Virus record (IMG/VR): IMGVR_UViG_3300032287_004275
Location: 1-56,155 of that record
Source: a virus
DNA length: 56,155 nucleotides
Direction: 5' to 3' (one strand)
Positions 1 through 56,155 of this stretch are shown in pieces. The position numbers and the translations under genes were made by a program. Every line of letters starts with the position of its first letter. Position 1 is the first letter of the stretch. The notes beneath the pieces were generated by a model. That model saw only the letters and a list, made by a program, of their open reading frames with translations. It was not told where the DNA came from and made no database searches.

Positions 1-20
1 AGTATAATTAAAAAATAAAG
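1..20 (+). promoter_or_regulatory. truncated copy of the phage promoter-like element
   Basis: The window opens inside AGTATAATTAAAA, which is the downstream half of the element seen complete at 173-200, 381-405, 868-892, 1171-1196 and 3481-3507. It is followed by AAAGGTT and the ATG at 24. The upstream TTCGTATATT half would lie just outside the window. Confidence 0.4.
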
Positions 21-23
21 GTT

Positions 24-149
24 ATGACAAAAGCAGAGATAAAATTGATGAGGTTATTGATTAAACAAGAATTGGCTTGTGGGATTATTATAAATCCAAC
101 CCTATTAAGTGTATTGGAATTTGATGATTGTGTAATTAGATGGAATTAA
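24..149 (+). CDS. small hypothetical protein (41 aa)
   Basis: A short ORF starts at ATG 24, a few bases after a promoter-like element, with AAAGG about 5 nt upstream. It begins MTKAEIKLMRLLIK and ends in DDCVIRWN. The N-terminal half looks like a charged amphipathic helix. No family is recognised. It is supported only by its promoter-adjacent position and its spacing, similar to the other tiny genes here. Confidence 0.4.
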   Translation: MTKAEIKLMRLLIKQELACGIIINPTLLSVLEFDDCVIRWN

Positions 150-172
150 GGATTAAGTAGAGTAAAGTAGAG

Positions 173-200
173 TTCGTATATTTCAGTATAATTAAAAAGG
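173..200 (+). promoter_or_regulatory. promoter-like element, TTCGTATATT class
   Basis: TTCGTATATT is followed after a few bases by TATAATTAAAA, and the ATG at 206 follows 5 nt later. The same two-block element precedes at least four other small genes in the first 3.6 kb, always between genes and always on the + strand, so it is most likely an early or middle phage promoter. Confidence 0.55.
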
Positions 201-205
201 TAAAT

Positions 206-376
206 ATGAAATTAAGTTTAGAAGAATTAGATTTATTGGTTGACGGTTTAGATTTAGTATTAAGTCAAACCAATAAAGAATTAGATAGTAGAAGAGGTTT
301 TAAGGCTAAATTAGAAAAAATTAAAGTGATAAATAGTTTAGCTGTTAAATTAAGTTTGGAATTGGAGAGTAAATAA
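206..376 (+). CDS. small hypothetical protein (56 aa)
   Basis: The ORF runs from ATG 206 to TAA 374-376 and begins MKLSLEELDLLVDGL. It is predicted to be nearly all helical, with leucines spaced as in a short coiled coil. It follows a promoter-like element directly, and another copy of that element follows its stop codon. This gives a one-gene transcription unit typical of phage early regions. No function can be assigned. Confidence 0.5.
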   Translation: MKLSLEELDLLVDGLDLVLSQTNKELDSRRGFKAKLEKIKVINSLAVKLSLELESK

Positions 377-380
377 GAAA

Positions 381-405
381 TTCGTATATTGTAGTATAAA
401 TAAAA
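381..405 (+). promoter_or_regulatory. promoter-like element, TTCGTATATT class
   Basis: TTCGTATATT, then GTAG, then TATAAATAAAA, directly abutting the ATG at 406. It is the second copy of the repeated element in the left part of the window. Confidence 0.55.
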
Positions 406-513
406 ATGATGAAAATGAGATTAACAGAAACACAAGCTTGGGGAATTGCGATTATATTAGGTGGGATAATGGGAGTGATTTTATGGAATGTATTACTTAA
501 TATTATGATGTAA
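406..513 (+). CDS. small single-pass membrane protein (35 aa)
   Basis: The ORF starts at ATG 406 or the adjacent ATG 409. After a short polar start it has one hydrophobic stretch containing AIILGGIMGVILW, long enough for a membrane span. It is followed after 1 nt by another 35-residue membrane-like ORF, so the two may be co-expressed. No family is recognised. Confidence 0.4.
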   Translation: MMKMRLTETQAWGIAIILGGIMGVILWNVLLNIMM

Positions 514-514
514 T

Positions 515-622
515 ATGAAAAAGTTAGGGTTTGAAAATATAGGGCAAGTAGGGATTGGTGTTTTGGTAATAGGTGGGATGATTGAATTTGTGATTTATGG
601 ATTGATGGTAAATGTGATTTAA
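515..622 (+). CDS. small single-pass membrane protein (35 aa)
   Basis: The ORF at 515-622 begins MKKLGFENIGQ and continues with a hydrophobic segment containing VGIGVLVIGGMIEF. It lies 1 nt after the preceding small membrane ORF and ends 8 nt before the tRNA-like gene. Two consecutive tiny membrane proteins may act together, for example on host membrane or defence, but nothing in the sequence identifies the role. Confidence 0.35.
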   Translation: MKKLGFENIGQVGIGVLVIGGMIEFVIYGLMVNVI

Positions 623-630
623 AATAATAT

Positions 631-758
631 AGTCAGGTGGCGGAATGGTAGACGCATGAATAAAGGTTAACATTAAAGATAACGCAGAGTAACCTCGAAA
701 AACCCGGTGCAAGTCCTGCTCATAAGTTATCATGCAGGTTCGAATCCTGCCCTGACTA
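631..758 (+). tRNA. tRNA-Leu-like gene with abnormal central region
   Basis: The ends form a complete tRNA frame. The acceptor stem is 631-637 paired with 751-757 (7 bp, AGTCAGG with CCTGACT), with discriminator A758. The D arm is GCG 640-642 with CGC 653-655 and a GG-containing loop. The T arm is GCAGG 734-738 with CCTGC 746-750 around loop TTCGAAT. The D-arm wording GTGGCGGAATGGTAGACGC is typical of tRNA-Leu. The 78 nt between the D and T arms are about 40 nt more than a normal Leu tRNA has. A possible UAA anticodon sits at 674-676 in loop ATTAAAG, over a weak GTTA/TAAC stem. A helix of 656-663 with 727-733 closes the extra region. The identity and maturity of the RNA are uncertain. Confidence 0.6.
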
Positions 759-763
759 CAATT

Positions 764-796
764 AAGATACCGCTTCATAACGGTTTTATCTTTTTT
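764..796 (+). terminator. intrinsic terminator after tRNA-like gene
   Basis: AAGAT 764-768 plus ACCG 769-772 pairs with CGGT 781-784 and ATCTT 788-792, with a small bulge, and the run of T at 791-796 follows. It sits 6 nt after the tRNA-like gene, where a transcript end is expected. Confidence 0.6.
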
Positions 797-840
797 AATT
801 ATACAGCCCTGTGAGCCCGGTCACCCGGGCTTTCGGGGTC
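788..840 (+). repeat. GC-rich hairpin repeat, copy 1
   Basis: This contains stem AGCCCGG 814-820 with CCGGGCT 825-831 around loop TCAC, followed by TTTCGGGGTC. The flanks (ATCTT, T-run, AATTATAC and GCCCTG) also recur around the second copy at 1476-1522. The GC content is far above the surroundings. It may act as a terminator or RNA stabiliser. Confidence 0.6.
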
Positions 841-867
841 GGGGGGAATATGGGGTGCGAGGGTGGA

Positions 868-892
868 TTCGTATATTAAACCATAATTAAAA
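868..892 (+). promoter_or_regulatory. promoter-like element, TTCGTATATT class
   Basis: ATTCGTATATT, then AAACC, then ATAATTAAAA, 7 nt before the ATG at 900. It follows the hairpin repeat at 814-831, so a terminator-then-promoter arrangement is likely. Confidence 0.55.
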
Positions 893-899
893 GAGCAAT

Positions 900-1169
900 A
901 TGACAAAATCAGAAATATTTAAAGACAAGTTTCCGGGGTTCAAGGGTGAGGTTGATGCCTGTAAGAGTGACCAATGGGGTGATACAAGTGATGTACTTGA
1001 TTTTATTGATGTGCCTAATAACCAAGTTAGATACACCTACTATTTTGTAGAGCAGTGTGGTTGCTGCCATGGTAGGGATGAAGACACTGAGACCCTAGAG
1101 TTTATGTTGGATGATATGTCAGATAATGAGTTTGAGGAGTTATGTAAGGACGTAATTAAGCGGCTTTAA
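900..1169 (+). CDS. hypothetical acidic protein with CGCCH motif (89 aa)
   Basis: The protein is acidic, rich in Asp and Glu at its C-terminus, and carries a compact CGCCH cluster near residue 54 that could bind metal or form a disulfide. It has its own promoter-like element at 868-892 and ends just before the next one at 1171. Base composition here (900-1700) is visibly richer in G and C than in the rest of the window, which may mean different ancestry. No family is recognised. Confidence 0.6.
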   Translation: MTKSEIFKDKFPGFKGEVDACKSDQWGDTSDVLDFIDVPNNQVRYTYYFVEQCGCCHGRDEDTETLEFMLDDMSDNEFEELCKDVIKRL

Positions 1170-1170
1170 G

Positions 1171-1196
1171 TTCGTATATTGTGGTATAAATAAAAA
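1171..1196 (+). promoter_or_regulatory. promoter-like element, TTCGTATATT class
   Basis: TTCGTATATT, then GTGG, then TATAAATAAAAA, 8 nt before the ATG at 1205 and directly after the stop of the preceding gene. Confidence 0.55.
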
Positions 1197-1204
1197 CGAG
1201 ACAT

Positions 1205-1462
1205 ATGATTAAAGTTGATTTTACAGTGAGCGATTTAGATGGTAATGTGGTTAAGACATACTCCCTAGACCTAGAGCCAAGCATGGTATTGATTGAGATG
1301 GATAACGCCCGAGAAGTATGGGATGAGTACCATGTGAGAGCCAAAAGTGATAACCCGATTGCTCCATTTGAGGTGTTCAAAGCCAAGACATACAAACAAG
1401 AAATGATGGAGCGCCAACACATGCTTGACATGCACGATGAGTGCTGTGGAGAAGATTGGTGA
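1205..1462 (+). CDS. hypothetical protein (85 aa)
   Basis: The product begins MIKVDFTVSDLDGNVVKTY, a beta-strand-like start, and continues with a charged, Met- and His-rich C-terminal half containing MLDMHDECCGEDW. It has its own promoter-like element and is followed 13 nt later by the second hairpin repeat at 1476-1522. The antisense ORFs over this region are taken as shadows because promoter spacing and composition favour the + strand. Function is unknown. Confidence 0.6.
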   Translation: MIKVDFTVSDLDGNVVKTYSLDLEPSMVLIEMDNAREVWDEYHVRAKSDNPIAPFEVFKAKTYKQEMMERQHMLDMHDECCGEDW

Positions 1463-1475
1463 TACCAAACGATTT

Positions 1476-1522
1476 ATCTTTTAATTATACGCCCTGAGCC
1501 CGGTCACCCGGGCTTTCGGGGT
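1476..1522 (+). repeat. GC-rich hairpin repeat, copy 2
   Basis: Stem AGCCCGG 1497-1503 pairs with CCGGGCT 1508-1514 around TCAC, and TTTCGGGGTC follows. It is almost the same as 788-840 including the AATTATAC flank. It lies between the stop at 1462 and the ATG at 1541 and may be a terminator. Confidence 0.6.
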
Positions 1523-1540
1523 CTAAAGTATAGACACAAC

Positions 1541-1708
1541 ATGACAACAGACACATTCATCAAGATCAATAGACCCAGAATCCAAAATATAGATGGTAAC
1601 CTAGATACAGCCACAATCACCATATTAACCCCAGATGGCAAGTTGGCGTTTTACTGGTTTGAAAATGGTGTGGTGGTAGGATCTAAGACCAAGGTACAAG
1701 GGTGGTAA
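1541..1708 (+). CDS. small hypothetical protein (55 aa)
   Basis: The ORF runs from ATG 1541 to TAA 1706-1708. It begins MTTDTFIKINRPRIQ and is predicted to be mostly beta strands, with a central LAFYWFENGVVVG. No Shine-Dalgarno sequence or promoter-like element is seen immediately upstream; the hairpin repeat ends 18 nt before the start. Similar composition to the two preceding genes suggests one small gene cluster. Confidence 0.45.
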   Translation: MTTDTFIKINRPRIQNIDGNLDTATITILTPDGKLAFYWFENGVVVGSKTKVQGW

Positions 1709-1831
1709 TCCTGGTGCGGTACCGCCGTATATATATGGTATGCGTATGGTCATACATACCCACGCGCGCCGTTGTCAATACGGCGCGGGGTGGTGAGGAC
1801 CGGTGATTAGACACATTTACAAATCGAAAAC

Positions 1832-1866
1832 GATCTTTCCACATCGACATTGTATATCTTTATATA
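1832..1866 (+). repeat. imperfect direct repeat, copy A
   Basis: GATCTTT 1832-1838, CATCGACAT 1842-1850 and GTATAT 1852-1857 occur in the same order as in copy B at 1958-1994, with 2-3 nt spacing between the first two blocks. Confidence 0.5.
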
Positions 1867-1957
1867 TTGAACTTGTTATCCCCCACAACCACACCCAAAA
1901 TCCCAAAATGCCAAAAAGGACAAAACCCCAAAAAAATCAAATCTTTCTTTTTTAAAA

Positions 1958-1994
1958 GATCTTTGGCATCGACATGGGATATACGTATATTTTA
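1958..1994 (+). repeat. imperfect direct repeat, copy B, merging into a promoter-like element
   Basis: GATCTTT 1958-1964 and CATCGACAT 1967-1975 repeat the blocks of copy A. They are followed by ACGTATATTTT from 1983, a variant of the TTCGTATATT promoter-like element, just before the ATG at 1998. Confidence 0.5.
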
Positions 1995-1997
1995 AAC

Positions 1998-2105
1998 ATG
2001 ATAAAAAACATACTTAGGGTACCCGCATATTTCGCTATTGGTTTTATAACTATATTTTTATGTGCTCACCTAATTTTATTTGACATATGTATAATAAAAA
2101 AATAA
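1998..2105 (+). CDS. small membrane protein (35 aa)
   Basis: The ORF at 1998-2105 starts MIKNILRVPAYFAIG and has one hydrophobic segment spanning most of its length, ending in CIIKK. Its TAA stop abuts the ATG of the next gene at 2106, so the two are translationally linked. A single-span, basic-ended peptide before fibre-type genes could be a lysis or virion-associated membrane peptide; no family is recognised. Confidence 0.4.
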   Translation: MIKNILRVPAYFAIGFITIFLCAHLILFDICIIKK

Positions 2106-2396
2106 ATGGCTATTTTTACATTTTACAACCCTTCCGGTTCCGCATATTTTACATTTGAAGGAGCTAATAGAAATACCAAGGGATTTTATGATTCTTCTTC
2201 AGTTAAATATGCTTCAGGATCATTTTCTTCATTTACAAGTTCAAATTCAGATTACATAGTTCAATCAGATTACATTTGGTCCCAAGTTATCCCACCAGGA
2301 ACATCAAGCTTTACATTTACACCAAGTATTGAAACCCCAGTAAGTGGTGTTTATTTTAGAGGAACAGGAGAATTTAATGTAACTATAGAAGTATAA
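2106..2396 (+). CDS. small Ser/Thr-rich putative virion protein (96 aa)
   Basis: This is a beta-rich, Ser-, Thr- and aromatic-rich protein beginning MAIFTFYNPSGSAYF. It has the composition of phage surface or fibre proteins. The ATG directly follows the stop of the small membrane ORF, and the 274-residue adhesin-like gene starts 14 nt downstream. A tail-fibre accessory or head decoration role is inferred from composition and context only. Confidence 0.55.
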   Translation: MAIFTFYNPSGSAYFTFEGANRNTKGFYDSSSVKYASGSFSSFTSSNSDYIVQSDYIWSQVIPPGTSSFTFTPSIETPVSGVYFRGTGEFNVTIEV

Positions 2397-2410
2397 AATA
2401 GTATATACGG

Positions 2411-3235
2411 ATGGCAATTTACACATTAACAGCAGCACAAATTAGAGGAGCAGGAATTTATAATGGATTCATTATACCCTCTGGAGGTGGAAGTCTTGAC
2501 CCGGATGCACAAGCATTTTTAACTGCTACTGCAATTACAGACCCAACAATTTCAAGCGCGATTAATACATTTGTTGTTAGTTGGAAAAATTATGGCTTAT
2601 GGACAAAAAGCTATGCATTGTATCCATTGGTAGGTGGTACAAGTTCAACCCATAAATTTAACCTTAAAGATCCAAGAGATTTAGATGCAGCATATAGATT
2701 AGGGTTTAATGGTGGATGGACACATTCAAGTACTGGGATTTTACCTAATGGGGTTAATGCTTGGGCTAACACTTTTTTAGTTTCACAAGGAACACTTGGT
2801 TTAAATTCAACAAGTTTTGGAGTTTATTCAAGGACAAACAATGGCACGCAAAATGCACCTGCAATTGGAAATGTAACGGGTGCTGCTTCAGGAGAATGTT
2901 CTTTATGGTTAAATTTTGGAAATGTTGCATATTTAAGGGTTAACAGTGCAACTATTTCAAATACATCTAACTTTGATTCAAGAGGTTTATTTATTGCAAA
3001 TAGAGTAAATTCAACACAAGTACAATTACAAATTAGAGGAACACAAACTACATTTGCTAATATAAGTCAAAATACTTATACAAATCCTTTTCAATTAGGT
3101 GGAGTTAATCCAAATAATTTCGATAATAAAGAACTTGCATTCGCCTTTATTATGGATGGGTTAACAAGCCAAAATATGACCGATGCTAATACAGCAATAG
3201 TAGCATTCCAAACCGCATTAAGTAGAAACGTATGA
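2411..3235 (+). CDS. putative adhesin/tail fibre protein (274 aa)
   Basis: The N-terminal part (28-60) has the pattern SLDPDAQAFL...AINTFVVSWK. It is followed by a conserved block with HKFNLKDPRD at 81-90, LDAAYRLGFNGGWTHS around 91-106, and a beta-rich C-terminus. I recognise this arrangement from phage receptor-binding or fibre-tip proteins and prophage-encoded LamG-like proteins; the exact family name is not certain. The final ATGA overlap couples it to the next gene at 3232. A cell-surface binding role is likely. Confidence 0.6.
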   Translation: MAIYTLTAAQIRGAGIYNGFIIPSGGGSLDPDAQAFLTATAITDPTISSAINTFVVSWKNYGLWTKSYALYPLVGGTSSTHKFNLKDPRDLDAAYRLGFNGGWTHSSTGILPNGVNAWANTFLVSQGTLGLNSTSFGVYSRTNNGTQNAPAIGNVTGAASGECSLWLNFGNVAYLRVNSATISNTSNFDSRGLFIANRVNSTQVQLQIRGTQTTFANISQNTYTNPFQLGGVNPNNFDNKELAFAFIMDGLTSQNMTDANTAIVAFQTALSRNV

Positions 3236-3453
3236 TAGAAGTAGGACTTTTAACAGTAACCCAAAAAGATGAATTAGTAGGACAATCTTATGCTCCCGAT
3301 TCTTATTTTAATCCAATTCAAGACCTAAATAATAATTGGGTAATATCAATTGAAGAAATAAACCAATGTGTTAACCCTGATTTTTTATGGGTTAAAAATT
3401 TACCCATAATTGAATACGTTCCGAAACCTCCACCATTTCCTCCAATAATTTAA
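3232..3453 (+). CDS. small protein coupled to adhesin gene (73 aa)
   Basis: It overlaps the upstream adhesin-like gene by 4 nt (ATGA), so translation is probably coupled. The protein has DSYFNPIQDLNNNWVISIEE in the middle and ends in a proline-rich tail (PKPPPFPP). Its size and position match small proteins that accompany fibre genes as chaperones or tip components, but no family is recognised. Confidence 0.55.
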   Translation: MIEVGLLTVTQKDELVGQSYAPDSYFNPIQDLNNNWVISIEEINQCVNPDFLWVKNLPIIEYVPKPPPFPPII

Positions 3454-3480
3454 AAAAGAGCTTGGTTAACTAATCTTTTA

Positions 3481-3507
3481 TTCGTATATTTTAGCATAAT
3501 AAAAAAA
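3481..3507 (+). promoter_or_regulatory. promoter-like element, TTCGTATATT class
   Basis: TTCGTATATT, then TTAG, then CATAATAAAAAAA, followed by AAAGGTT and the ATG at 3516. It marks the start of the small-gene operon at 3516-4743. Confidence 0.55.
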
Positions 3508-3515
3508 TAAAGGTT

Positions 3516-3797
3516 ATGTTTGAAAATTTAGAAAAAATGAGCCAAGAAGACGCTCAAAGAAGATTAAAAGAATTGAATCGTGAAATTCGTAAACACGAAA
3601 TTGCTTTCGTATTATTCATTATTTTAGGAATCACAAATATTGTTTTTACAATTATTGGATTAATTTCTTTTAATGTTATATCCGTATTAATGGTTTTAGG
3701 ATGTGGTTTGGCATGTTATGGGATTGTTAAATATTCTGAACCGTTTGAATTAGAAAAATATTTTATCAAATTAATTTATGGAGAAAATGGAAAATAG
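3516..3797 (+). CDS. two-span membrane protein, holin candidate (93 aa)
   Basis: A charged N-terminal helix (1-28) is followed by two hydrophobic segments at about 29-52 and 55-73, then a short charged tail. Size and topology fit small phage membrane proteins such as class II holins, but there is no diagnostic motif and no endolysin gene was recognised next to it. It is the first gene after the promoter-like element at 3481, and its end overlaps the next gene by about 20 nt. Confidence 0.5.
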   Translation: MFENLEKMSQEDAQRRLKELNREIRKHEIAFVLFIILGITNIVFTIIGLISFNVISVLMVLGCGLACYGIVKYSEPFELEKYFIKLIYGENGK

Positions 3798-4029
3798 CAA
3801 ATATCAACCCTCAAGAAAAATTACAACAGCAGACGGAACTATAATGTTTATGTTTGATGGTAAATTGCATAATTGGGAAGGTCCCGCGTTAATACCTCAA
3901 GGAAATAATCGTTTACGTGAGTATTATTTAAATGGAATTAAATATACGGAGGAAGAGTGGAAGGAGCGATTGCGTACAAGAGAAGGTTTACCTTGGTATA
4001 AAGGTTCGGGAGCGCAAGCTAGATTTTAG
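3778..4029 (+). CDS. conserved small phage protein (83 aa)
   Basis: A central segment with DGKLHNWEGPAL, followed by NGIKYTEEEW, resembles the short repeat-like modules (hydrophobic strand, DG turn, WxGPA) found in small proteins of many T4-like phages. The start could be ATG 3778 or ATG 3787; the latter reduces the overlap with the upstream gene to 11 nt. No biochemical role is known to me. Confidence 0.6.
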   Translation: MEKMENSKYQPSRKITTADGTIMFMFDGKLHNWEGPALIPQGNNRLREYYLNGIKYTEEEWKERLRTREGLPWYKGSGAQARF

Positions 4030-4049
4030 AAAATAATAAAATAAAGGTT

Positions 4050-4502
4050 ATGCAACGTATTACACACAAAGAAGCTAAACAATATATTCCTTGTTCTGAA
4101 GATTATTCCAATAATCCACCTTCATATTTTACGGTTCAAGAACAAGAAGATGGTTGGGATGAAATAACGTATTACACGAGTAAAAAACGAGGTCTATATG
4201 TTGGCCGCGAGGGTGATGAATGGGTTTATATCTTATCAAATCCCGCGATACCTGATATGGTTAAAATAGGTTATACAAAAAATGATCCCCACAACAGAGC
4301 AACTCAAATTTCTAGAGGAACAGGTGTTCCAATGGGTTATGAGCTTGAATGGGCTTACAAGTGTTTTAAGGGTGAACGTATAGAACAAGAAGTTCATAAG
4401 TATTTTAAAAGTCAAAGAGTAAACCCACAAAGAGAATTTTTTAAAGTTTCTTTAGAAGAAGCTAAACAGGTTATAGAAAAAATAGGAGAAAAATATGTCT
4501 GA
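4050..4502 (+). CDS. T5orf172/MUG113-type GIY-YIG-like nuclease (150 aa)
   Basis: Residues 55-145 carry the pattern of the T5orf172 domain, a divergent GIY-YIG nuclease-like fold: WVYILSN at 58-64, VKIGYT at 71-76, Arg83 in NRATQIS, HKYF around 116-119 and REFFKV at 128-133. The first 50 residues are an unassigned extension. In phages such proteins may cut DNA or act in mobility or modification; the true substrate here is unknown. The stop overlaps the next ATG at 4495 by 8 nt. Confidence 0.75.
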   Translation: MQRITHKEAKQYIPCSEDYSNNPPSYFTVQEQEDGWDEITYYTSKKRGLYVGREGDEWVYILSNPAIPDMVKIGYTKNDPHNRATQISRGTGVPMGYELEWAYKCFKGERIEQEVHKYFKSQRVNPQREFFKVSLEEAKQVIEKIGEKYV

Positions 4503-4743
4503 TATTTATCAACAAATTGTAGATATGGAACTACAAGAACTAGAGATGAAAATTTCATCAATTCAAAATCAACTAATAATGGATTATGGGATGCTAGATG
4601 AGTTTTGGCAATACCACCCTGCAAATCCTGATTTTATCAATCCCATTAAAGCATATGATGATTTGAAAAAATCAATTGGGAATTTAGAAGCTAAATTAGC
4701 TGATATTGAAAGTAAAATTAATCATTTGAAATCAACGAATTAA
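4495..4743 (+). CDS. coiled-coil protein (82 aa)
   Basis: It is almost entirely helical with heptad-like hydrophobic spacing at both ends (ELQELEMKISSIQ and IGNLEAKLADIESKI), broken by a proline-containing middle (YHPANPDFINP). It overlaps the upstream nuclease-like gene by 8 nt, suggesting co-translation and perhaps a partnership. No family is recognised. Confidence 0.55.
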   Translation: MSDIYQQIVDMELQELEMKISSIQNQLIMDYGMLDEFWQYHPANPDFINPIKAYDDLKKSIGNLEAKLADIESKINHLKSTN

Positions 4744-4784
4744 CGCGTGGATTTTATTTTGAAATTGTATATACATATAAAAGT

Positions 4785-5237
4785 ATGAATATAGGAAACA
4801 TATTTGCATTATTTGGGTCTAATGAAGGAGATAAGGAAGATAAAAAGCTAAAAAAAGATTTAGAAGCTTTTAAAGAAACCCCTCACTTTAAAGTTGGAAT
4901 GTTTATTAAAATGGTTTCTCAAGGTATGAGTTTTAAACATCAACTTTTAAATTTCTTTTCGAATGTGCATCCCAAAATGGATACTTCTGATTTAGGAGAA
5001 GCTGGGGATTTTATGATGTATAATAGAGCTTGGTTTTGGATTTCAGAATGTAATTTAAGGAAAAAAGATTGGAAATTAGCTTTACAGGATAAGGCTTCAG
5101 AAGATTTTATAGATTGTCTTGAAATAGTATTGCGTTATTTTGAAAATATAGAAGAGTATGAAAAGTGTGCTTTTCTTAAAAAAATACAAGATTTTATAAA
5201 AAAGTCATTAGTTAAAAAGGAAAACGTGACTTCCTAA
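4785..5237 (+). CDS. hypothetical helical protein (150 aa)
   Basis: This is a charged, helical protein with a Lys- and Glu-rich N-terminal stretch (20-35) and several aromatic residues in the middle (MYNRAWFWISE). It is preceded at 4766-4784 by TTGTATATACATATAAAAG, a possible variant of the promoter-like element, with 42 nt between it and the preceding gene. No family is recognised. Confidence 0.55.
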   Translation: MNIGNIFALFGSNEGDKEDKKLKKDLEAFKETPHFKVGMFIKMVSQGMSFKHQLLNFFSNVHPKMDTSDLGEAGDFMMYNRAWFWISECNLRKKDWKLALQDKASEDFIDCLEIVLRYFENIEEYEKCAFLKKIQDFIKKSLVKKENVTS

Positions 5238-5324
5238 AAGAAGGTTATTATCTTTAATTATATTTTAATATTTAACATTATTGAAATAATAAAGGTTGTA
5301 AAGAAAATAAGTAAATAAATAAAA

Positions 5325-5492
5325 ATGAAATATAAAGAATTAGTATTGAGACGTTTGGAGTCTCTAGAAAGTAAATTAAAACGAATGAGAAACGTTTTAA
5401 ATGAAAGAAATGTTGAAGCAGCCCGTCAAATCCTACAAGAGGTATTAGAATTAAGGGATGACACTCAATCTATTGTTGAAAGAGAAGATTAA
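5325..5492 (+). CDS. small coiled-coil protein (55 aa)
   Basis: The ORF at 5325-5492 begins MKYKELVLRRLESLESKLKR and is predicted to be one long charged helix with leucine spacing typical of a coiled coil. A possible AAAGG lies about 40 nt upstream, and the start is preceded by AAATAAAAA. It sits 17 nt before the HD-domain gene. Comparable short helical proteins are common in T4-like genomes; the function is unknown. Confidence 0.5.
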   Translation: MKYKELVLRRLESLESKLKRMRNVLNERNVEAARQILQEVLELRDDTQSIVERED

Positions 5493-5509
5493 TTAAAAAT
5501 AAATAAGTT

Positions 5510-6304
5510 ATGAATTTGACAGCCGAACAAATCCAAGATAATTGGAATGAATTAATGCGGGTTATTGAAACTAATATTTCATCACCACGTAAAGAAAAAT
5601 TAAAAGCATTTTATGAACAATATGCTGATCGTTTAATGTTAATGCCTGCCGCGCATAAAAAAGAATATCATAATGCTTTCCCTGGAGGATATGTAGAACA
5701 TGTTTTACGCGTTATTCGATGTGCTATTAAACAGGCTAATTTATGGGAAGATGAAGGAGCAGATATGTCTACTTTTACTACTGAAGAATTAATATTTTCA
5801 GCTCTAAACCATGATTTAGGTAAAATGGGATCTGAAGATGAAGATTCATATGTTCCCCAAACTGACCAATGGAGAAAAGATAAGTTAGGAGAGGATTACA
5901 TGTTTAATACTAAAGTACCATTTTCTTCAGTTCCAGATAGAGGATTATTTATGTTGCAATCCCATGGTATTCAGTATACATTTAATGAAATGATTGCTAT
6001 TCAAACACATGATGGTTTATATGATGAAGGTAATAAAAAATATCTTATGTCATTTATGCCGGAACAAAAACCAAGAACATCTTTACCTTTTATATTACAC
6101 CAGGCCGATTTAATGGCAGCACGAATCGAATTTGAACGTGAATGGTTACCTAAATTGAAAGAAGGTAAGAAGTCCGTGGATGCCGGAAAAGGGAATTTTA
6201 CATTGGGGAATAAACCAAACATGTCTAAGAAAACCTCAACAAAAGAGAAAGCATTAGGTTCATTTAAAAGCGAAGGTTTAAAAAATATATTTGATAATTT
6301 ATGA
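5510..6304 (+). CDS. HD-domain metal-dependent phosphohydrolase (264 aa)
   Basis: The pattern of an HD superfamily hydrolase is visible: His54 (EYHNAF), His64 (YVEHVLR), the His101-Asp102 pair in NHDLGK, His167-Asp168 (QTHDG) and Asp200 in HQAD. These are the usual metal ligands for nucleotidase or phosphodiesterase activity. The C-terminus (215-264) is basic and looks flexible. Phage HD proteins can act on dNTPs or on cyclic nucleotides of host immunity; the substrate here cannot be read from the sequence. The stop TGA overlaps the next ATG. Confidence 0.8.
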   Translation: MNLTAEQIQDNWNELMRVIETNISSPRKEKLKAFYEQYADRLMLMPAAHKKEYHNAFPGGYVEHVLRVIRCAIKQANLWEDEGADMSTFTTEELIFSALNHDLGKMGSEDEDSYVPQTDQWRKDKLGEDYMFNTKVPFSSVPDRGLFMLQSHGIQYTFNEMIAIQTHDGLYDEGNKKYLMSFMPEQKPRTSLPFILHQADLMAARIEFEREWLPKLKEGKKSVDAGKGNFTLGNKPNMSKKTSTKEKALGSFKSEGLKNIFDNL

Positions 6305-6588
6305 TAGGATTAATAGTTGCCATTTGTGTCTTATCAGTGTTAGTCGTGATCCTAGGGTTCACGACTTTCAACTTGATGAAAAAACAAGAGAAATCAGAAG
6401 ACATTTTGTCTGGTTATTTGGATTATCTAGATAGATTATCTCGTGTAATTGAAATTTCAGATAAAAAACTTAAAGAAATAGACCGCGGAGGCATGTTTGA
6501 AAAAGATGACGATGTTGGTGTAATATTCCAATCAATTTTAAACATACAAGAAATTCTCAATGAATTCAATCTTAGAAAGTTCAAGTAA
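6301..6588 (+). CDS. membrane-anchored coiled-coil protein (95 aa)
   Basis: Residues 1-24 form one strongly hydrophobic segment (LIVAICVLSVLVVILGF), followed by a charged helical region. This N-in single-anchor layout recurs at the same kind of site in other T4-like phages, but I know no function. It is coupled to the upstream HD gene by an ATGA overlap and ends 1 nt before the likely start of the sigma-like gene at 6590. Confidence 0.6.
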   Translation: MIGLIVAICVLSVLVVILGFTTFNLMKKQEKSEDILSGYLDYLDRLSRVIEISDKKLKEIDRGGMFEKDDDVGVIFQSILNIQEILNEFNLRKFK

Positions 6589-6589
6589 A

Positions 6590-7300
6590 ATGGCTAGAAA
6601 AGCTAAAAATAAAAATTATTTTACCCAAGAAACGGAAGATGCTATTGTATTATACAATAACACTCTTAACCCAGCTCTAAAAAGTAAAATATATGAGGAA
6701 AAAATACATTACGCATTTTTCAAATTAACTCAAAATATAATTCATACATTTAAATTCTACCATACTGAAGTAGAGGATTTAGAGCATTTACAACACGAAA
6801 TAATAGTATTTTTACTTTCTAAGATACATTTATTCAACCCACAAAATGGAGCTAAAGCATATTCATATTTTGGTACTATAGTTAAACGTTGGTGTATTTT
6901 ATATAATGATAAAAATTATAAGAGTAAAATTAAAAAAGTATCTATTATTGAATTAGAACAAGATGACTCATACTCCTATACTTTAGATTCAGTTTCACCC
7001 CAAAAAGATAAATTATCACTATTTATAGATCAATATGTTATTTATGTAACCGAAAACATCTATAATTTTTTCCCTAAAGAATACGATGCAAAAATTGCAG
7101 ATGCTATTCTAGAATTATTTAGAAAAAGAGACCAAATAGATATTTTCAATAAAAAAGCACTTTACATTTATATCCATGAAATGATTCCAGATGTGAAGAC
7201 CCCTAAAATCACTAAAATAGCAAATTCGCTATATGATATATTCAAGAAAAATTATCTATTTTATTTAGATCAAGGGTATATCAAATTTCAATCCTTTTAA
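6590..7300 (+). CDS. gp55-like late transcription sigma factor (236 aa)
   Basis: Residues 61-113 resemble region 2 of phage late sigma factors: an acidic helix (EDLEHLQHEI), a conserved FNPQNGAKAYSYFGTIVKR block at 82-100, and a basic stretch (NDKNYKSKIKK). T4 gp55 has a comparable block, in which a P/N-x-x-AY-x-T core is followed by basic residues. Such proteins direct host RNA polymerase to late promoters of the TATAAATA type, and such elements are common in this window. ATG 6590 is preferred to the longer start at 6560 because it follows the upstream stop by 1 nt. The C-terminal half is less recognisable. Confidence 0.7.
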   Translation: MARKAKNKNYFTQETEDAIVLYNNTLNPALKSKIYEEKIHYAFFKLTQNIIHTFKFYHTEVEDLEHLQHEIIVFLLSKIHLFNPQNGAKAYSYFGTIVKRWCILYNDKNYKSKIKKVSIIELEQDDSYSYTLDSVSPQKDKLSLFIDQYVIYVTENIYNFFPKEYDAKIADAILELFRKRDQIDIFNKKALYIYIHEMIPDVKTPKITKIANSLYDIFKKNYLFYLDQGYIKFQSF

Positions 7301-7306
7301 TTTTTC

Positions 7307-7315
7307 ATATTTATA
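7307..7315 (+). promoter_or_regulatory. late promoter-like element
   Basis: CATATTTATAC lies 14 nt before the ATG at 7329. It is a shorter member of the ATATTTATAAATAAA family found before many virion genes and marks the switch from the sigma-like gene to the baseplate genes. Confidence 0.45.
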
Positions 7316-7328
7316 CCCAAAAAATACT

Positions 7329-7667
7329 ATGAGTAATTTAGAAGAAAATATTTGGGGTAAGAAAAAATTCTCGGATTTATTAAAAGAAATTTACGAAAAC
7401 TCAAAGAAAAAAGAAACCCAAATTAATGCTTTAATAGGCGAGCTAAAACCTCTTATTACAGATATTGGAGATGCTACTTTAATAGTTCCTTTGATTAAAG
7501 AATATATGGAACTAGGTATCAAAAATGACGAGCAATTAATCAAAATGGCTACAATTGCACAACGTGCTATTGCTAGTGGAAAATCAAGTGAAGAAGGATT
7601 TGGAATGACTGAGGAAGAAAAAGCACAGTTATTAAACGAAGTTAAAAAATTTAATTCTAAAGATTAA
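7329..7667 (+). CDS. conserved helical protein before baseplate genes (112 aa)
   Basis: It starts MSNLEENIWGKKKFSDLLKEIYENSKKKE, followed by helices with DIGDATLIVPLIKEYMELGI at mid-protein. I recognise this as a conserved gene of marine T4-like phages without assigned function. Its length equals that of T4 gp33, the late co-activator, and it lies next to a gp55-like gene, but no gp33 signature is visible. It overlaps the next gene by 1 nt. Confidence 0.6.
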   Translation: MSNLEENIWGKKKFSDLLKEIYENSKKKETQINALIGELKPLITDIGDATLIVPLIKEYMELGIKNDEQLIKMATIAQRAIASGKSSEEGFGMTEEEKAQLLNEVKKFNSKD

Positions 7668-8914
7668 TGTCACATAAGTTTGGTTTTCCTGCAATGACCA
7701 ATAGGGCTTTGGGTAGTAAATCATCTAACCAATCCCCTACATCTGAAGTTACAAAATTTTTAATTCGAGTAACAGAAATAAACCTAGACCCTTCTAAAGG
7801 ATTAGATCAAATTGGAGTCATCTCAGGTTATAAAATCAGTTCAACAGGAGTTGATACTGGAAAGATTCTTACTAATGTTTATCCTTCTAATACATCTACT
7901 AGAAAATATCCTGTTATAAATGAATATGTTTGGGTTTGGAAAACATTAGCACCTAATTCTTTTGGTGGTCAATATGTTTGGGAAGGACCTATTTCTTTAT
8001 ATGGAGCCGCTGCACCTAACGCTAATATACAACCTTCTCCATTTAATGATGCAAAACCACCATCTCAAAAAGTTGATTATTCTCAAGTAGAGGCAGGAGC
8101 TGTAAATATAATAGATAATAACCCTATTGATGTAAGTAATTCAATATCTCCAAGAGATACATTTGTTGAAAAATCTAATATTCACCCTTTACTTCCATTT
8201 TCAGGAGACGTAATATATGAAGGTAGATGGGGAAATAGTTTACGTTTAGGTAATACATCAAAAGTTACAGGACAATACTCCAACATATGGTCAACCTCAG
8301 GTAATAATGGTGACCCAATTACTATTTTACGAAACGGACAAAATCCAAACTCTAGTGATTTTGGAGCTGAACCTATTGTAGAAAATATAAATAAAGATTT
8401 ATCTTCAATTTATTTAACTTCTTATCAAAAATTACCATTTAGTTTAAAAAACGAATTATTTCAATCATATCCTAGAGGAAAAGAACCAACAACTCCTTCT
8501 CAATATGCTTTCCCTCAAGTAATATTAAATTCAAATAGAGTAATATTAAATGCTAAAACTGATAGTGTTTTAATTAGTGGACAAAAATCAGTTGGTTTAT
8601 CTGCTAATGAGAGTGTAAATGTAGATGCACCATCATTTTATGTAAGTTCCAACAATGTAAAATTAGGATCAGTAAACGCTACTGAACCGGTTTTAAGAGG
8701 AGACGTAACAGTTGAATTATTAAAACAATTAACTAAATCAATAAAAGATTTAGCATCTATAATTGAAAAATTAAATATTGGAACCTCAGGCGTAGTAACT
8801 GTAGGATATAATGCTGTTGCAGGTAATGCCATATTAGCTTTAACTGAAATTGCTCTTCAATTAGAATCCACAGGAGATGATAGTCTAAAATCCAAAACAA
8901 CAAAAGTACAATAA
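7667..8914 (+). CDS. gp5-like baseplate hub protein (415 aa)
   Basis: An N-terminal OB-like beta region is followed by the block HPLLPFSGDV-IYEGRWGNSLRLG at 173-195 and DPITILRNGQ at 216-225. I recognise these from gp5-like or VgrG-like hub proteins of marine T4-like phages. Residues 280-330 have a repetitive beta pattern (VILNSNRVILNAKTD) consistent with a trimeric spike helix. No lysozyme domain such as T4 gp5 carries is visible. It would sit at the tail tip, piercing the envelope. It is followed after 1 nt by the GTG start at 8916. Confidence 0.7.
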   Translation: MSHKFGFPAMTNRALGSKSSNQSPTSEVTKFLIRVTEINLDPSKGLDQIGVISGYKISSTGVDTGKILTNVYPSNTSTRKYPVINEYVWVWKTLAPNSFGGQYVWEGPISLYGAAAPNANIQPSPFNDAKPPSQKVDYSQVEAGAVNIIDNNPIDVSNSISPRDTFVEKSNIHPLLPFSGDVIYEGRWGNSLRLGNTSKVTGQYSNIWSTSGNNGDPITILRNGQNPNSSDFGAEPIVENINKDLSSIYLTSYQKLPFSLKNELFQSYPRGKEPTTPSQYAFPQVILNSNRVILNAKTDSVLISGQKSVGLSANESVNVDAPSFYVSSNNVKLGSVNATEPVLRGDVTVELLKQLTKSIKDLASIIEKLNIGTSGVVTVGYNAVAGNAILALTEIALQLESTGDDSLKSKTTKVQ

Positions 8915-8915
8915 C

Positions 8916-10574
8916 GTGAAGAGTTTAGGACCATACAAATATGATATAAAATACAAGTCTGAAGGGTTTGGAGGGAATTATAAAGGATTTTATTATAAAG
9001 TTAACATATATTATAATAATAGATTAGTTAACACTAAATGGTATGATAATAGTTATTCTCAATCTGAAGTAGAACAAGATATAATTAATCAAATTACTGT
9101 AATAGGAATTGATGATATACCTAATGGAAGACCACTACCCCCATATGATCCTCAAGCTACTGGTGATGAAGAAATTGATCCTAATGAAAGCGGGTCTATT
9201 AATTTAGCTGAGTCTATAGATTTAAGTAAAATTTTAAGCATACTTGGTATAGACCTTCCCATTTCTAATCTACCAGTACCTCCCCCAGGCAGTCTTTCTC
9301 CTTCCGGTTCAGGAGAATCCCCAACTTCTATTACAGGCAGTCTTTCTTCTATTTCTGGTAGTTTACCTACTCCACCACCACTACCTAAAAAATTAAACTT
9401 AGTCCCCATCTCAGGAAAAATAGTAGATTTAAACACTAATGAACCTTTAATAGGAGTTAAAGTTATTAGTCCTTTAAAAAAAATTACTAAAACCGATAAA
9501 AATGGAGATTTTGAAGTTAAAGTACCTAAAATAGTAAATACTCCCTTAGATCCTAAAAAATTTACAATTAGTGTATCAAAAAATAAATATGCTCCTACTA
9601 CAATTATTCCGTATACATCTAATTTAGATACTAAAACAAACTTAGGAATAGTTACTTTAAAACCATTAGAATCTAATTTAAAACAAGAAATTATTGATTT
9701 TTTAACTTTTAAAGAAGCAGAAGTAAAAGAGTATACTGAAAAAAATGTTACTGTAGAATTTAAAACTCAAAAAAAATTAAATGAATCTATTAATAATTTA
9801 AAAAAATTAGTTATTCCTTTATTGTTGGGGTTAATAGCTCAATATGGTGTAACTAAAGTTCAAGAATTAATAGATGAAATAGAATTAAATGGAGGGCAAT
9901 TACCTGATAAAATTAAAGAATTAATTACATGTCCTCCCCCAGAAGTAATAAGTAAAATAATTGAAAGAAAAAATAAATTAGTTAAACAATTAACTAATGT
10001 TTTAAATTCAATCAATAAAGCAACTGAAGTTTTAACTATATCTCAAAAATATATTTCTATAGCAGATATATCTCTTAAAATTTTAGAAAATATCCCCACT
10101 CCTACTGCGATAGGTGGAGTAGGTATTCCTATTAGTGTAATTAATGGTATTCAAAAAACTATTAACTTTTTAAGTCAATTAATTGGAAAATTAAATATAG
10201 CAAATGGATTTATTTTATCTATATTACTTTTACTTCGAGCTACTTTAACCCAAGTACTTAATATCCTAAAACTATTAGATCTTATAACCCAATATTGTTC
10301 AGGAGCAACCCCAACCCCAATCTCAGCAGAATTAACAGCTTTAACTATCCAACAATCAAATCAACTTTCCCCAGTAGTTACAAATGTAAATGGATTTGAA
10401 ATGGGGGTTGAAACAGAACCAACAACAAAAACACTTAAACGTAGAAGAGCTATAGCTAGAAATAAACAAGGTGTAGTCATGTTGCAAGGAGAATGGTCTT
10501 ACAGCTCAATTGATCAGATATTAATAGATGAACTTGTATTTTATATACAACAAAATAATTTAAAAGCAGATTAA
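8916..10574 (+). CDS. baseplate-associated protein with carboxypeptidase-regulatory-like domain (552 aa)
   Basis: The start is GTG at 8916. Residues 1-65 are a beta-rich N-terminal domain, and 70-160 are a Pro- and Ser-rich linker. Residues 163-235 match a CarboxypepD_reg-like Ig fold (ISGKIVDLNTNEPLIGVKV, then TDKNGDFEV), and 240-500 are helical. Such Ig-like modules decorate virions and bind surfaces or carbohydrates. Its position between the hub and gp25 genes suggests a baseplate or hub role, possibly a tape-measure-like or hub-cap function, but that is inference. Confidence 0.55.
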   Translation: MKSLGPYKYDIKYKSEGFGGNYKGFYYKVNIYYNNRLVNTKWYDNSYSQSEVEQDIINQITVIGIDDIPNGRPLPPYDPQATGDEEIDPNESGSINLAESIDLSKILSILGIDLPISNLPVPPPGSLSPSGSGESPTSITGSLSSISGSLPTPPPLPKKLNLVPISGKIVDLNTNEPLIGVKVISPLKKITKTDKNGDFEVKVPKIVNTPLDPKKFTISVSKNKYAPTTIIPYTSNLDTKTNLGIVTLKPLESNLKQEIIDFLTFKEAEVKEYTEKNVTVEFKTQKKLNESINNLKKLVIPLLLGLIAQYGVTKVQELIDEIELNGGQLPDKIKELITCPPPEVISKIIERKNKLVKQLTNVLNSINKATEVLTISQKYISIADISLKILENIPTPTAIGGVGIPISVINGIQKTINFLSQLIGKLNIANGFILSILLLLRATLTQVLNILKLLDLITQYCSGATPTPISAELTALTIQQSNQLSPVVTNVNGFEMGVETEPTTKTLKRRRAIARNKQGVVMLQGEWSYSSIDQILIDELVFYIQQNNLKAD

Positions 10575-10578
10575 CCCT

Positions 10579-10588
10579 ATATTTATAA
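10579..10588 (+). promoter_or_regulatory. late promoter-like element
   Basis: CTATATTTATAATC lies only 4 nt before the ATG at 10593. The spacing leaves almost no leader, so transcription from here may serve the genes after 10593 or give a leaderless mRNA. Confidence 0.4.
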
Positions 10589-10592
10589 TCAT

Positions 10593-10928
10593 ATGAAAAG
10601 TACAGATTTTAAAAAAATTATTAAAGAAGCCGTAAGAGAAGCAATACAAGAGGAATTGAAAGATATTCTATTGGAAGCTATTAAAGTTCCAAAACAAATA
10701 GTTAGAGAATCTATCCAACCAATTGAAACTCCAAAACCAACATTTACTCAACCAACAATGGATTTGAGACAAAAATATAAAGATGTATTAGGAGAAACAG
10801 CTTTAAGTTTCAATTCAAGTGATGTTCAACAACCATTTAGACCACAAGTAAGTGATCCTGTAAATGGTAATTTAGGAGCTGGAGAGGTAGGAATGGATCA
10901 AATTATGAGTTTATTAAATACTAAATAA
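10593..10928 (+). CDS. small protein with capsid-targeting-like N-terminus (111 aa)
   Basis: It starts MKSTDFKKIIKE, then AVREAIQEELKDILLEAI, with (L/I)-x-E triplets at 10-12, 18-20 and 26-28, the same style as many genes at 25-40 kb. The rest is Pro- and Gln-rich and flexible. If the N-terminus is a capsid-targeting sequence, the protein would be an internal head protein encoded among baseplate genes. The stop TAA overlaps the ATG of the gp25 gene by 1 nt. Confidence 0.55.
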   Translation: MKSTDFKKIIKEAVREAIQEELKDILLEAIKVPKQIVRESIQPIETPKPTFTQPTMDLRQKYKDVLGETALSFNSSDVQQPFRPQVSDPVNGNLGAGEVGMDQIMSLLNTK

Positions 10929-11332
10929 TGGCATTTAGCCCACAACAAATATATCCAATTGATTTAAATGCAAGTGCTGCTGTTGGGGTAAATCTCCCCC
11001 TAAGTGGTCCTGCAGTTTTTATCTCAAATTATCAAACCAAAGATGCTATTAAGAATAACTTAATTAATTTCTTTTTAACCAACCCAGGAGAACGCCCATT
11101 AAATCCAACATTTGGGGGTGGATTACGTGCTTTTATATTTGAACAAATTACAACAGATAATTTAAATTTTCTTAGAGAAGATGTAAATTCTAAAATATCT
11201 ATTTATTTTCCTAACATAACTGTAGAAGATTTAATAGTAACTGGACAAGAAGACTTAAACCAAATTACCGTAACCCTCAAATACTCAGTAATTAATACTA
11301 ATATAACTGATATCTTAGAAATACAACTTTAA
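10928..11332 (+). CDS. gp25: baseplate wedge protein gp25-like (134 aa)
   Basis: The sequence shows the GPW/gp25 family signature: NNLINFFLTNPGERPLNP at 43-60, followed by FGGGLRAFIFEQ at 62-73, and a beta-strand C-terminus. Proteins of this family join the baseplate wedge and nucleate the tail sheath in contractile tails. The length matches the family (about 130 residues). It is followed after 1 nt by the gp6-like gene, the usual T4-like order. Confidence 0.9.
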   Translation: MAFSPQQIYPIDLNASAAVGVNLPLSGPAVFISNYQTKDAIKNNLINFFLTNPGERPLNPTFGGGLRAFIFEQITTDNLNFLREDVNSKISIYFPNITVEDLIVTGQEDLNQITVTLKYSVINTNITDILEIQL

Positions 11333-11333
11333 A

Positions 11334-13178
11334 ATGGCTAATACAAATAGAGATATAAAATATATTAATCGTGATTTTTCAGATCTTAGACAACGATTAA
11401 TAGAATATTCTAAAACATATTTCCCCAACACATATAATGATTTTTCTCCTGCATCACCTGGTATGATGTTTATGGAACAATCAGCATATGTTGGTGATGT
11501 TTTAAGTTTCTATTTAGATAATCAATTACAAGAAACATTTACTCAATACGCCCAACAAACAAATAACATTTATGAATTGGCATATATGTTTGGGTATAAA
11601 CCAAAAGTTTCTTCGGTAGCTCAAGCTACAATTGATTTTTACCAACAATTACCAGCTAAACAAGTAGGTTCAGAATATGTACCTGATTACGATTATGCTT
11701 TAACAATTGGAGAAAATACTACAGTATCATCTCAAAATGGAACTTCATTTTTAATCCAAGATAAAATTGATTTTTCAGTATCAAGTTCTCAAGACCCAAC
11801 AGAAGTTTCTGTTTACCAAATTGCAGGAAATATACCTCAATATTTTTTATTGAAAAAAAGTAGAAATGCAATTTCTTCAAATATAGTTTCTGCTACATAT
11901 ACTTTTTCAGACCCTATCCCTTTTGATACTATTGATATTACCTCAAATAATTTTATTAAAGTACTAGATGTAATTGATTCGGACGGGAATAAGTGGTATG
12001 AAGTGGATCATTTGGGTCAAGAAATGGTATTAGATCCAATTAAAAATACTAATATAAATGACCCTAATGCGGGAACAGATGCTTCATATTTGCTAAGACT
12101 TAAAAAAGTCCAACGTAGATTTGCTTCTCGTGTGATTTCATCTACCCAAATCCAATTACAATTCGGTGTAGGTTCTCCAAATAATGTAGATGAAGAAATT
12201 ACTCCAAATGCAAATAATGTAGGTATAGGATTACCATTTATGAAAGATAAATTAACAGCAGCTTATTCTCCTGTTAACTTTTTATACACTGGAACCTATG
12301 GAATTGCTCCTTCCCAAACCACATTAACTGTTAGATATTTAACAGGTGGAGGAGTTGAATCTAACATAGCAGCTAACACTTTAACATCTGTTTCCCCAAC
12401 TAATGTAAAGTTTAATACTACTAATTTAAATGCAACTGCTGCTAATTATATATTCAGTTCATTAGCTTCAAATAATCCATTAGCAGCTACTGGAGGAAAA
12501 GCTGGCGATACAGTGGAAGAAATAAGACAAAATACATTAGCACTAATAGCATCTCAAAAACGTTCTGTTACAGCAGATGATTATTTAATCAGAGCATTAA
12601 GTATGCCTTCTGAATATGGTGCTATATCTAAAGCATATATTGAACAACCAAAATTAACAGATAATCAAGTATCAACAATTGAAACTTTAAATCTATATGT
12701 TTTATCTCAAAATTCAAGTGGGCAATTAGATTATGCTGGAGAAACCCTTAAAAACAATCTAAGAACTTATTTATCTCAATATAGAATGATTGGTGATAAT
12801 ATTGAAATTAGAGATGCTTTTATAATTAATATAGGTGTTGACTTTGAAATCATAGTTTACCCAGAATATAATAATAGTGAAGTTTTATTAGCGTGTATCA
12901 CGGCTTTACAAAATTATTTTAATATTAATAATTGGCAATTAAATCAACCAATTATGTTAAGAGATCTATACATTTTAATTAATAAAATTGCAGGGGTCCA
13001 AACAGTAAAAAATATATCTATATCAAATAAAGCAGGCACCTCATCAGGATATTCACAATATGCTTATGATATAACTGGAGCTACTCAAAACCAAGTAATT
13101 TATCCTTCACTTGACCCTAGCATTTTTGAGGTAAGATATCCAAATCAAGATATAAAAGGTAAAGTAGTTCCTTTATAA
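11334..13178 (+). CDS. gp6: baseplate wedge protein gp6-like (614 aa)
   Basis: The N-terminal block DIKYINRDFSDLRQRLIEY, then FPNTYNDFSPASPGMMFMEQ, then AYVGDVLSFYLD (residues 7-62) is the signature of T4 gp6/baseplate J-like wedge proteins. The core carries EIRQNTLALIASQKRSVTADDY near 400, also typical of this family. Length is close to T4 gp6 (660). It forms the inner baseplate ring that triggers sheath contraction. It sits directly after gp25. Confidence 0.88.
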   Translation: MANTNRDIKYINRDFSDLRQRLIEYSKTYFPNTYNDFSPASPGMMFMEQSAYVGDVLSFYLDNQLQETFTQYAQQTNNIYELAYMFGYKPKVSSVAQATIDFYQQLPAKQVGSEYVPDYDYALTIGENTTVSSQNGTSFLIQDKIDFSVSSSQDPTEVSVYQIAGNIPQYFLLKKSRNAISSNIVSATYTFSDPIPFDTIDITSNNFIKVLDVIDSDGNKWYEVDHLGQEMVLDPIKNTNINDPNAGTDASYLLRLKKVQRRFASRVISSTQIQLQFGVGSPNNVDEEITPNANNVGIGLPFMKDKLTAAYSPVNFLYTGTYGIAPSQTTLTVRYLTGGGVESNIAANTLTSVSPTNVKFNTTNLNATAANYIFSSLASNNPLAATGGKAGDTVEEIRQNTLALIASQKRSVTADDYLIRALSMPSEYGAISKAYIEQPKLTDNQVSTIETLNLYVLSQNSSGQLDYAGETLKNNLRTYLSQYRMIGDNIEIRDAFIINIGVDFEIIVYPEYNNSEVLLACITALQNYFNINNWQLNQPIMLRDLYILINKIAGVQTVKNISISNKAGTSSGYSQYAYDITGATQNQVIYPSLDPSIFEVRYPNQDIKGKVVPL

Positions 13179-13182
13179 TTGC

Positions 13183-13196
13183 ATATTTATAATAAA
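13183..13196 (+). promoter_or_regulatory. late promoter-like element
   Basis: CATATTTATAATAAA lies 9 nt before the ATG at 13206, in a 27-nt gap between the gp6-like and next structural genes. Confidence 0.55.
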
Positions 13197-13205
13197 ACAT
13201 TATAA

Positions 13206-14321
13206 ATGGCTGTTTATAAAATTTTTCCTACAAAGGATACTACTTTATATTCTTATTACCCCCTTATGAATACTGGTTTAGATGCTATTTGTGAAACTGC
13301 AAATACTTTAAACATAGATGGCAATCCTGGTGTTTCAAGATTTTTAACTCAATTCGATACTGAAGAAATACAAGATATTATAAATAATAAAATATCTGGA
13401 AGTTCATATAAAGTATATTTTAAAAATTTCATATCAACCGCGGAAGGAATAAATGCTAATACTTCTATTGAGGTATTAACTTTAGCCCAACAATGGAATA
13501 ATGGAACAGGATATTATTTAGACTCCCCACAAACCACAGATGGAGCATCTTGGTATTTCTCTTCATTTTCAGGTTCAGGAAATTGGTCAACAAGTGGATC
13601 TAATAATGGATATTATTTCACTAGTTCATTTAATTCTTCATATGTTGGAGCTGGAGGAGGTAACTGGTATACAGGATCTAGTTTTAAAGTTACTGAATCG
13701 TTTGGTTTACGTACTGTAAAAGATATTGAACTAGATGTAAGTAATATAGTAAATACTTGGTATAGTTCCTCTATTCCAAATTATGGATTCATAACTAAAC
13801 TAACCAGTTCCCAAGAATTCAACTCAGATGTAGATGTTCAACCTATATTAAAGTATTATAGTGTTGATACTAATACTATTTACCCCCCTCAACTAGAATT
13901 CAGGTGGGTAGATTATTCATCTGTTATATCACCCTCATCTTCTGTAGTTACTACTACAAACCTAAAAATGTCTTTAGCAGAAAACCCAGGTGTATTTTAC
14001 CCGGATAGTGTTAATAGATTTTATATAAATGTAAGTCCTTTATACCCTGCTAGGGTGTACCAAACATCATCGTTGTATACTAATTTAAATTATTTACCAA
14101 CTTCTTCATACTATGCTATAAAAGACTTGGCTACCAATGAATTTGTTGTTAACTTCGATAATCAATATACTAAAATTAGTTCTGATGGTGAAGGAAACTA
14201 TTTTGATGTTTATATGAGTGGTTTAGAACCTGAAAGATATTATAAAATTTTGATTAAAACTACAATCAATGGTTCTACATTAATATTTGATGACAATTAT
14301 TATTTTAAAGTTATTAATTAA
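13206..14321 (+). CDS. virion structural protein, DNRLRE-like (371 aa)
   Basis: The N-terminus (YKIFPTKDTTLYSYYPLMNTG) and the following FLTQFDTEEI resemble DNRLRE-type beta-sandwich domains, which often begin with a hydrophobic strand, a D-T-x-L-Y turn and a P-x-x-N-x-G stretch. The rest is rich in Ser, Tyr and Asn, as in phage fibre or baseplate proteins. It lies where T4 keeps gp7 and gp8, so a baseplate wedge role is plausible but unproven. It ends in an ATG overlap with the next gene. Confidence 0.55.
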   Translation: MAVYKIFPTKDTTLYSYYPLMNTGLDAICETANTLNIDGNPGVSRFLTQFDTEEIQDIINNKISGSSYKVYFKNFISTAEGINANTSIEVLTLAQQWNNGTGYYLDSPQTTDGASWYFSSFSGSGNWSTSGSNNGYYFTSSFNSSYVGAGGGNWYTGSSFKVTESFGLRTVKDIELDVSNIVNTWYSSSIPNYGFITKLTSSQEFNSDVDVQPILKYYSVDTNTIYPPQLEFRWVDYSSVISPSSSVVTTTNLKMSLAENPGVFYPDSVNRFYINVSPLYPARVYQTSSLYTNLNYLPTSSYYAIKDLATNEFVVNFDNQYTKISSDGEGNYFDVYMSGLEPERYYKILIKTTINGSTLIFDDNYYFKVIN

Positions 14322-14683
14322 TGGCTGAAAATATTTCATTTAATAAACAGGTATATAACAAAGGAGATTATACTAAAATTATAGATACTTCTTTTAAACA
14401 GTTAGGTGTTCAAACAATTCAACAACAAATACAACAACAACCAACTGTTAATGATTTTTTTAATATGTACAATGAATTGTTTTATGATATTCCTGAAGTA
14501 GGAGAAACTAATTCTCATGAATATTTAATTCAACAAAGTAGTGAATACATTAATTTTGAAGCTAACCAAGAAGAAATAGCAGCATTACAGGCCGAAATAG
14601 CCCAATTAAGAACAGATTTACTTGATGCTCAAAAACAAATAATAGAGTTACAAACAGGAACAACATTAGCTAATCCACAATAA
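14321..14683 (+). CDS. structural protein with C-terminal coiled coil (120 aa)
   Basis: A Gln-rich segment (QTIQQQIQQQPTV) precedes an aromatic-rich part. Residues 83-113 form a clear coiled coil (EEIAALQAEIAQLRTDLL). Its 1-nt overlaps with both neighbours show tight coupling to the large 2001-residue gene downstream. It may be a trimerising baseplate connector; no family is recognised. Confidence 0.55.
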   Translation: MAENISFNKQVYNKGDYTKIIDTSFKQLGVQTIQQQIQQQPTVNDFFNMYNELFYDIPEVGETNSHEYLIQQSSEYINFEANQEEIAALQAEIAQLRTDLLDAQKQIIELQTGTTLANPQ

Positions 14684-17600
14684 TGGCAGCAGAAATTACC
14701 CAAATAGATACACAAGATTTTACTTCTCAAATGTATGAGGGGCAAGATACAAATTTAATTTCAACATTTGATTTAAGTACTTCTTTCGTATCTTCAAGTT
14801 ATATAGAATCTTTTATATATGATAATAATCGTAATATAATTACTTTTAATTATAATTTTACCGATTATACTATCCAAAATGATGGGCAATCTGCTGGGAG
14901 TAACGGAAATGTATCTCAAATAACAATAGATCCCGAACAGTTTCTTATAGATAATGGATTTGACCAAGGAGAATATATTACCTACTTCAATTTCTTTAAT
15001 AACAAAATAGGTTCCGAACTCCAACCACTATATATAGCTGAAATTTCCTCAGATAGAACTGAAATTCGTTTAGATAGTACAACTCTTTCAAATTTAGATA
15101 TAGTTGAACAGGCAAATCAATTTATACAAGAAAGAGAAGATAGTACTTATTTTTTAGATTTCTATTTAAATTTTGGAGAAAATAATTTAAGCATAGCAAA
15201 TAATCTTCAGTTAGATGATGCTGACCCAATTAACCCTACTGTACTTGTTAAGTTATATGAACCTCTCCCAGAAGAGTTTGATATAAATTCTGTATTATGG
15301 GTTGTAACTACTTTTGAAGAACCAGTAGCTTATCAAGTTACTTTTGAAGATGAACCTATTGTTCTTAATGATTTTGAAAATATAAGTGGTCCTAATTTTA
15401 ATATAGATTTAAAAGATAGAGTAAATAATTCTACTCAAAATTTATCTTATGAAAATTTAGTTTCAACCTCGTTAACAAGTTCAATTCAACAATTAAATAG
15501 TTTACTTGAGGAAAAAGAAATTGATATAAATGTAGATTATACTTCATTTGAAAATTTTATCCATTTCAGTTCAGTACAAACACGTTTAGAAAATTTTTAT
15601 TCTAAAATCCAATTAATTGAACAGTATTCTTCCTCTATTGCTATATTAAACAATACAACAAATTCATCTGCATCTATTAGTAGTAGTGCAGCAGTATATG
15701 AAAGTAAAATAGATAATATCATAACTAATTTTGATGGTTATGAATATTTTTTATATTATGAAAGTAGTTCATATGCTTGGCCTAAAACCAATTCACAAAA
15801 ACCATATAAATTAGAAAAATCAAATAACCCAATAGTTTTAAATTGGATTGGAAGTGCAAACGAATCTGACTCATATTTTGGAGGACTACTTTACACAGCA
15901 TCATTATACGACAATAATAACAAAGATAATCTTTATTTCTCAATCCCAGAATATTTAAGAGAAGACCCTGCTAATGATCAATACCTATTGTTTATTGATA
16001 TGGTTGGGCAATTTTATGATAATATCTGGATTTATTATAAAGATGTAACCCAAAAATATAATGCTGATAATCGTTTAGAATATGGTATTTCAAAAGATAT
16101 AGTTGCAGATGCAATTCGTGATTTTGGAATTAAATTATACCAAAATAATTTCTCAAACGAAGATTTATACACAGCATTTTTAGGTTTAACCCCAGAAGGT
16201 GGTTTATTTCCTTTTCCAAACATAACAGGATCTTTACCAACTCCTTCAGGTTACGAATATGTTAATACTTTAATATCAGCATCTAGTGATTATATACCGT
16301 TAGATGATGTGAATAAATCGCTATATAAACGCATTTACCATAATTTACCATACCTGCTTAAAGCAAAAGGTACAATACCTGGTTTACGCGCACTTATTAC
16401 CTCATATGGTATTCCTGATACTATATTGAGAATAAATGAGTATGGTGGAAAAGATAAAGTAAACTCAAATGATTGGGATTATTGGCAAGATGAATTCAAC
16501 TATGCTTTTAATACTAAAGGAGATAATTTTTTATTTAGTAGATGGAATCTTAATTCAAATTGGGGTTCTTCAAAATTAATTCCTTTAACTATAGGATTTA
16601 GATTTAAACCCACAGGTTTCCCACCATCTGATGTTTCCCAATCATTATTAAGTTTTAATGTAAGTTCAACAACTTCTGTAGGGGTACTTAGTTTAGAATA
16701 TACAGGATCTGGATTAACAAGTGGTTCATATAGTGGTTCTATTGTTGATCCTTATTATCAATATGCTAAATTAACACTTTACCCATCATCATCAAATTTA
16801 AACCTTTCAGCAAGTGTTTATTTACCATTTTATGATGGAAATTGGTGGTCCGTAATGTTAACTAGTGGAAGTAATGGATATACATTACATGCTGGAAACA
16901 AAATATATGAAGGTGGCGATAATAATACTGTATTAGGATTTTATTCAACTTCTTCTGTTACATCATCTTACAATAGTTGGGATAATTCTATTAGGATTAA
17001 TTATTGTTCTTCTTCTTTATTTTCTCCATATGTAGGAAATCTTCAAGAAATAAGATATTACAAAAATCCATTAAGTGAAAGTGTATTCAAAGATTACATA
17101 ATGAACCCTTATTCAATTGAAGGAAATTCATTAAATTCCTCCCCAGAAGAACTTATATTTAGAGCACCTTTAGGAGGAGAATTATATACAGGGTCCGTTT
17201 CAATCCACCCTAAAATAACAGGTTCATGGGCCTCAACCCAATCATTTTCAGACAATACTAGTAATATTTCTTTCTTTTCAACCCCAGAATATACAACTAA
17301 TAGAGAATATTTCTTTTATGATCAACCCATAGCAGGTATTAAAAACACAATTTCTGACAAAATTAGAATAGAAGATAATGTAATGCCTGGAGGAGATACT
17401 TTATCTCAATATAAAGCACTTTCTCAACAATCTAATATATCTCAAAGTTATACTTCAAATATTAATTATTTAGAGGTAGCTTTTTCACCTACAAATGAAA
17501 TAAATGAAGATATAATGGATCAAATAGGTTCATTTAACATAGGTGAATTTATTGGAGATCCAAGATTAAGATCATCTTCTGCAGTTACATACCCTGCATT

Positions 17601-20600
17601 AGATCAATTACGAAATGCTTATTTTCAAAAATATACTAAAAATTACGATTTAGTTGATTTTATTCGTTTAATTAAATTTTTTGATAATTCATTATTTAAA
17701 ATGATTCGAGATTTTGTACCTGCACGTACAAGTCTTGCTTCTGGTGTTGTAGTAAAACAACATTTACTTGAAAGAAATAAATATCCTCAACCACAAATGG
17801 AGTGGGAAGATTTAGATATTTCTGGAACTTTAAAACCAACTTGGAACGATTACGAACCAGGAACTGTAGAACATTTCGAAGGTAGTACTGGAGGGTCATT
17901 TAACCAATTTAATTTAATAACTAACACAGCACAGAGTTGGACCGAAAGTATTAATACCCCTTCAGGCTCAGTGCTTGTAATTCATAATTCACAAGATGAA
18001 TTTTATAACGGTGAATTTAGTGGATCTACAATATTGGTTTCTAATGGTATAGTAAATGAAGCATATCCAATAAGTAATCAAGAATTTGAATATAAACAAG
18101 TTCATTATTATGGAACTTCAAGCAATGCCTCATATGCTTCAGCTTCAATTGAAGATTCAATATTTTTAAATAATTTTTTAAATAATGTTACTTCACCTCA
18201 AAACGGAGAAATATTATTTTATAATGAAATGATATTTGTAAATATTTCTATTTTTGGACAATCTGTTACTGTTTGGGGTGGAAATTGGAGAACTAAATAT
18301 TTAAAAATAGCAAAAACTGATTGTAGTGGAAGTAATAATACAACTGTATTAGGAAATATTGATAAAGCTTTAATATATAATCCAATATCAAATTTATATA
18401 CTCAATATAATTTAACAGTTTTAAATGAAAAACCAAATTATTATCTATATCAAGTAAACCCAACTTTACGATATATTCCATCTCAACTTCCAAATCAAGT
18501 ATTTGATTATACTGTTTCTGCTTCAAAAGGAATTACTAAAAATATAGATGAACCAGATGTTTCAAATCCTTTTTTAGATAGAATTAATTCATGGACCTCA
18601 GTAACAGGAAATGCAGCTCATTACGGAACTCCATATTTTAGTACCTCATCAGGATTATTTTCCCTAGAAAACACCCCAAATACTCCTTTAGCATTCTCAG
18701 CTTCAATTACCACATCAGGTTCATCTACTACTCAAGGGTCAGGGCGTTTATCACTTAGATTATATAGAAATGGAGTATTTTCAACATTAGATAGTATATC
18801 TGGTATTAGTTTAACTACTGTTACTACAACTACATTTACCTCATCTTTAATATATCCTTTACAAAATGATGTATTGTTCTTATCTCTTACTAGAAATGCT
18901 ACTGGAGGACCTATTCCTGTTTTAAAATCCGGTAGTTTATTAATTACTCAAAGCAGATTAGTTAGTACTTCAAGTTGTGAACCTGTTATATTTGAACCAT
19001 ATCTTACAACTCCAAATTTTTATAATAGTGATGAAAATGCATTGTTAAATAATGTTTTTGATTTAAGAGATAGCTCATATTATATGGATGTTGATTATGC
19101 AAGAGGTATAACAGAACCCGTTAATTTTGATCAATTAATAAGTGGAAGTGCAACTCGAGCAAAAGTACAAGATTCAAATTATACTACACAACGCCATATA
19201 ATTCCTAGATATTTAGGTTCAAAATCAACTTCTCAACACTTAAATAAATGGACTGAAGGAGATGCAGGAACATATGGTAAACTCCCAACAGTTGAAAATT
19301 TAAAAACATATGTAGCATATGGAGAAATGGGAGGAAGTTGGGCACCTGAAAGAATGAATGCTTCTACATTTCAAATTAAATACTTGATTAAAGAAGATGG
19401 GACAATAGATTCTCCAAATGTTTCCGAAAACTCACTTCAAAACAATCAGGGTACTTTTCAATCTGGAGAAAGATTTAAAATAAGCTCTACTGTTCCTGGA
19501 GGAGGAGAAGCAATAGAATATAGAACAGTTATTAGAGGAGGAACTCGAATTGAACCTATTCTGTATACTCAGATAGGCCATTCTCCTGCTTCTTGGAATA
19601 ATGTAACTATGTCTTTTACAACAGATTTTATTACTAGTGCTGCCGTTGGTAATTATACCGCTAAATCTTCCCCATCAGCTTCTAGCCCATTTTTTGGAGA
19701 ATATGGAGATTTTGCTGGTATAGATTTTAATAATAATGTTTTAATAGGTGCAAATGCTTCTTCTTGGTCCAATAACACATATGTAGTTAATTCTGGCATT
19801 ATACTTGAAAATGTAACTTTAAGAATTAAAGTCCATATTGAACCAGTATTAAGAGCTGGAACTATAGGGAATCAAATTCATTACGCTGCCGCTAGATTAA
19901 TTAGAAAAAGAGGAGCAAATGAGACCATATTGGAAGAAATAACAATTCCATTAAGTCTTATTATTGCTAATCTACCCACCCCAATTGGAGTAACCATTTC
20001 AGATCTTTCATTTAATAATATTGATTTTGATTATTTAATACAACCCCAAAATCTTCAACCAAACGATGAAATTTTTATCAGAGCAACCCATATCACTAAT
20101 ACTTATGGTGATACAATCCCAGCGATTAGATATAAAAAGAATTCATCTTATTTTCAAGTAAGTCAAATCCCTGCCCCAACCTCAACCCAAGTAACTTCCT
20201 CAGGTACTAATACTCTCTGGGGTTATCCTGATAATACTAAATTATATGCTATAACAGCATCTAACCCAGTATTAAATGGTCTTTATGATCAAGGATTTAA
20301 ACAAGTTGATATAACAGGATCAGGATTTAATACAATATCATTACCTTGGTCTATAAAATATGGAGATGAATTTAGATTTGAAGGTAATGAAAATAACAAT
20401 TTCATAGTTAAAAAAGTATATGATGCTCCAGAAACAGATAATGATCGAGTATCCCAAACGGGTTCAATTGAAGTTCAATTTGGAGGTACTTTACCATCTG
20501 CATCCATTAACTTAGATCATTTCTTAATTAGAAGATATGTTGATGATGCTTCACAAGTTTTATTTGAAGGATTTAAACCAACCAACTCACAAGGACCATA

Positions 20601-20688
20601 TATAATAACCCCAGAATATGTAACTCCATCATTAAACCAAAATGTTGATACCTTTATTACGGATCTTACACAGAAAGGTTTGATTTAA
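14683..20688 (+). CDS. giant baseplate/tail structural protein (2001 aa)
   Basis: At 2001 residues this is by far the largest gene in the window. A helical segment around 545-590 has KRIYHNLPYLLKAKGTIPG and then LRALITSYGIPDTIL, resembling the core of P2 gpI/tail protein I-type baseplate proteins. Flanking regions are beta-rich and Ser/Thr/Asn-rich, as in LamG-like or fibre domains; one is around 620-800. It follows gp25- and gp6-like genes, so it may do the work of T4 gp7 and related wedge proteins. The domain borders are my estimate. Confidence 0.6.
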   Translation: MAAEITQIDTQDFTSQMYEGQDTNLISTFDLSTSFVSSSYIESFIYDNNRNIITFNYNFTDYTIQNDGQSAGSNGNVSQITIDPEQFLIDNGFDQGEYITYFNFFNNKIGSELQPLYIAEISSDRTEIRLDSTTLSNLDIVEQANQFIQEREDSTYFLDFYLNFGENNLSIANNLQLDDADPINPTVLVKLYEPLPEEFDINSVLWVVTTFEEPVAYQVTFEDEPIVLNDFENISGPNFNIDLKDRVNNSTQNLSYENLVSTSLTSSIQQLNSLLEEKEIDINVDYTSFENFIHFSSVQTRLENFYSKIQLIEQYSSSIAILNNTTNSSASISSSAAVYESKIDNIITNFDGYEYFLYYESSSYAWPKTNSQKPYKLEKSNNPIVLNWIGSANESDSYFGGLLYTASLYDNNNKDNLYFSIPEYLREDPANDQYLLFIDMVGQFYDNIWIYYKDVTQKYNADNRLEYGISKDIVADAIRDFGIKLYQNNFSNEDLYTAFLGLTPEGGLFPFPNITGSLPTPSGYEYVNTLISASSDYIPLDDVNKSLYKRIYHNLPYLLKAKGTIPGLRALITSYGIPDTILRINEYGGKDKVNSNDWDYWQDEFNYAFNTKGDNFLFSRWNLNSNWGSSKLIPLTIGFRFKPTGFPPSDVSQSLLSFNVSSTTSVGVLSLEYTGSGLTSGSYSGSIVDPYYQYAKLTLYPSSSNLNLSASVYLPFYDGNWWSVMLTSGSNGYTLHAGNKIYEGGDNNTVLGFYSTSSVTSSYNSWDNSIRINYCSSSLFSPYVGNLQEIRYYKNPLSESVFKDYIMNPYSIEGNSLNSSPEELIFRAPLGGELYTGSVSIHPKITGSWASTQSFSDNTSNISFFSTPEYTTNREYFFYDQPIAGIKNTISDKIRIEDNVMPGGDTLSQYKALSQQSNISQSYTSNINYLEVAFSPTNEINEDIMDQIGSFNIGEFIGDPRLRSSSAVTYPALDQLRNAYFQKYTKNYDLVDFIRLIKFFDNSLFKMIRDFVPARTSLASGVVVKQHLLERNKYPQPQMEWEDLDISGTLKPTWNDYEPGTVEHFEGSTGGSFNQFNLITNTAQSWTESINTPSGSVLVIHNSQDEFYNGEFSGSTILVSNGIVNEAYPISNQEFEYKQVHYYGTSSNASYASASIEDSIFLNNFLNNVTSPQNGEILFYNEMIFVNISIFGQSVTVWGGNWRTKYLKIAKTDCSGSNNTTVLGNIDKALIYNPISNLYTQYNLTVLNEKPNYYLYQVNPTLRYIPSQLPNQVFDYTVSASKGITKNIDEPDVSNPFLDRINSWTSVTGNAAHYGTPYFSTSSGLFSLENTPNTPLAFSASITTSGSSTTQGSGRLSLRLYRNGVFSTLDSISGISLTTVTTTTFTSSLIYPLQNDVLFLSLTRNATGGPIPVLKSGSLLITQSRLVSTSSCEPVIFEPYLTTPNFYNSDENALLNNVFDLRDSSYYMDVDYARGITEPVNFDQLISGSATRAKVQDSNYTTQRHIIPRYLGSKSTSQHLNKWTEGDAGTYGKLPTVENLKTYVAYGEMGGSWAPERMNASTFQIKYLIKEDGTIDSPNVSENSLQNNQGTFQSGERFKISSTVPGGGEAIEYRTVIRGGTRIEPILYTQIGHSPASWNNVTMSFTTDFITSAAVGNYTAKSSPSASSPFFGEYGDFAGIDFNNNVLIGANASSWSNNTYVVNSGIILENVTLRIKVHIEPVLRAGTIGNQIHYAAARLIRKRGANETILEEITIPLSLIIANLPTPIGVTISDLSFNNIDFDYLIQPQNLQPNDEIFIRATHITNTYGDTIPAIRYKKNSSYFQVSQIPAPTSTQVTSSGTNTLWGYPDNTKLYAITASNPVLNGLYDQGFKQVDITGSGFNTISLPWSIKYGDEFRFEGNENNNFIVKKVYDAPETDNDRVSQTGSIEVQFGGTLPSASINLDHFLIRRYVDDASQVLFEGFKPTNSQGPYIITPEYVTPSLNQNVDTFITDLTQKGLI

Positions 20689-20690
20689 CA

Positions 20691-20700
20691 ATATTTATTA
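20691..20700 (+). promoter_or_regulatory. late promoter-like element
   Basis: CAATATTTATTAGTATAATA lies 29 nt before the ATG at 20730 in a 41-nt intergenic gap, a spacing compatible with a normal leader. Confidence 0.5.
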
Positions 20701-20729
20701 GTATAATACATCTATAACAAAATAGAATA

Positions 20730-21386
20730 ATGGGATATTTAAATAATAATGTCGTTACAGTTGACGCGATTTTAACAACAAAAGGTAGAGAACTTTTAGC
20801 AAAAAATGATGGTTCTTTTAGAATTACACAATTTGCTTTAGCAGATGATGAAATAGATTATACATTATATAATCCAAACCACCCATCAGGTTCAGCGTTT
20901 TATGGAGAAGCAATTGAGAACATGCCTTTACTTGAGGCATTTCCTCTTGAAACTCAAATTATGAAATATAGATTAGCTACTTTACCTCGTGGAACAGCTA
21001 AATTACCTGTACTTGATTTAGGTTATTCTGCTATTACATTAGTTCAAGGAGCTTCATTAGCAATTACTCCTCAAACATTAAATTACTTAGGTAATAACCA
21101 AACTTATGAAACTAGTGGATACTCAGCTACTATTTCGGATGTTCGTTTAATGTCTACATTTACTGGTATTGGTATTAATACCACAGCTGCATTAACTGCT
21201 AATACAACTACTACATTAGGAACTAATGTTTCTACAACAGTAATAGGTTCTCAAATTAACTTAAGAGCAACTACTGTAAATACATTATTTGGAACCAATA
21301 CTCAACTTTCAGCTACATTAACAGTAGTAGGTTTAGATAGTGGTGCTAGATTAACTATTCCAATTACAATCAATAAAACTCAATAA
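20730..21386 (+). CDS. conserved virion protein of marine T4-like phages (218 aa)
   Basis: The N-terminal 90 residues are a strongly conserved type I recognise from many marine T4-like phages: NNVVTVDAILTTKGRELLAK, ITQFALADDEIDYTLY, HPSGSAFYGE and EAFPLETQIMKYRL. Residues 110-218 are Thr-rich and beta-like and appear specific to this phage. It is probably a tail or baseplate component; the precise role is not known. It heads a three-gene operon that includes the paralogous pair downstream. Confidence 0.65.
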   Translation: MGYLNNNVVTVDAILTTKGRELLAKNDGSFRITQFALADDEIDYTLYNPNHPSGSAFYGEAIENMPLLEAFPLETQIMKYRLATLPRGTAKLPVLDLGYSAITLVQGASLAITPQTLNYLGNNQTYETSGYSATISDVRLMSTFTGIGINTTAALTANTTTTLGTNVSTTVIGSQINLRATTVNTLFGTNTQLSATLTVVGLDSGARLTIPITINKTQ

Positions 21387-21398
21387 AAATAATAAACG

Positions 21399-22406
21399 AT
21401 GTCATATAAAAGATTTGATCCTGAAGATTTTGTAGTAAGTAGTGATTCAATTACCTCTACATTATGGTCAAGTGGGGCTCCAACATTAACAACATTTTTT
21501 ACTAGTTCTGTTCAAGAAGCAAGCTCAGCAGGAGACTATTATTTAAGTATATATAATACTTCTTCAGCTGACCAAGAAGTTCAATTTGATATAGTGTATT
21601 GTGATTCTCGAGGAAGCGGTAGTACATGGTTTAATCCAATTGTACCAGGTGCTTCTCCAACAAAAACAATGTATGGTCAATATCGTGCTTTAATTTTAGA
21701 GGATGAAAATGCTAATTTTATTTTTGGAAAAGGAAATAATGTTGTAACAGGATCAAATTTTTGGGTTTTATCCATTGAAAGAGCAAGATATAAACAATCA
21801 CTCTTCCCAGGATCTTTAAATTTAAAACTTTCTGGATCAGCAGGTATTATAAATTTAACAGATGATTCTTTAGACAACCCAGTAAATACATTTATTGGTT
21901 CATCTCGTGTATTTCAATTAATTTCAGGTTCAGGTGGAACAGCAGGGTCTTTAGCTGCTAGTGGGTATGTAGCCGGATCTGGTTCATATGGTTTAGTATT
22001 TCCTGATTTAGGAACTATTATTTTAAATCCATTTGCAATTTCCCAATCAATTGGAGTTTCACCTAGTCGTTCAAATAATTCTGATGGTTTAAATAATGGA
22101 AAACTATTTACTTCTATTAACTTAGGTAAATCCTTTGCTTTAAACTCAGAAGAAACTATTACATCTGATTATGTATTTGTTAGAGCTAGAAACAGTGAAT
22201 TTAACTACTCAGAAAACCCATCATTTATATCAGGTTCTACAGGTGAGGTAATTTATGATAATTTTATAAATGCTCCTCAAGTATACATTACAACTGTAGG
22301 AATGTATAATGATTCTAGTGAACTTTTAGCAGTTGCTAAAATGTCAAGACCATTGATAAAAGATTTTACAAAAGAAGCTCTAATTAGAGTAAAACTTGAT
22401 TTTTAA
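21399..22406 (+). CDS. virion structural protein, paralogue of next gene (335 aa)
   Basis: This is a Ser/Gly-rich beta protein. Its last about 70 residues (NSEFNYSENPSFISGS, then VYITTVGMYNDSSELLAVAK) align closely with the C-terminus of the 22413 gene (NEFNFSQNPTLISGS, then VTTVGLYNNNYELLAVAK). The shared C-terminal module probably attaches both to the same virion site, while the N-terminal parts have diverged. The role is unassigned, but tail or baseplate location is likely. Confidence 0.6.
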   Translation: MSYKRFDPEDFVVSSDSITSTLWSSGAPTLTTFFTSSVQEASSAGDYYLSIYNTSSADQEVQFDIVYCDSRGSGSTWFNPIVPGASPTKTMYGQYRALILEDENANFIFGKGNNVVTGSNFWVLSIERARYKQSLFPGSLNLKLSGSAGIINLTDDSLDNPVNTFIGSSRVFQLISGSGGTAGSLAASGYVAGSGSYGLVFPDLGTIILNPFAISQSIGVSPSRSNNSDGLNNGKLFTSINLGKSFALNSEETITSDYVFVRARNSEFNYSENPSFISGSTGEVIYDNFINAPQVYITTVGMYNDSSELLAVAKMSRPLIKDFTKEALIRVKLDF

Positions 22407-22412
22407 TAATGA

Positions 22413-23300
22413 ATGAGCATCTTCAAACCATTCATAACTTCTGACATTGTTGTCTCCCCATTCAAAGTAAATAAATCTTTTACTTTTAAAGGTAACTTTG
22501 AATTAACTGCTTCTAATGTAGGGATTGATAGGTATATTGGACAAAATATTACATCTTCACTTTGGGTATCTGGTTCATATCCAACAGGCCAAATAAATAC
22601 CCAAGATAAAATTTTAGTCTACCGCTCAGTTAAAGAACTCTATTATTCAAATTATCTTACAAACCCATCAGGTTCACCTGCAGGAACTGCTTCTTTTAAT
22701 ACAGACGGAACCATTACAGGTCCTGCTTATACTCCAAATTACTATAATTATTTATCAACAACTCTCCCAACTTACAGATATATCCCAACAGGATCAGGAG
22801 ATATAATTGGGGTTATATCTATACCTTCAAATTTATTTGGTGAATATTTAACCCCAGCATCCTTAACTTTAAAATCAGGAAGTATTACATTACAAGATGA
22901 TGGAATTGGAAATATAATCTCAGGATCAACTAATGTAGGAAATGTAATCTATGAACATGGGATGATAATATTAACTAGTGGATCATTTATTAATAATTTT
23001 ATTACTACCCCAAATTTAACTTGTTCTTTTGAAAGTACAGTTACTATATATGAATCCCAATATAAATGTACTCTTAGACAAAATGAATTTAATTTTTCAC
23101 AAAACCCAACATTAATTTCTGGTAGTTCAAATAGTGGGAAAATATATGATTTTGCAACTGGTTCTTACTTTGATCCATATGTTACAACAGTAGGTTTATA
23201 TAATAACAACTATGAACTTTTAGCTGTTGCTAAATTAGCACAACCTTTACCACTTTCATCTGTAACAGATACATCAATATTAGTTAATTTAGATTTATAA
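22413..23300 (+). CDS. virion structural protein, paralogue of previous gene (295 aa)
   Basis: This is a beta-rich protein starting MSIFKPFITSDIVVSPFKVN. Its C-terminal about 75 residues repeat the module of the 21399 gene, including TTVGLYNNNYELLAVAKL. The two genes are adjacent, 6 nt apart, which points to tandem duplication followed by N-terminal divergence. It is likely a tail or baseplate subunit; no specific family is recognised. Confidence 0.6.
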   Translation: MSIFKPFITSDIVVSPFKVNKSFTFKGNFELTASNVGIDRYIGQNITSSLWVSGSYPTGQINTQDKILVYRSVKELYYSNYLTNPSGSPAGTASFNTDGTITGPAYTPNYYNYLSTTLPTYRYIPTGSGDIIGVISIPSNLFGEYLTPASLTLKSGSITLQDDGIGNIISGSTNVGNVIYEHGMIILTSGSFINNFITTPNLTCSFESTVTIYESQYKCTLRQNEFNFSQNPTLISGSSNSGKIYDFATGSYFDPYVTTVGLYNNNYELLAVAKLAQPLPLSSVTDTSILVNLDL

Positions 23301-23305
23301 ATTTT

Positions 23306-23761
23306 ATGTCAAATTGGTTTTATAATGGTAAATGGATAGAATCCATTGAAGATTTCCCTCAAGATACCTACGGTTTTATTTACATAACAATACATGAACC
23401 CTCAGGTAAAGCATATTTGGGTAAAAAAGTACTATACCATAACGTTAAGAAAAAATTAACAAAAAAAGAACTTGCTGAGCAGACTGGCAGAGGAAGAAAA
23501 TCAACTACCCAAGTTGTACAAAAGGAATCTGATTGGAAAACCTATTATGGCTCAGCTAAACCTATACTTGAGCTAATAAAACAAGGAAAACAAAAAGATT
23601 TTACTCGTAAAATTTTATGTACTGTTGAAAATAAAAAACTTTTAACATATTACGAATGTAAATATCTATTCCAATTAGGTGTTTTAGAAAACCCGGATGA
23701 ATGGATAAACGATAACATTTTAGGTAAGTTTTTTAGAAAAGATTTTGTTACCCAAGAATAA
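23306..23761 (+). CDS. GIY-YIG-like endonuclease (151 aa)
   Basis: It carries a GIY-YIG-like pattern: YGFIYI at 22-27, KAYLGKK at 35-41, WKTYYGS at 77-83, Arg101 and YYECKY at 115-120, which could supply the catalytic Tyr, Arg and Glu. Related small proteins with W-x-x-YYGS occur in T4-like phages as putative nucleases. It sits between tail genes and the primase gene. It could be a free-standing homing-type nuclease or a DNA-processing enzyme. Confidence 0.65.
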   Translation: MSNWFYNGKWIESIEDFPQDTYGFIYITIHEPSGKAYLGKKVLYHNVKKKLTKKELAEQTGRGRKSTTQVVQKESDWKTYYGSAKPILELIKQGKQKDFTRKILCTVENKKLLTYYECKYLFQLGVLENPDEWINDNILGKFFRKDFVTQE

Positions 23762-23778
23762 GATTGTATCTTATATTT

Positions 23779-24708
23779 ATGGTAAATGAACTACTAGTTA
23801 ATTTAGTAAATTCTGTTTTAGGAGCAGGGAAACGAACAGCAAGAGGAAATCAAGCATATACGTGTCCATTTTGTCATCACCATAAGCCAAAACTCGAAGT
23901 TAATTTTACTGAAAACAAAGAAGGAAATAATCCTTGGGCGTGTTGGACATGTGGTAAAAAGGGTAAAACTATAAAAAGTTTATTTAAACAAGTACAAGTT
24001 GATGCTTCATATTTTCAAGAACTAGGCAAATTAGTTAAAAATGTTTCTGTAGAAGATATAGGAGAAGTAAAACAATCATTACTTGAATTACCAAAAGAAT
24101 TTAAAACATTTATCAACAATAAAGATATTGTAGCAAAACATGCTTTAGTATACCTCAAAAAACGAAATCTTACCAAACAAGATATTTTAAAATACAATAT
24201 TGGATATTGTGACTCAGGTCAATATAATAATATGGTAGTCATACCATCATATGATAACAACGGTAAATTAAATTATTTTACCGCGAGATCATTTGAAAAA
24301 GACCCTTATGTCAAGTACCGCAACCCTGAAACGTCTCGCGATATAATACCGTTTGAATTGTTTATTAATTGGGATTTACCTATTATATTATGTGAAGGTC
24401 CATTTGATGCAATTGCAATAAAACGAAATGCTATACCATTATTTGGTAAAAACATACAATCAAATTTAATGAAAAAAATTGTTACTTCTAAAGTACAAAA
24501 AATATACATTGCATTAGATACTGATGCTGTTAAACAAGCCCTTGGTTTTTGTGAACAGCTTTTAGACATTGGAAAAGAAGTTTATCTTGTAGAAATGCAA
24601 GGAAAAGATCCAAGTGAAATGGGTTTTGAAAACTTTACCAAACTTGTACAAACAGTTTCTCCTTTAACTCAATACAATTTAATGGAGAAAAAATTATATA
24701 CCATATGA
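23779..24708 (+). CDS. DNA primase, gp61-like (309 aa)
   Basis: A zinc-binding N-terminus has Cys29, Cys32, Cys55 and Cys58 (YTCPFCHHHKPK and WACWTCGKKG). A Toprim catalytic domain follows, with Glu206 and Asp210 in LCEGPFDAI and Asp247/Asp249 in ALDTDA. This is the layout of bacterial-type/T4 gp61 primases that prime lagging-strand synthesis. ATG 23779 is preferred over the TTG at 23764, which would add MYLIF. The stop TGA overlaps the next ATG at 24705. A replication gene here, between tail and accessory genes, is unlike T4. Confidence 0.85.
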   Translation: MVNELLVNLVNSVLGAGKRTARGNQAYTCPFCHHHKPKLEVNFTENKEGNNPWACWTCGKKGKTIKSLFKQVQVDASYFQELGKLVKNVSVEDIGEVKQSLLELPKEFKTFINNKDIVAKHALVYLKKRNLTKQDILKYNIGYCDSGQYNNMVVIPSYDNNGKLNYFTARSFEKDPYVKYRNPETSRDIIPFELFINWDLPIILCEGPFDAIAIKRNAIPLFGKNIQSNLMKKIVTSKVQKIYIALDTDAVKQALGFCEQLLDIGKEVYLVEMQGKDPSEMGFENFTKLVQTVSPLTQYNLMEKKLYTI

Positions 24709-25478
24709 AAAAAAGGAATATTAAAAAATCCTATGATCGAATTTTAGAAATATCTGATGATGCACAACAAATAACTTTACCTGACTCCCGTTATTATAGA
24801 AGAAATGGAAAATATTATCCATCTGTAACATATGTTTTAGGATATTATCCAAAAGGTAAATTTTTTGAAAATTGGTTAAAACAAGTTGGATTTGCTTCTG
24901 ACTATATTGTTAAAAAAGCAGCTGAAGAAGGTACTCAAGTGCACGAACTGTGTGAGGCTTATTTAAATGGAGAGGAATTAAAATTTTTAGATGATAAAGG
25001 ACGCCCCCAATACAACCCAGATGTTTGGCAAATGTTTTTACGTTTTGTTGAATTTTGGGAACTTATTAAACCTACTCTAATTGAAACTGAAGTTCATTTA
25101 TTTTCAGATATATTAAAAGTAGCTGGTACTTGTGATTTGATTGTTGAAATTAATGGTGAACTATGGTTATTAGATTTAAAAACATCAAATCAACTTCAAT
25201 TAACATATGAATTACAAACTGCAGTTTATGGCCAATGTTATGAAGAATGTTTTGGAAGAAAAATAGACCGTTATGGGATTTTATGGTTAAAATCATCTAA
25301 ACGTGGAGCTAAAAAAGATAAAATGCAAGGTAAAGGATGGGAAATAGTTGAATCAACTCGTACATTTGAAGAAAATATTGATATTTTTAAAACAGTAAAA
25401 CGTTTATTTGATTTGGAAAATCCAACACATTCCCCAACTTTCACTGAATTTAGAACAATAGCTAAACGAGAGCTATAA
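24705..25478 (+). CDS. PD-(D/E)XK nuclease, RecB/Cas4-like (257 aa)
   Basis: Motifs fit a RecB-family PD-(D/E)XK exonuclease: GTQVHELCEAYL with His80, acidic residues in IETEVHLF, Asp144 in AGTCDLIVE, Asp157-x-Lys159 in LLDLKTS and Gln171 in YELQTAVYG. It overlaps the primase gene by 4 nt, so the two are co-expressed and may act together in replication, recombination or end processing. The length is typical for single-domain phage members. Confidence 0.8.
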   Translation: MKKRNIKKSYDRILEISDDAQQITLPDSRYYRRNGKYYPSVTYVLGYYPKGKFFENWLKQVGFASDYIVKKAAEEGTQVHELCEAYLNGEELKFLDDKGRPQYNPDVWQMFLRFVEFWELIKPTLIETEVHLFSDILKVAGTCDLIVEINGELWLLDLKTSNQLQLTYELQTAVYGQCYEECFGRKIDRYGILWLKSSKRGAKKDKMQGKGWEIVESTRTFEENIDIFKTVKRLFDLENPTHSPTFTEFRTIAKREL

Positions 25479-25489
25479 TATGTATAAGT

Positions 25490-26239
25490 ATGATAAGTCT
25501 GGTTCAATTGTTAAAAGAGGTTCAAAGCAGCCCTAAAGCTATTTTTATGGCAGGACCTGCTGGATCAGGTAAAACAACTATACTTAATCAATTAGGTCTT
25601 CAAAACTTTAAAGTAATAAACGTAGATGATGTTTATGAAGAACTTTTAAAAACAGAACTAGGTAAAGAAGATTTTGCTTCAATGTCACCTGAAGAACTAT
25701 CCCAAGCCGCTAAATTAATGGGTAAAGCTAGAGTAGTAACTAAAGAAAAAGAAACCCAAGCTTTATCAAATTCAGAAAATGTTATAATTGATGGTACAGG
25801 AGCTGCTTCAAGACCATTACTTAAGAAAAAGGAAGATTTAGAAGCGATGGGGTACGATACGTTTATGATATTACTTTATGTATCACCTATGACATCTTTA
25901 AAACGTAATGCTGAACGTGGTAGAAGTTTACCTACAAGTGCTGTATTAAAGAGTTGGGAAGGTGTAGTAAAAAATATTGATTTATATAAACAAGCATTTG
26001 GAGAAAACATTATTGTTATAAATAATGACCCTAAAAATGCTGATCCATCATTTGATGTTCAATCAATAATTAGTACTTTTCCTCAACCTAAAGGAAAACC
26101 TAAATCATCTGAGGAACTAGCAAAATCAAAAGCAGAAAAAGAAAAAACAAATCAAGAAATAAAATCACTTTTAAATATTGAACGTGAGTTTGATACATTA
26201 GAAGATGCAAAAAATAAAGTAAATGAATTCGTTAGTTAA
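25490..26239 (+). CDS. zeta-toxin-like P-loop kinase with capsid-targeting-like N-terminus (249 aa)
   Basis: A P-loop at 21-30 (AGPAGSGKTT) is followed by VINVDD at 42-47, VIIDGTGA around 97-104 and KRNAERGR at 138-145. This layout is typical of zeta-toxin/polynucleotide-kinase-like small-molecule kinases. The first ten residues, MISLVQLLKE, have the (L/I)-x-E ending shared with many genes in this block, so the enzyme may be packaged in the head. The C-terminal 60 residues are charged and helical. The substrate is unknown. It overlaps the next gene by 17 nt. Confidence 0.7.
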   Translation: MISLVQLLKEVQSSPKAIFMAGPAGSGKTTILNQLGLQNFKVINVDDVYEELLKTELGKEDFASMSPEELSQAAKLMGKARVVTKEKETQALSNSENVIIDGTGAASRPLLKKKEDLEAMGYDTFMILLYVSPMTSLKRNAERGRSLPTSAVLKSWEGVVKNIDLYKQAFGENIIVINNDPKNADPSFDVQSIISTFPQPKGKPKSSEELAKSKAEKEKTNQEIKSLLNIEREFDTLEDAKNKVNEFVS

Positions 26240-27626
26240 ATCAATTCTACAACCTTTATTAGAGCAAGATTCAAAAAATATTGCTCTTATCCCTGGTGGA
26301 TTTAAACCACCTACATTAGGTCATTTTTATTTAGCAGATGAGGTAGCTAAAAATCCTAACATAGATAAAGTAATTGTTCTAATAGGCCATAAAGATAGAG
26401 ATGGTATAACTAAAGAAGAAAGCAAACAAATATGGGATATTTACAAAAAATATCTTCCTTCTAATGTTGAAATCCAATTATCCCAAAATCCTTCCCCAAT
26501 CACAGATGTAAATTCAATTATTAAAAACGACCCAACAAATATGTATTTTCCTGTAGTTGGAATTAGAGGAGAAGAAGATATGGGTGATTTAAAACGTTTT
26601 GATAGTTTAAGAGGAAAATACGATAATTTTGAACCTATTGTAGTTAAAAGCGATGAAGAAGGAGATCGCATAAGCGGCACAAATGCTAGATTAGCTGTTT
26701 TAAACGGTGAATTTGAATCGTTTCAACGTTATCTTCCAACAGAACTCTCAAATAAAGATAAAGATCAAATATGGTCTATTTTAACCAAAACACCTATCCA
26801 GGAAATAATGTATGCTGAACCTAGCAAATTCAGTTACCCTACAATGTTATCTTCACTTATACAATACATGTTAAGTAAAGGAATGGATATTCGACCTTTA
26901 CCTAAAGTGAAATTTGTAGATGATGATATTAAAAATTCCCAAAATTTCTTTGGAAAAACAGCATATTATAATCCAAATGATAAATCTATAGTTTTATACA
27001 CTTATGGACGTCATCCAAAAGATGTAATGCGTTCGTTTGCTCATGAAATGATTCACCATGAACAAAATTGTAATGGTAAATTAGGTAATATTACAACCCA
27101 AAACACAAATGAAGAGGGAGATTTACCTGAAATTGAACGTGAAGCATATGAAAAAGGCAATATGATGTTCCGAAATTGGACAGATACTATTACTGAAGGT
27201 GTTTTAAAAGAAGAACAAGAAGATGATGTAATACTTTACCCTAGTACACTTAAACCAGGAGTAAACATCATGGTTGTCTTTAAAGAAAATGAAAACTATG
27301 AAAACCTATCTCCACTATTTGATGAATACGGGTATGGTTTTTACTACCCAGAACAAAAATCAATAATCATTGATGGTGAGGTATTTGTTAATTCTGATTT
27401 AGATCTTAACGATTTAAAATTTGTTGAAGCACACGAAGTATCTCATTTGCTTTTAGGACATACAGGACCTTATTCAGAAGACGATGAAATAGATGCTGAT
27501 TTAGGAGCATATATTTTATTAAAAGATAAAGGATTGTCTACTGAAAAATTAGAAAAAGAATTTAAAAATAGACATGGGATAGATTTTAGTGAAGAATTAC
27601 TTGAGAGAGTAAAAAACATGTTGTAA
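26223..27626 (+). CDS. nucleotidyltransferase fused to two HExxH peptidase-like regions (467 aa)
   Basis: The N-terminal domain (18-175) has the cytidylyltransferase-fold signatures GGFKPPTLGH at 25-34 and RISGTNAR at 149-156, as in NMN/pantetheine-phosphate adenylyltransferases. A second region has HEMIHHE at 274-280. A third has HEVSH at 404-408 followed by GH at 412-413 and EIDAD at 422-426, as in gluzincin or ImmA-like metalloproteases. The start (LLE at 12-14) and the 323-330 linker (ITE, LKE) carry possible prohead-protease sites, so it may be a packaged polyprotein split into parts. The true substrates are unknown. Confidence 0.7.
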   Translation: MNSLVKSILQPLLEQDSKNIALIPGGFKPPTLGHFYLADEVAKNPNIDKVIVLIGHKDRDGITKEESKQIWDIYKKYLPSNVEIQLSQNPSPITDVNSIIKNDPTNMYFPVVGIRGEEDMGDLKRFDSLRGKYDNFEPIVVKSDEEGDRISGTNARLAVLNGEFESFQRYLPTELSNKDKDQIWSILTKTPIQEIMYAEPSKFSYPTMLSSLIQYMLSKGMDIRPLPKVKFVDDDIKNSQNFFGKTAYYNPNDKSIVLYTYGRHPKDVMRSFAHEMIHHEQNCNGKLGNITTQNTNEEGDLPEIEREAYEKGNMMFRNWTDTITEGVLKEEQEDDVILYPSTLKPGVNIMVVFKENENYENLSPLFDEYGYGFYYPEQKSIIIDGEVFVNSDLDLNDLKFVEAHEVSHLLLGHTGPYSEDDEIDADLGAYILLKDKGLSTEKLEKEFKNRHGIDFSEELLERVKNML

Positions 27627-27644
27627 ATTTACCCAAACTTTAGA

Positions 27645-28244
27645 ATGAAAAAAATACCTACATTATTAGATTTATATAGATTAATCACTGAAGATAAATC
27701 TTTTACATATACCATATATTGTGATATGGATGGTGTGTTATGTAATTTTGATAAAGGATACAAAGATTTAACAGGGATGTCAACTGATGAAGCTAATATG
27801 TATCCAAAACCATTTTTTTGGGAACTCTTTAGAAAAAATTTAGACGAAAAAAATATTAAAGAAAGAAATTTTTGGGCTAATCTACAACCCCAACCAGGAG
27901 CAGAAAAATTATGGAAATTTATTGCTCCATACATGCCAAATATACTTTCTGCCCCTTCTATTAATTTGTCCCATTCTAAAAAAGACAGATATAATCCCGA
28001 AATAAATGAAGCTATTATAGGTAAAAAAATGTGGATTGCAAAAAATTTATCTAATGTAGGAGAAGAAATTTTTGTTCCTGCCCCAGAAAAAGCTAAATTT
28101 GCTGCTCCAAAACATATACTTATAGACGACATGAATAAAAACATAGCATCTTGGAAAGCAGCTGGTGGGATAGGAATTTTACATACTTCAGCAACTGATA
28201 CTATAAAAACTTTAATAAACGATTACGGATTTAATGAAAGATAA
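27645..28244 (+). CDS. HAD-type 5'-nucleotidase-like phosphatase (199 aa)
   Basis: HAD motif I is visible as YCDMDGVLCNFD at 25-36 (nucleophile Asp27, acid/base Asp29). The last motif is ILIDDMNKNI at 159-167 with Asp161/Asp162, followed by AAGGIGILH. This matches NT5C/YqfW-type deoxynucleotidase-like phosphatases. The N-terminus MKKIPTLLDLYRLITE ends in I-T-E at 14-16, matching the capsid-targeting-like pattern. The large antisense ORF over this gene is a shadow. It overlaps the next gene by 11 nt. Confidence 0.78.
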   Translation: MKKIPTLLDLYRLITEDKSFTYTIYCDMDGVLCNFDKGYKDLTGMSTDEANMYPKPFFWELFRKNLDEKNIKERNFWANLQPQPGAEKLWKFIAPYMPNILSAPSINLSHSKKDRYNPEINEAIIGKKMWIAKNLSNVGEEIFVPAPEKAKFAAPKHILIDDMNKNIASWKAAGGIGILHTSATDTIKTLINDYGFNER

Positions 28245-28806
28245 TGTTTTAAAAAAACAGTTCCAAAAACGTGACGTAGAACGTTTACGTAACCTTGTAA
28301 AAGGTAAACATGGTGATCGAACCACAGTTGGAATTGGTTATAATGGAGAAATAACAGAAGACCATAAAGAAGGTGATGTTTGGGAACAAGGTGGAAAAAC
28401 TTGGACAATTAGAGATGGCATCAAAGAGAATATCACTAAATTAGATAAATTTAAAAAAACAGCAGTTCCTTTATTTTGTCCCGAGTGCAAACAAATTATG
28501 GACAAACAATTAGATCCACATTATTTTAAATCGTATAATCATTGTTTAGATTGTAGAACAAAATTTGAAACCCAACTTAAAATAGAAGGTAAGTGGCAGG
28601 ACTATGTTAATTCTACATTTAATGCTGAAATAGATAAACAAATAGAAGAGTATAAAAGTTATTTTGAAAACCTCCTTTCAGAAGGAAATCAAAACTATGT
28701 TTCTGAAAATGGTGAAATTCAAAAATGGGTTGGCGGAATAGATAAAGAGCGTGCTCAAAACGCTTTAGATGAGATGGTTAAACACTTAAATTCTTTAAAA
28801 AAATGA
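28234..28806 (+). CDS. conserved zinc-ribbon-containing phage protein (190 aa)
   Basis: An N-terminal block (residues 14-75, including GDRTTVGIGYNGE and GDVWEQGGKTWTIRDGIK) is followed by a zinc ribbon with Cys82, Cys85, Cys104 and Cys107 (FCPECK and HCLDCR) and a helical C-terminus. I recognise this as conserved in marine T4-like phages, function unknown. It does not carry the (L/I)-x-E N-terminal pattern of its neighbours. Its stop overlaps the next ATG by 4 nt. Confidence 0.65.
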   Translation: MKDNVLKKQFQKRDVERLRNLVKGKHGDRTTVGIGYNGEITEDHKEGDVWEQGGKTWTIRDGIKENITKLDKFKKTAVPLFCPECKQIMDKQLDPHYFKSYNHCLDCRTKFETQLKIEGKWQDYVNSTFNAEIDKQIEEYKSYFENLLSEGNQNYVSENGEIQKWVGGIDKERAQNALDEMVKHLNSLKK

Positions 28807-29420
28807 CAACTGTTGGAGTTACAATAATTGTAGCATTGATTACTGCTGTAGTTGGACCTATAATTGTTAACTGGGTTAAATTAAAAATGGAAAATAAAGA
28901 TGCTTCTACCCCAATGAGAGATGCTCTTGAAACTTCCACACTAATTGATACTCAATTAGAGCAAATAATGGAAGAACTAGAATGTGATCGAATTTGGATA
29001 GCCCAATTCCATAATGGAGGATATTTTTACCCCACAGGAAGATCAATTCAGAAATTTTCTATATTTTACGAAAAATGTACCCCCGAAACCCTAACCATTC
29101 AAAATACATTCCAAAATATTCCAGTATCTTTATTTCCTAGAGTATTATCTAAAGTATACAAAGACAATGAATTGTCAATTGAGGATGTTGAAGTAGAAGA
29201 AGATACATATGGTTTAGAATATATAACAACTCAATTTGGTACTAAATCAATTTGTATGGTTGGTTTACATAGTTTAGATAATCATTTAATAGGTGTACTA
29301 GCTATTTCATTTCTAAATCCCCACCACATCACAAGAGATGAATGGATTTATATAAGACAAAAAGTAGGAGTTGTAGGAACATTACTTTCCGAATATTTAT
29401 ACACGACTAATAAAAAATAA
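28803..29420 (+). CDS. membrane-anchored GAF-like sensory domain protein (205 aa)
   Basis: Residues 4-24 form one transmembrane segment (VTIIVALITAVVGPIIV), then a helix, then a GAF-like domain with DRIWIAQFHNGGYFY at 62-76 and SICMVGLHSLDNHLIGVLAIS near 153-175. GAF domains bind small ligands such as cyclic nucleotides, and this layout resembles a sensor without an output domain. A phage inner-membrane ligand-binding protein could sequester a host signal; that is inference. It ends 3 nt before the next gene. Confidence 0.6.
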   Translation: MTTVGVTIIVALITAVVGPIIVNWVKLKMENKDASTPMRDALETSTLIDTQLEQIMEELECDRIWIAQFHNGGYFYPTGRSIQKFSIFYEKCTPETLTIQNTFQNIPVSLFPRVLSKVYKDNELSIEDVEVEEDTYGLEYITTQFGTKSICMVGLHSLDNHLIGVLAISFLNPHHITRDEWIYIRQKVGVVGTLLSEYLYTTNKK

Positions 29421-29423
29421 AAA

Positions 29424-29978
29424 ATGGATAATTTTGACTTAAAAAAATTCTTAAAAGAAAGTAAAGCTATTGAGAATTTAAACCCTATATTAAAAAAAGA
29501 TAATCTTAGTGAAATCAACATGCGTGATAAAATCAAAGAAATGATTTTAGCTGAACTAGAATTGGATGTTAATGACCCTGATAGAACTGATGCTGCAGAA
29601 GCAAGTGCTTATGATCCACTATATGAAGGCGATGATAAAGAAGAAGAGGATACAGAAAAAGAAGAAGCTTATATAGAGGGAGGTTTTGGTAGTTTTGAAG
29701 AAGCTAAAAAGAAAAAAGGAGAAGAAGTAGAAGATGTTGAAACAACAGATGTTGAAACAACCGATACAACTGAAGAAGTACCTGCTGAGGAAGCACCTGT
29801 AGCAGGTGGTTTAGAAGATGTAGCTGCTAATATGGAGGGTACAGAATCTGAATTAATGGGACACTTAATGGATGCCCTTAAAATTTCTAAAGGAATGGGC
29901 AATGAAAAACTTGAAACACAAATTGGAAATACACTTAAATTTTTCGTTAGCGAATATATTGGAAGTGGACAAGAGTAA
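29424..29978 (+). CDS. acidic internal head protein candidate with capsid-targeting-like N-terminus (184 aa)
   Basis: The N-terminus MDNFDLKKFLKE is nearly identical to that of the unrelated gene at 34239 (MDNFDLRKYLAE), and in both it ends in L-x-E. The middle is highly acidic with Glu-Val-Thr-Asp repeats (VEDVETTDVETTD) and Ala/Pro-rich parts; the C-terminal 60 residues look folded. This is the pattern of T4 internal proteins: a removable tag followed by a packaged body. No family is recognised for the body. Confidence 0.6.
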   Translation: MDNFDLKKFLKESKAIENLNPILKKDNLSEINMRDKIKEMILAELELDVNDPDRTDAAEASAYDPLYEGDDKEEEDTEKEEAYIEGGFGSFEEAKKKKGEEVEDVETTDVETTDTTEEVPAEEAPVAGGLEDVAANMEGTESELMGHLMDALKISKGMGNEKLETQIGNTLKFFVSEYIGSGQE

Positions 29979-30007
29979 ATAATTAAATCTATATAAAAAT
30001 AAAATCT

Positions 30008-30178
30008 ATGAACACAACAGAAATTTTAGAAACAATTAAAGCAGAAGTAGCTATTTTAGAAACAGAACATGCAAAAACTTCAAAAGCAGCTCGCGGTAGA
30101 GCACGTAGTGCAGCTAACACAATTAAAAAATTAGCAGCTGAATTTAAAAAGACTTCAACTGCAGAAGACAAAGCGTAA
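30008..30178 (+). CDS. small histone-H1-like basic protein (56 aa)
   Basis: The ORF at 30008-30178 begins MNTTEILETIKAEVAI. It has an acidic first half and then a basic KAARGRARSAANTIKKLA segment similar in style to Hc1/histone-H1-like proteins of Bacteroidota and their phages. It probably binds nucleic acid. Its TAA overlaps the ATG of the next gene at 30178 by 1 nt. An antisense ORF here is a shadow. Confidence 0.55.
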   Translation: MNTTEILETIKAEVAILETEHAKTSKAARGRARSAANTIKKLAAEFKKTSTAEDKA

Positions 30179-31026
30179 TGCAAAAAAAAAGAACCAATTT
30201 ATCAATTAAGAAATCCAACGGAACTTCCGTTGGATCTTTTGGTTCTTTAAATGAAGGATTTATCCCAACCCCTGAACAATCACAGGAAATAGTAGATAAA
30301 TTTAAATCCATTATCAATACTCGTTTAGATAAATTATATGATACTAAAGGAGCAGATGGGGAATTGTATGCTTACGGTATTGCTGTTAATCAAGTAAAGA
30401 AAAAAACAGAACCAGGTGAAGAAACACCTACAGAAGAAACACCAACAAAAAAACCAATGGATAAAGATCAAAAATTAAAAGAAATGATTCAAGCGGCTTT
30501 GTCTAAGCCATTAGAAGAAAAGAAAAAATCTTTCCCTGATTTAACAGGTGATGGTAAAGTAACCCAAGCTGATATTTTAAAAGCAAGAGGGGTTGAATTA
30601 GATGAAGATCTTGATTTAGGTCACCAAGATGATGAACCACATATGCTTAAAGCTGATCTATATCGTATTGGAAAATATGCTATGGAACTTTATAAAATGG
30701 TTGATCAATTTGAAGGTGAACAAGAAGTTGATTTCCCACATTGGTGGCAATCCAAAATCATTAAAGCTAAAGATATGTTAATCTCAGCAAAACATTATCT
30801 TGATTTTGAATTAAAAGAACCTCAAGTTGATGCTATGGTAGATGTTGCTTCTGAAGAAGAAGCAATTGACGAAATGTCAAAAAAACAAATTAAAAAACGT
30901 GGTGAAATATTTGATGCTTTAAAAGCTAAAGGTATGTCTGATGAAAAAGCAGGTAAAATTGCTACATCAACAGCAATGAAGAAAAAAATTAAAGAAGCTA
31001 TTTTAGCTAAACTTAAAAATAAATAA
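30178..31026 (+). CDS. conserved phage protein with EF-hand/dockerin-like loop (282 aa)
   Basis: Residues 121-132 (DLTGDGKVTQAD) form a canonical calcium-loop pattern with Asp, Thr, Asp, Lys, Thr and Asp in the right positions. The following region (GHQDDEPHMLKADLYRIGKY and FPHWWQSKIIKAKDML) is conserved in marine T4-like phages. The C-terminus repeats charged helices ending in KKKIKEAILAKLKNK. A terminator-like hairpin at 30213-30235 lies within its first codons, so the start deserves care; there is no in-frame downstream ATG until about residue 94. Confidence 0.6.
   Translation: MQKKRTNLSIKKSNGTSVGSFGSLNEGFIPTPEQSQEIVDKFKSIINTRLDKLYDTKGADGELYAYGIAVNQVKKKTEPGEETPTEETPTKKPMDKDQKLKEMIQAALSKPLEEKKKSFPDLTGDGKVTQADILKARGVELDEDLDLGHQDDEPHMLKADLYRIGKYAMELYKMVDQFEGEQEVDFPHWWQSKIIKAKDMLISAKHYLDFELKEPQVDAMVDVASEEEAIDEMSKKQIKKRGEIFDALKAKGMSDEKAGKIATSTAMKKKIKEAILAKLKNK
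30213..30240 (+). terminator. terminator-like hairpin within 5' end of a coding region
   Basis: ATCCAACGGA 30213-30222 pairs perfectly with TCCGTTGGAT 30226-30235 across a 3-nt loop, followed by CTTTTGG. It lies just after the histone-like gene stop and inside the first codons of the 30178 gene. It could be an attenuator separating the two. Confidence 0.45.
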
Positions 31027-31490
31027 TGACTCGCGACCAACTAAAAAATAGAATCAGAGGTTTAATAAAACAGGTTTATACTGTAAACGCAGTAACACCT
31101 GAAGAAGCTGCTCAATATGATGAGTTAACTAAATTTCCTGAACTTAAAGCAGTTATAGTTGATTTATTGACAGATGAATATGATAATTTTTTAGATTCAA
31201 TTGATTGGGTAGCACCACGTCCTACTACATTTAGAATTAATTTAAAAAATGGTCAAGATTTTTATTTAATGTATGGCAAACGTAGTTGGATTGCCCAAGT
31301 TCAAGGTAAAAAGTACTATTTACTTAATTTACCAGAAGAAGAAAGAGCAGCAGAAGCCATTGCTCGTATTTTAAGATACGGAACTAAAGAAGAAACAACT
31401 GGAGAAGAAGCAGGATTTGAACCACCATCAACTGAAACACCAGCTGAAACCCCAGCTGAAACCCCACCAACAGAAGAAACCCCAGCATAA
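31026..31490 (+). CDS. hypothetical phage protein with Pro/Glu/Thr tail (154 aa)
   Basis: Residues 1-105 look folded, with TFRINLKNGQDFYLMYGKRS and WIAQVQGKKYYLLN as beta strands. The last about 45 residues are repeats of Glu-Thr-Pro-Ala type (ETPAETPAETPP). The N-terminus MTRDQLKNRIRGLIKQ resembles the tag of its neighbours but lacks the final Glu of the (L/I)-x-E site. It overlaps the neighbouring genes by 1 nt at each end. No family is recognised. Confidence 0.55.
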   Translation: MTRDQLKNRIRGLIKQVYTVNAVTPEEAAQYDELTKFPELKAVIVDLLTDEYDNFLDSIDWVAPRPTTFRINLKNGQDFYLMYGKRSWIAQVQGKKYYLLNLPEEERAAEAIARILRYGTKEETTGEEAGFEPPSTETPAETPAETPPTEETPA

Positions 31491-32716
31491 TGGATATATT
31501 AGAACAGTTTTTACATAGTATAGCTTATAAGTTTCCTAAAGGATATCCTGATCTAAAAAATAAACAGGATTATTTATTACTTGAACGTGAATTATTTAAA
31601 CATAATATTGATTTAAGAGAGGGAACTAAAGCATCTAATACGCGTAAAGCAATTGATGCTATTGTTAATTCCCAAGAAGGTAAAGCAGCTGGTTTAGCAA
31701 AAATGAAAGATACCTATAGAATAGGCAACGTCAATAAAATAGATAAAGATAAATTTATTGAAATTTTAAACAAAGTATTTAATTCACCTAAAATTAAAGT
31801 ATATGGTCCTAAAGAAGGACCTAACGATAGTTCAAAATATAACATGTTTGAATTTGAATTAGAAGGTGAAGGTCAAGTTCAAATTACTTTAGCAGGTGGG
31901 GCAAATGAAGGTGAAAAATATGAACAAGGTTTACTTGGAAAATTAAAATCGTTTGCTGGAACTCCGTTAGATTCAATAGATGATTATGAAGTAAAACAAA
32001 TATTTACTACTTTAGGAATAGACCCAACCCAATTAACCCCAGAAGATATTTACTTTGCAGGTGCATCTGATACTTCAAGAAAACTTTCATTTGATGGACC
32101 TCAAAAAATAGGTGATGTTATTGCAGATATTGTAATTGAAGCCCCAAACCAAACATATTATTTATCAATTAAAAATGTTGGTGGTTCTGCTATTTACAAT
32201 GGTGGAAATATACCATTTATTGTATTTGATAAAGAAGGTAAAGTAATATTTGATCAATCCAAATATCAAGATAATCCATTATTTGCAGATATATTTGACA
32301 CTTTAAATATTGATTCTCAAAGAATAGCAGATGGGTTAAACAATTACATTAATCAAACAGGTACACCAAATAGTTGGGAATCTGTTAGTGGAATTGATGT
32401 AAATAAAGTTAAAAATCTTTTAGCTTCATCTTTTGGATATGGTTATTGGTATGTTAGAGAAAAACCTGGAGGAAAATTATTCATGTACCACGTAGCAACC
32501 CCAGAGGATGCTTATAAAATGGTAGGTGATCTTAAATCAGATTCAGTCAAAGTAAAATACCCAGGCCCAACTACAAAAGTACTTGAAGTTCGAATTGAAA
32601 CTGAAAGTGAAGTGCTAGAAGGAGGTAAAAACGTTCCTTTAGTATATCAAATTGTAGCTAGGAATGCTGCTGGTAAAGTATTACCATTACGAATGAATAT
32701 TAGAACAAATAAATAA
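31490..32716 (+). CDS. conserved phage protein, possible nuclease fold (408 aa)
   Basis: A charged N-terminal region (1-90) is followed by beta-rich segments. Around 205-235, IGDVIADIVIEAP, then YYLSIKNVGGSAIY, resembles the D and (S/E)-x-K arrangement of restriction-like PD-(D/E)XK folds, but the match is weak. I recognise the gene as conserved in marine T4-like phages without a confirmed role. Its start overlaps the previous stop by 1 nt; the stop is followed by a late promoter-like element. Confidence 0.5.
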   Translation: MDILEQFLHSIAYKFPKGYPDLKNKQDYLLLERELFKHNIDLREGTKASNTRKAIDAIVNSQEGKAAGLAKMKDTYRIGNVNKIDKDKFIEILNKVFNSPKIKVYGPKEGPNDSSKYNMFEFELEGEGQVQITLAGGANEGEKYEQGLLGKLKSFAGTPLDSIDDYEVKQIFTTLGIDPTQLTPEDIYFAGASDTSRKLSFDGPQKIGDVIADIVIEAPNQTYYLSIKNVGGSAIYNGGNIPFIVFDKEGKVIFDQSKYQDNPLFADIFDTLNIDSQRIADGLNNYINQTGTPNSWESVSGIDVNKVKNLLASSFGYGYWYVREKPGGKLFMYHVATPEDAYKMVGDLKSDSVKVKYPGPTTKVLEVRIETESEVLEGGKNVPLVYQIVARNAAGKVLPLRMNIRTNK

Positions 32717-32726
32717 TATTTATAAA
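32716..32726 (+). promoter_or_regulatory. late promoter-like element
   Basis: AATATTTATAAAC ends 1 nt before the ATG at 32728. This tight spacing leaves no conventional leader, so it could start a leaderless or downstream-serving transcript, or the element may have another role. Confidence 0.4.
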
Positions 32727-32727
32727 C

Positions 32728-33402
32728 ATGGAACGCCTAAGAAAATTAATAAAAGAAGTACTTTCCACACCACCAAAAAAAGACAAATGTAATTGTGGTT
32801 GTCACGATTGTGATAATGTAGGTAATGCTGGTGTAGTATTAAATGAAAGTATTGCCCCAAAGCAGATCTTATCTGAAAATCTGCGATATCATGTGGAAAA
32901 TAAATTACCACTAACCGAAAACACATTCCGTTATGGTTCCGAATCTTTCCTTAATTTATGGGCAGAAGCTCGTTCTTTGTATTTACGTGAAATAATTCAT
33001 GTAAATGATGATGATAAGGAAATTTTAGAGGAAACTGATTTAGGTAACTTTGGTATATATGAAAACCAAAAAGTACCTTTAGATTTACTTTTACTTGAAA
33101 GTGAAGAACTTGAAGAAGCTGAAGGTAAAAAGAAAACCCCACCAATTGGAAAACCAAAACGGGGTGGACCCAAAAAATTCTACGTTTACGTAAGGGATAA
33201 AGGCAAAGTTAAAAAAGTATCTTTTGGAGACACAACAGGCCTTTCAGCTAAAATAAACAACCCAGAGGCACGTCGTGCATTTGCAAAACGTCATGATTGT
33301 GCTAATAAAACAGATAGAACAAAAGCATCCTATTGGAGCTGTCGCTTACCAAGATATGCTAAATTATTAGGTTTAAAATCATCCTTTTCAGGATTTTGGT
33401 GA
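32728..33402 (+). CDS. Cys-rich putative head protein with capsid-targeting-like N-terminus (224 aa)
   Basis: MERLRKLIKE (residues 1-10) ends in I-K-E. A CNCGCHDCDN cluster at 21-30 could bind metal. Residues 45-115 carry ILSENLRYHVENKLPLTENT, then FRYGSESFLNLWAEARSLY, conserved in marine T4-like phages. The C-terminal 80 residues (FYVYVRDKGKVKKVSFGDT, ARRAFAKRHDCANKTD and SYWSCRLPRYAKLLGL) are another conserved phage module. Together these look like separate modules behind a removable tag. No enzymatic function is known to me. Confidence 0.6.
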   Translation: MERLRKLIKEVLSTPPKKDKCNCGCHDCDNVGNAGVVLNESIAPKQILSENLRYHVENKLPLTENTFRYGSESFLNLWAEARSLYLREIIHVNDDDKEILEETDLGNFGIYENQKVPLDLLLLESEELEEAEGKKKTPPIGKPKRGGPKKFYVYVRDKGKVKKVSFGDTTGLSAKINNPEARRAFAKRHDCANKTDRTKASYWSCRLPRYAKLLGLKSSFSGFW

Positions 33403-33415
33403 TAAAAAATAAATT

Positions 33416-33781
33416 ATGGAAAATTGCGCAAAATTAGTATCCTTCTTGTTTCACTCTAGAACACAAGCACACGTATTTCACTTACAAACAACTTCATTTG
33501 CTGAACATAAAGCATTAAATGACTATTATGATGGTATAGTTGATTTAGTAGATGGTTTAGTTGAATCTTATCAAGGTAAATATGGTGTTTTAAGAGGATA
33601 TTCAAATTACCCACTTTTAGAGTACACAGACAAAAATCAAGTAATAACTTATTTTGAGGCTTTGGTTAGTAAAGTTTGTGCTTTGAGAGAAGGAGTTACA
33701 GATTCTTACATACAAAATCAAATTGATACTGTTATGGAATTAATAGAATCAACTCTATACAAATTAAAATGTCTAAGCTAA
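33416..33781 (+). CDS. ferritin-like/Dps-like helical protein (121 aa)
   Basis: It shows four helices with a conserved start, FLFHSRTQAHVFHLQTTSF (11-29) and HKALNDYYDGIVDLVDGLVE (31-50). His and acidic residues are arranged as in Dps/ferritin-like four-helix bundles. Such proteins bind iron and protect DNA. I recognise it from marine phages, where it is annotated as a domain of unknown function. It overlaps the next gene by 13 nt. Confidence 0.55.
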   Translation: MENCAKLVSFLFHSRTQAHVFHLQTTSFAEHKALNDYYDGIVDLVDGLVESYQGKYGVLRGYSNYPLLEYTDKNQVITYFEALVSKVCALREGVTDSYIQNQIDTVMELIESTLYKLKCLS

Positions 33782-34236
33782 TAAATTTAGTTAGAGAAGT
33801 CCTACAAGAGGAAAAAGAAAAACGCGATAGATGTTTACGCATTGCTGATCGCAAGTTCGATAAACCTTCCGCTTATAAATCTGGCGCTGTAGTTAGATGT
33901 CGTAAGGGAGATATCTGGAAAGGCATAAAAGAAACAGATGACCCACAATCAGGTAAAGCTGCTCCTTATGGATCAGGATTTTCTAAAGTTACAGAAGAAT
34001 TAATTCTTGAAAAAGTAAAGGAAACATTACGCACTTGGTTTTCACGTAAAGGTGAACCTGGTAAAAAAGGTGGATGGGTTGATTGTAACACTTGCCGTGA
34101 AGTAGACGGTAAAACAAAATGTAAAGCATGTGGTAGGGAAAAAGGAGAAAAACGCTCAAAATATCCTTCATGTCGTCCTACACCTGCACAATGTAAATCA
34201 CCTGGTAAAGGTGAAAAATGGGGTAAAACAAAATAA
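33769..34236 (+). CDS. two-module Cys/Lys-rich protein with capsid-targeting-like N-terminus (155 aa)
   Basis: MSKLINLVREVLQE (1-14) ends in L-Q-E. The first module (RCLRIADRKFDKPSAYKSG, VVRCRKGDIWKG) and the second (ETLRTWFSRKGEPGKKGGW, then VDCNTCREVDGKTKCKACGR and SKYPSCRPTPAQCKSPG) are both basic with conserved cysteines. They resemble small nucleic-acid-binding modules seen in T4-like phages. The linker between them contains another L-x-E (LILE), so processing into two pieces is possible. Confidence 0.6.
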   Translation: MSKLINLVREVLQEEKEKRDRCLRIADRKFDKPSAYKSGAVVRCRKGDIWKGIKETDDPQSGKAAPYGSGFSKVTEELILEKVKETLRTWFSRKGEPGKKGGWVDCNTCREVDGKTKCKACGREKGEKRSKYPSCRPTPAQCKSPGKGEKWGKTK

Positions 34237-34238
34237 AT

Positions 34239-34676
34239 ATGGATAATTTTGATTTAAGAAAATATTTAGCTGAAGGTAAATTATATGAAGCTGCTATGGC
34301 TTGCCCTTTACCTACTCAAGATTTAGAACTTAACACTAAAAATAGAGACTCATCTATTAAAGCAGATTATATTAAATATGGTCCTTTAAATGTTGATGAA
34401 CCTGGAGATTATTGGGATGAATTAGCAGAACATTGGGACACAACAGTTGAAGCTGCCAAACAATCTTTATGTGCTAATTGTGCAGCATTTGATATTTCTC
34501 CAAGAATGGAAGATTGTATGCCTGGCCCATTATCAGATGAAGACGGTAGATTAGGATATTGTTGGATGCATAGTTTCAAATGCCACTCAGCTCGTACTTG
34601 TAGAACTTGGGCTAAAGGTGGTCCTATTGTAAAAGATAGTATATCTTACGAATGGCAAGAACGTAAAGAAAAATGA
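34239..34676 (+). CDS. Cys-rich head protein candidate with capsid-targeting-like N-terminus (145 aa)
   Basis: MDNFDLRKYLAE (1-12) is nearly the same as the start of the 29424 protein and ends in L-A-E, exactly as the T4 internal-protein tag ends in I-A-E. The body has six cysteines in a conserved layout: Cys78, Cys81, Cys93, Cys108, Cys115 and Cys121 (CANCAAFD, GYCWMHSFKCHSARTCRTW), suggesting a metal or iron-sulfur site. I recognise the body from other T4-like phages; it overlaps the next gene by 4 nt. Confidence 0.6.
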   Translation: MDNFDLRKYLAEGKLYEAAMACPLPTQDLELNTKNRDSSIKADYIKYGPLNVDEPGDYWDELAEHWDTTVEAAKQSLCANCAAFDISPRMEDCMPGPLSDEDGRLGYCWMHSFKCHSARTCRTWAKGGPIVKDSISYEWQERKEK

Positions 34677-34933
34677 CCCCATACACCGACATAGAAGTTA
34701 CAGACAAATATATTATTCGTGAGTTTAACGAAAATATAGATCCAATTGAATTGCTATGGCATCGTGATAACGAAGATAGAACAGTTGAAATTTTAGAAGA
34801 CACAGATTGGAAACTTCAATTAGATAATAGCTTGCCTACCTCACTTAAAGAACGTATATTTATACCAAGACACGAGTGGCATAGAGTCATTAAAGGAACA
34901 GGAACATTAAAGTTAAAGATACATAAATCATGA
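34673..34933 (+). CDS. small cupin-like conserved phage protein (86 aa)
   Basis: It has IREFNENIDPIELLWHRDNED near the start and IFIPRHEWHRVIKGTGTLKL near the end, a beta-barrel cupin-like pattern with His residues (RHEWHR) that could bind metal. I recognise it as conserved in marine T4-like phages. No (L/I)-x-E tag is present. It overlaps both neighbours by 4 nt, so it is translationally coupled within the operon. Confidence 0.6.
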   Translation: MTPYTDIEVTDKYIIREFNENIDPIELLWHRDNEDRTVEILEDTDWKLQLDNSLPTSLKERIFIPRHEWHRVIKGTGTLKLKIHKS

Positions 34934-35208
34934 AAAAAACCGATTTAAAAAATACAATTAAAGAAGAAATTAAAAAAATCTTATCTGAAGAAAGAGACCC
35001 ACAACAAATGGCTTTAATTCGTGGTGCTTTAGCTCAAATTAAAGAAGCTGGAGACGAAGCATTAAATGCTATGACTAGAAATCTTTCAGCAGATGAGGCA
35101 CAGCAATTGAATTTGCTCATCGCAAAAGGGATAGGAAAAACATTTCCTAGAACATCCCCAGATTCCCCAGCTGCTAATCCATATTTAACCCCTGGAACAA
35201 CAGATTAA
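34930..35208 (+). CDS. small head protein candidate with capsid-targeting-like N-terminus (92 aa)
   Basis: MKKTDLKNTIKEEIKKILSE (1-20) has I-K-E at 10-12 and L-S-E at 18-20. The start closely resembles that of the 10593 protein (MKSTDFKKIIKE). The rest is a helix (ALIRGALAQIKEAGDEALNA) and a Pro-rich tail (TSPDSPAANPYLTPG). It fits a small packaged internal protein; no family is recognised. Confidence 0.55.
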   Translation: MKKTDLKNTIKEEIKKILSEERDPQQMALIRGALAQIKEAGDEALNAMTRNLSADEAQQLNLLIAKGIGKTFPRTSPDSPAANPYLTPGTTD

Positions 35209-35259
35209 CATTTAGCCAGTTCCTAATTATAAAAGATAAAAAAATTTAAAATTAAAAAA

Positions 35260-35796
35260 ATGAAAAAAGAAACTTTACGTATGCAGATGTTGGCGGGTAT
35301 CATTACTGAAAGTCAATATAAAGAAAAAATTCAAGAAAATAAAGTTGAAGGAATTGATGTTTCCCAAGTAAAAGATTTGATGAGTGATCCTAATGTTAAA
35401 AAAATGGCAGCTCAACTTAAATCAGACCCTAAATCTTTAAAAAATGCAATTAAATTTATTGCTGACCATAGTAAAGATAATACTTCTTTAGATGAAGAAC
35501 AATCCCTTGAAGAAGGATCCCTTAAAGATAGAATCAATTCAATTCTTTTAGGATCAGGAATTGCCGCTCCTATAGGATGGTTATTTGGATTTATGGCAGA
35601 TTCACAGTCTGTTGATGCTAGTTTACATGGCTTAGCAACTGCATTAACAGCAGCAATAATGATTGGTGGGATGGTTGCTCTTGGTACAACTCATGATAAA
35701 ACTCCTCAAAATCCAACAAAACAAGATATGAATGAGGTTGAAATAAGTGTTGAAGACCAAATTCAAAAAATTATTGATTTAGGAAAATCAATGTAA
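35260..35796 (+). CDS. membrane-active head protein candidate (178 aa)
   Basis: The N-terminus MKKETLRMQMLAGIITE ends in I-T-E (15-17), and a second site I-Q-E follows at about 24-26. A helical region (DVSQVKDLMSDPNVKKMAAQL) precedes two hydrophobic segments at about 96-112 and 122-142 (LLGSGIAAPIGWLFGF and GLATALTAAIMIGGMVALG). A packaged protein with two membrane segments could act in DNA delivery through the inner membrane. The strong terminator at 35847 follows, closing the cargo operon. Confidence 0.55.
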   Translation: MKKETLRMQMLAGIITESQYKEKIQENKVEGIDVSQVKDLMSDPNVKKMAAQLKSDPKSLKNAIKFIADHSKDNTSLDEEQSLEEGSLKDRINSILLGSGIAAPIGWLFGFMADSQSVDASLHGLATALTAAIMIGGMVALGTTHDKTPQNPTKQDMNEVEISVEDQIQKIIDLGKSM

Positions 35797-35846
35797 TATA
35801 TAGACAGATTCATAGCCTGTCGACTTAAAAAAAAATTAGTAGAGCT

Positions 35847-35880
35847 GTGGCCTAATCTTTGGATTAGGTCACTTTTTTTT
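35847..35880 (+). terminator. strong intrinsic terminator
   Basis: An 11-bp stem (35847-35857 with 35862-35872, core CCTAATC/GATTAGG, one G-T pair) has a 4-nt loop and is followed by eight T. It closes the cargo operon ending with the 35260 gene, before the oxidoreductase gene. Confidence 0.85.
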
Positions 35881-35904
35881 GTATCTTTAAATATAAAATA
35901 GAAT

Positions 35905-37227
35905 ATGGATAAAAAAATAGTAATAGTAGGAGCCGGTGTAGCAGGTGTAAATGCTGCAACTAAATTAGTGGATAATGGATACCCTGGAGAACTAATCACA
36001 GTAATTGATATGGGTAAAGATCCATACAACCGTAAACCTGAAGAAGTAATGACAGGATTTTTAGGTGCTGGAGGATGGAGTGATGGTAAATTAACTTACC
36101 ACACAGCAATTGGAGGACAATTATCCAAATACTGTGGTGAGGATAAAGCAATGGAATTGATGGATCAAGTGATTACCAATTTTAAACGTTTCCACCCTAA
36201 ACCAGAGGAAGTACAATGTTCAAATCCTGAATCTGAACCTGAATTTATTAAACCATATTTTGGTTTACGATTATTTCCTGTATGGCACGTTGGAACAGAT
36301 TATCTATCTGAAATTGCTAAAAATTGGTACAATTATTTAGTATCTAAAGGTGTTAAATTTGAATGGGGAGCTAAAGTTTATGCTATTGATTTTGAAAATA
36401 ATATAGTTAAATTTAAAAACCAAACCCACCCTGAACTTCAAGCTAATATACAATATGATGAACTTATATTTGCAGTAGGCAAATCAGGTATTGACTTTGC
36501 CCAACAGTTAGCTAACCAATACGAACTCCCAGATGAACCTAAATCAGTACAAATTGGTGTTCGATTTGAAGCACCACAAGAACACTTCCAAAAACTAATT
36601 GATATTTCATATGACTTTAAGTTATATAGAAAATTTGATGATGAAGGTGTTTCGTTACGTTCGTTTTGTACAAACAATAATGCTGCTTATGTTGCTGTAG
36701 AAGAAACATATGGAGATCATTCATATAACGGACATGCTAAGAAAGACGAAGCATATAGAAACAATATGACCAATTTTGGTATATTAATGGAAATTAATGG
36801 TATTGAAGATCCATTTGCTTGGTCACGTAATGTAGTTTCAAAATTGCAATTTAGAGGAACCGGTTTATATTATAGCCCAACTCGTACACCCTCAACTACA
36901 TCTGAAGGTAATGAAGTAACATCTTACCAAATTGAATTTTTAGATGGAGTAAGATTTGTAATGGATGGTTATTTCCAATATGTAGAAGATTTTATTGAAG
37001 ATATGAAAAAAGTATTCCCAACATTAAAAGATGACTGGGGAATTTATATACCAGAGGTAAAATATTTGTCACCTGAGGTTAAAGTAAATTATGAAAATCT
37101 TAGTTTGATCGATTACCCTAACGTGTACTTTGCTGGAGATGCTCTTTCCGCTCGTGGCATTAGCGTCTCAGGTGCGCAGGGTATTTACATAGCAGAAAGT
37201 CTTTTAAAGGAAAATAACGAGGAATAA
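35905..37227 (+). CDS. FAD-dependent oxidoreductase (440 aa)
   Basis: The N-terminus has a dinucleotide-binding fold, IVIVGAGVAGVNAATKL (5-21), followed by MGKDPYNRKPEEVMTGFLG and AGGWSDGKLTYH. The C-terminus has VYFAGDALSARGISVSGAQG, typical of FAD-binding oxidoreductases related to NAD(FAD)-utilising dehydrogenases. The substrate cannot be inferred. It is isolated from the cargo operon by a terminator and is followed by a homing endonuclease gene, so it may be an accessory acquisition. No capsid-targeting-like tag is present. Confidence 0.75.
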   Translation: MDKKIVIVGAGVAGVNAATKLVDNGYPGELITVIDMGKDPYNRKPEEVMTGFLGAGGWSDGKLTYHTAIGGQLSKYCGEDKAMELMDQVITNFKRFHPKPEEVQCSNPESEPEFIKPYFGLRLFPVWHVGTDYLSEIAKNWYNYLVSKGVKFEWGAKVYAIDFENNIVKFKNQTHPELQANIQYDELIFAVGKSGIDFAQQLANQYELPDEPKSVQIGVRFEAPQEHFQKLIDISYDFKLYRKFDDEGVSLRSFCTNNNAAYVAVEETYGDHSYNGHAKKDEAYRNNMTNFGILMEINGIEDPFAWSRNVVSKLQFRGTGLYYSPTRTPSTTSEGNEVTSYQIEFLDGVRFVMDGYFQYVEDFIEDMKKVFPTLKDDWGIYIPEVKYLSPEVKVNYENLSLIDYPNVYFAGDALSARGISVSGAQGIYIAESLLKENNEE

Positions 37228-37246
37228 CAGTTTCTGGGGGTGTTAC

Positions 37247-37260
37247 ATATTTATTATTAT
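37247..37260 (+). promoter_or_regulatory. late promoter-like element
   Basis: CATATTTATTATTAT directly abuts the ATG at 37261 of the homing endonuclease gene, suggesting late or leaderless expression of that gene. Confidence 0.4.
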
Positions 37261-37956
37261 ATGAATAATTATTATATTTACTTTCACAAAAATCCCTTAA
37301 CCCAACAAATATTTTATGTTGGGTTAGGTTCTCATGTTATTTACCAAAAATATAAAAGGGCAGAAGATCTTAAAAAAAGAAATTCTCATTATAAGAATTA
37401 CATTAAAAAATATGGTGATCCTATTATTTCAATAATGCATGATAATTTAACTCAAGAAGAAGCATGTTTATTAGAAACCCAATATATAATTCAATTTGGA
37501 AGAAAACATTATGAAATTAATGGAATTTTAGTAAATCAAAGTTTAGGGGGGCAAGGAGGTAAACAAGGGGTTGAAGTAACTTCTGAAACTCGCCTAAAAC
37601 AATCTAATAAACTAAAAGGAATCCCTAAACCTGAAGGTTTTGGAGATAAGATTAAAAATAATAGAGATCATAAAGCCGCTAGTATAAAATCTGGAATTTC
37701 AAACAAAAATAGAGGCCATTACGATAAAGACAGTATTAGAAATAAAAAAATATCACAAAAGCTAAAAGGAAGAAAAGTAGATTGGACTGGAGATCTAATT
37801 CTCCAATTTGATACCCAAGGAAACTTTATCCAAGAATGGCCTAGCATAAGACAAGCAGGATTAGAAATCAAAGGAACTAGTGGTGAAACCATTAGAAAAT
37901 GCCTTAAGGGTTTACAAAAAACAGCTTATGGATTTGCTTGGAAATATAAAAAATAA
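37261..37956 (+). CDS. GIY-YIG homing endonuclease with NUMOD motifs (231 aa)
   Basis: An N-terminal GIY-YIG domain (YYIYFHKNPLTQQIFYVGLGS, residues 4-24) continues with LTQEEACLLETQYI, which could carry the catalytic Glu. NUMOD3-like segments follow (SETRLKQSNKLKG, KISQKLKGRK). A C-terminal NUMOD1/HTH-like part (DTQGNFIQEWPSIRQAGLE, ...GETIRKCLKGLQKTAYGFAW) binds DNA. This is the classic layout of free-standing phage homing endonucleases. ATG 37261 is preferred to the longer start at 37240, whose extra residues would read through the promoter-like element. Confidence 0.85.
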   Translation: MNNYYIYFHKNPLTQQIFYVGLGSHVIYQKYKRAEDLKKRNSHYKNYIKKYGDPIISIMHDNLTQEEACLLETQYIIQFGRKHYEINGILVNQSLGGQGGKQGVEVTSETRLKQSNKLKGIPKPEGFGDKIKNNRDHKAASIKSGISNKNRGHYDKDSIRNKKISQKLKGRKVDWTGDLILQFDTQGNFIQEWPSIRQAGLEIKGTSGETIRKCLKGLQKTAYGFAWKYKK

Positions 37957-37961
37957 TTAAT

Positions 37962-38087
37962 ATGAAAAAAGAAAAAAAACAACTTACAGAATCTGAAGTA
38001 AAACAGATTGATCAAGATATTTTATTCATCCGTCAAGCTATTCAAAAAGCTAAAAATGCATTAAAAAAACATGGAAAGAATATCTAA
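37962..38087 (+). CDS. small basic helical protein (41 aa)
   Basis: The ORF from ATG 37962 to TAA 38085-38087 begins MKKEKKQLTESEVKQIDQDI and ends in KNALKKHGKNI. It is a single charged helix and overlaps the following gene by 17 nt. No family is recognised. Confidence 0.4.
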   Translation: MKKEKKQLTESEVKQIDQDILFIRQAIQKAKNALKKHGKNI

Positions 38088-38328
38088 ATTACTTGCTGAA
38101 GTATTAGCTTCTAATTATATTAAAACTATAGAATCTTTATTAACCCAAATTAATTGGGATGAATTAGATAGTGATTTTTTAGATATAAAAGAAGCATGTC
38201 ATGTTTTAATTAAAAATATTTCTAGTATAGGAGAATATGAAGGAGAAAATGCTTCAAAATACTTAAGATTATTAAAAGATGAAGCTAAAGATCTTATATA
38301 TGTTTTAAAAAGTTTAACAAATTATTAA
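38071..38328 (+). CDS. small head protein candidate with capsid-targeting-like N-terminus (85 aa)
   Basis: MERISKLLAE (1-10) ends in L-A-E and resembles MERLRKLIKE of the 32728 protein. The remaining 75 residues form helices (IKTIESLLTQINWDELDSDFL, ASKYLRLLKDEAKDLIYVLK). It is probably a small packaged protein; its body is not recognised. Confidence 0.5.
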   Translation: MERISKLLAEVLASNYIKTIESLLTQINWDELDSDFLDIKEACHVLIKNISSIGEYEGENASKYLRLLKDEAKDLIYVLKSLTNY

Positions 38329-38343
38329 AAATAAAATAAAGTT

Positions 38344-38883
38344 ATGAAAATAGGATTTTGTGGAACAATGTCTGTAGGTAAAACTACATTAGTTAATGCT
38401 TTAAAAGAACAACCTGAATTTAAAGACTATGAATTTAGAACAGAACGTTCAAAATATTTACGTGATTTAGGTATACCTTTAAATACTGATTCAACTGTAA
38501 AAGGTCAATTTGTATTTTTAGCTGAACGTGCTTCTGAATTATTTCATAAAAATGTTATTACTGATAGAACAGTAATTGATGTAATGGCTTTTACACGTTT
38601 AGCTGAATCAATTCCATATTATGTTGGAGATGAAATATGTCAAGCGGCTTCACATTTAATAAGAGAATATGACTATATATTCTATATTTCACCTAAAGGA
38701 GTTGAAATAGAGGATAACGGTGTTAGAACAACAGATGCAGAATATAGAAAAGAAGTTGACAAAGAAATTAAAAATCTGTTAAACAAGTATGGTCATAAAA
38801 ATCAAAGAATAGTTAAATTAAAAGGTAGTACCGAGGAGAGAATACAAAAAGTTAAACAAACGCTATTTTCACAATATTTATAA
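38344..38883 (+). CDS. NadR-like P-loop kinase (179 aa)
   Basis: A Walker A motif GTMSVGKTTL (7-16), an acidic helix EFRTERSKYL and VITDRTVIDVMAF at 71-83 match the AAA/NadR-type ribosylnicotinamide kinase-like ATPases found in T4-like phages. They phosphorylate nucleosides or their analogues; the exact substrate is not established here. It has AATAAAG shortly upstream and is followed by the late promoter-like element overlapping its stop. An NMNAT-like domain in the 26223 gene suggests a possible shared pathway. Confidence 0.7.
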   Translation: MKIGFCGTMSVGKTTLVNALKEQPEFKDYEFRTERSKYLRDLGIPLNTDSTVKGQFVFLAERASELFHKNVITDRTVIDVMAFTRLAESIPYYVGDEICQAASHLIREYDYIFYISPKGVEIEDNGVRTTDAEYRKEVDKEIKNLLNKYGHKNQRIVKLKGSTEERIQKVKQTLFSQYL

Positions 38884-38888
38884 ATAAA
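38874..38888 (+). promoter_or_regulatory. late promoter-like element
   Basis: A perfect ATATTTATAAATAAA lies 10 nt before the ATG at 38899, overlapping the stop of the kinase gene. Confidence 0.6.
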
Positions 38889-38898
38889 CTATACTAAA

Positions 38899-39813
38899 AT
38901 GAAAAAAACTCGTTTACTCGAAATCGTACGTGAAGAAATTGCTTTCGCTTTAAGAGAAGGTGAAGCAGAAGAAAAAGCAGCAAAAGCTGCTGCCCTTAAG
39001 GCTATTGACGCAAAACAAAAAGCATTAGATGCTGAAAGAAAAGATACTATGAAGGGTGGTGCTCTTGAAGAAGATCAATTAAATGAAATTGAGCAGTTAG
39101 CTGAAATGGCTAGTATAGTTCAATTAAAAACTCAATTAGAGAAACAAGGCAAAACGGGTGAATTAGAAGCAGTTAAAGCAGCCGAAAAAGCTACCATTGA
39201 TAAATTAAAACAAAACCCAGTATTCTCAGGTGAAGGTAAAAATGCAAGATTAAAAGGATATGTGTCTGCATTGAAAAAAGAACTTAAAGCAGAACATGAT
39301 ATTAATCTACAAGATTTATTAACCAAAGTTATGTTAGATGCAGAAGCTGCTGGAGAAAAATTTAAAGATGATATTGCAACAAATACAATTGAAAAAGACG
39401 CTGCAGCACAAGTATTAGGTACTGAAAAAGGTCAACGTGGTAGAAAAGCAGATCCTAACAAACCGGAAAAATCAGAACCAACAGGTAAAAAAGGAAGACC
39501 AGCAGGTTCAGGTGAGAAAAAAGCAGTTAGAACTCCTGGAGATGATGGATTTGATAAAGTAGAATACGTTGATGTAGAAGATGCTGAAGGACCTTCATCT
39601 AAAGAACTAGAGAAAGACGAAACTGCAAAAGAATTAGGTTCTACACCTGAAGAGAAAAAAGTTAAATTCAATCAATTTTTAGCATCTGTTAGGAAAAATA
39701 AAGAAGATAAAGCTAAAATTGATGGTATATTAAAACTAGCAAAAGATAAATTTAAATTTACCAAAGCTATGCTTGATGATTTAAAACGAGCAGCTGGTAG
39801 AGGTGTTGAATAA
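38899..39813 (+). CDS. putative DNA-binding internal head protein (304 aa)
   Basis: MKKTRLLEIVREEIAFALRE (1-20) ends in L-R-E, matching the capsid-targeting pattern, with further sites near 10-12. The body is Ala/Lys/Glu-rich and helical, and 178-206 carries AT-hook-like basic stretches (GQRGRKADP and KKGRPAGSGEKK). This suggests a packaged DNA-binding protein. It is transcribed from the late promoter-like element at 38874 and its stop overlaps the next ATG by 1 nt. Confidence 0.6.
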   Translation: MKKTRLLEIVREEIAFALREGEAEEKAAKAAALKAIDAKQKALDAERKDTMKGGALEEDQLNEIEQLAEMASIVQLKTQLEKQGKTGELEAVKAAEKATIDKLKQNPVFSGEGKNARLKGYVSALKKELKAEHDINLQDLLTKVMLDAEAAGEKFKDDIATNTIEKDAAAQVLGTEKGQRGRKADPNKPEKSEPTGKKGRPAGSGEKKAVRTPGDDGFDKVEYVDVEDAEGPSSKELEKDETAKELGSTPEEKKVKFNQFLASVRKNKEDKAKIDGILKLAKDKFKFTKAMLDDLKRAAGRGVE

Positions 39814-40169
39814 TGGTAAAAGATAAATCCATAACTTTAAATGTATCGCACCTAATTTTGGGTGCGATCATTTTACTCCTGTTATGGTTACTTTTAAAAC
39901 CAACTAATATAGACATATCAAAATACGATAAACAAAAACAAGAAATTGATAGTCTAAACAGAATACTAGTTGATTTACAAAAAAAACAAATTGAACTAGA
40001 CAAATCTATTTTTACCCACCAATATAGAATAGATTCATTGAATGGTGAAGTAAACAACACAAACCGAGAAATAACCGATATACGTGCTTATTATGATAAA
40101 AAACTTAGGGATATTAGTACTTACACTCCTTCTCAGCTCAACGACTTTTTCTCAAAAAGATACAAATAA
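39813..40169 (+). CDS. i-spanin-like single-anchor coiled-coil protein (118 aa)
   Basis: A transmembrane segment at about 11-29 (VSHLILGAIILLLLWLLL) is followed by a long coiled coil (IDSLNRILVDLQKKQIELDK) ending in a short C-terminus. This is the topology of Rz-type inner-membrane spanins. The next gene overlaps its last about 77 nt in another frame, as Rz1-type genes often do. A terminator-like hairpin at 39845-39868 lies within its first codons. Confidence 0.6.
   Translation: MVKDKSITLNVSHLILGAIILLLLWLLLKPTNIDISKYDKQKQEIDSLNRILVDLQKKQIELDKSIFTHQYRIDSLNGEVNNTNREITDIRAYYDKKLRDISTYTPSQLNDFFSKRYK
39845..39874 (+). terminator. terminator-like hairpin within 5' end of spanin-like gene
   Basis: ATCGCACC 39845-39852 pairs with GGTGCGAT 39861-39868 across an 8-nt loop, then CATTTT follows. 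It overlaps codons 11-19 of the 39813 gene and could attenuate read-through from the cargo operon into the lysis and packaging genes. Confidence 0.4.
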
Positions 40170-40521
40170 AATCTGTTTTGACTATAAAACCGCTCAAAAA
40201 ATAGCTGAAGATTTAACTAAAGGAGACGCTGCAGTAGAAGAGTTAAAAAAAACTCAAAAGCTGGTTGGGCAATTACAAGAAACTATTGTTGGAAAAGATA
40301 GTGTTATAAACGACTATAAAGCAAAAGATAGTATTTGCAACCAACAAAATAAAATAAATCTTGAAGCTAAAAATAAACAAGCTAATGTTATTACTGGTTT
40401 AGAAAAAGATGTTACTAATTTAACCAGAGAAAACGAAAATCTTAAAACAGGTGTTAAATGGCTTGGTGGAGGATTCGTGGGAATATTAATTTCTTTTCTT
40501 ACATTTACCATGGTAAAATAA
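40093..40521 (+). CDS. exported coiled-coil protein overlapping spanin-like gene (142 aa)
   Basis: From ATG 40093 the protein begins MIKNLGILVLTLLLSSTTFS, a clear signal peptide without a lipobox cysteine. A coiled coil follows (EELKKTQKLVGQLQETIVG, ITGLEKDVTNLTRENENL), then a C-terminal membrane segment (WLGGGFVGILISFLTFTMV). Overlap in another frame with the preceding gene resembles nested spanin pairs, but the C-terminal anchor and lack of a lipoprotein signal differ from classic Rz1. A GTG start at 40084 is also possible. Confidence 0.55.
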   Translation: MIKNLGILVLTLLLSSTTFSQKDTNKICFDYKTAQKIAEDLTKGDAAVEELKKTQKLVGQLQETIVGKDSVINDYKAKDSICNQQNKINLEAKNKQANVITGLEKDVTNLTRENENLKTGVKWLGGGFVGILISFLTFTMVK

Positions 40522-40522
40522 T

Positions 40523-42115
40523 ATGGCTAACGATTTAAAACAAGCAATTAGAGAAGAATATATAAAATGCGCTGCATCCCCAGCATATTTTATGAAAAAA
40601 TATTGCTATATCCAACATCCAAAACGTGGCCGTATTCAATTTAATTTATACCCATTTCAAGAGCGTGTTTTAACTTTATTTCAAGAAAACCCATATTCAA
40701 TTGTTTTAAAATCTAGGCAGTTAGGTATATCAACATTAGCCGCGGGTTATTCTCTTTGGTTGATGATGTTTCACCAAGATAAGAACATACTTTGTATTGC
40801 AACTAAACAGGATACAGCCAAAAACATGGTTACAAAGGTTAAGTTTATGTACGAAAACTTACCTTCATGGCTTAAATTCCCAAATAAACCAGACGAAGCC
40901 AATAAATTAACTCTCCGCTTACCCAATGGTTCCCAAATTAAAGCAACTTCAGCATCTAGTGATGCAGGTCGTTCAGAAGCAGTTTCTTTATTGATTATAG
41001 ATGAGGCAGCATTCATTAACAATATAGGTGAGATATGGGCCTCAGCTCAACAAACCTTAGCAACTGGTGGAGGTTGTATTGCTTTATCTACACCTTATGG
41101 TACAGGTAACTGGTTTCATAAAACATGGGTTGCATCAGAAATGGGAGAAAATAGTTTTTTACCTATTCGTTTACCTTGGAGTGTGCACCCTGAAAGAGAT
41201 CAAGCATGGAGAGATCAACAAGATGCTGATTTAGGACCTAAAATGGCAGCACAAGAATGTGATTGTGATTTTAGCACTTCAGGTGACACTGTATTTTTAG
41301 CAGATGAAATTGAATTTTACGAAAAAACATATGTGAGAGAACCACTTGAAAAACGTGGAGTTGATCAAAATTTATGGATTTGGGAACCTGCGGATTACTC
41401 GCGTAACTATTTAATTACAGCGGACGTTGCTAGAGGTGATGGAGCCGATTATTCTACGTTTCATATCATTGATATTGAAACATATAAACAGGTAGGTGAA
41501 TATAAAGGACAAATTGGTACAAAAGATTTTGGATATTTACTTGTAGCTATAGCAACCGAATACAATAATGCTTTACTTGCTCCTGAAAACTCTAGTATAG
41601 CTTGGTCAACTATTCAAACTATCCTTGATAGAGGGTATCATAATTTGTATTATTCACCTAAAGGCAATGCTTTAACGGTTGATAGTTATTTTGATCCTTA
41701 TATGGATCATAGTAAAATGACACCTGGATTTACAATGTCTTCTGCTACTAGACCTATATCAATTGGTAAGTTTCAAGAAGCTGTTAGAGATAGAGGCGCA
41801 GTTATTCAATCTGCTAGACTAATGGAGGAAATGAAAGTATTTATATGGAGAAATGGTAGACCAGAAGCACAATCTGGATACAATGATGATTTAATTATGG
41901 GATTTTCCATTGCAGCATTTTTAAGAGAAACAGCATTTAAGCTAAGACAAAATGGTATGGAAATGACCAAAAGTATGCTTAATAGTATAAGCAGTAACAA
42001 CTATGGTTATTCAGGAGGATATTCTTCTCAACAACCAAACAAATACAATAACAATCCATTTAAAATAGATAACCCTTACTCAGATGGTCAAGAAGATATT
42101 TCTTGGTTAATATAA
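40523..42115 (+). CDS. gp17: terminase large subunit gp17-like (530 aa)
   Basis: The ATPase domain has a Walker A-like SRQLGIST at 64-71, Walker B LLIIDEAA at 156-163 and the coupling motif ALSTPYGTGNW around 187-197. The nuclease domain has Asp301 in TADVARGDGADYS, Glu355 near APENSS and Asp455-Asp456 in YNDDLIMG. This is the packaging motor that cuts concatemers and drives DNA into the prohead. Its length matches the T4-like family. The gene lies 1 nt after the spanin-like gene and is followed by the portal gene. Confidence 0.93.
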   Translation: MANDLKQAIREEYIKCAASPAYFMKKYCYIQHPKRGRIQFNLYPFQERVLTLFQENPYSIVLKSRQLGISTLAAGYSLWLMMFHQDKNILCIATKQDTAKNMVTKVKFMYENLPSWLKFPNKPDEANKLTLRLPNGSQIKATSASSDAGRSEAVSLLIIDEAAFINNIGEIWASAQQTLATGGGCIALSTPYGTGNWFHKTWVASEMGENSFLPIRLPWSVHPERDQAWRDQQDADLGPKMAAQECDCDFSTSGDTVFLADEIEFYEKTYVREPLEKRGVDQNLWIWEPADYSRNYLITADVARGDGADYSTFHIIDIETYKQVGEYKGQIGTKDFGYLLVAIATEYNNALLAPENSSIAWSTIQTILDRGYHNLYYSPKGNALTVDSYFDPYMDHSKMTPGFTMSSATRPISIGKFQEAVRDRGAVIQSARLMEEMKVFIWRNGRPEAQSGYNDDLIMGFSIAAFLRETAFKLRQNGMEMTKSMLNSISSNNYGYSGGYSSQQPNKYNNNPFKIDNPYSDGQEDISWLI

Positions 42116-42122
42116 ATTCAAT

Positions 42123-44021
42123 ATGGCAGATACTAGATTATTTTCAAGATTAAAACGACTATTTTCAACCGATGTAATCATCCGCAACGATGGTGGTAAT
42201 CAACTTAAAGTAGTTGATATAAATAAAATCCAAATATCGGGTGAATATGAAACAAACGCTCTTGTAGATAGATTTAATAGAATTTGGACAAATTCACATT
42301 CATCTATTTATGGGTACCAAAGTAGCTTTAACTACCAAACACTACGCCCTACACTTTATTCAGAATATGATTCAATGGACACAGATGCTATTGTTGCTTC
42401 TGCATTAGATATTATAGCTGATGAAAGTACTTTACGTAATGATATGGGTGAGGTGTTACAAATCCGTTCATCAGATGAGGATGTACAAAAAATATTATAT
42501 AATTTATTTTACGATGTATTAAATATTGAATTTAATCTATGGCCTTGGATTCGTAACATGTGTAAATACGGTGATTTTTTCCTAAAATTAGAAATTGCAG
42601 AAAAATTCGGTGTATATAATGTTATACCATATAACGCATTCCATATTGAAAGACAAGATGGATATGATAGAGATCACCCAATGTCTGTAAGATTTAGATT
42701 TGACCCAGATGGCATTTCATCACCTTCAGATTATGGTTACTATAATGTACCTAATGCTGGTGGGCAAGCTAATTCAATATATTTTGATAATTACGAAATG
42801 GCTCATTTCCGTTTATTAACTGATACTAACTTTTTACCTTATGGTAGGTCATACCTAGAACCAGGTCGTAAGTTATTTAAGCAGTATACGATGATGGAAG
42901 ATGCGATGTTAATTCACCGTATTGTTAGAGCGCCTGAAAAACGTATATTTTATATTAATGTTGGAAATATTGCACCTGCTGAAGTAGAAAACTTTATGCA
43001 GAAAACAATTTCCAAAATGAAACGTACTCCATATATTGATCAACAAACAGGTGACTATAACTTGAAGTACAATATGCAAAACTTACTTGAAGATTTTTAT
43101 ATACCTGTTAGAGGAAATGATCAAGCAACTAAAATTGATAATTTAGGTGGTTTACAATACGATGGAATTCAAGATGTTGAGTATTTAAGAGACAAATTAT
43201 TTGCTGCTCTTAAAGTTCCAAAAGCATTTATGGGATATGAGAAAGATTTAACTGGTAAGGCAACATTAGCTGCTGAAGATATTAGATTTGCTCGTACAAT
43301 TGAACGTATCCAACGTATTGTCATCTCAGAATTAACTAAAATCGCATTAGTTCACTTATATGCTCAAGGATACAATGATGAGAATTTAACAAATTTTGAT
43401 TTATCGTTAACTACACCTTCAATCATATATGACCAAGAAAGAGTAGCATTAATGAAAGAAAAAACTGAACTAGCTATCTCAATGATTGAAAATAAAATTA
43501 TGCCTACTGATTGGGTGTATGAAAATTTATTCCATTTGAGTGAAGATCAATACGATGAATATAGAGACTTGATCCTTCAAGATGCTAAACGTAAATTCCG
43601 TGTAACCCAAGTTGAAAACGAAGGAAACGATCCACTTGAAACAGGTAAATCTTACGGTACACCACATGATTTAGCTTCTTTATATGGAAGACAAAGATAT
43701 GACGTAGGAGAAGTACCTGTAGGGTATGATGAAAAAGACCCACTTGGAAGACCAAAAGAAAATGCAACAGATAGAAATACACAAGACAATGCTTTTGGAA
43801 AAGATAGAATTGGAAGAGCAGGTGTAACTAAAGACAACGATGAATCAGATTCAATTAAACCTCAATATAAAGGCGGTTCTCCTTTAGCCCTTGAAACGAA
43901 AAACAAACGAAATAAAAATTCATACGTGTTCAATGACATCAAAAATCAAAAGAAACAAATGATTTTCGAATCAGATATTAAAGGAAATTCATTGTTAGAT
44001 GAATCACAAATACGAGAGTAA
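42123..44021 (+). CDS. gp20: portal protein gp20-like (632 aa)
   Basis: The T4-like portal pattern is present: NRIWTNSHSSIYGYQSSF, DIIADESTLRNDMGEVLQI, FFLKLEIAEKFGVYNV, MAHFRLLTDTNFLPYGRSYL, then MMEDAMLIHRIVRAPEKRIF and KAFMGYEKDLTGKATLAAED. The dodecameric portal at the head vertex docks terminase and later the neck. The C-terminal 100 residues are charged and divergent. It lies between terminase and the core and protease genes, as in T4. Confidence 0.93.
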   Translation: MADTRLFSRLKRLFSTDVIIRNDGGNQLKVVDINKIQISGEYETNALVDRFNRIWTNSHSSIYGYQSSFNYQTLRPTLYSEYDSMDTDAIVASALDIIADESTLRNDMGEVLQIRSSDEDVQKILYNLFYDVLNIEFNLWPWIRNMCKYGDFFLKLEIAEKFGVYNVIPYNAFHIERQDGYDRDHPMSVRFRFDPDGISSPSDYGYYNVPNAGGQANSIYFDNYEMAHFRLLTDTNFLPYGRSYLEPGRKLFKQYTMMEDAMLIHRIVRAPEKRIFYINVGNIAPAEVENFMQKTISKMKRTPYIDQQTGDYNLKYNMQNLLEDFYIPVRGNDQATKIDNLGGLQYDGIQDVEYLRDKLFAALKVPKAFMGYEKDLTGKATLAAEDIRFARTIERIQRIVISELTKIALVHLYAQGYNDENLTNFDLSLTTPSIIYDQERVALMKEKTELAISMIENKIMPTDWVYENLFHLSEDQYDEYRDLILQDAKRKFRVTQVENEGNDPLETGKSYGTPHDLASLYGRQRYDVGEVPVGYDEKDPLGRPKENATDRNTQDNAFGKDRIGRAGVTKDNDESDSIKPQYKGGSPLALETKNKRNKNSYVFNDIKNQKKQMIFESDIKGNSLLDESQIRE

Positions 44022-44032
44022 TAATTTTTCAT

Positions 44033-44047
44033 ATATTTATAAATAAA
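44033..44047 (+). promoter_or_regulatory. late promoter-like element
   Basis: A perfect ATATTTATAAATAAA lies 11 nt before the ATG at 44059, in the gap after the portal gene. Confidence 0.6.
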
Positions 44048-44058
44048 CAAATATTAGA

Positions 44059-44916
44059 ATGCAAGTAAAACATTCAAAGTATAAAAATACTGGTATACTC
44101 TTTGAACTCCTAGTTCGACAAATCACTACAGATACACTAGAAGGGAAAGATTCTCTAGCAAAAGATATACTTAAAAAGTATTTCGTTAAAACGGAATTAG
44201 GTCGTGAATATAGATTGTATGAAACATTGTTGAAGAAAACTACACTAACTGAAACAAAAGCTAATGTTGTGGTTTCTACTTTAATTGATTCTTCTAAAAC
44301 ATTAAATAGAGGAGTACTTAAAAGACAAAAATATAATTTAATTAATGAAATACAAAAAAGTTACGATTTAAATACGTTCTTTAACCATAAATTACCTAAT
44401 TATAAAGTATACGCTGCTTTTTATACATTATTGGAAATTACCCATTCTCAAACTCCAATAGATCCTGAACAAACTATTTCAAATAAAGTAACAATTTTAG
44501 AACATTTAACAGCAGCCCAAATTAAAGGGGATGTTGTGAAAGATGAAGTGTTAGAGGAAATAGAAAACTCAGATAAAGACATTAAGTTTCTTGCATATAA
44601 AATATTAATGGAGAAATTTAATGACAAGTATAACGATTTCAACCTTAACCAAAAATTAATCCTAAAAGAATATATTAATTCAGTAGATAATACACCACGT
44701 TTAAAAGAATTTTACACAAATAAAATAAACGAAATTAAAACTGAATTAAAAAATATAAACAAAAACACTAAAAACCCAGTTACAAAAATTAAAATTAACG
44801 AGATTATTTCTGTAATTAACCCACCAGCAAAAAATGCTAAAATAACAGACAATGATTTAGTTGATTTACTTCAGTATTGTGATCTAATTAATGAACTAGA
44901 AGCTGTAAATGGATAA
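44059..44916 (+). CDS. conserved helical protein of head operon (285 aa)
   Basis: The N-terminal block KYKNTGILFELLVRQITTDTL and GKDSLAKDILKKYF is conserved in marine T4-like phages at this position, between portal and protease genes. The rest is helical and Lys- and Asn-rich. It may be a prohead core or assembly protein like T4 gp67/gp68 by position, though no clear similarity is visible. It overlaps the next gene by 8 nt. Confidence 0.65.
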   Translation: MQVKHSKYKNTGILFELLVRQITTDTLEGKDSLAKDILKKYFVKTELGREYRLYETLLKKTTLTETKANVVVSTLIDSSKTLNRGVLKRQKYNLINEIQKSYDLNTFFNHKLPNYKVYAAFYTLLEITHSQTPIDPEQTISNKVTILEHLTAAQIKGDVVKDEVLEEIENSDKDIKFLAYKILMEKFNDKYNDFNLNQKLILKEYINSVDNTPRLKEFYTNKINEIKTELKNINKNTKNPVTKIKINEIISVINPPAKNAKITDNDLVDLLQYCDLINELEAVNG

Positions 44917-45364
44917 GATTAAAGAAATAATCCGTAAAAAACTCAAAGAAATGAGTGCTACCAATGTTGGTGGTGCTTCTTTTTCAGCAGGAACTGGAGA
45001 AGGCTATGCTACACCAGCTGCTTTTGCTTCTAAAACTAACGCTAAGGGAGCTAAAAATATTTATTACTATAAGTTAGGATTTAAACCTGTCCCAAATATT
45101 AAACCAAAATCTTACGACAAGAAAAAATTGTGGGAAGACGAAAAGGAAAAAACGGGAGCAGATAAATTTCAAGATGATCGAGTAAAAGAATTTGAGCAAA
45201 TTGAAAATTTAATTAAAGAACTATCCCCACTTATATCAAACGCAAAAAACGAAACTATAGAATATTATGCTGCTAACCCAGGATCGTATGATATCTATAA
45301 ACCGTCTTCAATGGTTTTAGCATATATTCAAAAAGCAGTAGACTTATTAAAACAAAAACAATGA
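44909..45364 (+). CDS. small head protein with tag and capsid-like motif (151 aa)
   Basis: MDKIKEIIRKKLKE (1-14) ends in L-K-E. Directly after it comes MSATNVGGASFSAGTGEGY, nearly the same as the segment after the probable maturation site of the major capsid protein (SSTNVGGGTFTVGQGEQW). The body continues with YYYKLGFKPVPN and helical segments. This suggests a head protein cut by the prohead protease and sharing a surface or packing motif with the capsid protein. Confidence 0.6.
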   Translation: MDKIKEIIRKKLKEMSATNVGGASFSAGTGEGYATPAAFASKTNAKGAKNIYYYKLGFKPVPNIKPKSYDKKKLWEDEKEKTGADKFQDDRVKEFEQIENLIKELSPLISNAKNETIEYYAANPGSYDIYKPSSMVLAYIQKAVDLLKQKQ

Positions 45365-47097
45365 AAAAAACATTACAAGATCAGTATCTATTAATCAAAG
45401 AAGGTAAAGGACATAAAGGTGTTTTCTTAACTGAAGCTAAACGTGATTTTCCTCATATTGTACCAAATGCTGCTACATTTGAGGAAGCAGCTGCATCTCT
45501 TAAAACCAAAAACATAATCTCAGAAAATGTAATTGGTTTAAGCGTAGTTAACGGGTATGAGCCAAGAAAAAAAGAATCATATGAAACTGCATTTGAAGCA
45601 TTTTTGGCTGAAGCTAAAAAGAAAAAAGAAGAAGACGAAAAAGCTGAATTGAAAAAAACTTCAAAACAAGTAGAAGAAGATCTTGAACATAATTTTGACA
45701 GTAAAGACGAGAAAAACCCAGACAATTTAATATTCGATCAAATTATGATGGGGTATTATGCTGAAATGAAAGATCCTAAAAATGCTGAAAAAACCATGCA
45801 AGAATTAAAAGACATGGTATTTAAAAATTTAGCAAAAGACCCAATTTACTATACAAAAGATGGTCAATTTGGTGTTAAAGGTTTAGGATATACTACTGAA
45901 GCACCTGGTTTAGGTACTCCAAAAGAAGCTACTGGAAAATATAAATCTTCTGGTTATGGTAATTTAAGCGAAAATAAAGCAGGCGCATATGAAGAAACAT
46001 ATGATGAACTTAAAAAGCAATTAACAACAGATAAAGAAAATAAATTCTCCCCAGAAGACATTAAAGCTAAATTAAAGAAAAAACGCGAGGAAGAACTTGA
46101 ACGTAGAAAAAAAGCAGGTGAATCACTTGAAGAAATTACTTTACGTAAAGCAATTCAAGAAATGATTGATGCTGAATTGGAAGAAGCATATCAATTAGTA
46201 AATATCCGTCCTCAAGTAAGTGATAAAGAAAGAGAAGAAAGAGACCCACAACCATTTCTTACTGTATATTTAAAAGATACAACAGAAGAACTTTTAAAGA
46301 AAAACCAACACTTAAGAGTACTTAGAAACCCTAAAAACCCAGAAGAAATTACAGGTGTTGCTATTCGTTCTAGATTACTTTCTCCACAAAATTTAAAAAA
46401 ACTACCATATGATATTAACCCAATGTTTATAGGTTTTTTAAATACTGCTAATAACATTGGAGGTAAAATAACACTCCCTACAAGAGAAGGAGTTACAGAT
46501 GATTATACTTTGTTAAACAACGTTAATGTAGGTAGAGATGGAAGACTTTCATTTAAAACCCCAAATCCTAAGTATCAAAAACCAATGGGAGATGACATGG
46601 CTGAATCTTTACGTGAAAGTGTAGAAAAAGATCTTGCCGCAATTAATAAAGAAGCAGAACACGAAATTTTACAATCTAAACTAGATAAAATTGATGATTT
46701 AATTGATAGTAAAAAATCTAAACTTTCTAAACTTGACGAAGATGAAGATATGAAAGATTTAACTGATGCTAAAAAAGTTAAAGAGATTCAAAAAGATATT
46801 AAAGCTTTAGAAAAAGCAAAATCTAAAGTTGAAAAAATGATGGGTAAAACTAAAGGTAAGAAAAAAGAAGTAATTGACGAAATGGATAATTCCGATGATA
46901 TGGTATCGGATATTAATCCTGGATATATTAGAGATGCTGAAGAAAGATTAAGAGATGGGGAAAGTATTGATTCAATTGTTGGTAATTACCCAAATCTATC
47001 GTTTGATGATAAAAATAACTTAAAAAATTTTCTTACTTGGCAACAAGATTCAGATATTGGACAAAGTGAAGAATTAGACACTGAAGAAAATTACTAA
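45361..47097 (+). CDS. large prohead core/internal protein candidate (578 aa)
   Basis: MKKTLQDQYLLIKE (1-14) ends in I-K-E, and VFLTE follows at 21-25. The body is highly charged and helical with many Lys/Glu repeats (KKKREEELERRKKAGE) and coiled coils (QSKLDKIDDLIDSKKSKL). A central segment (TVYLKDTTEELLKKNQHLR) is better folded. Its position next to the gp21-like protease gene matches core proteins of T4-like proheads, which are degraded or processed during maturation. The exact role is unknown. Confidence 0.55.
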   Translation: MKKTLQDQYLLIKEGKGHKGVFLTEAKRDFPHIVPNAATFEEAAASLKTKNIISENVIGLSVVNGYEPRKKESYETAFEAFLAEAKKKKEEDEKAELKKTSKQVEEDLEHNFDSKDEKNPDNLIFDQIMMGYYAEMKDPKNAEKTMQELKDMVFKNLAKDPIYYTKDGQFGVKGLGYTTEAPGLGTPKEATGKYKSSGYGNLSENKAGAYEETYDELKKQLTTDKENKFSPEDIKAKLKKKREEELERRKKAGESLEEITLRKAIQEMIDAELEEAYQLVNIRPQVSDKEREERDPQPFLTVYLKDTTEELLKKNQHLRVLRNPKNPEEITGVAIRSRLLSPQNLKKLPYDINPMFIGFLNTANNIGGKITLPTREGVTDDYTLLNNVNVGRDGRLSFKTPNPKYQKPMGDDMAESLRESVEKDLAAINKEAEHEILQSKLDKIDDLIDSKKSKLSKLDEDEDMKDLTDAKKVKEIQKDIKALEKAKSKVEKMMGKTKGKKKEVIDEMDNSDDMVSDINPGYIRDAEERLRDGESIDSIVGNYPNLSFDDKNNLKNFLTWQQDSDIGQSEELDTEENY

Positions 47098-47098
47098 A

Positions 47099-47731
47099 AT
47101 GAACAAACAACTCTTAATAGAAACCAGACATTTTGTTCCCCAGCCGGTTCGCCTTTTAGAAGGGCTAAAAGGTAATGGAAACGTTTTTGTTGAAGGTATT
47201 TTAGCTACCGTTGAGGTAAAAAACGGTAACGGAAGATACTACAAACGCGAGTTGTGGGAACGTGAAATTGATAATTTTCAACAAAAAATATCTCAAAAAA
47301 CAACAGAAACATGTGGTGAATTAGACCACCCAGATTCTCAAGTAATCAATTTAAAAAATGCATCCCATGCTATTCGCAAAATGTGGTGGGATGGAGATGA
47401 AATATGGGGAATAGTTGAAATATTCTCAGACCCAGGACCAAAAGGAACAGTATCTGGTCGTATAGCAGGTGCTTTAGTTAACAATGGTTTAACAATTGGT
47501 ATTTCCTCTCGTGGAATGGGTTCCTTAAAACAAATGGGTGAGGTAATGGAAGTGCAAGATGATTTTGAATTACTTACCTTTGACCTTGTATCAAACCCTT
47601 CTAACCCAGATTCATGGATGAAAAATGGAGCGTTAAATGAATCTAGAACAACATATTTAGACCCATACGCGCGTACAAATTCAATTATAACCGAAATTTT
47701 ATGTGCTAAAGGCACATGCCCGATATTTTAA
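47099..47731 (+). CDS. gp21: prohead core protease gp21-like (210 aa)
   Basis: The S80/U9 protease signatures are clear: GNGRYYKRELWE at 43-54, catalytic His77 in GELDHPDS, the Ser in TIGISSRGMGS at 132-142 (nucleophile Ser136 or Ser137), and TFDLVSNPSNPDSW at 160-173. In T4, gp21 cuts scaffold, capsid and internal proteins after (L/I)-x-E. The length matches T4 gp21 (212). Its own start MNKQLLIE also ends in L-I-E. The gene follows the core protein gene by 1 nt and precedes an intrinsic terminator at 47756. Confidence 0.93.
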   Translation: MNKQLLIETRHFVPQPVRLLEGLKGNGNVFVEGILATVEVKNGNGRYYKRELWEREIDNFQQKISQKTTETCGELDHPDSQVINLKNASHAIRKMWWDGDEIWGIVEIFSDPGPKGTVSGRIAGALVNNGLTIGISSRGMGSLKQMGEVMEVQDDFELLTFDLVSNPSNPDSWMKNGALNESRTTYLDPYARTNSIITEILCAKGTCPIF

Positions 47732-47755
47732 AATATGCAAACCGGTACAGAAATT

Positions 47756-47778
47756 GCTCTCATTTGAGAGCTTTTTTT
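47756..47778 (+). terminator. intrinsic terminator after prohead protease gene
   Basis: GCTCTC 47756-47761 pairs with GAGAGC 47766-47771 around ATTT, followed by seven T at 47772-47778. It separates the portal-protease operon from the scaffold-capsid operon. Confidence 0.85.
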
Positions 47779-47823
47779 GTCTCTTGCGACTTTAACGGGT
47801 TTTGTACATACATATAACAGAAT

Positions 47824-47889
47824 ATACCACCCCCCTTAATCTATGTGGTATCAAATAAATGATTTCTATTACGTTTTAAAATAAACGTA
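47824..47889 (+). promoter_or_regulatory. leader with inverted repeats before scaffold-capsid genes
   Basis: ATACCAC 47824-47830 pairs with GTGGTAT 47845-47851. A second inverted repeat, TACGTTT 47870-47876 with AAACGTA 47883-47889, encloses TTTTAAAATAAA, which differs from the late core TTTATAAATAAA by two bases. This is the likely promoter and leader of the scaffold-capsid operon, 30 nt before the ATG at 47920. Confidence 0.45.
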
Positions 47890-47919
47890 TTTTCCCAACA
47901 AAAAATAAATTTAGGAAAA

Positions 47920-49158
47920 ATGGCAAAAAACAGAGAAATGCTTAAAGAAGCAATCGCTGAAGCTAAAGCTGTAAAAGAAATGGCAATAGCAAACGCAAAA
48001 GCAGCTCTAGAAGAAACCTTTACACCTCAACTTAAGTCTATGTTATCTCTAAAACTTCAAGAAATAGAACTCGATGAAGAGGAAAATGAAAAAGAAGGAT
48101 TTGGAGATTTCGACACTAAAGACAATGCTGGATTTGGTACAATGGATGCAAAAGCTTTAGATGAAAAAGAAGACAAAATGATGGAAGTTGATTTGGAAGA
48201 GCTTTTAGCAGAGCTAGAAAAAGAAGAAGTAGAAGAAGGAGAAGGTGAAAACCTTTACGAAGCTGAGGAAGGTGAAGAAGACGAAGTTGAAGCAACTGAA
48301 GATATAGATCTTTCAGATGATGAATTAAAGGAAATGATTGAAGACGTACTCGCACAAATGATTAAAGATGGTGAGATAGAAGCAGGACCTAATTTTGAAT
48401 CAGAAGAAGGTGAAGAATCTGAAGAAGGTGAATCTGAAGAATCTGAAGAATCCGAAGAAGAAGTAGATTTAGCAGAACTTTTAAGAGAAATCGAAGAAAT
48501 GGAAGAAATGAAAGAACCAGTAGACGAGCTTTTTGGAATGAAACCTAGATCAGTTAAAGAATTTGAAGCTGATTACCCAGGTTTATTAGATAAAGCTAAA
48601 GCTGCTGGAGATGAAAAAGAAAAAATTTCAATTCTTGCTGATGCAATGAAAAAATTCAGAGATGAATATGTCAAAGACACTAGCGTAGGTGTAGCTAATG
48701 CTGCTATAGCAAAAATATGGGAGTTCATAGGCGTTAACCCAGCTACTGTCCCAGGATTTGGTTCAGAAGGAAGAGGTGGTGCTTCAATGGCTGAAGCTGA
48801 AGAAATGAAAGCTGAACTTGAAGAAGCTCTTTCTACAATTGAAACTTTAAAAGCTGAACTTAACGAGATCAACATTTTGAACGCTAAACTTCTTTATTCA
48901 AACAAAATCTTCAAAGCTAAAAATTTGAACGAAAACCAAAAAGTAAAGGTATTAAGTTCGTTTGACAAAGCTACAAACGTAGGTGAAGTAAAAATGGTAT
49001 ATGAAACTTTAAACGAGGGAATTAAAGTTAAAAAAGAAACCATTAAAGAAAACCTAGGTAGAGCTTCTAAAGCAACTAATACCCCAACTACAAAACAACC
49101 AATCGTAGAGTCAAACGATGTATTTGCAAGAATGCAAAAATTGGCTGGATTAATTTAA
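47920..49158 (+). CDS. gp22: prohead scaffold protein gp22-like (412 aa)
   Basis: It lies directly upstream of the major capsid gene and is a highly acidic helical protein with long Glu/Ser runs (EESEEGESEESEES) and coiled coils (ETLKAELNEINILNAKLL). It ends in FARMQKLAGLI, the type of C-terminus seen in gp22-like scaffolds. (L/I)-x-E sites occur at the start (MLKEAIAEAKAV). The scaffold shapes the prohead and is destroyed by the protease before packaging. Family assignment rests on position, composition and termini. Confidence 0.8.
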   Translation: MAKNREMLKEAIAEAKAVKEMAIANAKAALEETFTPQLKSMLSLKLQEIELDEEENEKEGFGDFDTKDNAGFGTMDAKALDEKEDKMMEVDLEELLAELEKEEVEEGEGENLYEAEEGEEDEVEATEDIDLSDDELKEMIEDVLAQMIKDGEIEAGPNFESEEGEESEEGESEESEESEEEVDLAELLREIEEMEEMKEPVDELFGMKPRSVKEFEADYPGLLDKAKAAGDEKEKISILADAMKKFRDEYVKDTSVGVANAAIAKIWEFIGVNPATVPGFGSEGRGGASMAEAEEMKAELEEALSTIETLKAELNEINILNAKLLYSNKIFKAKNLNENQKVKVLSSFDKATNVGEVKMVYETLNEGIKVKKETIKENLGRASKATNTPTTKQPIVESNDVFARMQKLAGLI

Positions 49159-49195
49159 TTAACTAATTTAAAAACTTAAAAAAAACAAAAACAAA

Positions 49196-50890
49196 ATGTC
49201 AAGTATTAATTCTCTTTTAGAAAGCTCAGCCAACGGGTGGAGAAACATGCAGAGCGATGCTGCTCGTATGGCTAGCAAATGGACCAAAACAGGTCTATTA
49301 GAAGGATTAGGAAGCGAAGTTGAAAAAAACAACATGGCTTTGATCCTTGAAAACCAAGCAAAACAACTTGTTGTTGAACAATCTTCAACTAACGTAGGTG
49401 GTGGTACTTTTACAGTAGGACAAGGTGAACAATGGGCTGGTGTAGCTCTTCCATTGGTACGTAAAGTATTTGGTTCTTTATCAACTAAAGAATTCATGTC
49501 TGTACAACCAATGAACCTACCTTCAGGTCTTGTATTCTTCTTGGATTTCCAATATGGTGATGCAAATGGTAAAATTGCCCCAGGTGGACAAATGGGTCCT
49601 GGCGGTGATGCTTACGGTGCTACTTCATCTATGTATGGTAACACTAACCCAGGAAGATCAACAGATGCATCTCAAGGTTTATATGGTGCTGGTAGATTTG
49701 CTTACACAATCAACCAATTCTCAGCTTCAGTTGGTACTACAGTAGCAACATCATCTTGGGCAGATCTTCAGTATGCTTCTGAACTTTCTTCATCTTTTGC
49801 TAGCTATTCTACAGTAACAGTTAACTTGAATTCAGCAGGTCTTGTTCGCCCAGACTTGAAAGGTATTCGTGCATTCTTCTTGAACTCAGGTTCATCAGCT
49901 ACAGCAAATGCTCAATCATCAGCTCGTTTATTACCTCAATACACTAATACTGATGGAACAACTTTTATTAAATTTGTTTACTCAGGTTCAGTATCAAGTG
50001 CTGGTATTCCTATCACTGCAACTTCATCTTCTATCTTCTATAACATGCAACCTGCTGATAATTACAGAGGTGATTTTGAAGATAACAGTGGAGCTGGTTT
50101 CCCAAATGCTGATTCTACATCTGCTGATGCATTAGCTATTCCACAGATTAACATCAACATGAAATCTGAAGCTATTGTTGCTAAAACAAGAAAATTGAAA
50201 GCACAATGGACACCAGAATTCGCGCAAGATTTGAACGCATATCAATCATTGGATGCTGAAGCTGAATTAACTTCAATTATGTCTGAGTATATCGCTCTTG
50301 AGATCGATTTAGAAAACTTAGATATGTTGATCCAAGATGCTTCTGCATGGGATGAATATTGGAATGTTCAAAACAACCAACAGTTAAATGCTGCTAGAAC
50401 AGGATATGATAACCTAGGTTTCTACAACACACAAGGTCAATGGTTCCAAACTTTAGGAACTAAAATGCAAAAAGTTTCTAACAAAATTCACCAAAAGACT
50501 CTTAGAGGTGGTGCAAACTTTATTGTATGTTCTCCTACAGTTGCTACAATTCTTGAATCAATCCCAGGATTTGCTTCAACATCTGATGGTGATGTATCTA
50601 AAGCATCTTATGCATTTGGTATTCAAAAATCAGGTAACTTGAACAACCGTTATACAGTTTACAAAAACCCTTACATGACTGAAAACGTAATGTTGATGGG
50701 TTATAGAGGATCTCAATTCCTTGAAACAGGTGCTGTATTTGCTCCATATGTTCCATTAATCATGACTCCACTAGTGTACGATCCAAATACCTTTACACCA
50801 AGAAAAGGTTTATTGACTCGTTACGCTAAGAAAATGATTCGTCCTGAATTCTTTGGTCGTATTTTCGTATCTAACTTGAATGCTCTTTAA
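49196..50890 (+). CDS. gp23: major capsid protein gp23-like (564 aa)
   Basis: The T4-like major capsid pattern is clear: LVRKVFGSLSTKEFMSVQPM at 88-107, PSGLVFFLDFQYG, TRKLKAQWTPEFAQDLNAY in the middle, FIVCSPTVATILESIPGF and FTPRKGLLTRYAKKMIRPEFFGRIF at the C-terminus. A maturation site by T4 analogy is V-V-E at 59-61, before SSTNVGGGTFT. It builds the hexameric shell. A strong terminator follows at 50916. Confidence 0.95.
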   Translation: MSSINSLLESSANGWRNMQSDAARMASKWTKTGLLEGLGSEVEKNNMALILENQAKQLVVEQSSTNVGGGTFTVGQGEQWAGVALPLVRKVFGSLSTKEFMSVQPMNLPSGLVFFLDFQYGDANGKIAPGGQMGPGGDAYGATSSMYGNTNPGRSTDASQGLYGAGRFAYTINQFSASVGTTVATSSWADLQYASELSSSFASYSTVTVNLNSAGLVRPDLKGIRAFFLNSGSSATANAQSSARLLPQYTNTDGTTFIKFVYSGSVSSAGIPITATSSSIFYNMQPADNYRGDFEDNSGAGFPNADSTSADALAIPQININMKSEAIVAKTRKLKAQWTPEFAQDLNAYQSLDAEAELTSIMSEYIALEIDLENLDMLIQDASAWDEYWNVQNNQQLNAARTGYDNLGFYNTQGQWFQTLGTKMQKVSNKIHQKTLRGGANFIVCSPTVATILESIPGFASTSDGDVSKASYAFGIQKSGNLNNRYTVYKNPYMTENVMLMGYRGSQFLETGAVFAPYVPLIMTPLVYDPNTFTPRKGLLTRYAKKMIRPEFFGRIFVSNLNAL

Positions 50891-50915
50891 GATTAGATAA
50901 AAAACCAAAATAAAG

Positions 50916-50946
50916 AGCCTCGCTAACAAAGCGGGGCTTTTTTATT
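50916..50946 (+). terminator. intrinsic terminator after major capsid gene
   Basis: AGCCTCGCT 50916-50924 pairs with AGCGGGGCT 50930-50938 around AACAA, with one G-T pair, followed by a T-rich tract. It follows the capsid gene stop by 25 nt. Confidence 0.88.
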
Positions 50947-50962
50947 TTCCATTAGTATGTTA

Positions 50963-50977
50963 ATATTTATTATCAAA
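50963..50977 (+). promoter_or_regulatory. late promoter-like element
   Basis: TAATATTTATTATCAAA lies 9 nt before the ATG at 50987 and 17 nt after the capsid terminator tract, so it is well placed to restart transcription. Confidence 0.55.
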
Positions 50978-50986
50978 TATAGTTAT

Positions 50987-51685
50987 ATGAATGATTTTAA
51001 TCGAACACCACAAGCACAAGAGGTTTTTAAAGAAAAAAGAAAACCAAAAGGTCCAATTAAATTTAATGTCCAATTAAATGAGGAACAAAAACGTGCAAAA
51101 GAACAAATTCTAGAAAACACAGTAACCATATTACGTGGTAAAGCAGGATCTGGTAAATCATTATTAGCAGCTAATGTTGCTTTAGATATGTTATTTAAAA
51201 AAGATATCGAAAAGATAATCATTACTAGACCTACAGTAGTAGCAGGACAAGACATTGGATTTCTCCCAGGAGACGTAAATGAAAAATTAGCCCCCTTTAC
51301 TGCCCCAGTATATGAGAACATGCATCGTTTATACAATAAAGAAAAAATTGAAAAATGTATTCAAGATGGTGAAATTGAAATTGTACCTGTATCATTTATG
51401 CGAGGTAGAAATTTTACTAATTGTTTAGTTGTAGTAGATGAAGCACAAAATTTAACAGATAACCAAACTGAATTACTTTTAACTCGTATATGTGAGGGGA
51501 GTAAAATGATATTTTGTGGGGATGGTGCTCAAGTAGATTTACGTGATAAAAAAACATCTGGTTTTGATGTTGTGTGTAAACACATGAAAGAAGTAAATGG
51601 GTTTGGTGTAATAACATTAGAAAAAAATCATAGACATCCAATAGTGGATGAAATTCTAGAAGTGTATAAATCTTTCAGAGGCTAA
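50987..51685 (+). CDS. phoH: PhoH-like ATPase (232 aa)
   Basis: It has Walker A GKAGSGKSLL at 51-60, TRPTVVAGQDIGFLPGD at 80-96, a Walker B VVVDEAQNLT at 148-157 and KNHRHPIVDEI near the C-terminus, the PhoH pattern. PhoH proteins are common in marine phages; their role is still debated (NTPase or RNA-linked). ATG 50987 is preferred to ATG 50957, because the extra residues would read through the promoter-like element. It lies between the capsid gene and small virion genes. Confidence 0.9.
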   Translation: MNDFNRTPQAQEVFKEKRKPKGPIKFNVQLNEEQKRAKEQILENTVTILRGKAGSGKSLLAANVALDMLFKKDIEKIIITRPTVVAGQDIGFLPGDVNEKLAPFTAPVYENMHRLYNKEKIEKCIQDGEIEIVPVSFMRGRNFTNCLVVVDEAQNLTDNQTELLLTRICEGSKMIFCGDGAQVDLRDKKTSGFDVVCKHMKEVNGFGVITLEKNHRHPIVDEILEVYKSFRG

Positions 51686-51687
51686 CC

Positions 51688-51698
51688 ATATTTATAAA
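51688..51698 (+). promoter_or_regulatory. late promoter-like element
   Basis: CCATATTTATAAACAAAATAA lies 8 nt before the ATG at 51707 in the short gap after phoH. Confidence 0.5.
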
Positions 51699-51706
51699 CA
51701 AAATAA

Positions 51707-52195
51707 ATGGCTAACCTATACGTAACCATTACGGAAGAAATTACTCTACCTAACACTACTAAAGAAAAAACTAATATCTTTAAAACTATTACTGATATTA
51801 ATCAAATAGTACGTCGAGTAGATACAATTTCAACTACATTTAGTGGGTCTGGAATTGAGATTCTTCGTTTCTGCAATAGTGAAGAAGAACAAACAGGAGG
51901 AGCATTTGTAAAAGCTGATGTAAAATATGTTAGAATTACAAATTTATCATCAACTAATAACACTCTTATATATTTCATAGCTAATGACAATACTGAAAGT
52001 GCATTGATGGATTTAAATCCTGGAAAAACTATCATGTTAAGCAATGCAGATATAAATACCCCCTCAGCTAATGATTATGTTGTTGATGGGTATGTAGACC
52101 AAACATATTATAGTGATTTTACTTATGTAAATTCAATCAAAGCTAAAGCAGTTTCAGGCAGTACTCAGTTAGAGTATTTTGTAGCATCAACCTAA
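51707..52195 (+). CDS. putative head decoration/virion protein (162 aa)
   Basis: This is a beta-rich protein beginning MANLYVTITEEITLPNTTKEK, with VKYVRITNLSSTNNTLIYFI in the middle. Composition and placement between late promoter-like elements and close to the capsid gene suggest a small virion structural protein, such as a head decoration or neck-whisker component. No family is recognised. Confidence 0.6.
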   Translation: MANLYVTITEEITLPNTTKEKTNIFKTITDINQIVRRVDTISTTFSGSGIEILRFCNSEEEQTGGAFVKADVKYVRITNLSSTNNTLIYFIANDNTESALMDLNPGKTIMLSNADINTPSANDYVVDGYVDQTYYSDFTYVNSIKAKAVSGSTQLEYFVAST

Positions 52196-52209
52196 TATTT
52201 ATAAATAAA
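52195..52209 (+). promoter_or_regulatory. late promoter-like element
   Basis: A perfect ATATTTATAAATAAA overlaps the stop codon of the previous gene and lies 7 nt before the ATG at 52217. Confidence 0.6.
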
Positions 52210-52216
52210 AAAAAAA

Positions 52217-52546
52217 ATGGCAAATTTAACTTATAGAGCAGTAAAAGGTACCCCACTTACTATTGGAGAATTAGACGGTAACTTTGAATATTTTACTGGT
52301 TCACACGCAATAACAGGTTCATTAACTATATCTGGTTCTTTAATAGTAACAGGATCCATTACTGGCTCAGTTTTTGGAACATCTTCCTTTGCACAAACAG
52401 CAGTTACAGCATCTTATGTTTCAAGTCTTCTAACTATTGCCCCATCTAACCCACTCCCATCTTCAATAAATGGTGCTATTGCATTTTCATCAAGTGGTGA
52501 TTTTTATTTTGGAAGTGGAAGTGCTTGGAGAAAATTAACTTTATAA
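52217..52546 (+). CDS. repeat-containing fibre-like protein (109 aa)
   Basis: Short Thr/Gly/Ser repeats (ITGSLTISGSLIVTGSITGS) run through residues 32-55, followed by VFGTSSFAQTAVTASYVSS, then a C-terminal domain ending in FYFGSGSAWRKLTL. The repeats and the GTSSFAxTA...SYVSS module recur in the gene at 55715. This is typical of trimeric fibre or whisker proteins. Surface exposure on the virion is likely; the exact role is unknown. Confidence 0.6.
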   Translation: MANLTYRAVKGTPLTIGELDGNFEYFTGSHAITGSLTISGSLIVTGSITGSVFGTSSFAQTAVTASYVSSLLTIAPSNPLPSSINGAIAFSSSGDFYFGSGSAWRKLTL

Positions 52547-52568
52547 TATTATAATTTGTTTTTAAAAT

Positions 52569-52595
52569 GGGTCTCTAAATGAGACCCTTTTTTTT
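52569..52595 (+). terminator. intrinsic terminator
   Basis: GGGTCTC 52569-52575 pairs with GAGACCC 52581-52587 around TAAAT, followed by eight T. It is immediately followed by a late promoter-like element at 52597, a clear end-and-restart junction. Confidence 0.88.
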
Positions 52596-52596
52596 C

Positions 52597-52610
52597 ATAT
52601 TTATAATAAA
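52597..52610 (+). promoter_or_regulatory. late promoter-like element
   Basis: CATATTTATAATAAA directly follows the terminator T-run and lies 9 nt before the ATG at 52620 of the neck operon. This is the best-supported promoter placement of the family. Confidence 0.65.
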
Positions 52611-52619
52611 CTAGAAACC

Positions 52620-53765
52620 ATGAATATTCCAATATGGCCCGGCTCAAGTTCATTCCAACCAGGCGATACACCTTTTGGATTTTACGACAACGATGTCCAA
52701 TTTCAACAGGATGCTGACAAATTTGCTAAATTTGCTTCGCAACGTTTAGGTTATCCTTTAACAGAAATTGAACTTCAAGATATAAACTTTTATACAGCTA
52801 TAGAAGAAGCGGTAACTACCTATGGAAATGAATTATATGCTTATCAAGTAGCAGACAATTTATTATCTTTTCAAGGTAATCCTACCACAATAGAACCAGG
52901 TAACAATGAATTAGTTCAAGAAAATTTAAGTAACGTTGTTTTACTTTCAAACCAATATGGAACTGAAGCTGGAGTTGGAGGTACTGTACCTTACCACACA
53001 GGTTCACTTCCTTTAGAACATGGTGTTCAAAATTACGATATGAACGCTTGGGCTATATCGCAAGGTATTCAAGGTCGTATTGAAATTAGACGTATATTTT
53101 ATGAAGCATCCCCAGCAATTACAAGATATTTTGATCCATATGCTGGAACTGGTGTAGGTATGATGCAGATGTTAGATTCATTTGGATGGGGTTCATATTC
53201 CCCTGCAATTAACTTTATGTTAATGCCTATAAATTACGATTTACAGAAAATCCAAGCAATTGAATTTAATGATCAAATAAGAAAATCACAATACACATTC
53301 GAACTAGTAAATAATCAATTAAGATTGTTTCCAATTCCAACTGGTTTAAAACATATGCGTTTTGAATATATGATATTGGATGAAAAAAATAATCCTTACG
53401 TTGATAGAAACGGTAGAGATATTATAACTAACGCTTCTAATGTACCTTATGAGAACCCAACTTATACACGTATTAACTCAATTGGTCGCTCGTGGATATT
53501 TGAGTATGCTTTAGCAATTGCAAAAGAAATGTTAGGATATGTTAGAGGAAAATACTCCCAAATCCCAATCCCAGGATCTGAAGTTACATTAAATCAATCA
53601 GACCTAATTTCAGCTGCAACAACAGAAAAACAAGCATTAATTGAGCGTTTAAGAACATATTTAGATTCAACTTCACGTAAAGCATTATTGGAGAAAAAAG
53701 CAGCAGAATCTGAATTTCAAAGACAAACAATAAATAACGTTCCAATGACAATTTTTATAGGATAA
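52620..53765 (+). CDS. gp13: neck protein gp13-like (381 aa)
   Basis: The N-terminal block (IWPGSSSFQPGDTPFGFYDND, then FQQDADKFAKFASQRLGYPL and NFYTAIEEAVTTYGNELYAY) is one I recognise from neck gp13-type proteins of marine T4-like phages. C-terminal parts have FEYALAIAKEMLGYVRGKYSQ. Neck proteins seal the filled head and form the head-tail joint. It is first in the neck operon and followed after 1 nt by the gp14-like gene. Confidence 0.7.
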   Translation: MNIPIWPGSSSFQPGDTPFGFYDNDVQFQQDADKFAKFASQRLGYPLTEIELQDINFYTAIEEAVTTYGNELYAYQVADNLLSFQGNPTTIEPGNNELVQENLSNVVLLSNQYGTEAGVGGTVPYHTGSLPLEHGVQNYDMNAWAISQGIQGRIEIRRIFYEASPAITRYFDPYAGTGVGMMQMLDSFGWGSYSPAINFMLMPINYDLQKIQAIEFNDQIRKSQYTFELVNNQLRLFPIPTGLKHMRFEYMILDEKNNPYVDRNGRDIITNASNVPYENPTYTRINSIGRSWIFEYALAIAKEMLGYVRGKYSQIPIPGSEVTLNQSDLISAATTEKQALIERLRTYLDSTSRKALLEKKAAESEFQRQTINNVPMTIFIG

Positions 53766-53766
53766 C

Positions 53767-54276
53767 ATGGCATTATTTGGCTCAGCACGTGATATTTCAT
53801 TATTTAGACACCTCAATAGAGAATTGTTATGGGATGTTATTACCCAACAGTGTGTATACTATCAACTCAAAACAGCTGATACTAAAGTGAATATATATGG
53901 TGAAGCATCAGGCGCTAAATACTATGCAGAACCTGTTATTTTAAACGTATTAATTGATAGAGGAGACAATACAGCCCCAGTTGATGATTTCGGTGTAAGT
54001 TATGAACGTCCTATGACATTTAAATTTTTACGTGATGATTTAGTTGATGCTCAAGTATTACCTGATGTAGGAGACATTATTATGTGGTATGAAGGATACT
54101 GGGAAATTGATAACACTACTAATAACCAGTTATTTGTAGGAAAAGACCCAGCTTATCCATACAATACAAACCCATTAAACCCAGGACTAGAAAATTTTGG
54201 TTCAAATATTTCAACTATTTGTATAGCTCATTATGTCCCTGCAGATAAAGTTCAAATAACAAAAGAAAGAATTTAA
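53767..54276 (+). CDS. gp14: neck protein gp14-like (169 aa)
   Basis: The pattern ARDISLFRHLNRELLWDVI, VNIYGEASGAKYYAEPV, RPMTFKFLRDDLVDAQVLP and NPLNPGLENFGSN matches neck gp14-type proteins of marine T4-like phages as I remember them. Its length is shorter than T4 gp14 (256). It follows the gp13-like gene by 1 nt and precedes the gp15-like gene by 3 nt, the same order as T4 13-14-15. Confidence 0.65.
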   Translation: MALFGSARDISLFRHLNRELLWDVITQQCVYYQLKTADTKVNIYGEASGAKYYAEPVILNVLIDRGDNTAPVDDFGVSYERPMTFKFLRDDLVDAQVLPDVGDIIMWYEGYWEIDNTTNNQLFVGKDPAYPYNTNPLNPGLENFGSNISTICIAHYVPADKVQITKERI

Positions 54277-54279
54277 CAT

Positions 54280-55548
54280 ATGCCTAGAGTTAGAAAACCA
54301 AATCCAAAATCACAAAGTCAAATCTCAAATGAGCAGATTGAACCATATGTGTTTCCGGAAACTGGTGAATCTTATGGTAATCCAAACATACCATCTGATT
54401 TTGATCAATTTACAGCAAATGAGCAAAATGGAGTTGGATTAAATCGTTCTGAACAACTTTCATTTAAGGGAGACACATCAAAACCATTTACTGTTGGATT
54501 TGAAGATATTGATGAATCCATAATGTATTATTTTCAAAACATAATTAAACCATCAGTTATCCAAAACAATGTAAGAATTGCAGTACCTGTAATATATGGT
54601 TCACCTGAAAAATGGAAATCAACACATAAAGATGGATATTATAAAGATAAAAATGGTGCTATAATGGCACCGCTTATCATGTTTAAAAGAGATAGTATAG
54701 ACAAGAATCGTTCTCTAGGAAATAAAATGGATGCAAATACTCCAAATTTATATACATCTTGGAAAAAAGTATACAATACAAAAAATGCATATTCAAATTT
54801 TGACGTATTAAATAACCGTATACCCACAGAACAATTCCTAGTAAACGTTATCCCAGATTATGTTACAATAACATATTCTTGTGCCATACAAACATACTAT
54901 GTAACCCAACTAAACAAAATAGTTGAAGCAATTAATTATGCTTCAGACACATATTGGGGAGAAAAAGATCGTTTTAAATTTTATGCTACAATTAGTTCAT
55001 TTGACACCCCAATTGAAATCTCAGATAGTTCAAATAGAATAGCAAAATCAACATTTACCTTAACTATTAAAGGATATGTTATACCTGATAATATTCAAAA
55101 ACAATTAACAGCTATTAAAAAATATAATAGCAAAGCTCAAGTTATCATTGGGTTAGAAGTTGAGGGAGTTGGAGCAGGGTTTATTACCTCAAACAAAAGA
55201 AAATCCCCAACATCAATGCCTGGTCCTTCTGGTGGAGGAGGTACAGGTGGAGGTATTAACAATGATGTTCTATTGTATCTTAATACTAACATACAAAAAT
55301 TGGGTACCTATGTAAATACAACCACAGCTACATTTACCTCAGGTTGGGCAACGGCTCCACCAAATTTACCAGCAACATCAGCTTCTAATTTTACGTTCTT
55401 TATAAATGGTTCTTTAGTAGAAAACGCTGCTATAGTTTCATTTACCCAAAATGCAGGAGTTTCAACTCTAGTAATAGACTCATCTGAATTAGGTTATGGA
55501 TTAAGTCCATCAGATGAGATAATAGCAATTGGAAAATTCAGTAGTTAA
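54280..55548 (+). CDS. tail completion/sheath-stabiliser candidate, gp15-like (422 aa)
   Basis: The conserved part at about 40-290 includes NGVGLNRSEQLSFKGDTSKP, FTVGFEDIDESIMYYFQ, VRIAVPVIYGSPEKWKST and MAPLIMFKRDSIDK, which I recognise from T4-like marine phages. A Gly-rich hinge (GPSGGGGTGGGINN near 320) leads to a C-terminal beta domain, an addition relative to T4 gp15 (272 residues). Position after gp13/gp14-like genes supports a gp15-type role at the tail top. The gp15 name is inferred from order. Confidence 0.5.
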   Translation: MPRVRKPNPKSQSQISNEQIEPYVFPETGESYGNPNIPSDFDQFTANEQNGVGLNRSEQLSFKGDTSKPFTVGFEDIDESIMYYFQNIIKPSVIQNNVRIAVPVIYGSPEKWKSTHKDGYYKDKNGAIMAPLIMFKRDSIDKNRSLGNKMDANTPNLYTSWKKVYNTKNAYSNFDVLNNRIPTEQFLVNVIPDYVTITYSCAIQTYYVTQLNKIVEAINYASDTYWGEKDRFKFYATISSFDTPIEISDSSNRIAKSTFTLTIKGYVIPDNIQKQLTAIKKYNSKAQVIIGLEVEGVGAGFITSNKRKSPTSMPGPSGGGGTGGGINNDVLLYLNTNIQKLGTYVNTTTATFTSGWATAPPNLPATSASNFTFFINGSLVENAAIVSFTQNAGVSTLVIDSSELGYGLSPSDEIIAIGKFSS

Positions 55549-55552
55549 TTTA

Positions 55553-55566
55553 ATATTTATAATAAA
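55553..55566 (+). promoter_or_regulatory. late promoter-like element
   Basis: TAATATTTATAATAAA ends at the base before the ATG at 55567, so there would be no leader for that gene; it may mainly drive the fibre gene at 55715. Confidence 0.45.
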
Positions 55567-55713
55567 ATGGCAGCTAAAGCAAAAACATCAATAACTTCAG
55601 TATTTAAAAAAAGACCAAAAGTTAGACGTCCTGGAGTTCATGCTAAAAGTAAAACAAGCAAAAATAAAAAAAGCAAAAACTACGCTAAAACATATATAGC
55701 CCAAGGAAAATAA
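55567..55713 (+). CDS. small highly basic protein (48 aa)
   Basis: The ORF at 55567-55713 begins MAAKAKTSITSVFKKRPKVR and is rich in Lys and Ser (KSKTSKNKKSKNYAK), with a net charge far above its neighbours. It directly follows a late promoter-like element and precedes the fibre gene by 1 nt. Such basic peptides in phages may bind DNA or act in assembly; the function is unknown. Confidence 0.55.
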   Translation: MAAKAKTSITSVFKKRPKVRRPGVHAKSKTSKNKKSKNYAKTYIAQGK

Positions 55714-55714
55714 G

Positions 55715-56155
55715 ATGGCATTAATCAAACCAGGACAATTACGATCAGGATCATACAGTATATCGGGTTCCTTTAGTGGCTCATTTTATGGAGATGGTAG
55801 TGGTCTATCAAATTTACCTGTTCCTATTGTTAATACAAGTTCACTTGTTACCACATCATCATTTAATGCTTTTACATCTAGTATTAATAGCTTTACAGCT
55901 TCATACAATACAGGTTCATTTACTGGAACATTTACTGGTTCTTTATTTGGGACTTCTTCATTTGCCACAACAGCATCTTACGTATCATCAAATTTCCAAT
56001 ATGAAATACACGTTAGTCAAATAGATGGAAACGATACTACAGGAAATGGAGATTTACTTAATCCTGTAGCAACTATAGGCAAAGCTCTATTATTAGTATC
56101 AGCATCAGTCGCATCAACTGATAGACGTACTATTATTGTACATCCTGGAACCTAT
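55715..56155 (+). CDS. beta-helical tail fibre/spike protein, truncated by window end
   Basis: The ORF is open to the window end (147 codons seen). It starts MALIKPGQLRSGSYSISGSF, followed by Ser/Thr/Gly repeats (FTGTFTGSLFGTSSFATTA, SYVSS) shared with the 52217 protein. The part from about residue 95 (IHVSQIDGNDTTGNGDLLNP, then VATIGKAL) is typical of the first turn of a right-handed beta helix of the DUF1565/pectate-lyase type. It is likely a fibre or spike; the C-terminus is missing. Confidence 0.7.
   Translation, partial: MALIKPGQLRSGSYSISGSFSGSFYGDGSGLSNLPVPIVNTSSLVTTSSFNAFTSSINSFTASYNTGSFTGTFTGSLFGTSSFATTASYVSSNFQYEIHVSQIDGNDTTGNGDLLNPVATIGKALLLVSASVASTDRRTIIVHPGTY

Follow-up and report, generated by a model that had tools for sequence, protein, structure and literature searches.

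Unrelated proteins in a phage clade share N-terminal tags resembling the capsid-targeting sequences of T4

Experiments on phages T4 and P1 have established capsid-targeting tags for a few proteins. In T4, the internal proteins IPI, IPII and IPIII and the protein Alt begin with a short segment that ends in (L/I)xE and is processed by gp21, and IPII and IPIII carry the same tag (MKTYQEFIAE) on different bodies. Glu-to-Asp changes at the cut site of IPIII reportedly leave packaging intact but prevent the cut. For P1 DarB, the N-terminal 30 residues are enough to package a reporter (PMC9024508). In phiKZ, 201phi2-1 and SPN3US, the prohead protease processes many head proteins (PMC5694885).

Here we describe what appears to be a modular, exchangeable set of such tags in the window (the whole stretch of 56,155 nucleotides analysed). 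As in T4, there is a gp21-family protease and a head module. The gp20, gp21 and gp23 proteins are T4-like, with gp23 34% identical to that of RM378, and the phages are probably related to the 'Far-T4' group (Roux 2015).

The tags are 10-20 residues long and fall into at least four classes (A, B, C and short). The tagged and tag-like starts in the window are the following, with a slash marking the predicted cut:

10593..10652, + strand: class-B-like start; conserved protein adjoining baseplate genes, packaging doubtful
25490..25519, + strand: short-class tag MISLVQLLKE/; body a P-loop kinase (25490-26239)
26223..26264, + strand: probable tag MNSLVKSILQPLLE/Q; body a cytidylyltransferase/NMNAT-like protein with metallopeptidase (26223-27626)
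27645..27692, + strand: tag MKKIPTLLDLYRLITE/D; body a 5'-deoxyribonucleotidase, NT5C (27645-28244)
29424..29459, + strand: class A tag MDNFDLKKFLKE/; body an acidic protein, probable core protein (29424-29978)
32728..32757, + strand: short-class tag MERLRKLIKE/; body 32728-33402
33769..33810, + strand: tag MSKLINLVREVLQE/E; body a DUF5872-like protein (33769-34236)
34239..34289, + strand: class A tag MDNFDLRKYLAE/GKLYE/; body a Cys-rich protein (34239-34676)
34930..34989, + strand: class B tag MKKTDLKNTIKEEIKKILSE/; body 34930-35208
35260..35310, + strand: class C tag MKKETLRMQMLAGIITE/S, motif as in the scaffold C-terminus; body 35260-35796
38071..38100, + strand: short-class tag MERISKLLAE/; body 38071-38328
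38899..38958, + strand: class B tag MKKTRLLEIVREEIAFALRE/, ending at Glu20; body a probable core protein (38899-39813)
44909..44950, + strand: tag-like start MDKIKEIIRKKLKE/; body a head-module protein (44909-45364)
45361..45402, + strand: tag-like start MKKTLQDQYLLIKE/; body a head-module protein, probable core protein (45361-47097)

Every N-terminus quoted in the initial annotation is in place; this includes the longer one at 38899 and the further matches given at 10593, 44909 and 45361. The tags at 26223, 27645, 33769 and 35260 are additions to its list. Within the block 25490-39813, the tag is absent from the proteins starting at 28234, 28803, 31490, 33416, 35905, 37261 and 38344.

The (L/I)xE tripeptide is weak evidence alone, since it occurs in 28 of 64 N-termini compared to 16.8±3.0 internally, and in phage immuto, whose genome is complete, its Z is only 2.2. 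The enrichment that had been proposed as a check is thus present, but too mild to decide the matter alone. We also compared proteins with unrelated bodies in 13 related records, counting pairs with a BLOSUM62 score of at least 30 in windows along the protein. There are 299 such pairs at residues 2-12. The number falls to 29 for windows starting at residue 16 and to 10 at residue 26, and is 0-3 for starts at residues 36-71. The same test recovered only the known pair IPII/IPIII in T4, our positive control, and 0-3 proteins in seven other control phages. This sharing of whole tags is decisive and, judged on sequence, far above chance; it makes a stronger case for one short segment on unrelated bodies than the initial annotation had claimed.

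The strict patterns for the tags occur in 99 of the 1177 proteins of the clade, compared to 7 of 1436 proteins from eight control phages, and a class-B profile has 38 N-terminal matches in the clade and none in the controls. That Lys/Glu/Leu-rich N-terminal helices, which often hold (L/I)xE, gave rise to the pattern by chance would fit the weak enrichment of the bare tripeptide, but is refuted by the sharing test, runs against the profile and strict-pattern matches, and is hardly credible. In Syn9, HTVC008M and Melnitz, the T4-type tag pattern is found in few proteins and revealed no shared tag set like that of this clade. A tblastn search of phages with a 20-residue tag, which is too short a query, gave no match.

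The class-B profile scores 44 bits at 34930, 30.7 bits at 38899 and 21.5 bits at 10593. The terminase N-terminus DLKQAIREEY also resembles class B, so that tag resemblance alone is no proof of packaging. The listing of 10593 as tagged stands as far as its class-B-like start goes, but packaging may not follow for a conserved protein beside baseplate genes.

Tags are also swapped on a given body. In the 34239 family, at least five unrelated tags are found on one body, each ending in (L/I)xE right before it. When the first 19 residues are aligned, Glu17 is the sole invariant position and Leu15 the sole nearly invariant one. Across four families, the site is kept at the junction in 52/52 (the 34239 family), 33/34, 48/49 (homologs of 33769, at most 9 residues before the body) and 28/36 (NT5C) distinct N-termini. 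A segment ending in a gp21-type (L/I)xE directly before the body is thus the rule, only partly so in NT5C, where several homologs are tagged without a clean site. Relatives hold untagged and fused forms of NT5C, and homologs in other phages begin directly at the domain. Class A is found on at least 11 body clusters, the tag of 32728 is common to 33769 and 38071, and the 29424 orthologs G004 and G008 have a scaffold-like tag in place of class A.

In the G002 array, the genes lie in tandem and their tag codons are largely identical. The tags there are alike in DNA too, which makes part of the sharing recent copying. These features would suit shared N-termini that are mere remnants of gene duplication, the bodies having since diverged, and that play no part in targeting. 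Such an origin is nevertheless very unlikely, given several unrelated tags on one body, a cut-site Leu and Glu fixed throughout, and untagged relatives of bodies such as NT5C.

For individual genes, the domain matches begin at residue 12 in the kinase at 25490 (Zeta_toxin), residue 14 in 26223 (Cytidylyltransferase) and residue 21-24 in 27645 (NT5C). In the kinase, Leu4 and Glu10 are invariant in 21 homologs, and the AF2 model has a folded body with a strand from residue 16 and a low-confidence tag helix at 4-11; the model of 34239 (mean pLDDT 41.6) is too low to use. The tag is kept in 5/5 members of the 38899 family, relatives of 44909 retain start and site, and orthologs of 45361 retain the start. 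A Pfam search with the orphan tagged proteins from the G002 array and with two ADP-ribosyltransferase-looking proteins gave no useful matches.

The head module contains the proposed processing enzyme and, next to it, a probable source of one tag class:

47099..47731, + strand: gp21-family head maturation protease (phrog_207, E 3e-51)
47920..49158, + strand: putative gp22-type scaffold, between protease and major capsid protein; orthologs in 13/13 records
49111..49155, + strand: scaffold C-terminal peptide SNDVFARMQKLAGLI, after PIVE/
49196..50890, + strand: gp23-type major capsid protein (phrog_138, E 1e-67)

The gp21-like protease named in the initial annotation is confirmed by its phrog_207 match and by the catalytic His (GELxHP) and Ser (SSRGxGS) blocks, which align with T4 gp21. 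A family search with the scaffold gave no match, and we assign it from synteny and orthologs.

As far as the sequences tell, tag class C (RMQKLAGIITE/S) copies the peptide at the C-terminus of this scaffold, a match that is new here. The motif lies at the extreme C-terminus of the scaffold in 12 of 13 records, and (L/I/V)xE precedes the tail peptide in 19 of 22 distinct tails. Its 23 matches (0.16 expected) comprise 10 N-terminal tags, 12 scaffold C-termini and 1 elsewhere. The class C tag would probably bind the same partner as the scaffold peptide, with a protease site dividing peptide from body in both. Cargo loading may thus be scaffold mimicry, in which the tag takes the prohead docking site of the scaffold peptide and the same protease releases both; we give this idea an even chance. 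If true, different tag classes would reproduce different docking peptides of the core or shell, and the genome of any such phage could reveal which cargo it carries. In herpesviruses, the capsid protein is bound by a C-terminal peptide of the scaffold, which a related protease removes at maturation. To our knowledge, no cargo enzymes there borrow that peptide.

Amphipathic helices placed right at the beginning of a gene, as these tags are, would also be expected if they directed proteins elsewhere (membrane, replication compartment) or served as translation leaders. Such roles are very unlikely, with one class equal to the scaffold C-terminus, conservation falling on the cut-site residues, and upstream DNA that is not common to the tagged genes.

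We consider it likely that the tags target proteins to the capsid in the same way as those of the T4 internal proteins. The amphipathic segment would bind the prohead core, and the protein attached to it would thereby be enclosed during shell assembly. The gp21-type protease would then cut after (L/I)xE at the tag end, leaving the mature protein free in the head and able to enter the next host along with the DNA. The tags are exchangeable modules that very probably route many unrelated proteins into the head with the DNA. The modular T4-like capsid-targeting tags of the initial annotation, with cutting by a gp21-type protease, are well supported by sharing, swapping, constant site position, scaffold identity and cyanophage tags, while core binding, packaging, cleavage and delivery are what we infer from them for this clade.

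Experimental support, though indirect, comes from related phages. By mass spectrometry, S-SM1 virions contain the citidylyltransferase T4-GC190 (PMC3037559), a nucleotidyltransferase homolog of the 26223 protein, and we found that it starts with a T4-like tag (MKKFSAFLNE/A). The contents of S-CREM2 virions include a SAM hydrolase, a kinase, a cytidylyltransferase and two hypothetical proteins (PMC10665884, with no mention of tags). All five carry T4-like tags, an association with hypergeometric P = 6e-4 assuming no tagged non-virion protein. Among open-access papers, we found none on such tags in this group or S-CREM2 and no virion proteomics for this clade.

The proteins at 29424, 38899, 44909 and 45361 are conserved and often acidic or low-complexity, or lie in the head module, and look like core or assembly proteins; units resembling class B are present within proteins of this kind as well. 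In T4, gp22, gp67 and gp68 are cleaved to fragments (PMC5694885). The tagged proteins could by analogy be mainly prohead core or assembly proteins that are cut up and lost, and not effectors delivered to the host. We regard this as a less likely but serious alternative: a part in assembly is not obvious for the kinase, deoxyribonucleotidase and nucleotidyltransferase bodies, and similar tagged enzymes occur in mature cyanophage virions. The 'large enzyme cargo' of the initial annotation is unproven: the recognisable tagged enzymes in the window are only those at 25490, 26223 and 27645.

With capsid targeting as the preferred reading, the tags form a modular set readable from sequence, and packaged proteins could become predictable in uncultured phages. 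The match between a tag class and the scaffold C-terminus offers a concrete, testable answer to what tags bind. Tags would also explain the recurrent kinases and nucleotidyltransferases of cyanophage virions: they carry an address.

Among known systems, P1 DarB likewise has an N-terminal packaging signal, but in P1 the Dar N-termini yielded no consensus. The propeptides of ejection proteins in phiKZ, 201phi2-1 and SPN3US are mostly longer than 100 residues and are not reported as shared modules. In S-SM1 and S-CREM2, the virion cytidylyltransferase and kinase carry tags of the type MKxFxxFLxE. Compared to T4, the tag classes described here differ in sequence but match in kind and cut site, and the system is best read as T4-type capsid targeting, expanded and modular. 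T4 has one tag type on few proteins, whereas here there are at least four classes, 12 to 22 strict matches in the three best-covered genomes and an array of tags, and one of the classes copies the C-terminus of the scaffold.

The window (56 kb) is a contig of an uncultured T4-like myophage that encodes a terminase, a portal, a gp21-type protease and a major capsid protein. Among isolates, Flavobacterium phage immuto comes closest, sharing 59% identity in the portal and 58% in the capsid; Microcystis phage Mel-JY01 and then Rhodothermus phage RM378 come next. The 'Far-T4' group formerly had RM378 as its sole reference genome (PMC4360716), so the clade of the window probably belongs to it. The window was set against the complete immuto genome, the near-complete contigs G002 and G003 and nine shorter contigs, with T4, Syn9, HTVC008M, Melnitz, Mel-JY01, RM378, phiM9 and crAss001 as controls.

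The N-termini that the initial annotation likened to T4 capsid-targeting tags ending in the gp21-type site (L/I)xE are all quoted correctly. The tripeptide is enriched above background, though only moderately (28 of 64 N-termini in the window compared to 16.8±3.0; Z is 2.2 for immuto, 2.8 for T4). Judged by sequence, the strong signal is the whole tag rather than (L/I)xE. When 474,430 protein pairs with unrelated bodies were compared, a score of at least 30 was reached by 299 over residues 2-12 and by 0-3 from residue 36 on, which bears out the proposal that the same tag sits on unrelated bodies. Inside single genomes, this test retrieves 17 proteins in immuto, 15 in G002 and 9 in G003, including a few signal peptides or tail proteins. 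Inside T4 it retrieves exactly one pair, IPII/IPIII, with the textbook capsid-targeting sequence, and 0-3 proteins in the other controls. Strict tag patterns match 99 of 1177 clade proteins versus 7 of 1436 control proteins. The 54-aa T4 gp61.1, of unknown function (gene 61.1, L086:18966-19130), starts with MKTFKEFIKE/D (slash, predicted cut), resembling the T4 capsid-targeting sequence, and is possibly a further internal protein. The tags fall into these classes:

Tag class A: M[DE]NF[DN]LKK[FY]LxE[NG]KLLxE
Tag class B: MKKSELKQLIKEEIxKxL[NS]E, 20 residues
Tag class C: MNKEFLRMQKLAGIITE
Short tag class: MxxLxxLLKE, 10 residues

The class B profile has 38 N-terminal matches in the clade and none in the controls. 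The N-terminus of the window terminase (DLKQAIREEYIKCA, 40523-40560) also looks like a class B tag; a terminase is not expected inside the head, and this start is a caution for tag searches. Short-class tags precede the bodies YHYTTFKNGLKIL... and SDRVWHLTT... at locus L516 and at Mel-JY01 60276-62056 (L165); by eye these bodies look like ADP-ribosyltransferases, and a Pfam search of them gave no match.

G002 carries a run of eleven small ORFs with tags (97666-102496, L091-L092), most of them dissimilar to one another, flanked by a clamp-loader-like gene and groEL. Their tag DNA is similar and the DNA immediately upstream is dissimilar, a pattern that copying of the tag itself as a cassette would produce.

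Tag exchange can be followed in homologs gathered for four window proteins. The body of the Cys-rich protein 34239 (CPxxTQxLELNTKNRD) is found behind five or more mutually unrelated tags: MDNFDLRKYLAEGKLYE/A, MGIELKKKKQLIERLNKRLLSE/A, MSFNYKKYIQDNPLLKE/Q, MKSFFKFIKE/Q and, in contigs G004 and G007, MINLLDILSE/A. Over the first 19 aligned residues of this family, Glu17 is the sole invariant position and Leu15 the sole nearly invariant one, matching P1 and P3 of the predicted gp21 site. Counting distinct N-termini, which are mutually related and hence not independent events, (L/I)xE lies at most 9 residues before the body in 52/52 (34239 family), 33/34 (kinase), 48/49 (DUF5872-like) and 28/36 (NT5C deoxyribonucleotidase). 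NT5C also occurs untagged in relatives and other phages, and in some relatives as a C-terminal fusion to the metallopeptidase encoded upstream (L370, L381, L384, L397). In the predicted kinase model, the body is confident (mean pLDDT 88.9), the fold begins at residue 16, and residues 4-11 form a low-confidence helix; zeta-type and polynucleotide kinases have the most similar solved folds. A zeta-like kinase of pelagiphage HTVC008M (106562-107224, L151:6562-7224) has the tag-like start MIPFILKE/G.

Against an expectation of 0.16, the 310,000 residues of clade protein contain 23 copies of the class C motif: 10 in N-terminal tags, 12 at the extreme C-terminus of the gp22-type scaffold, and one elsewhere. 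The Mel-JY01 scaffold also bears it. The protease site follows the motif in tags (IITE/S) and precedes it in the scaffold (PIVE/S, 19 of 22 distinct tails). N-termini account for 24-25 copies of the short-class motif; of the roughly 6-7 copies found elsewhere, five lie in the scaffold, although this is a Leu- and Glu-rich protein. Thus at least one tag class seems to derive from the scaffold, a hint at what the tag binds. The sole internal class C copy (G003 19155-20189, residue 140) lies directly behind the site LNE (KALNESFLKMQKLAGVITEAQ), resembling a tag enclosed in a fused protein. In T4, the propeptide end of gp23 (FGSFLTE/A, residues 59-66; L105:4945-6510) resembles the tag YQEFIAE/A, so T4 tags may copy the shell propeptide.

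Tag sharing, swaps, the fixed site and the scaffold match can be read directly from the sequences. With T4 capsid targeting as the model (PMC9026906), the tag would dock its protein in the prohead core, the shell would close around both, the protease would cut after the Glu, and the freed body would remain in the head, from which it could be injected. By analogy with T4, docking, cutting, packaging and injection would most likely occur in the window clade. Of the large enzyme cargo initially proposed, three tagged window proteins are recognisable as enzymes (zeta/PNK-like kinase, nucleotidyltransferase-metallopeptidase, deoxyribonucleotidase). Other tagged proteins resemble components of the core, and the tags therefore probably outnumber the cargo proteins. 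An FAD/NAD(P)-binding oxidoreductase-like gene inside the block (35905-37227) carries no tag.

Experiments on related phages lend indirect support: similar tags are found on cyanophage virion enzymes. The citidylyltransferase (T4-GC190) of S-SM1 was detected in purified virions (PMC3037559). The S-SM1 gene annotated GC 190 starts with MKKFSAFLNE/A, very like MKTYQEFIAE/A of T4, and shows distant homology to the nucleotidyltransferase region of window protein 26223 (E 4e-4). Among the virion proteins of S-CREM2 (PMC10665884), T4-like tags lie inside the first ten residues of the SAM hydrolase, kinase, cytidylyltransferase and two hypothetical proteins, and at residue 24 of the Cas9-like protein; none was found in the virion tail proteins. 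Five strict tags in 52 virion proteins give P about 6e-4, assuming none among non-virion proteins, a value that is indicative only, as the pattern was picked after these proteins had been seen. A looser pattern matched one other S-CREM2 ORF, which lacks the strict form. The S-CREM2 authors treat the carried enzymes, not tags, and mention possible contamination (PMC10665884).

The tag principle is already known, and the authors of a review have proposed it as a possible general route by which T4-like phages package diverse proteins (PMC9026906). Judged by the literature searched, the novelty lies in the modular multi-class tag set, in tag swaps that leave the cut site fixed, in a tag class derived from the scaffold and in the presence of tags on virion enzymes of cyanophages.
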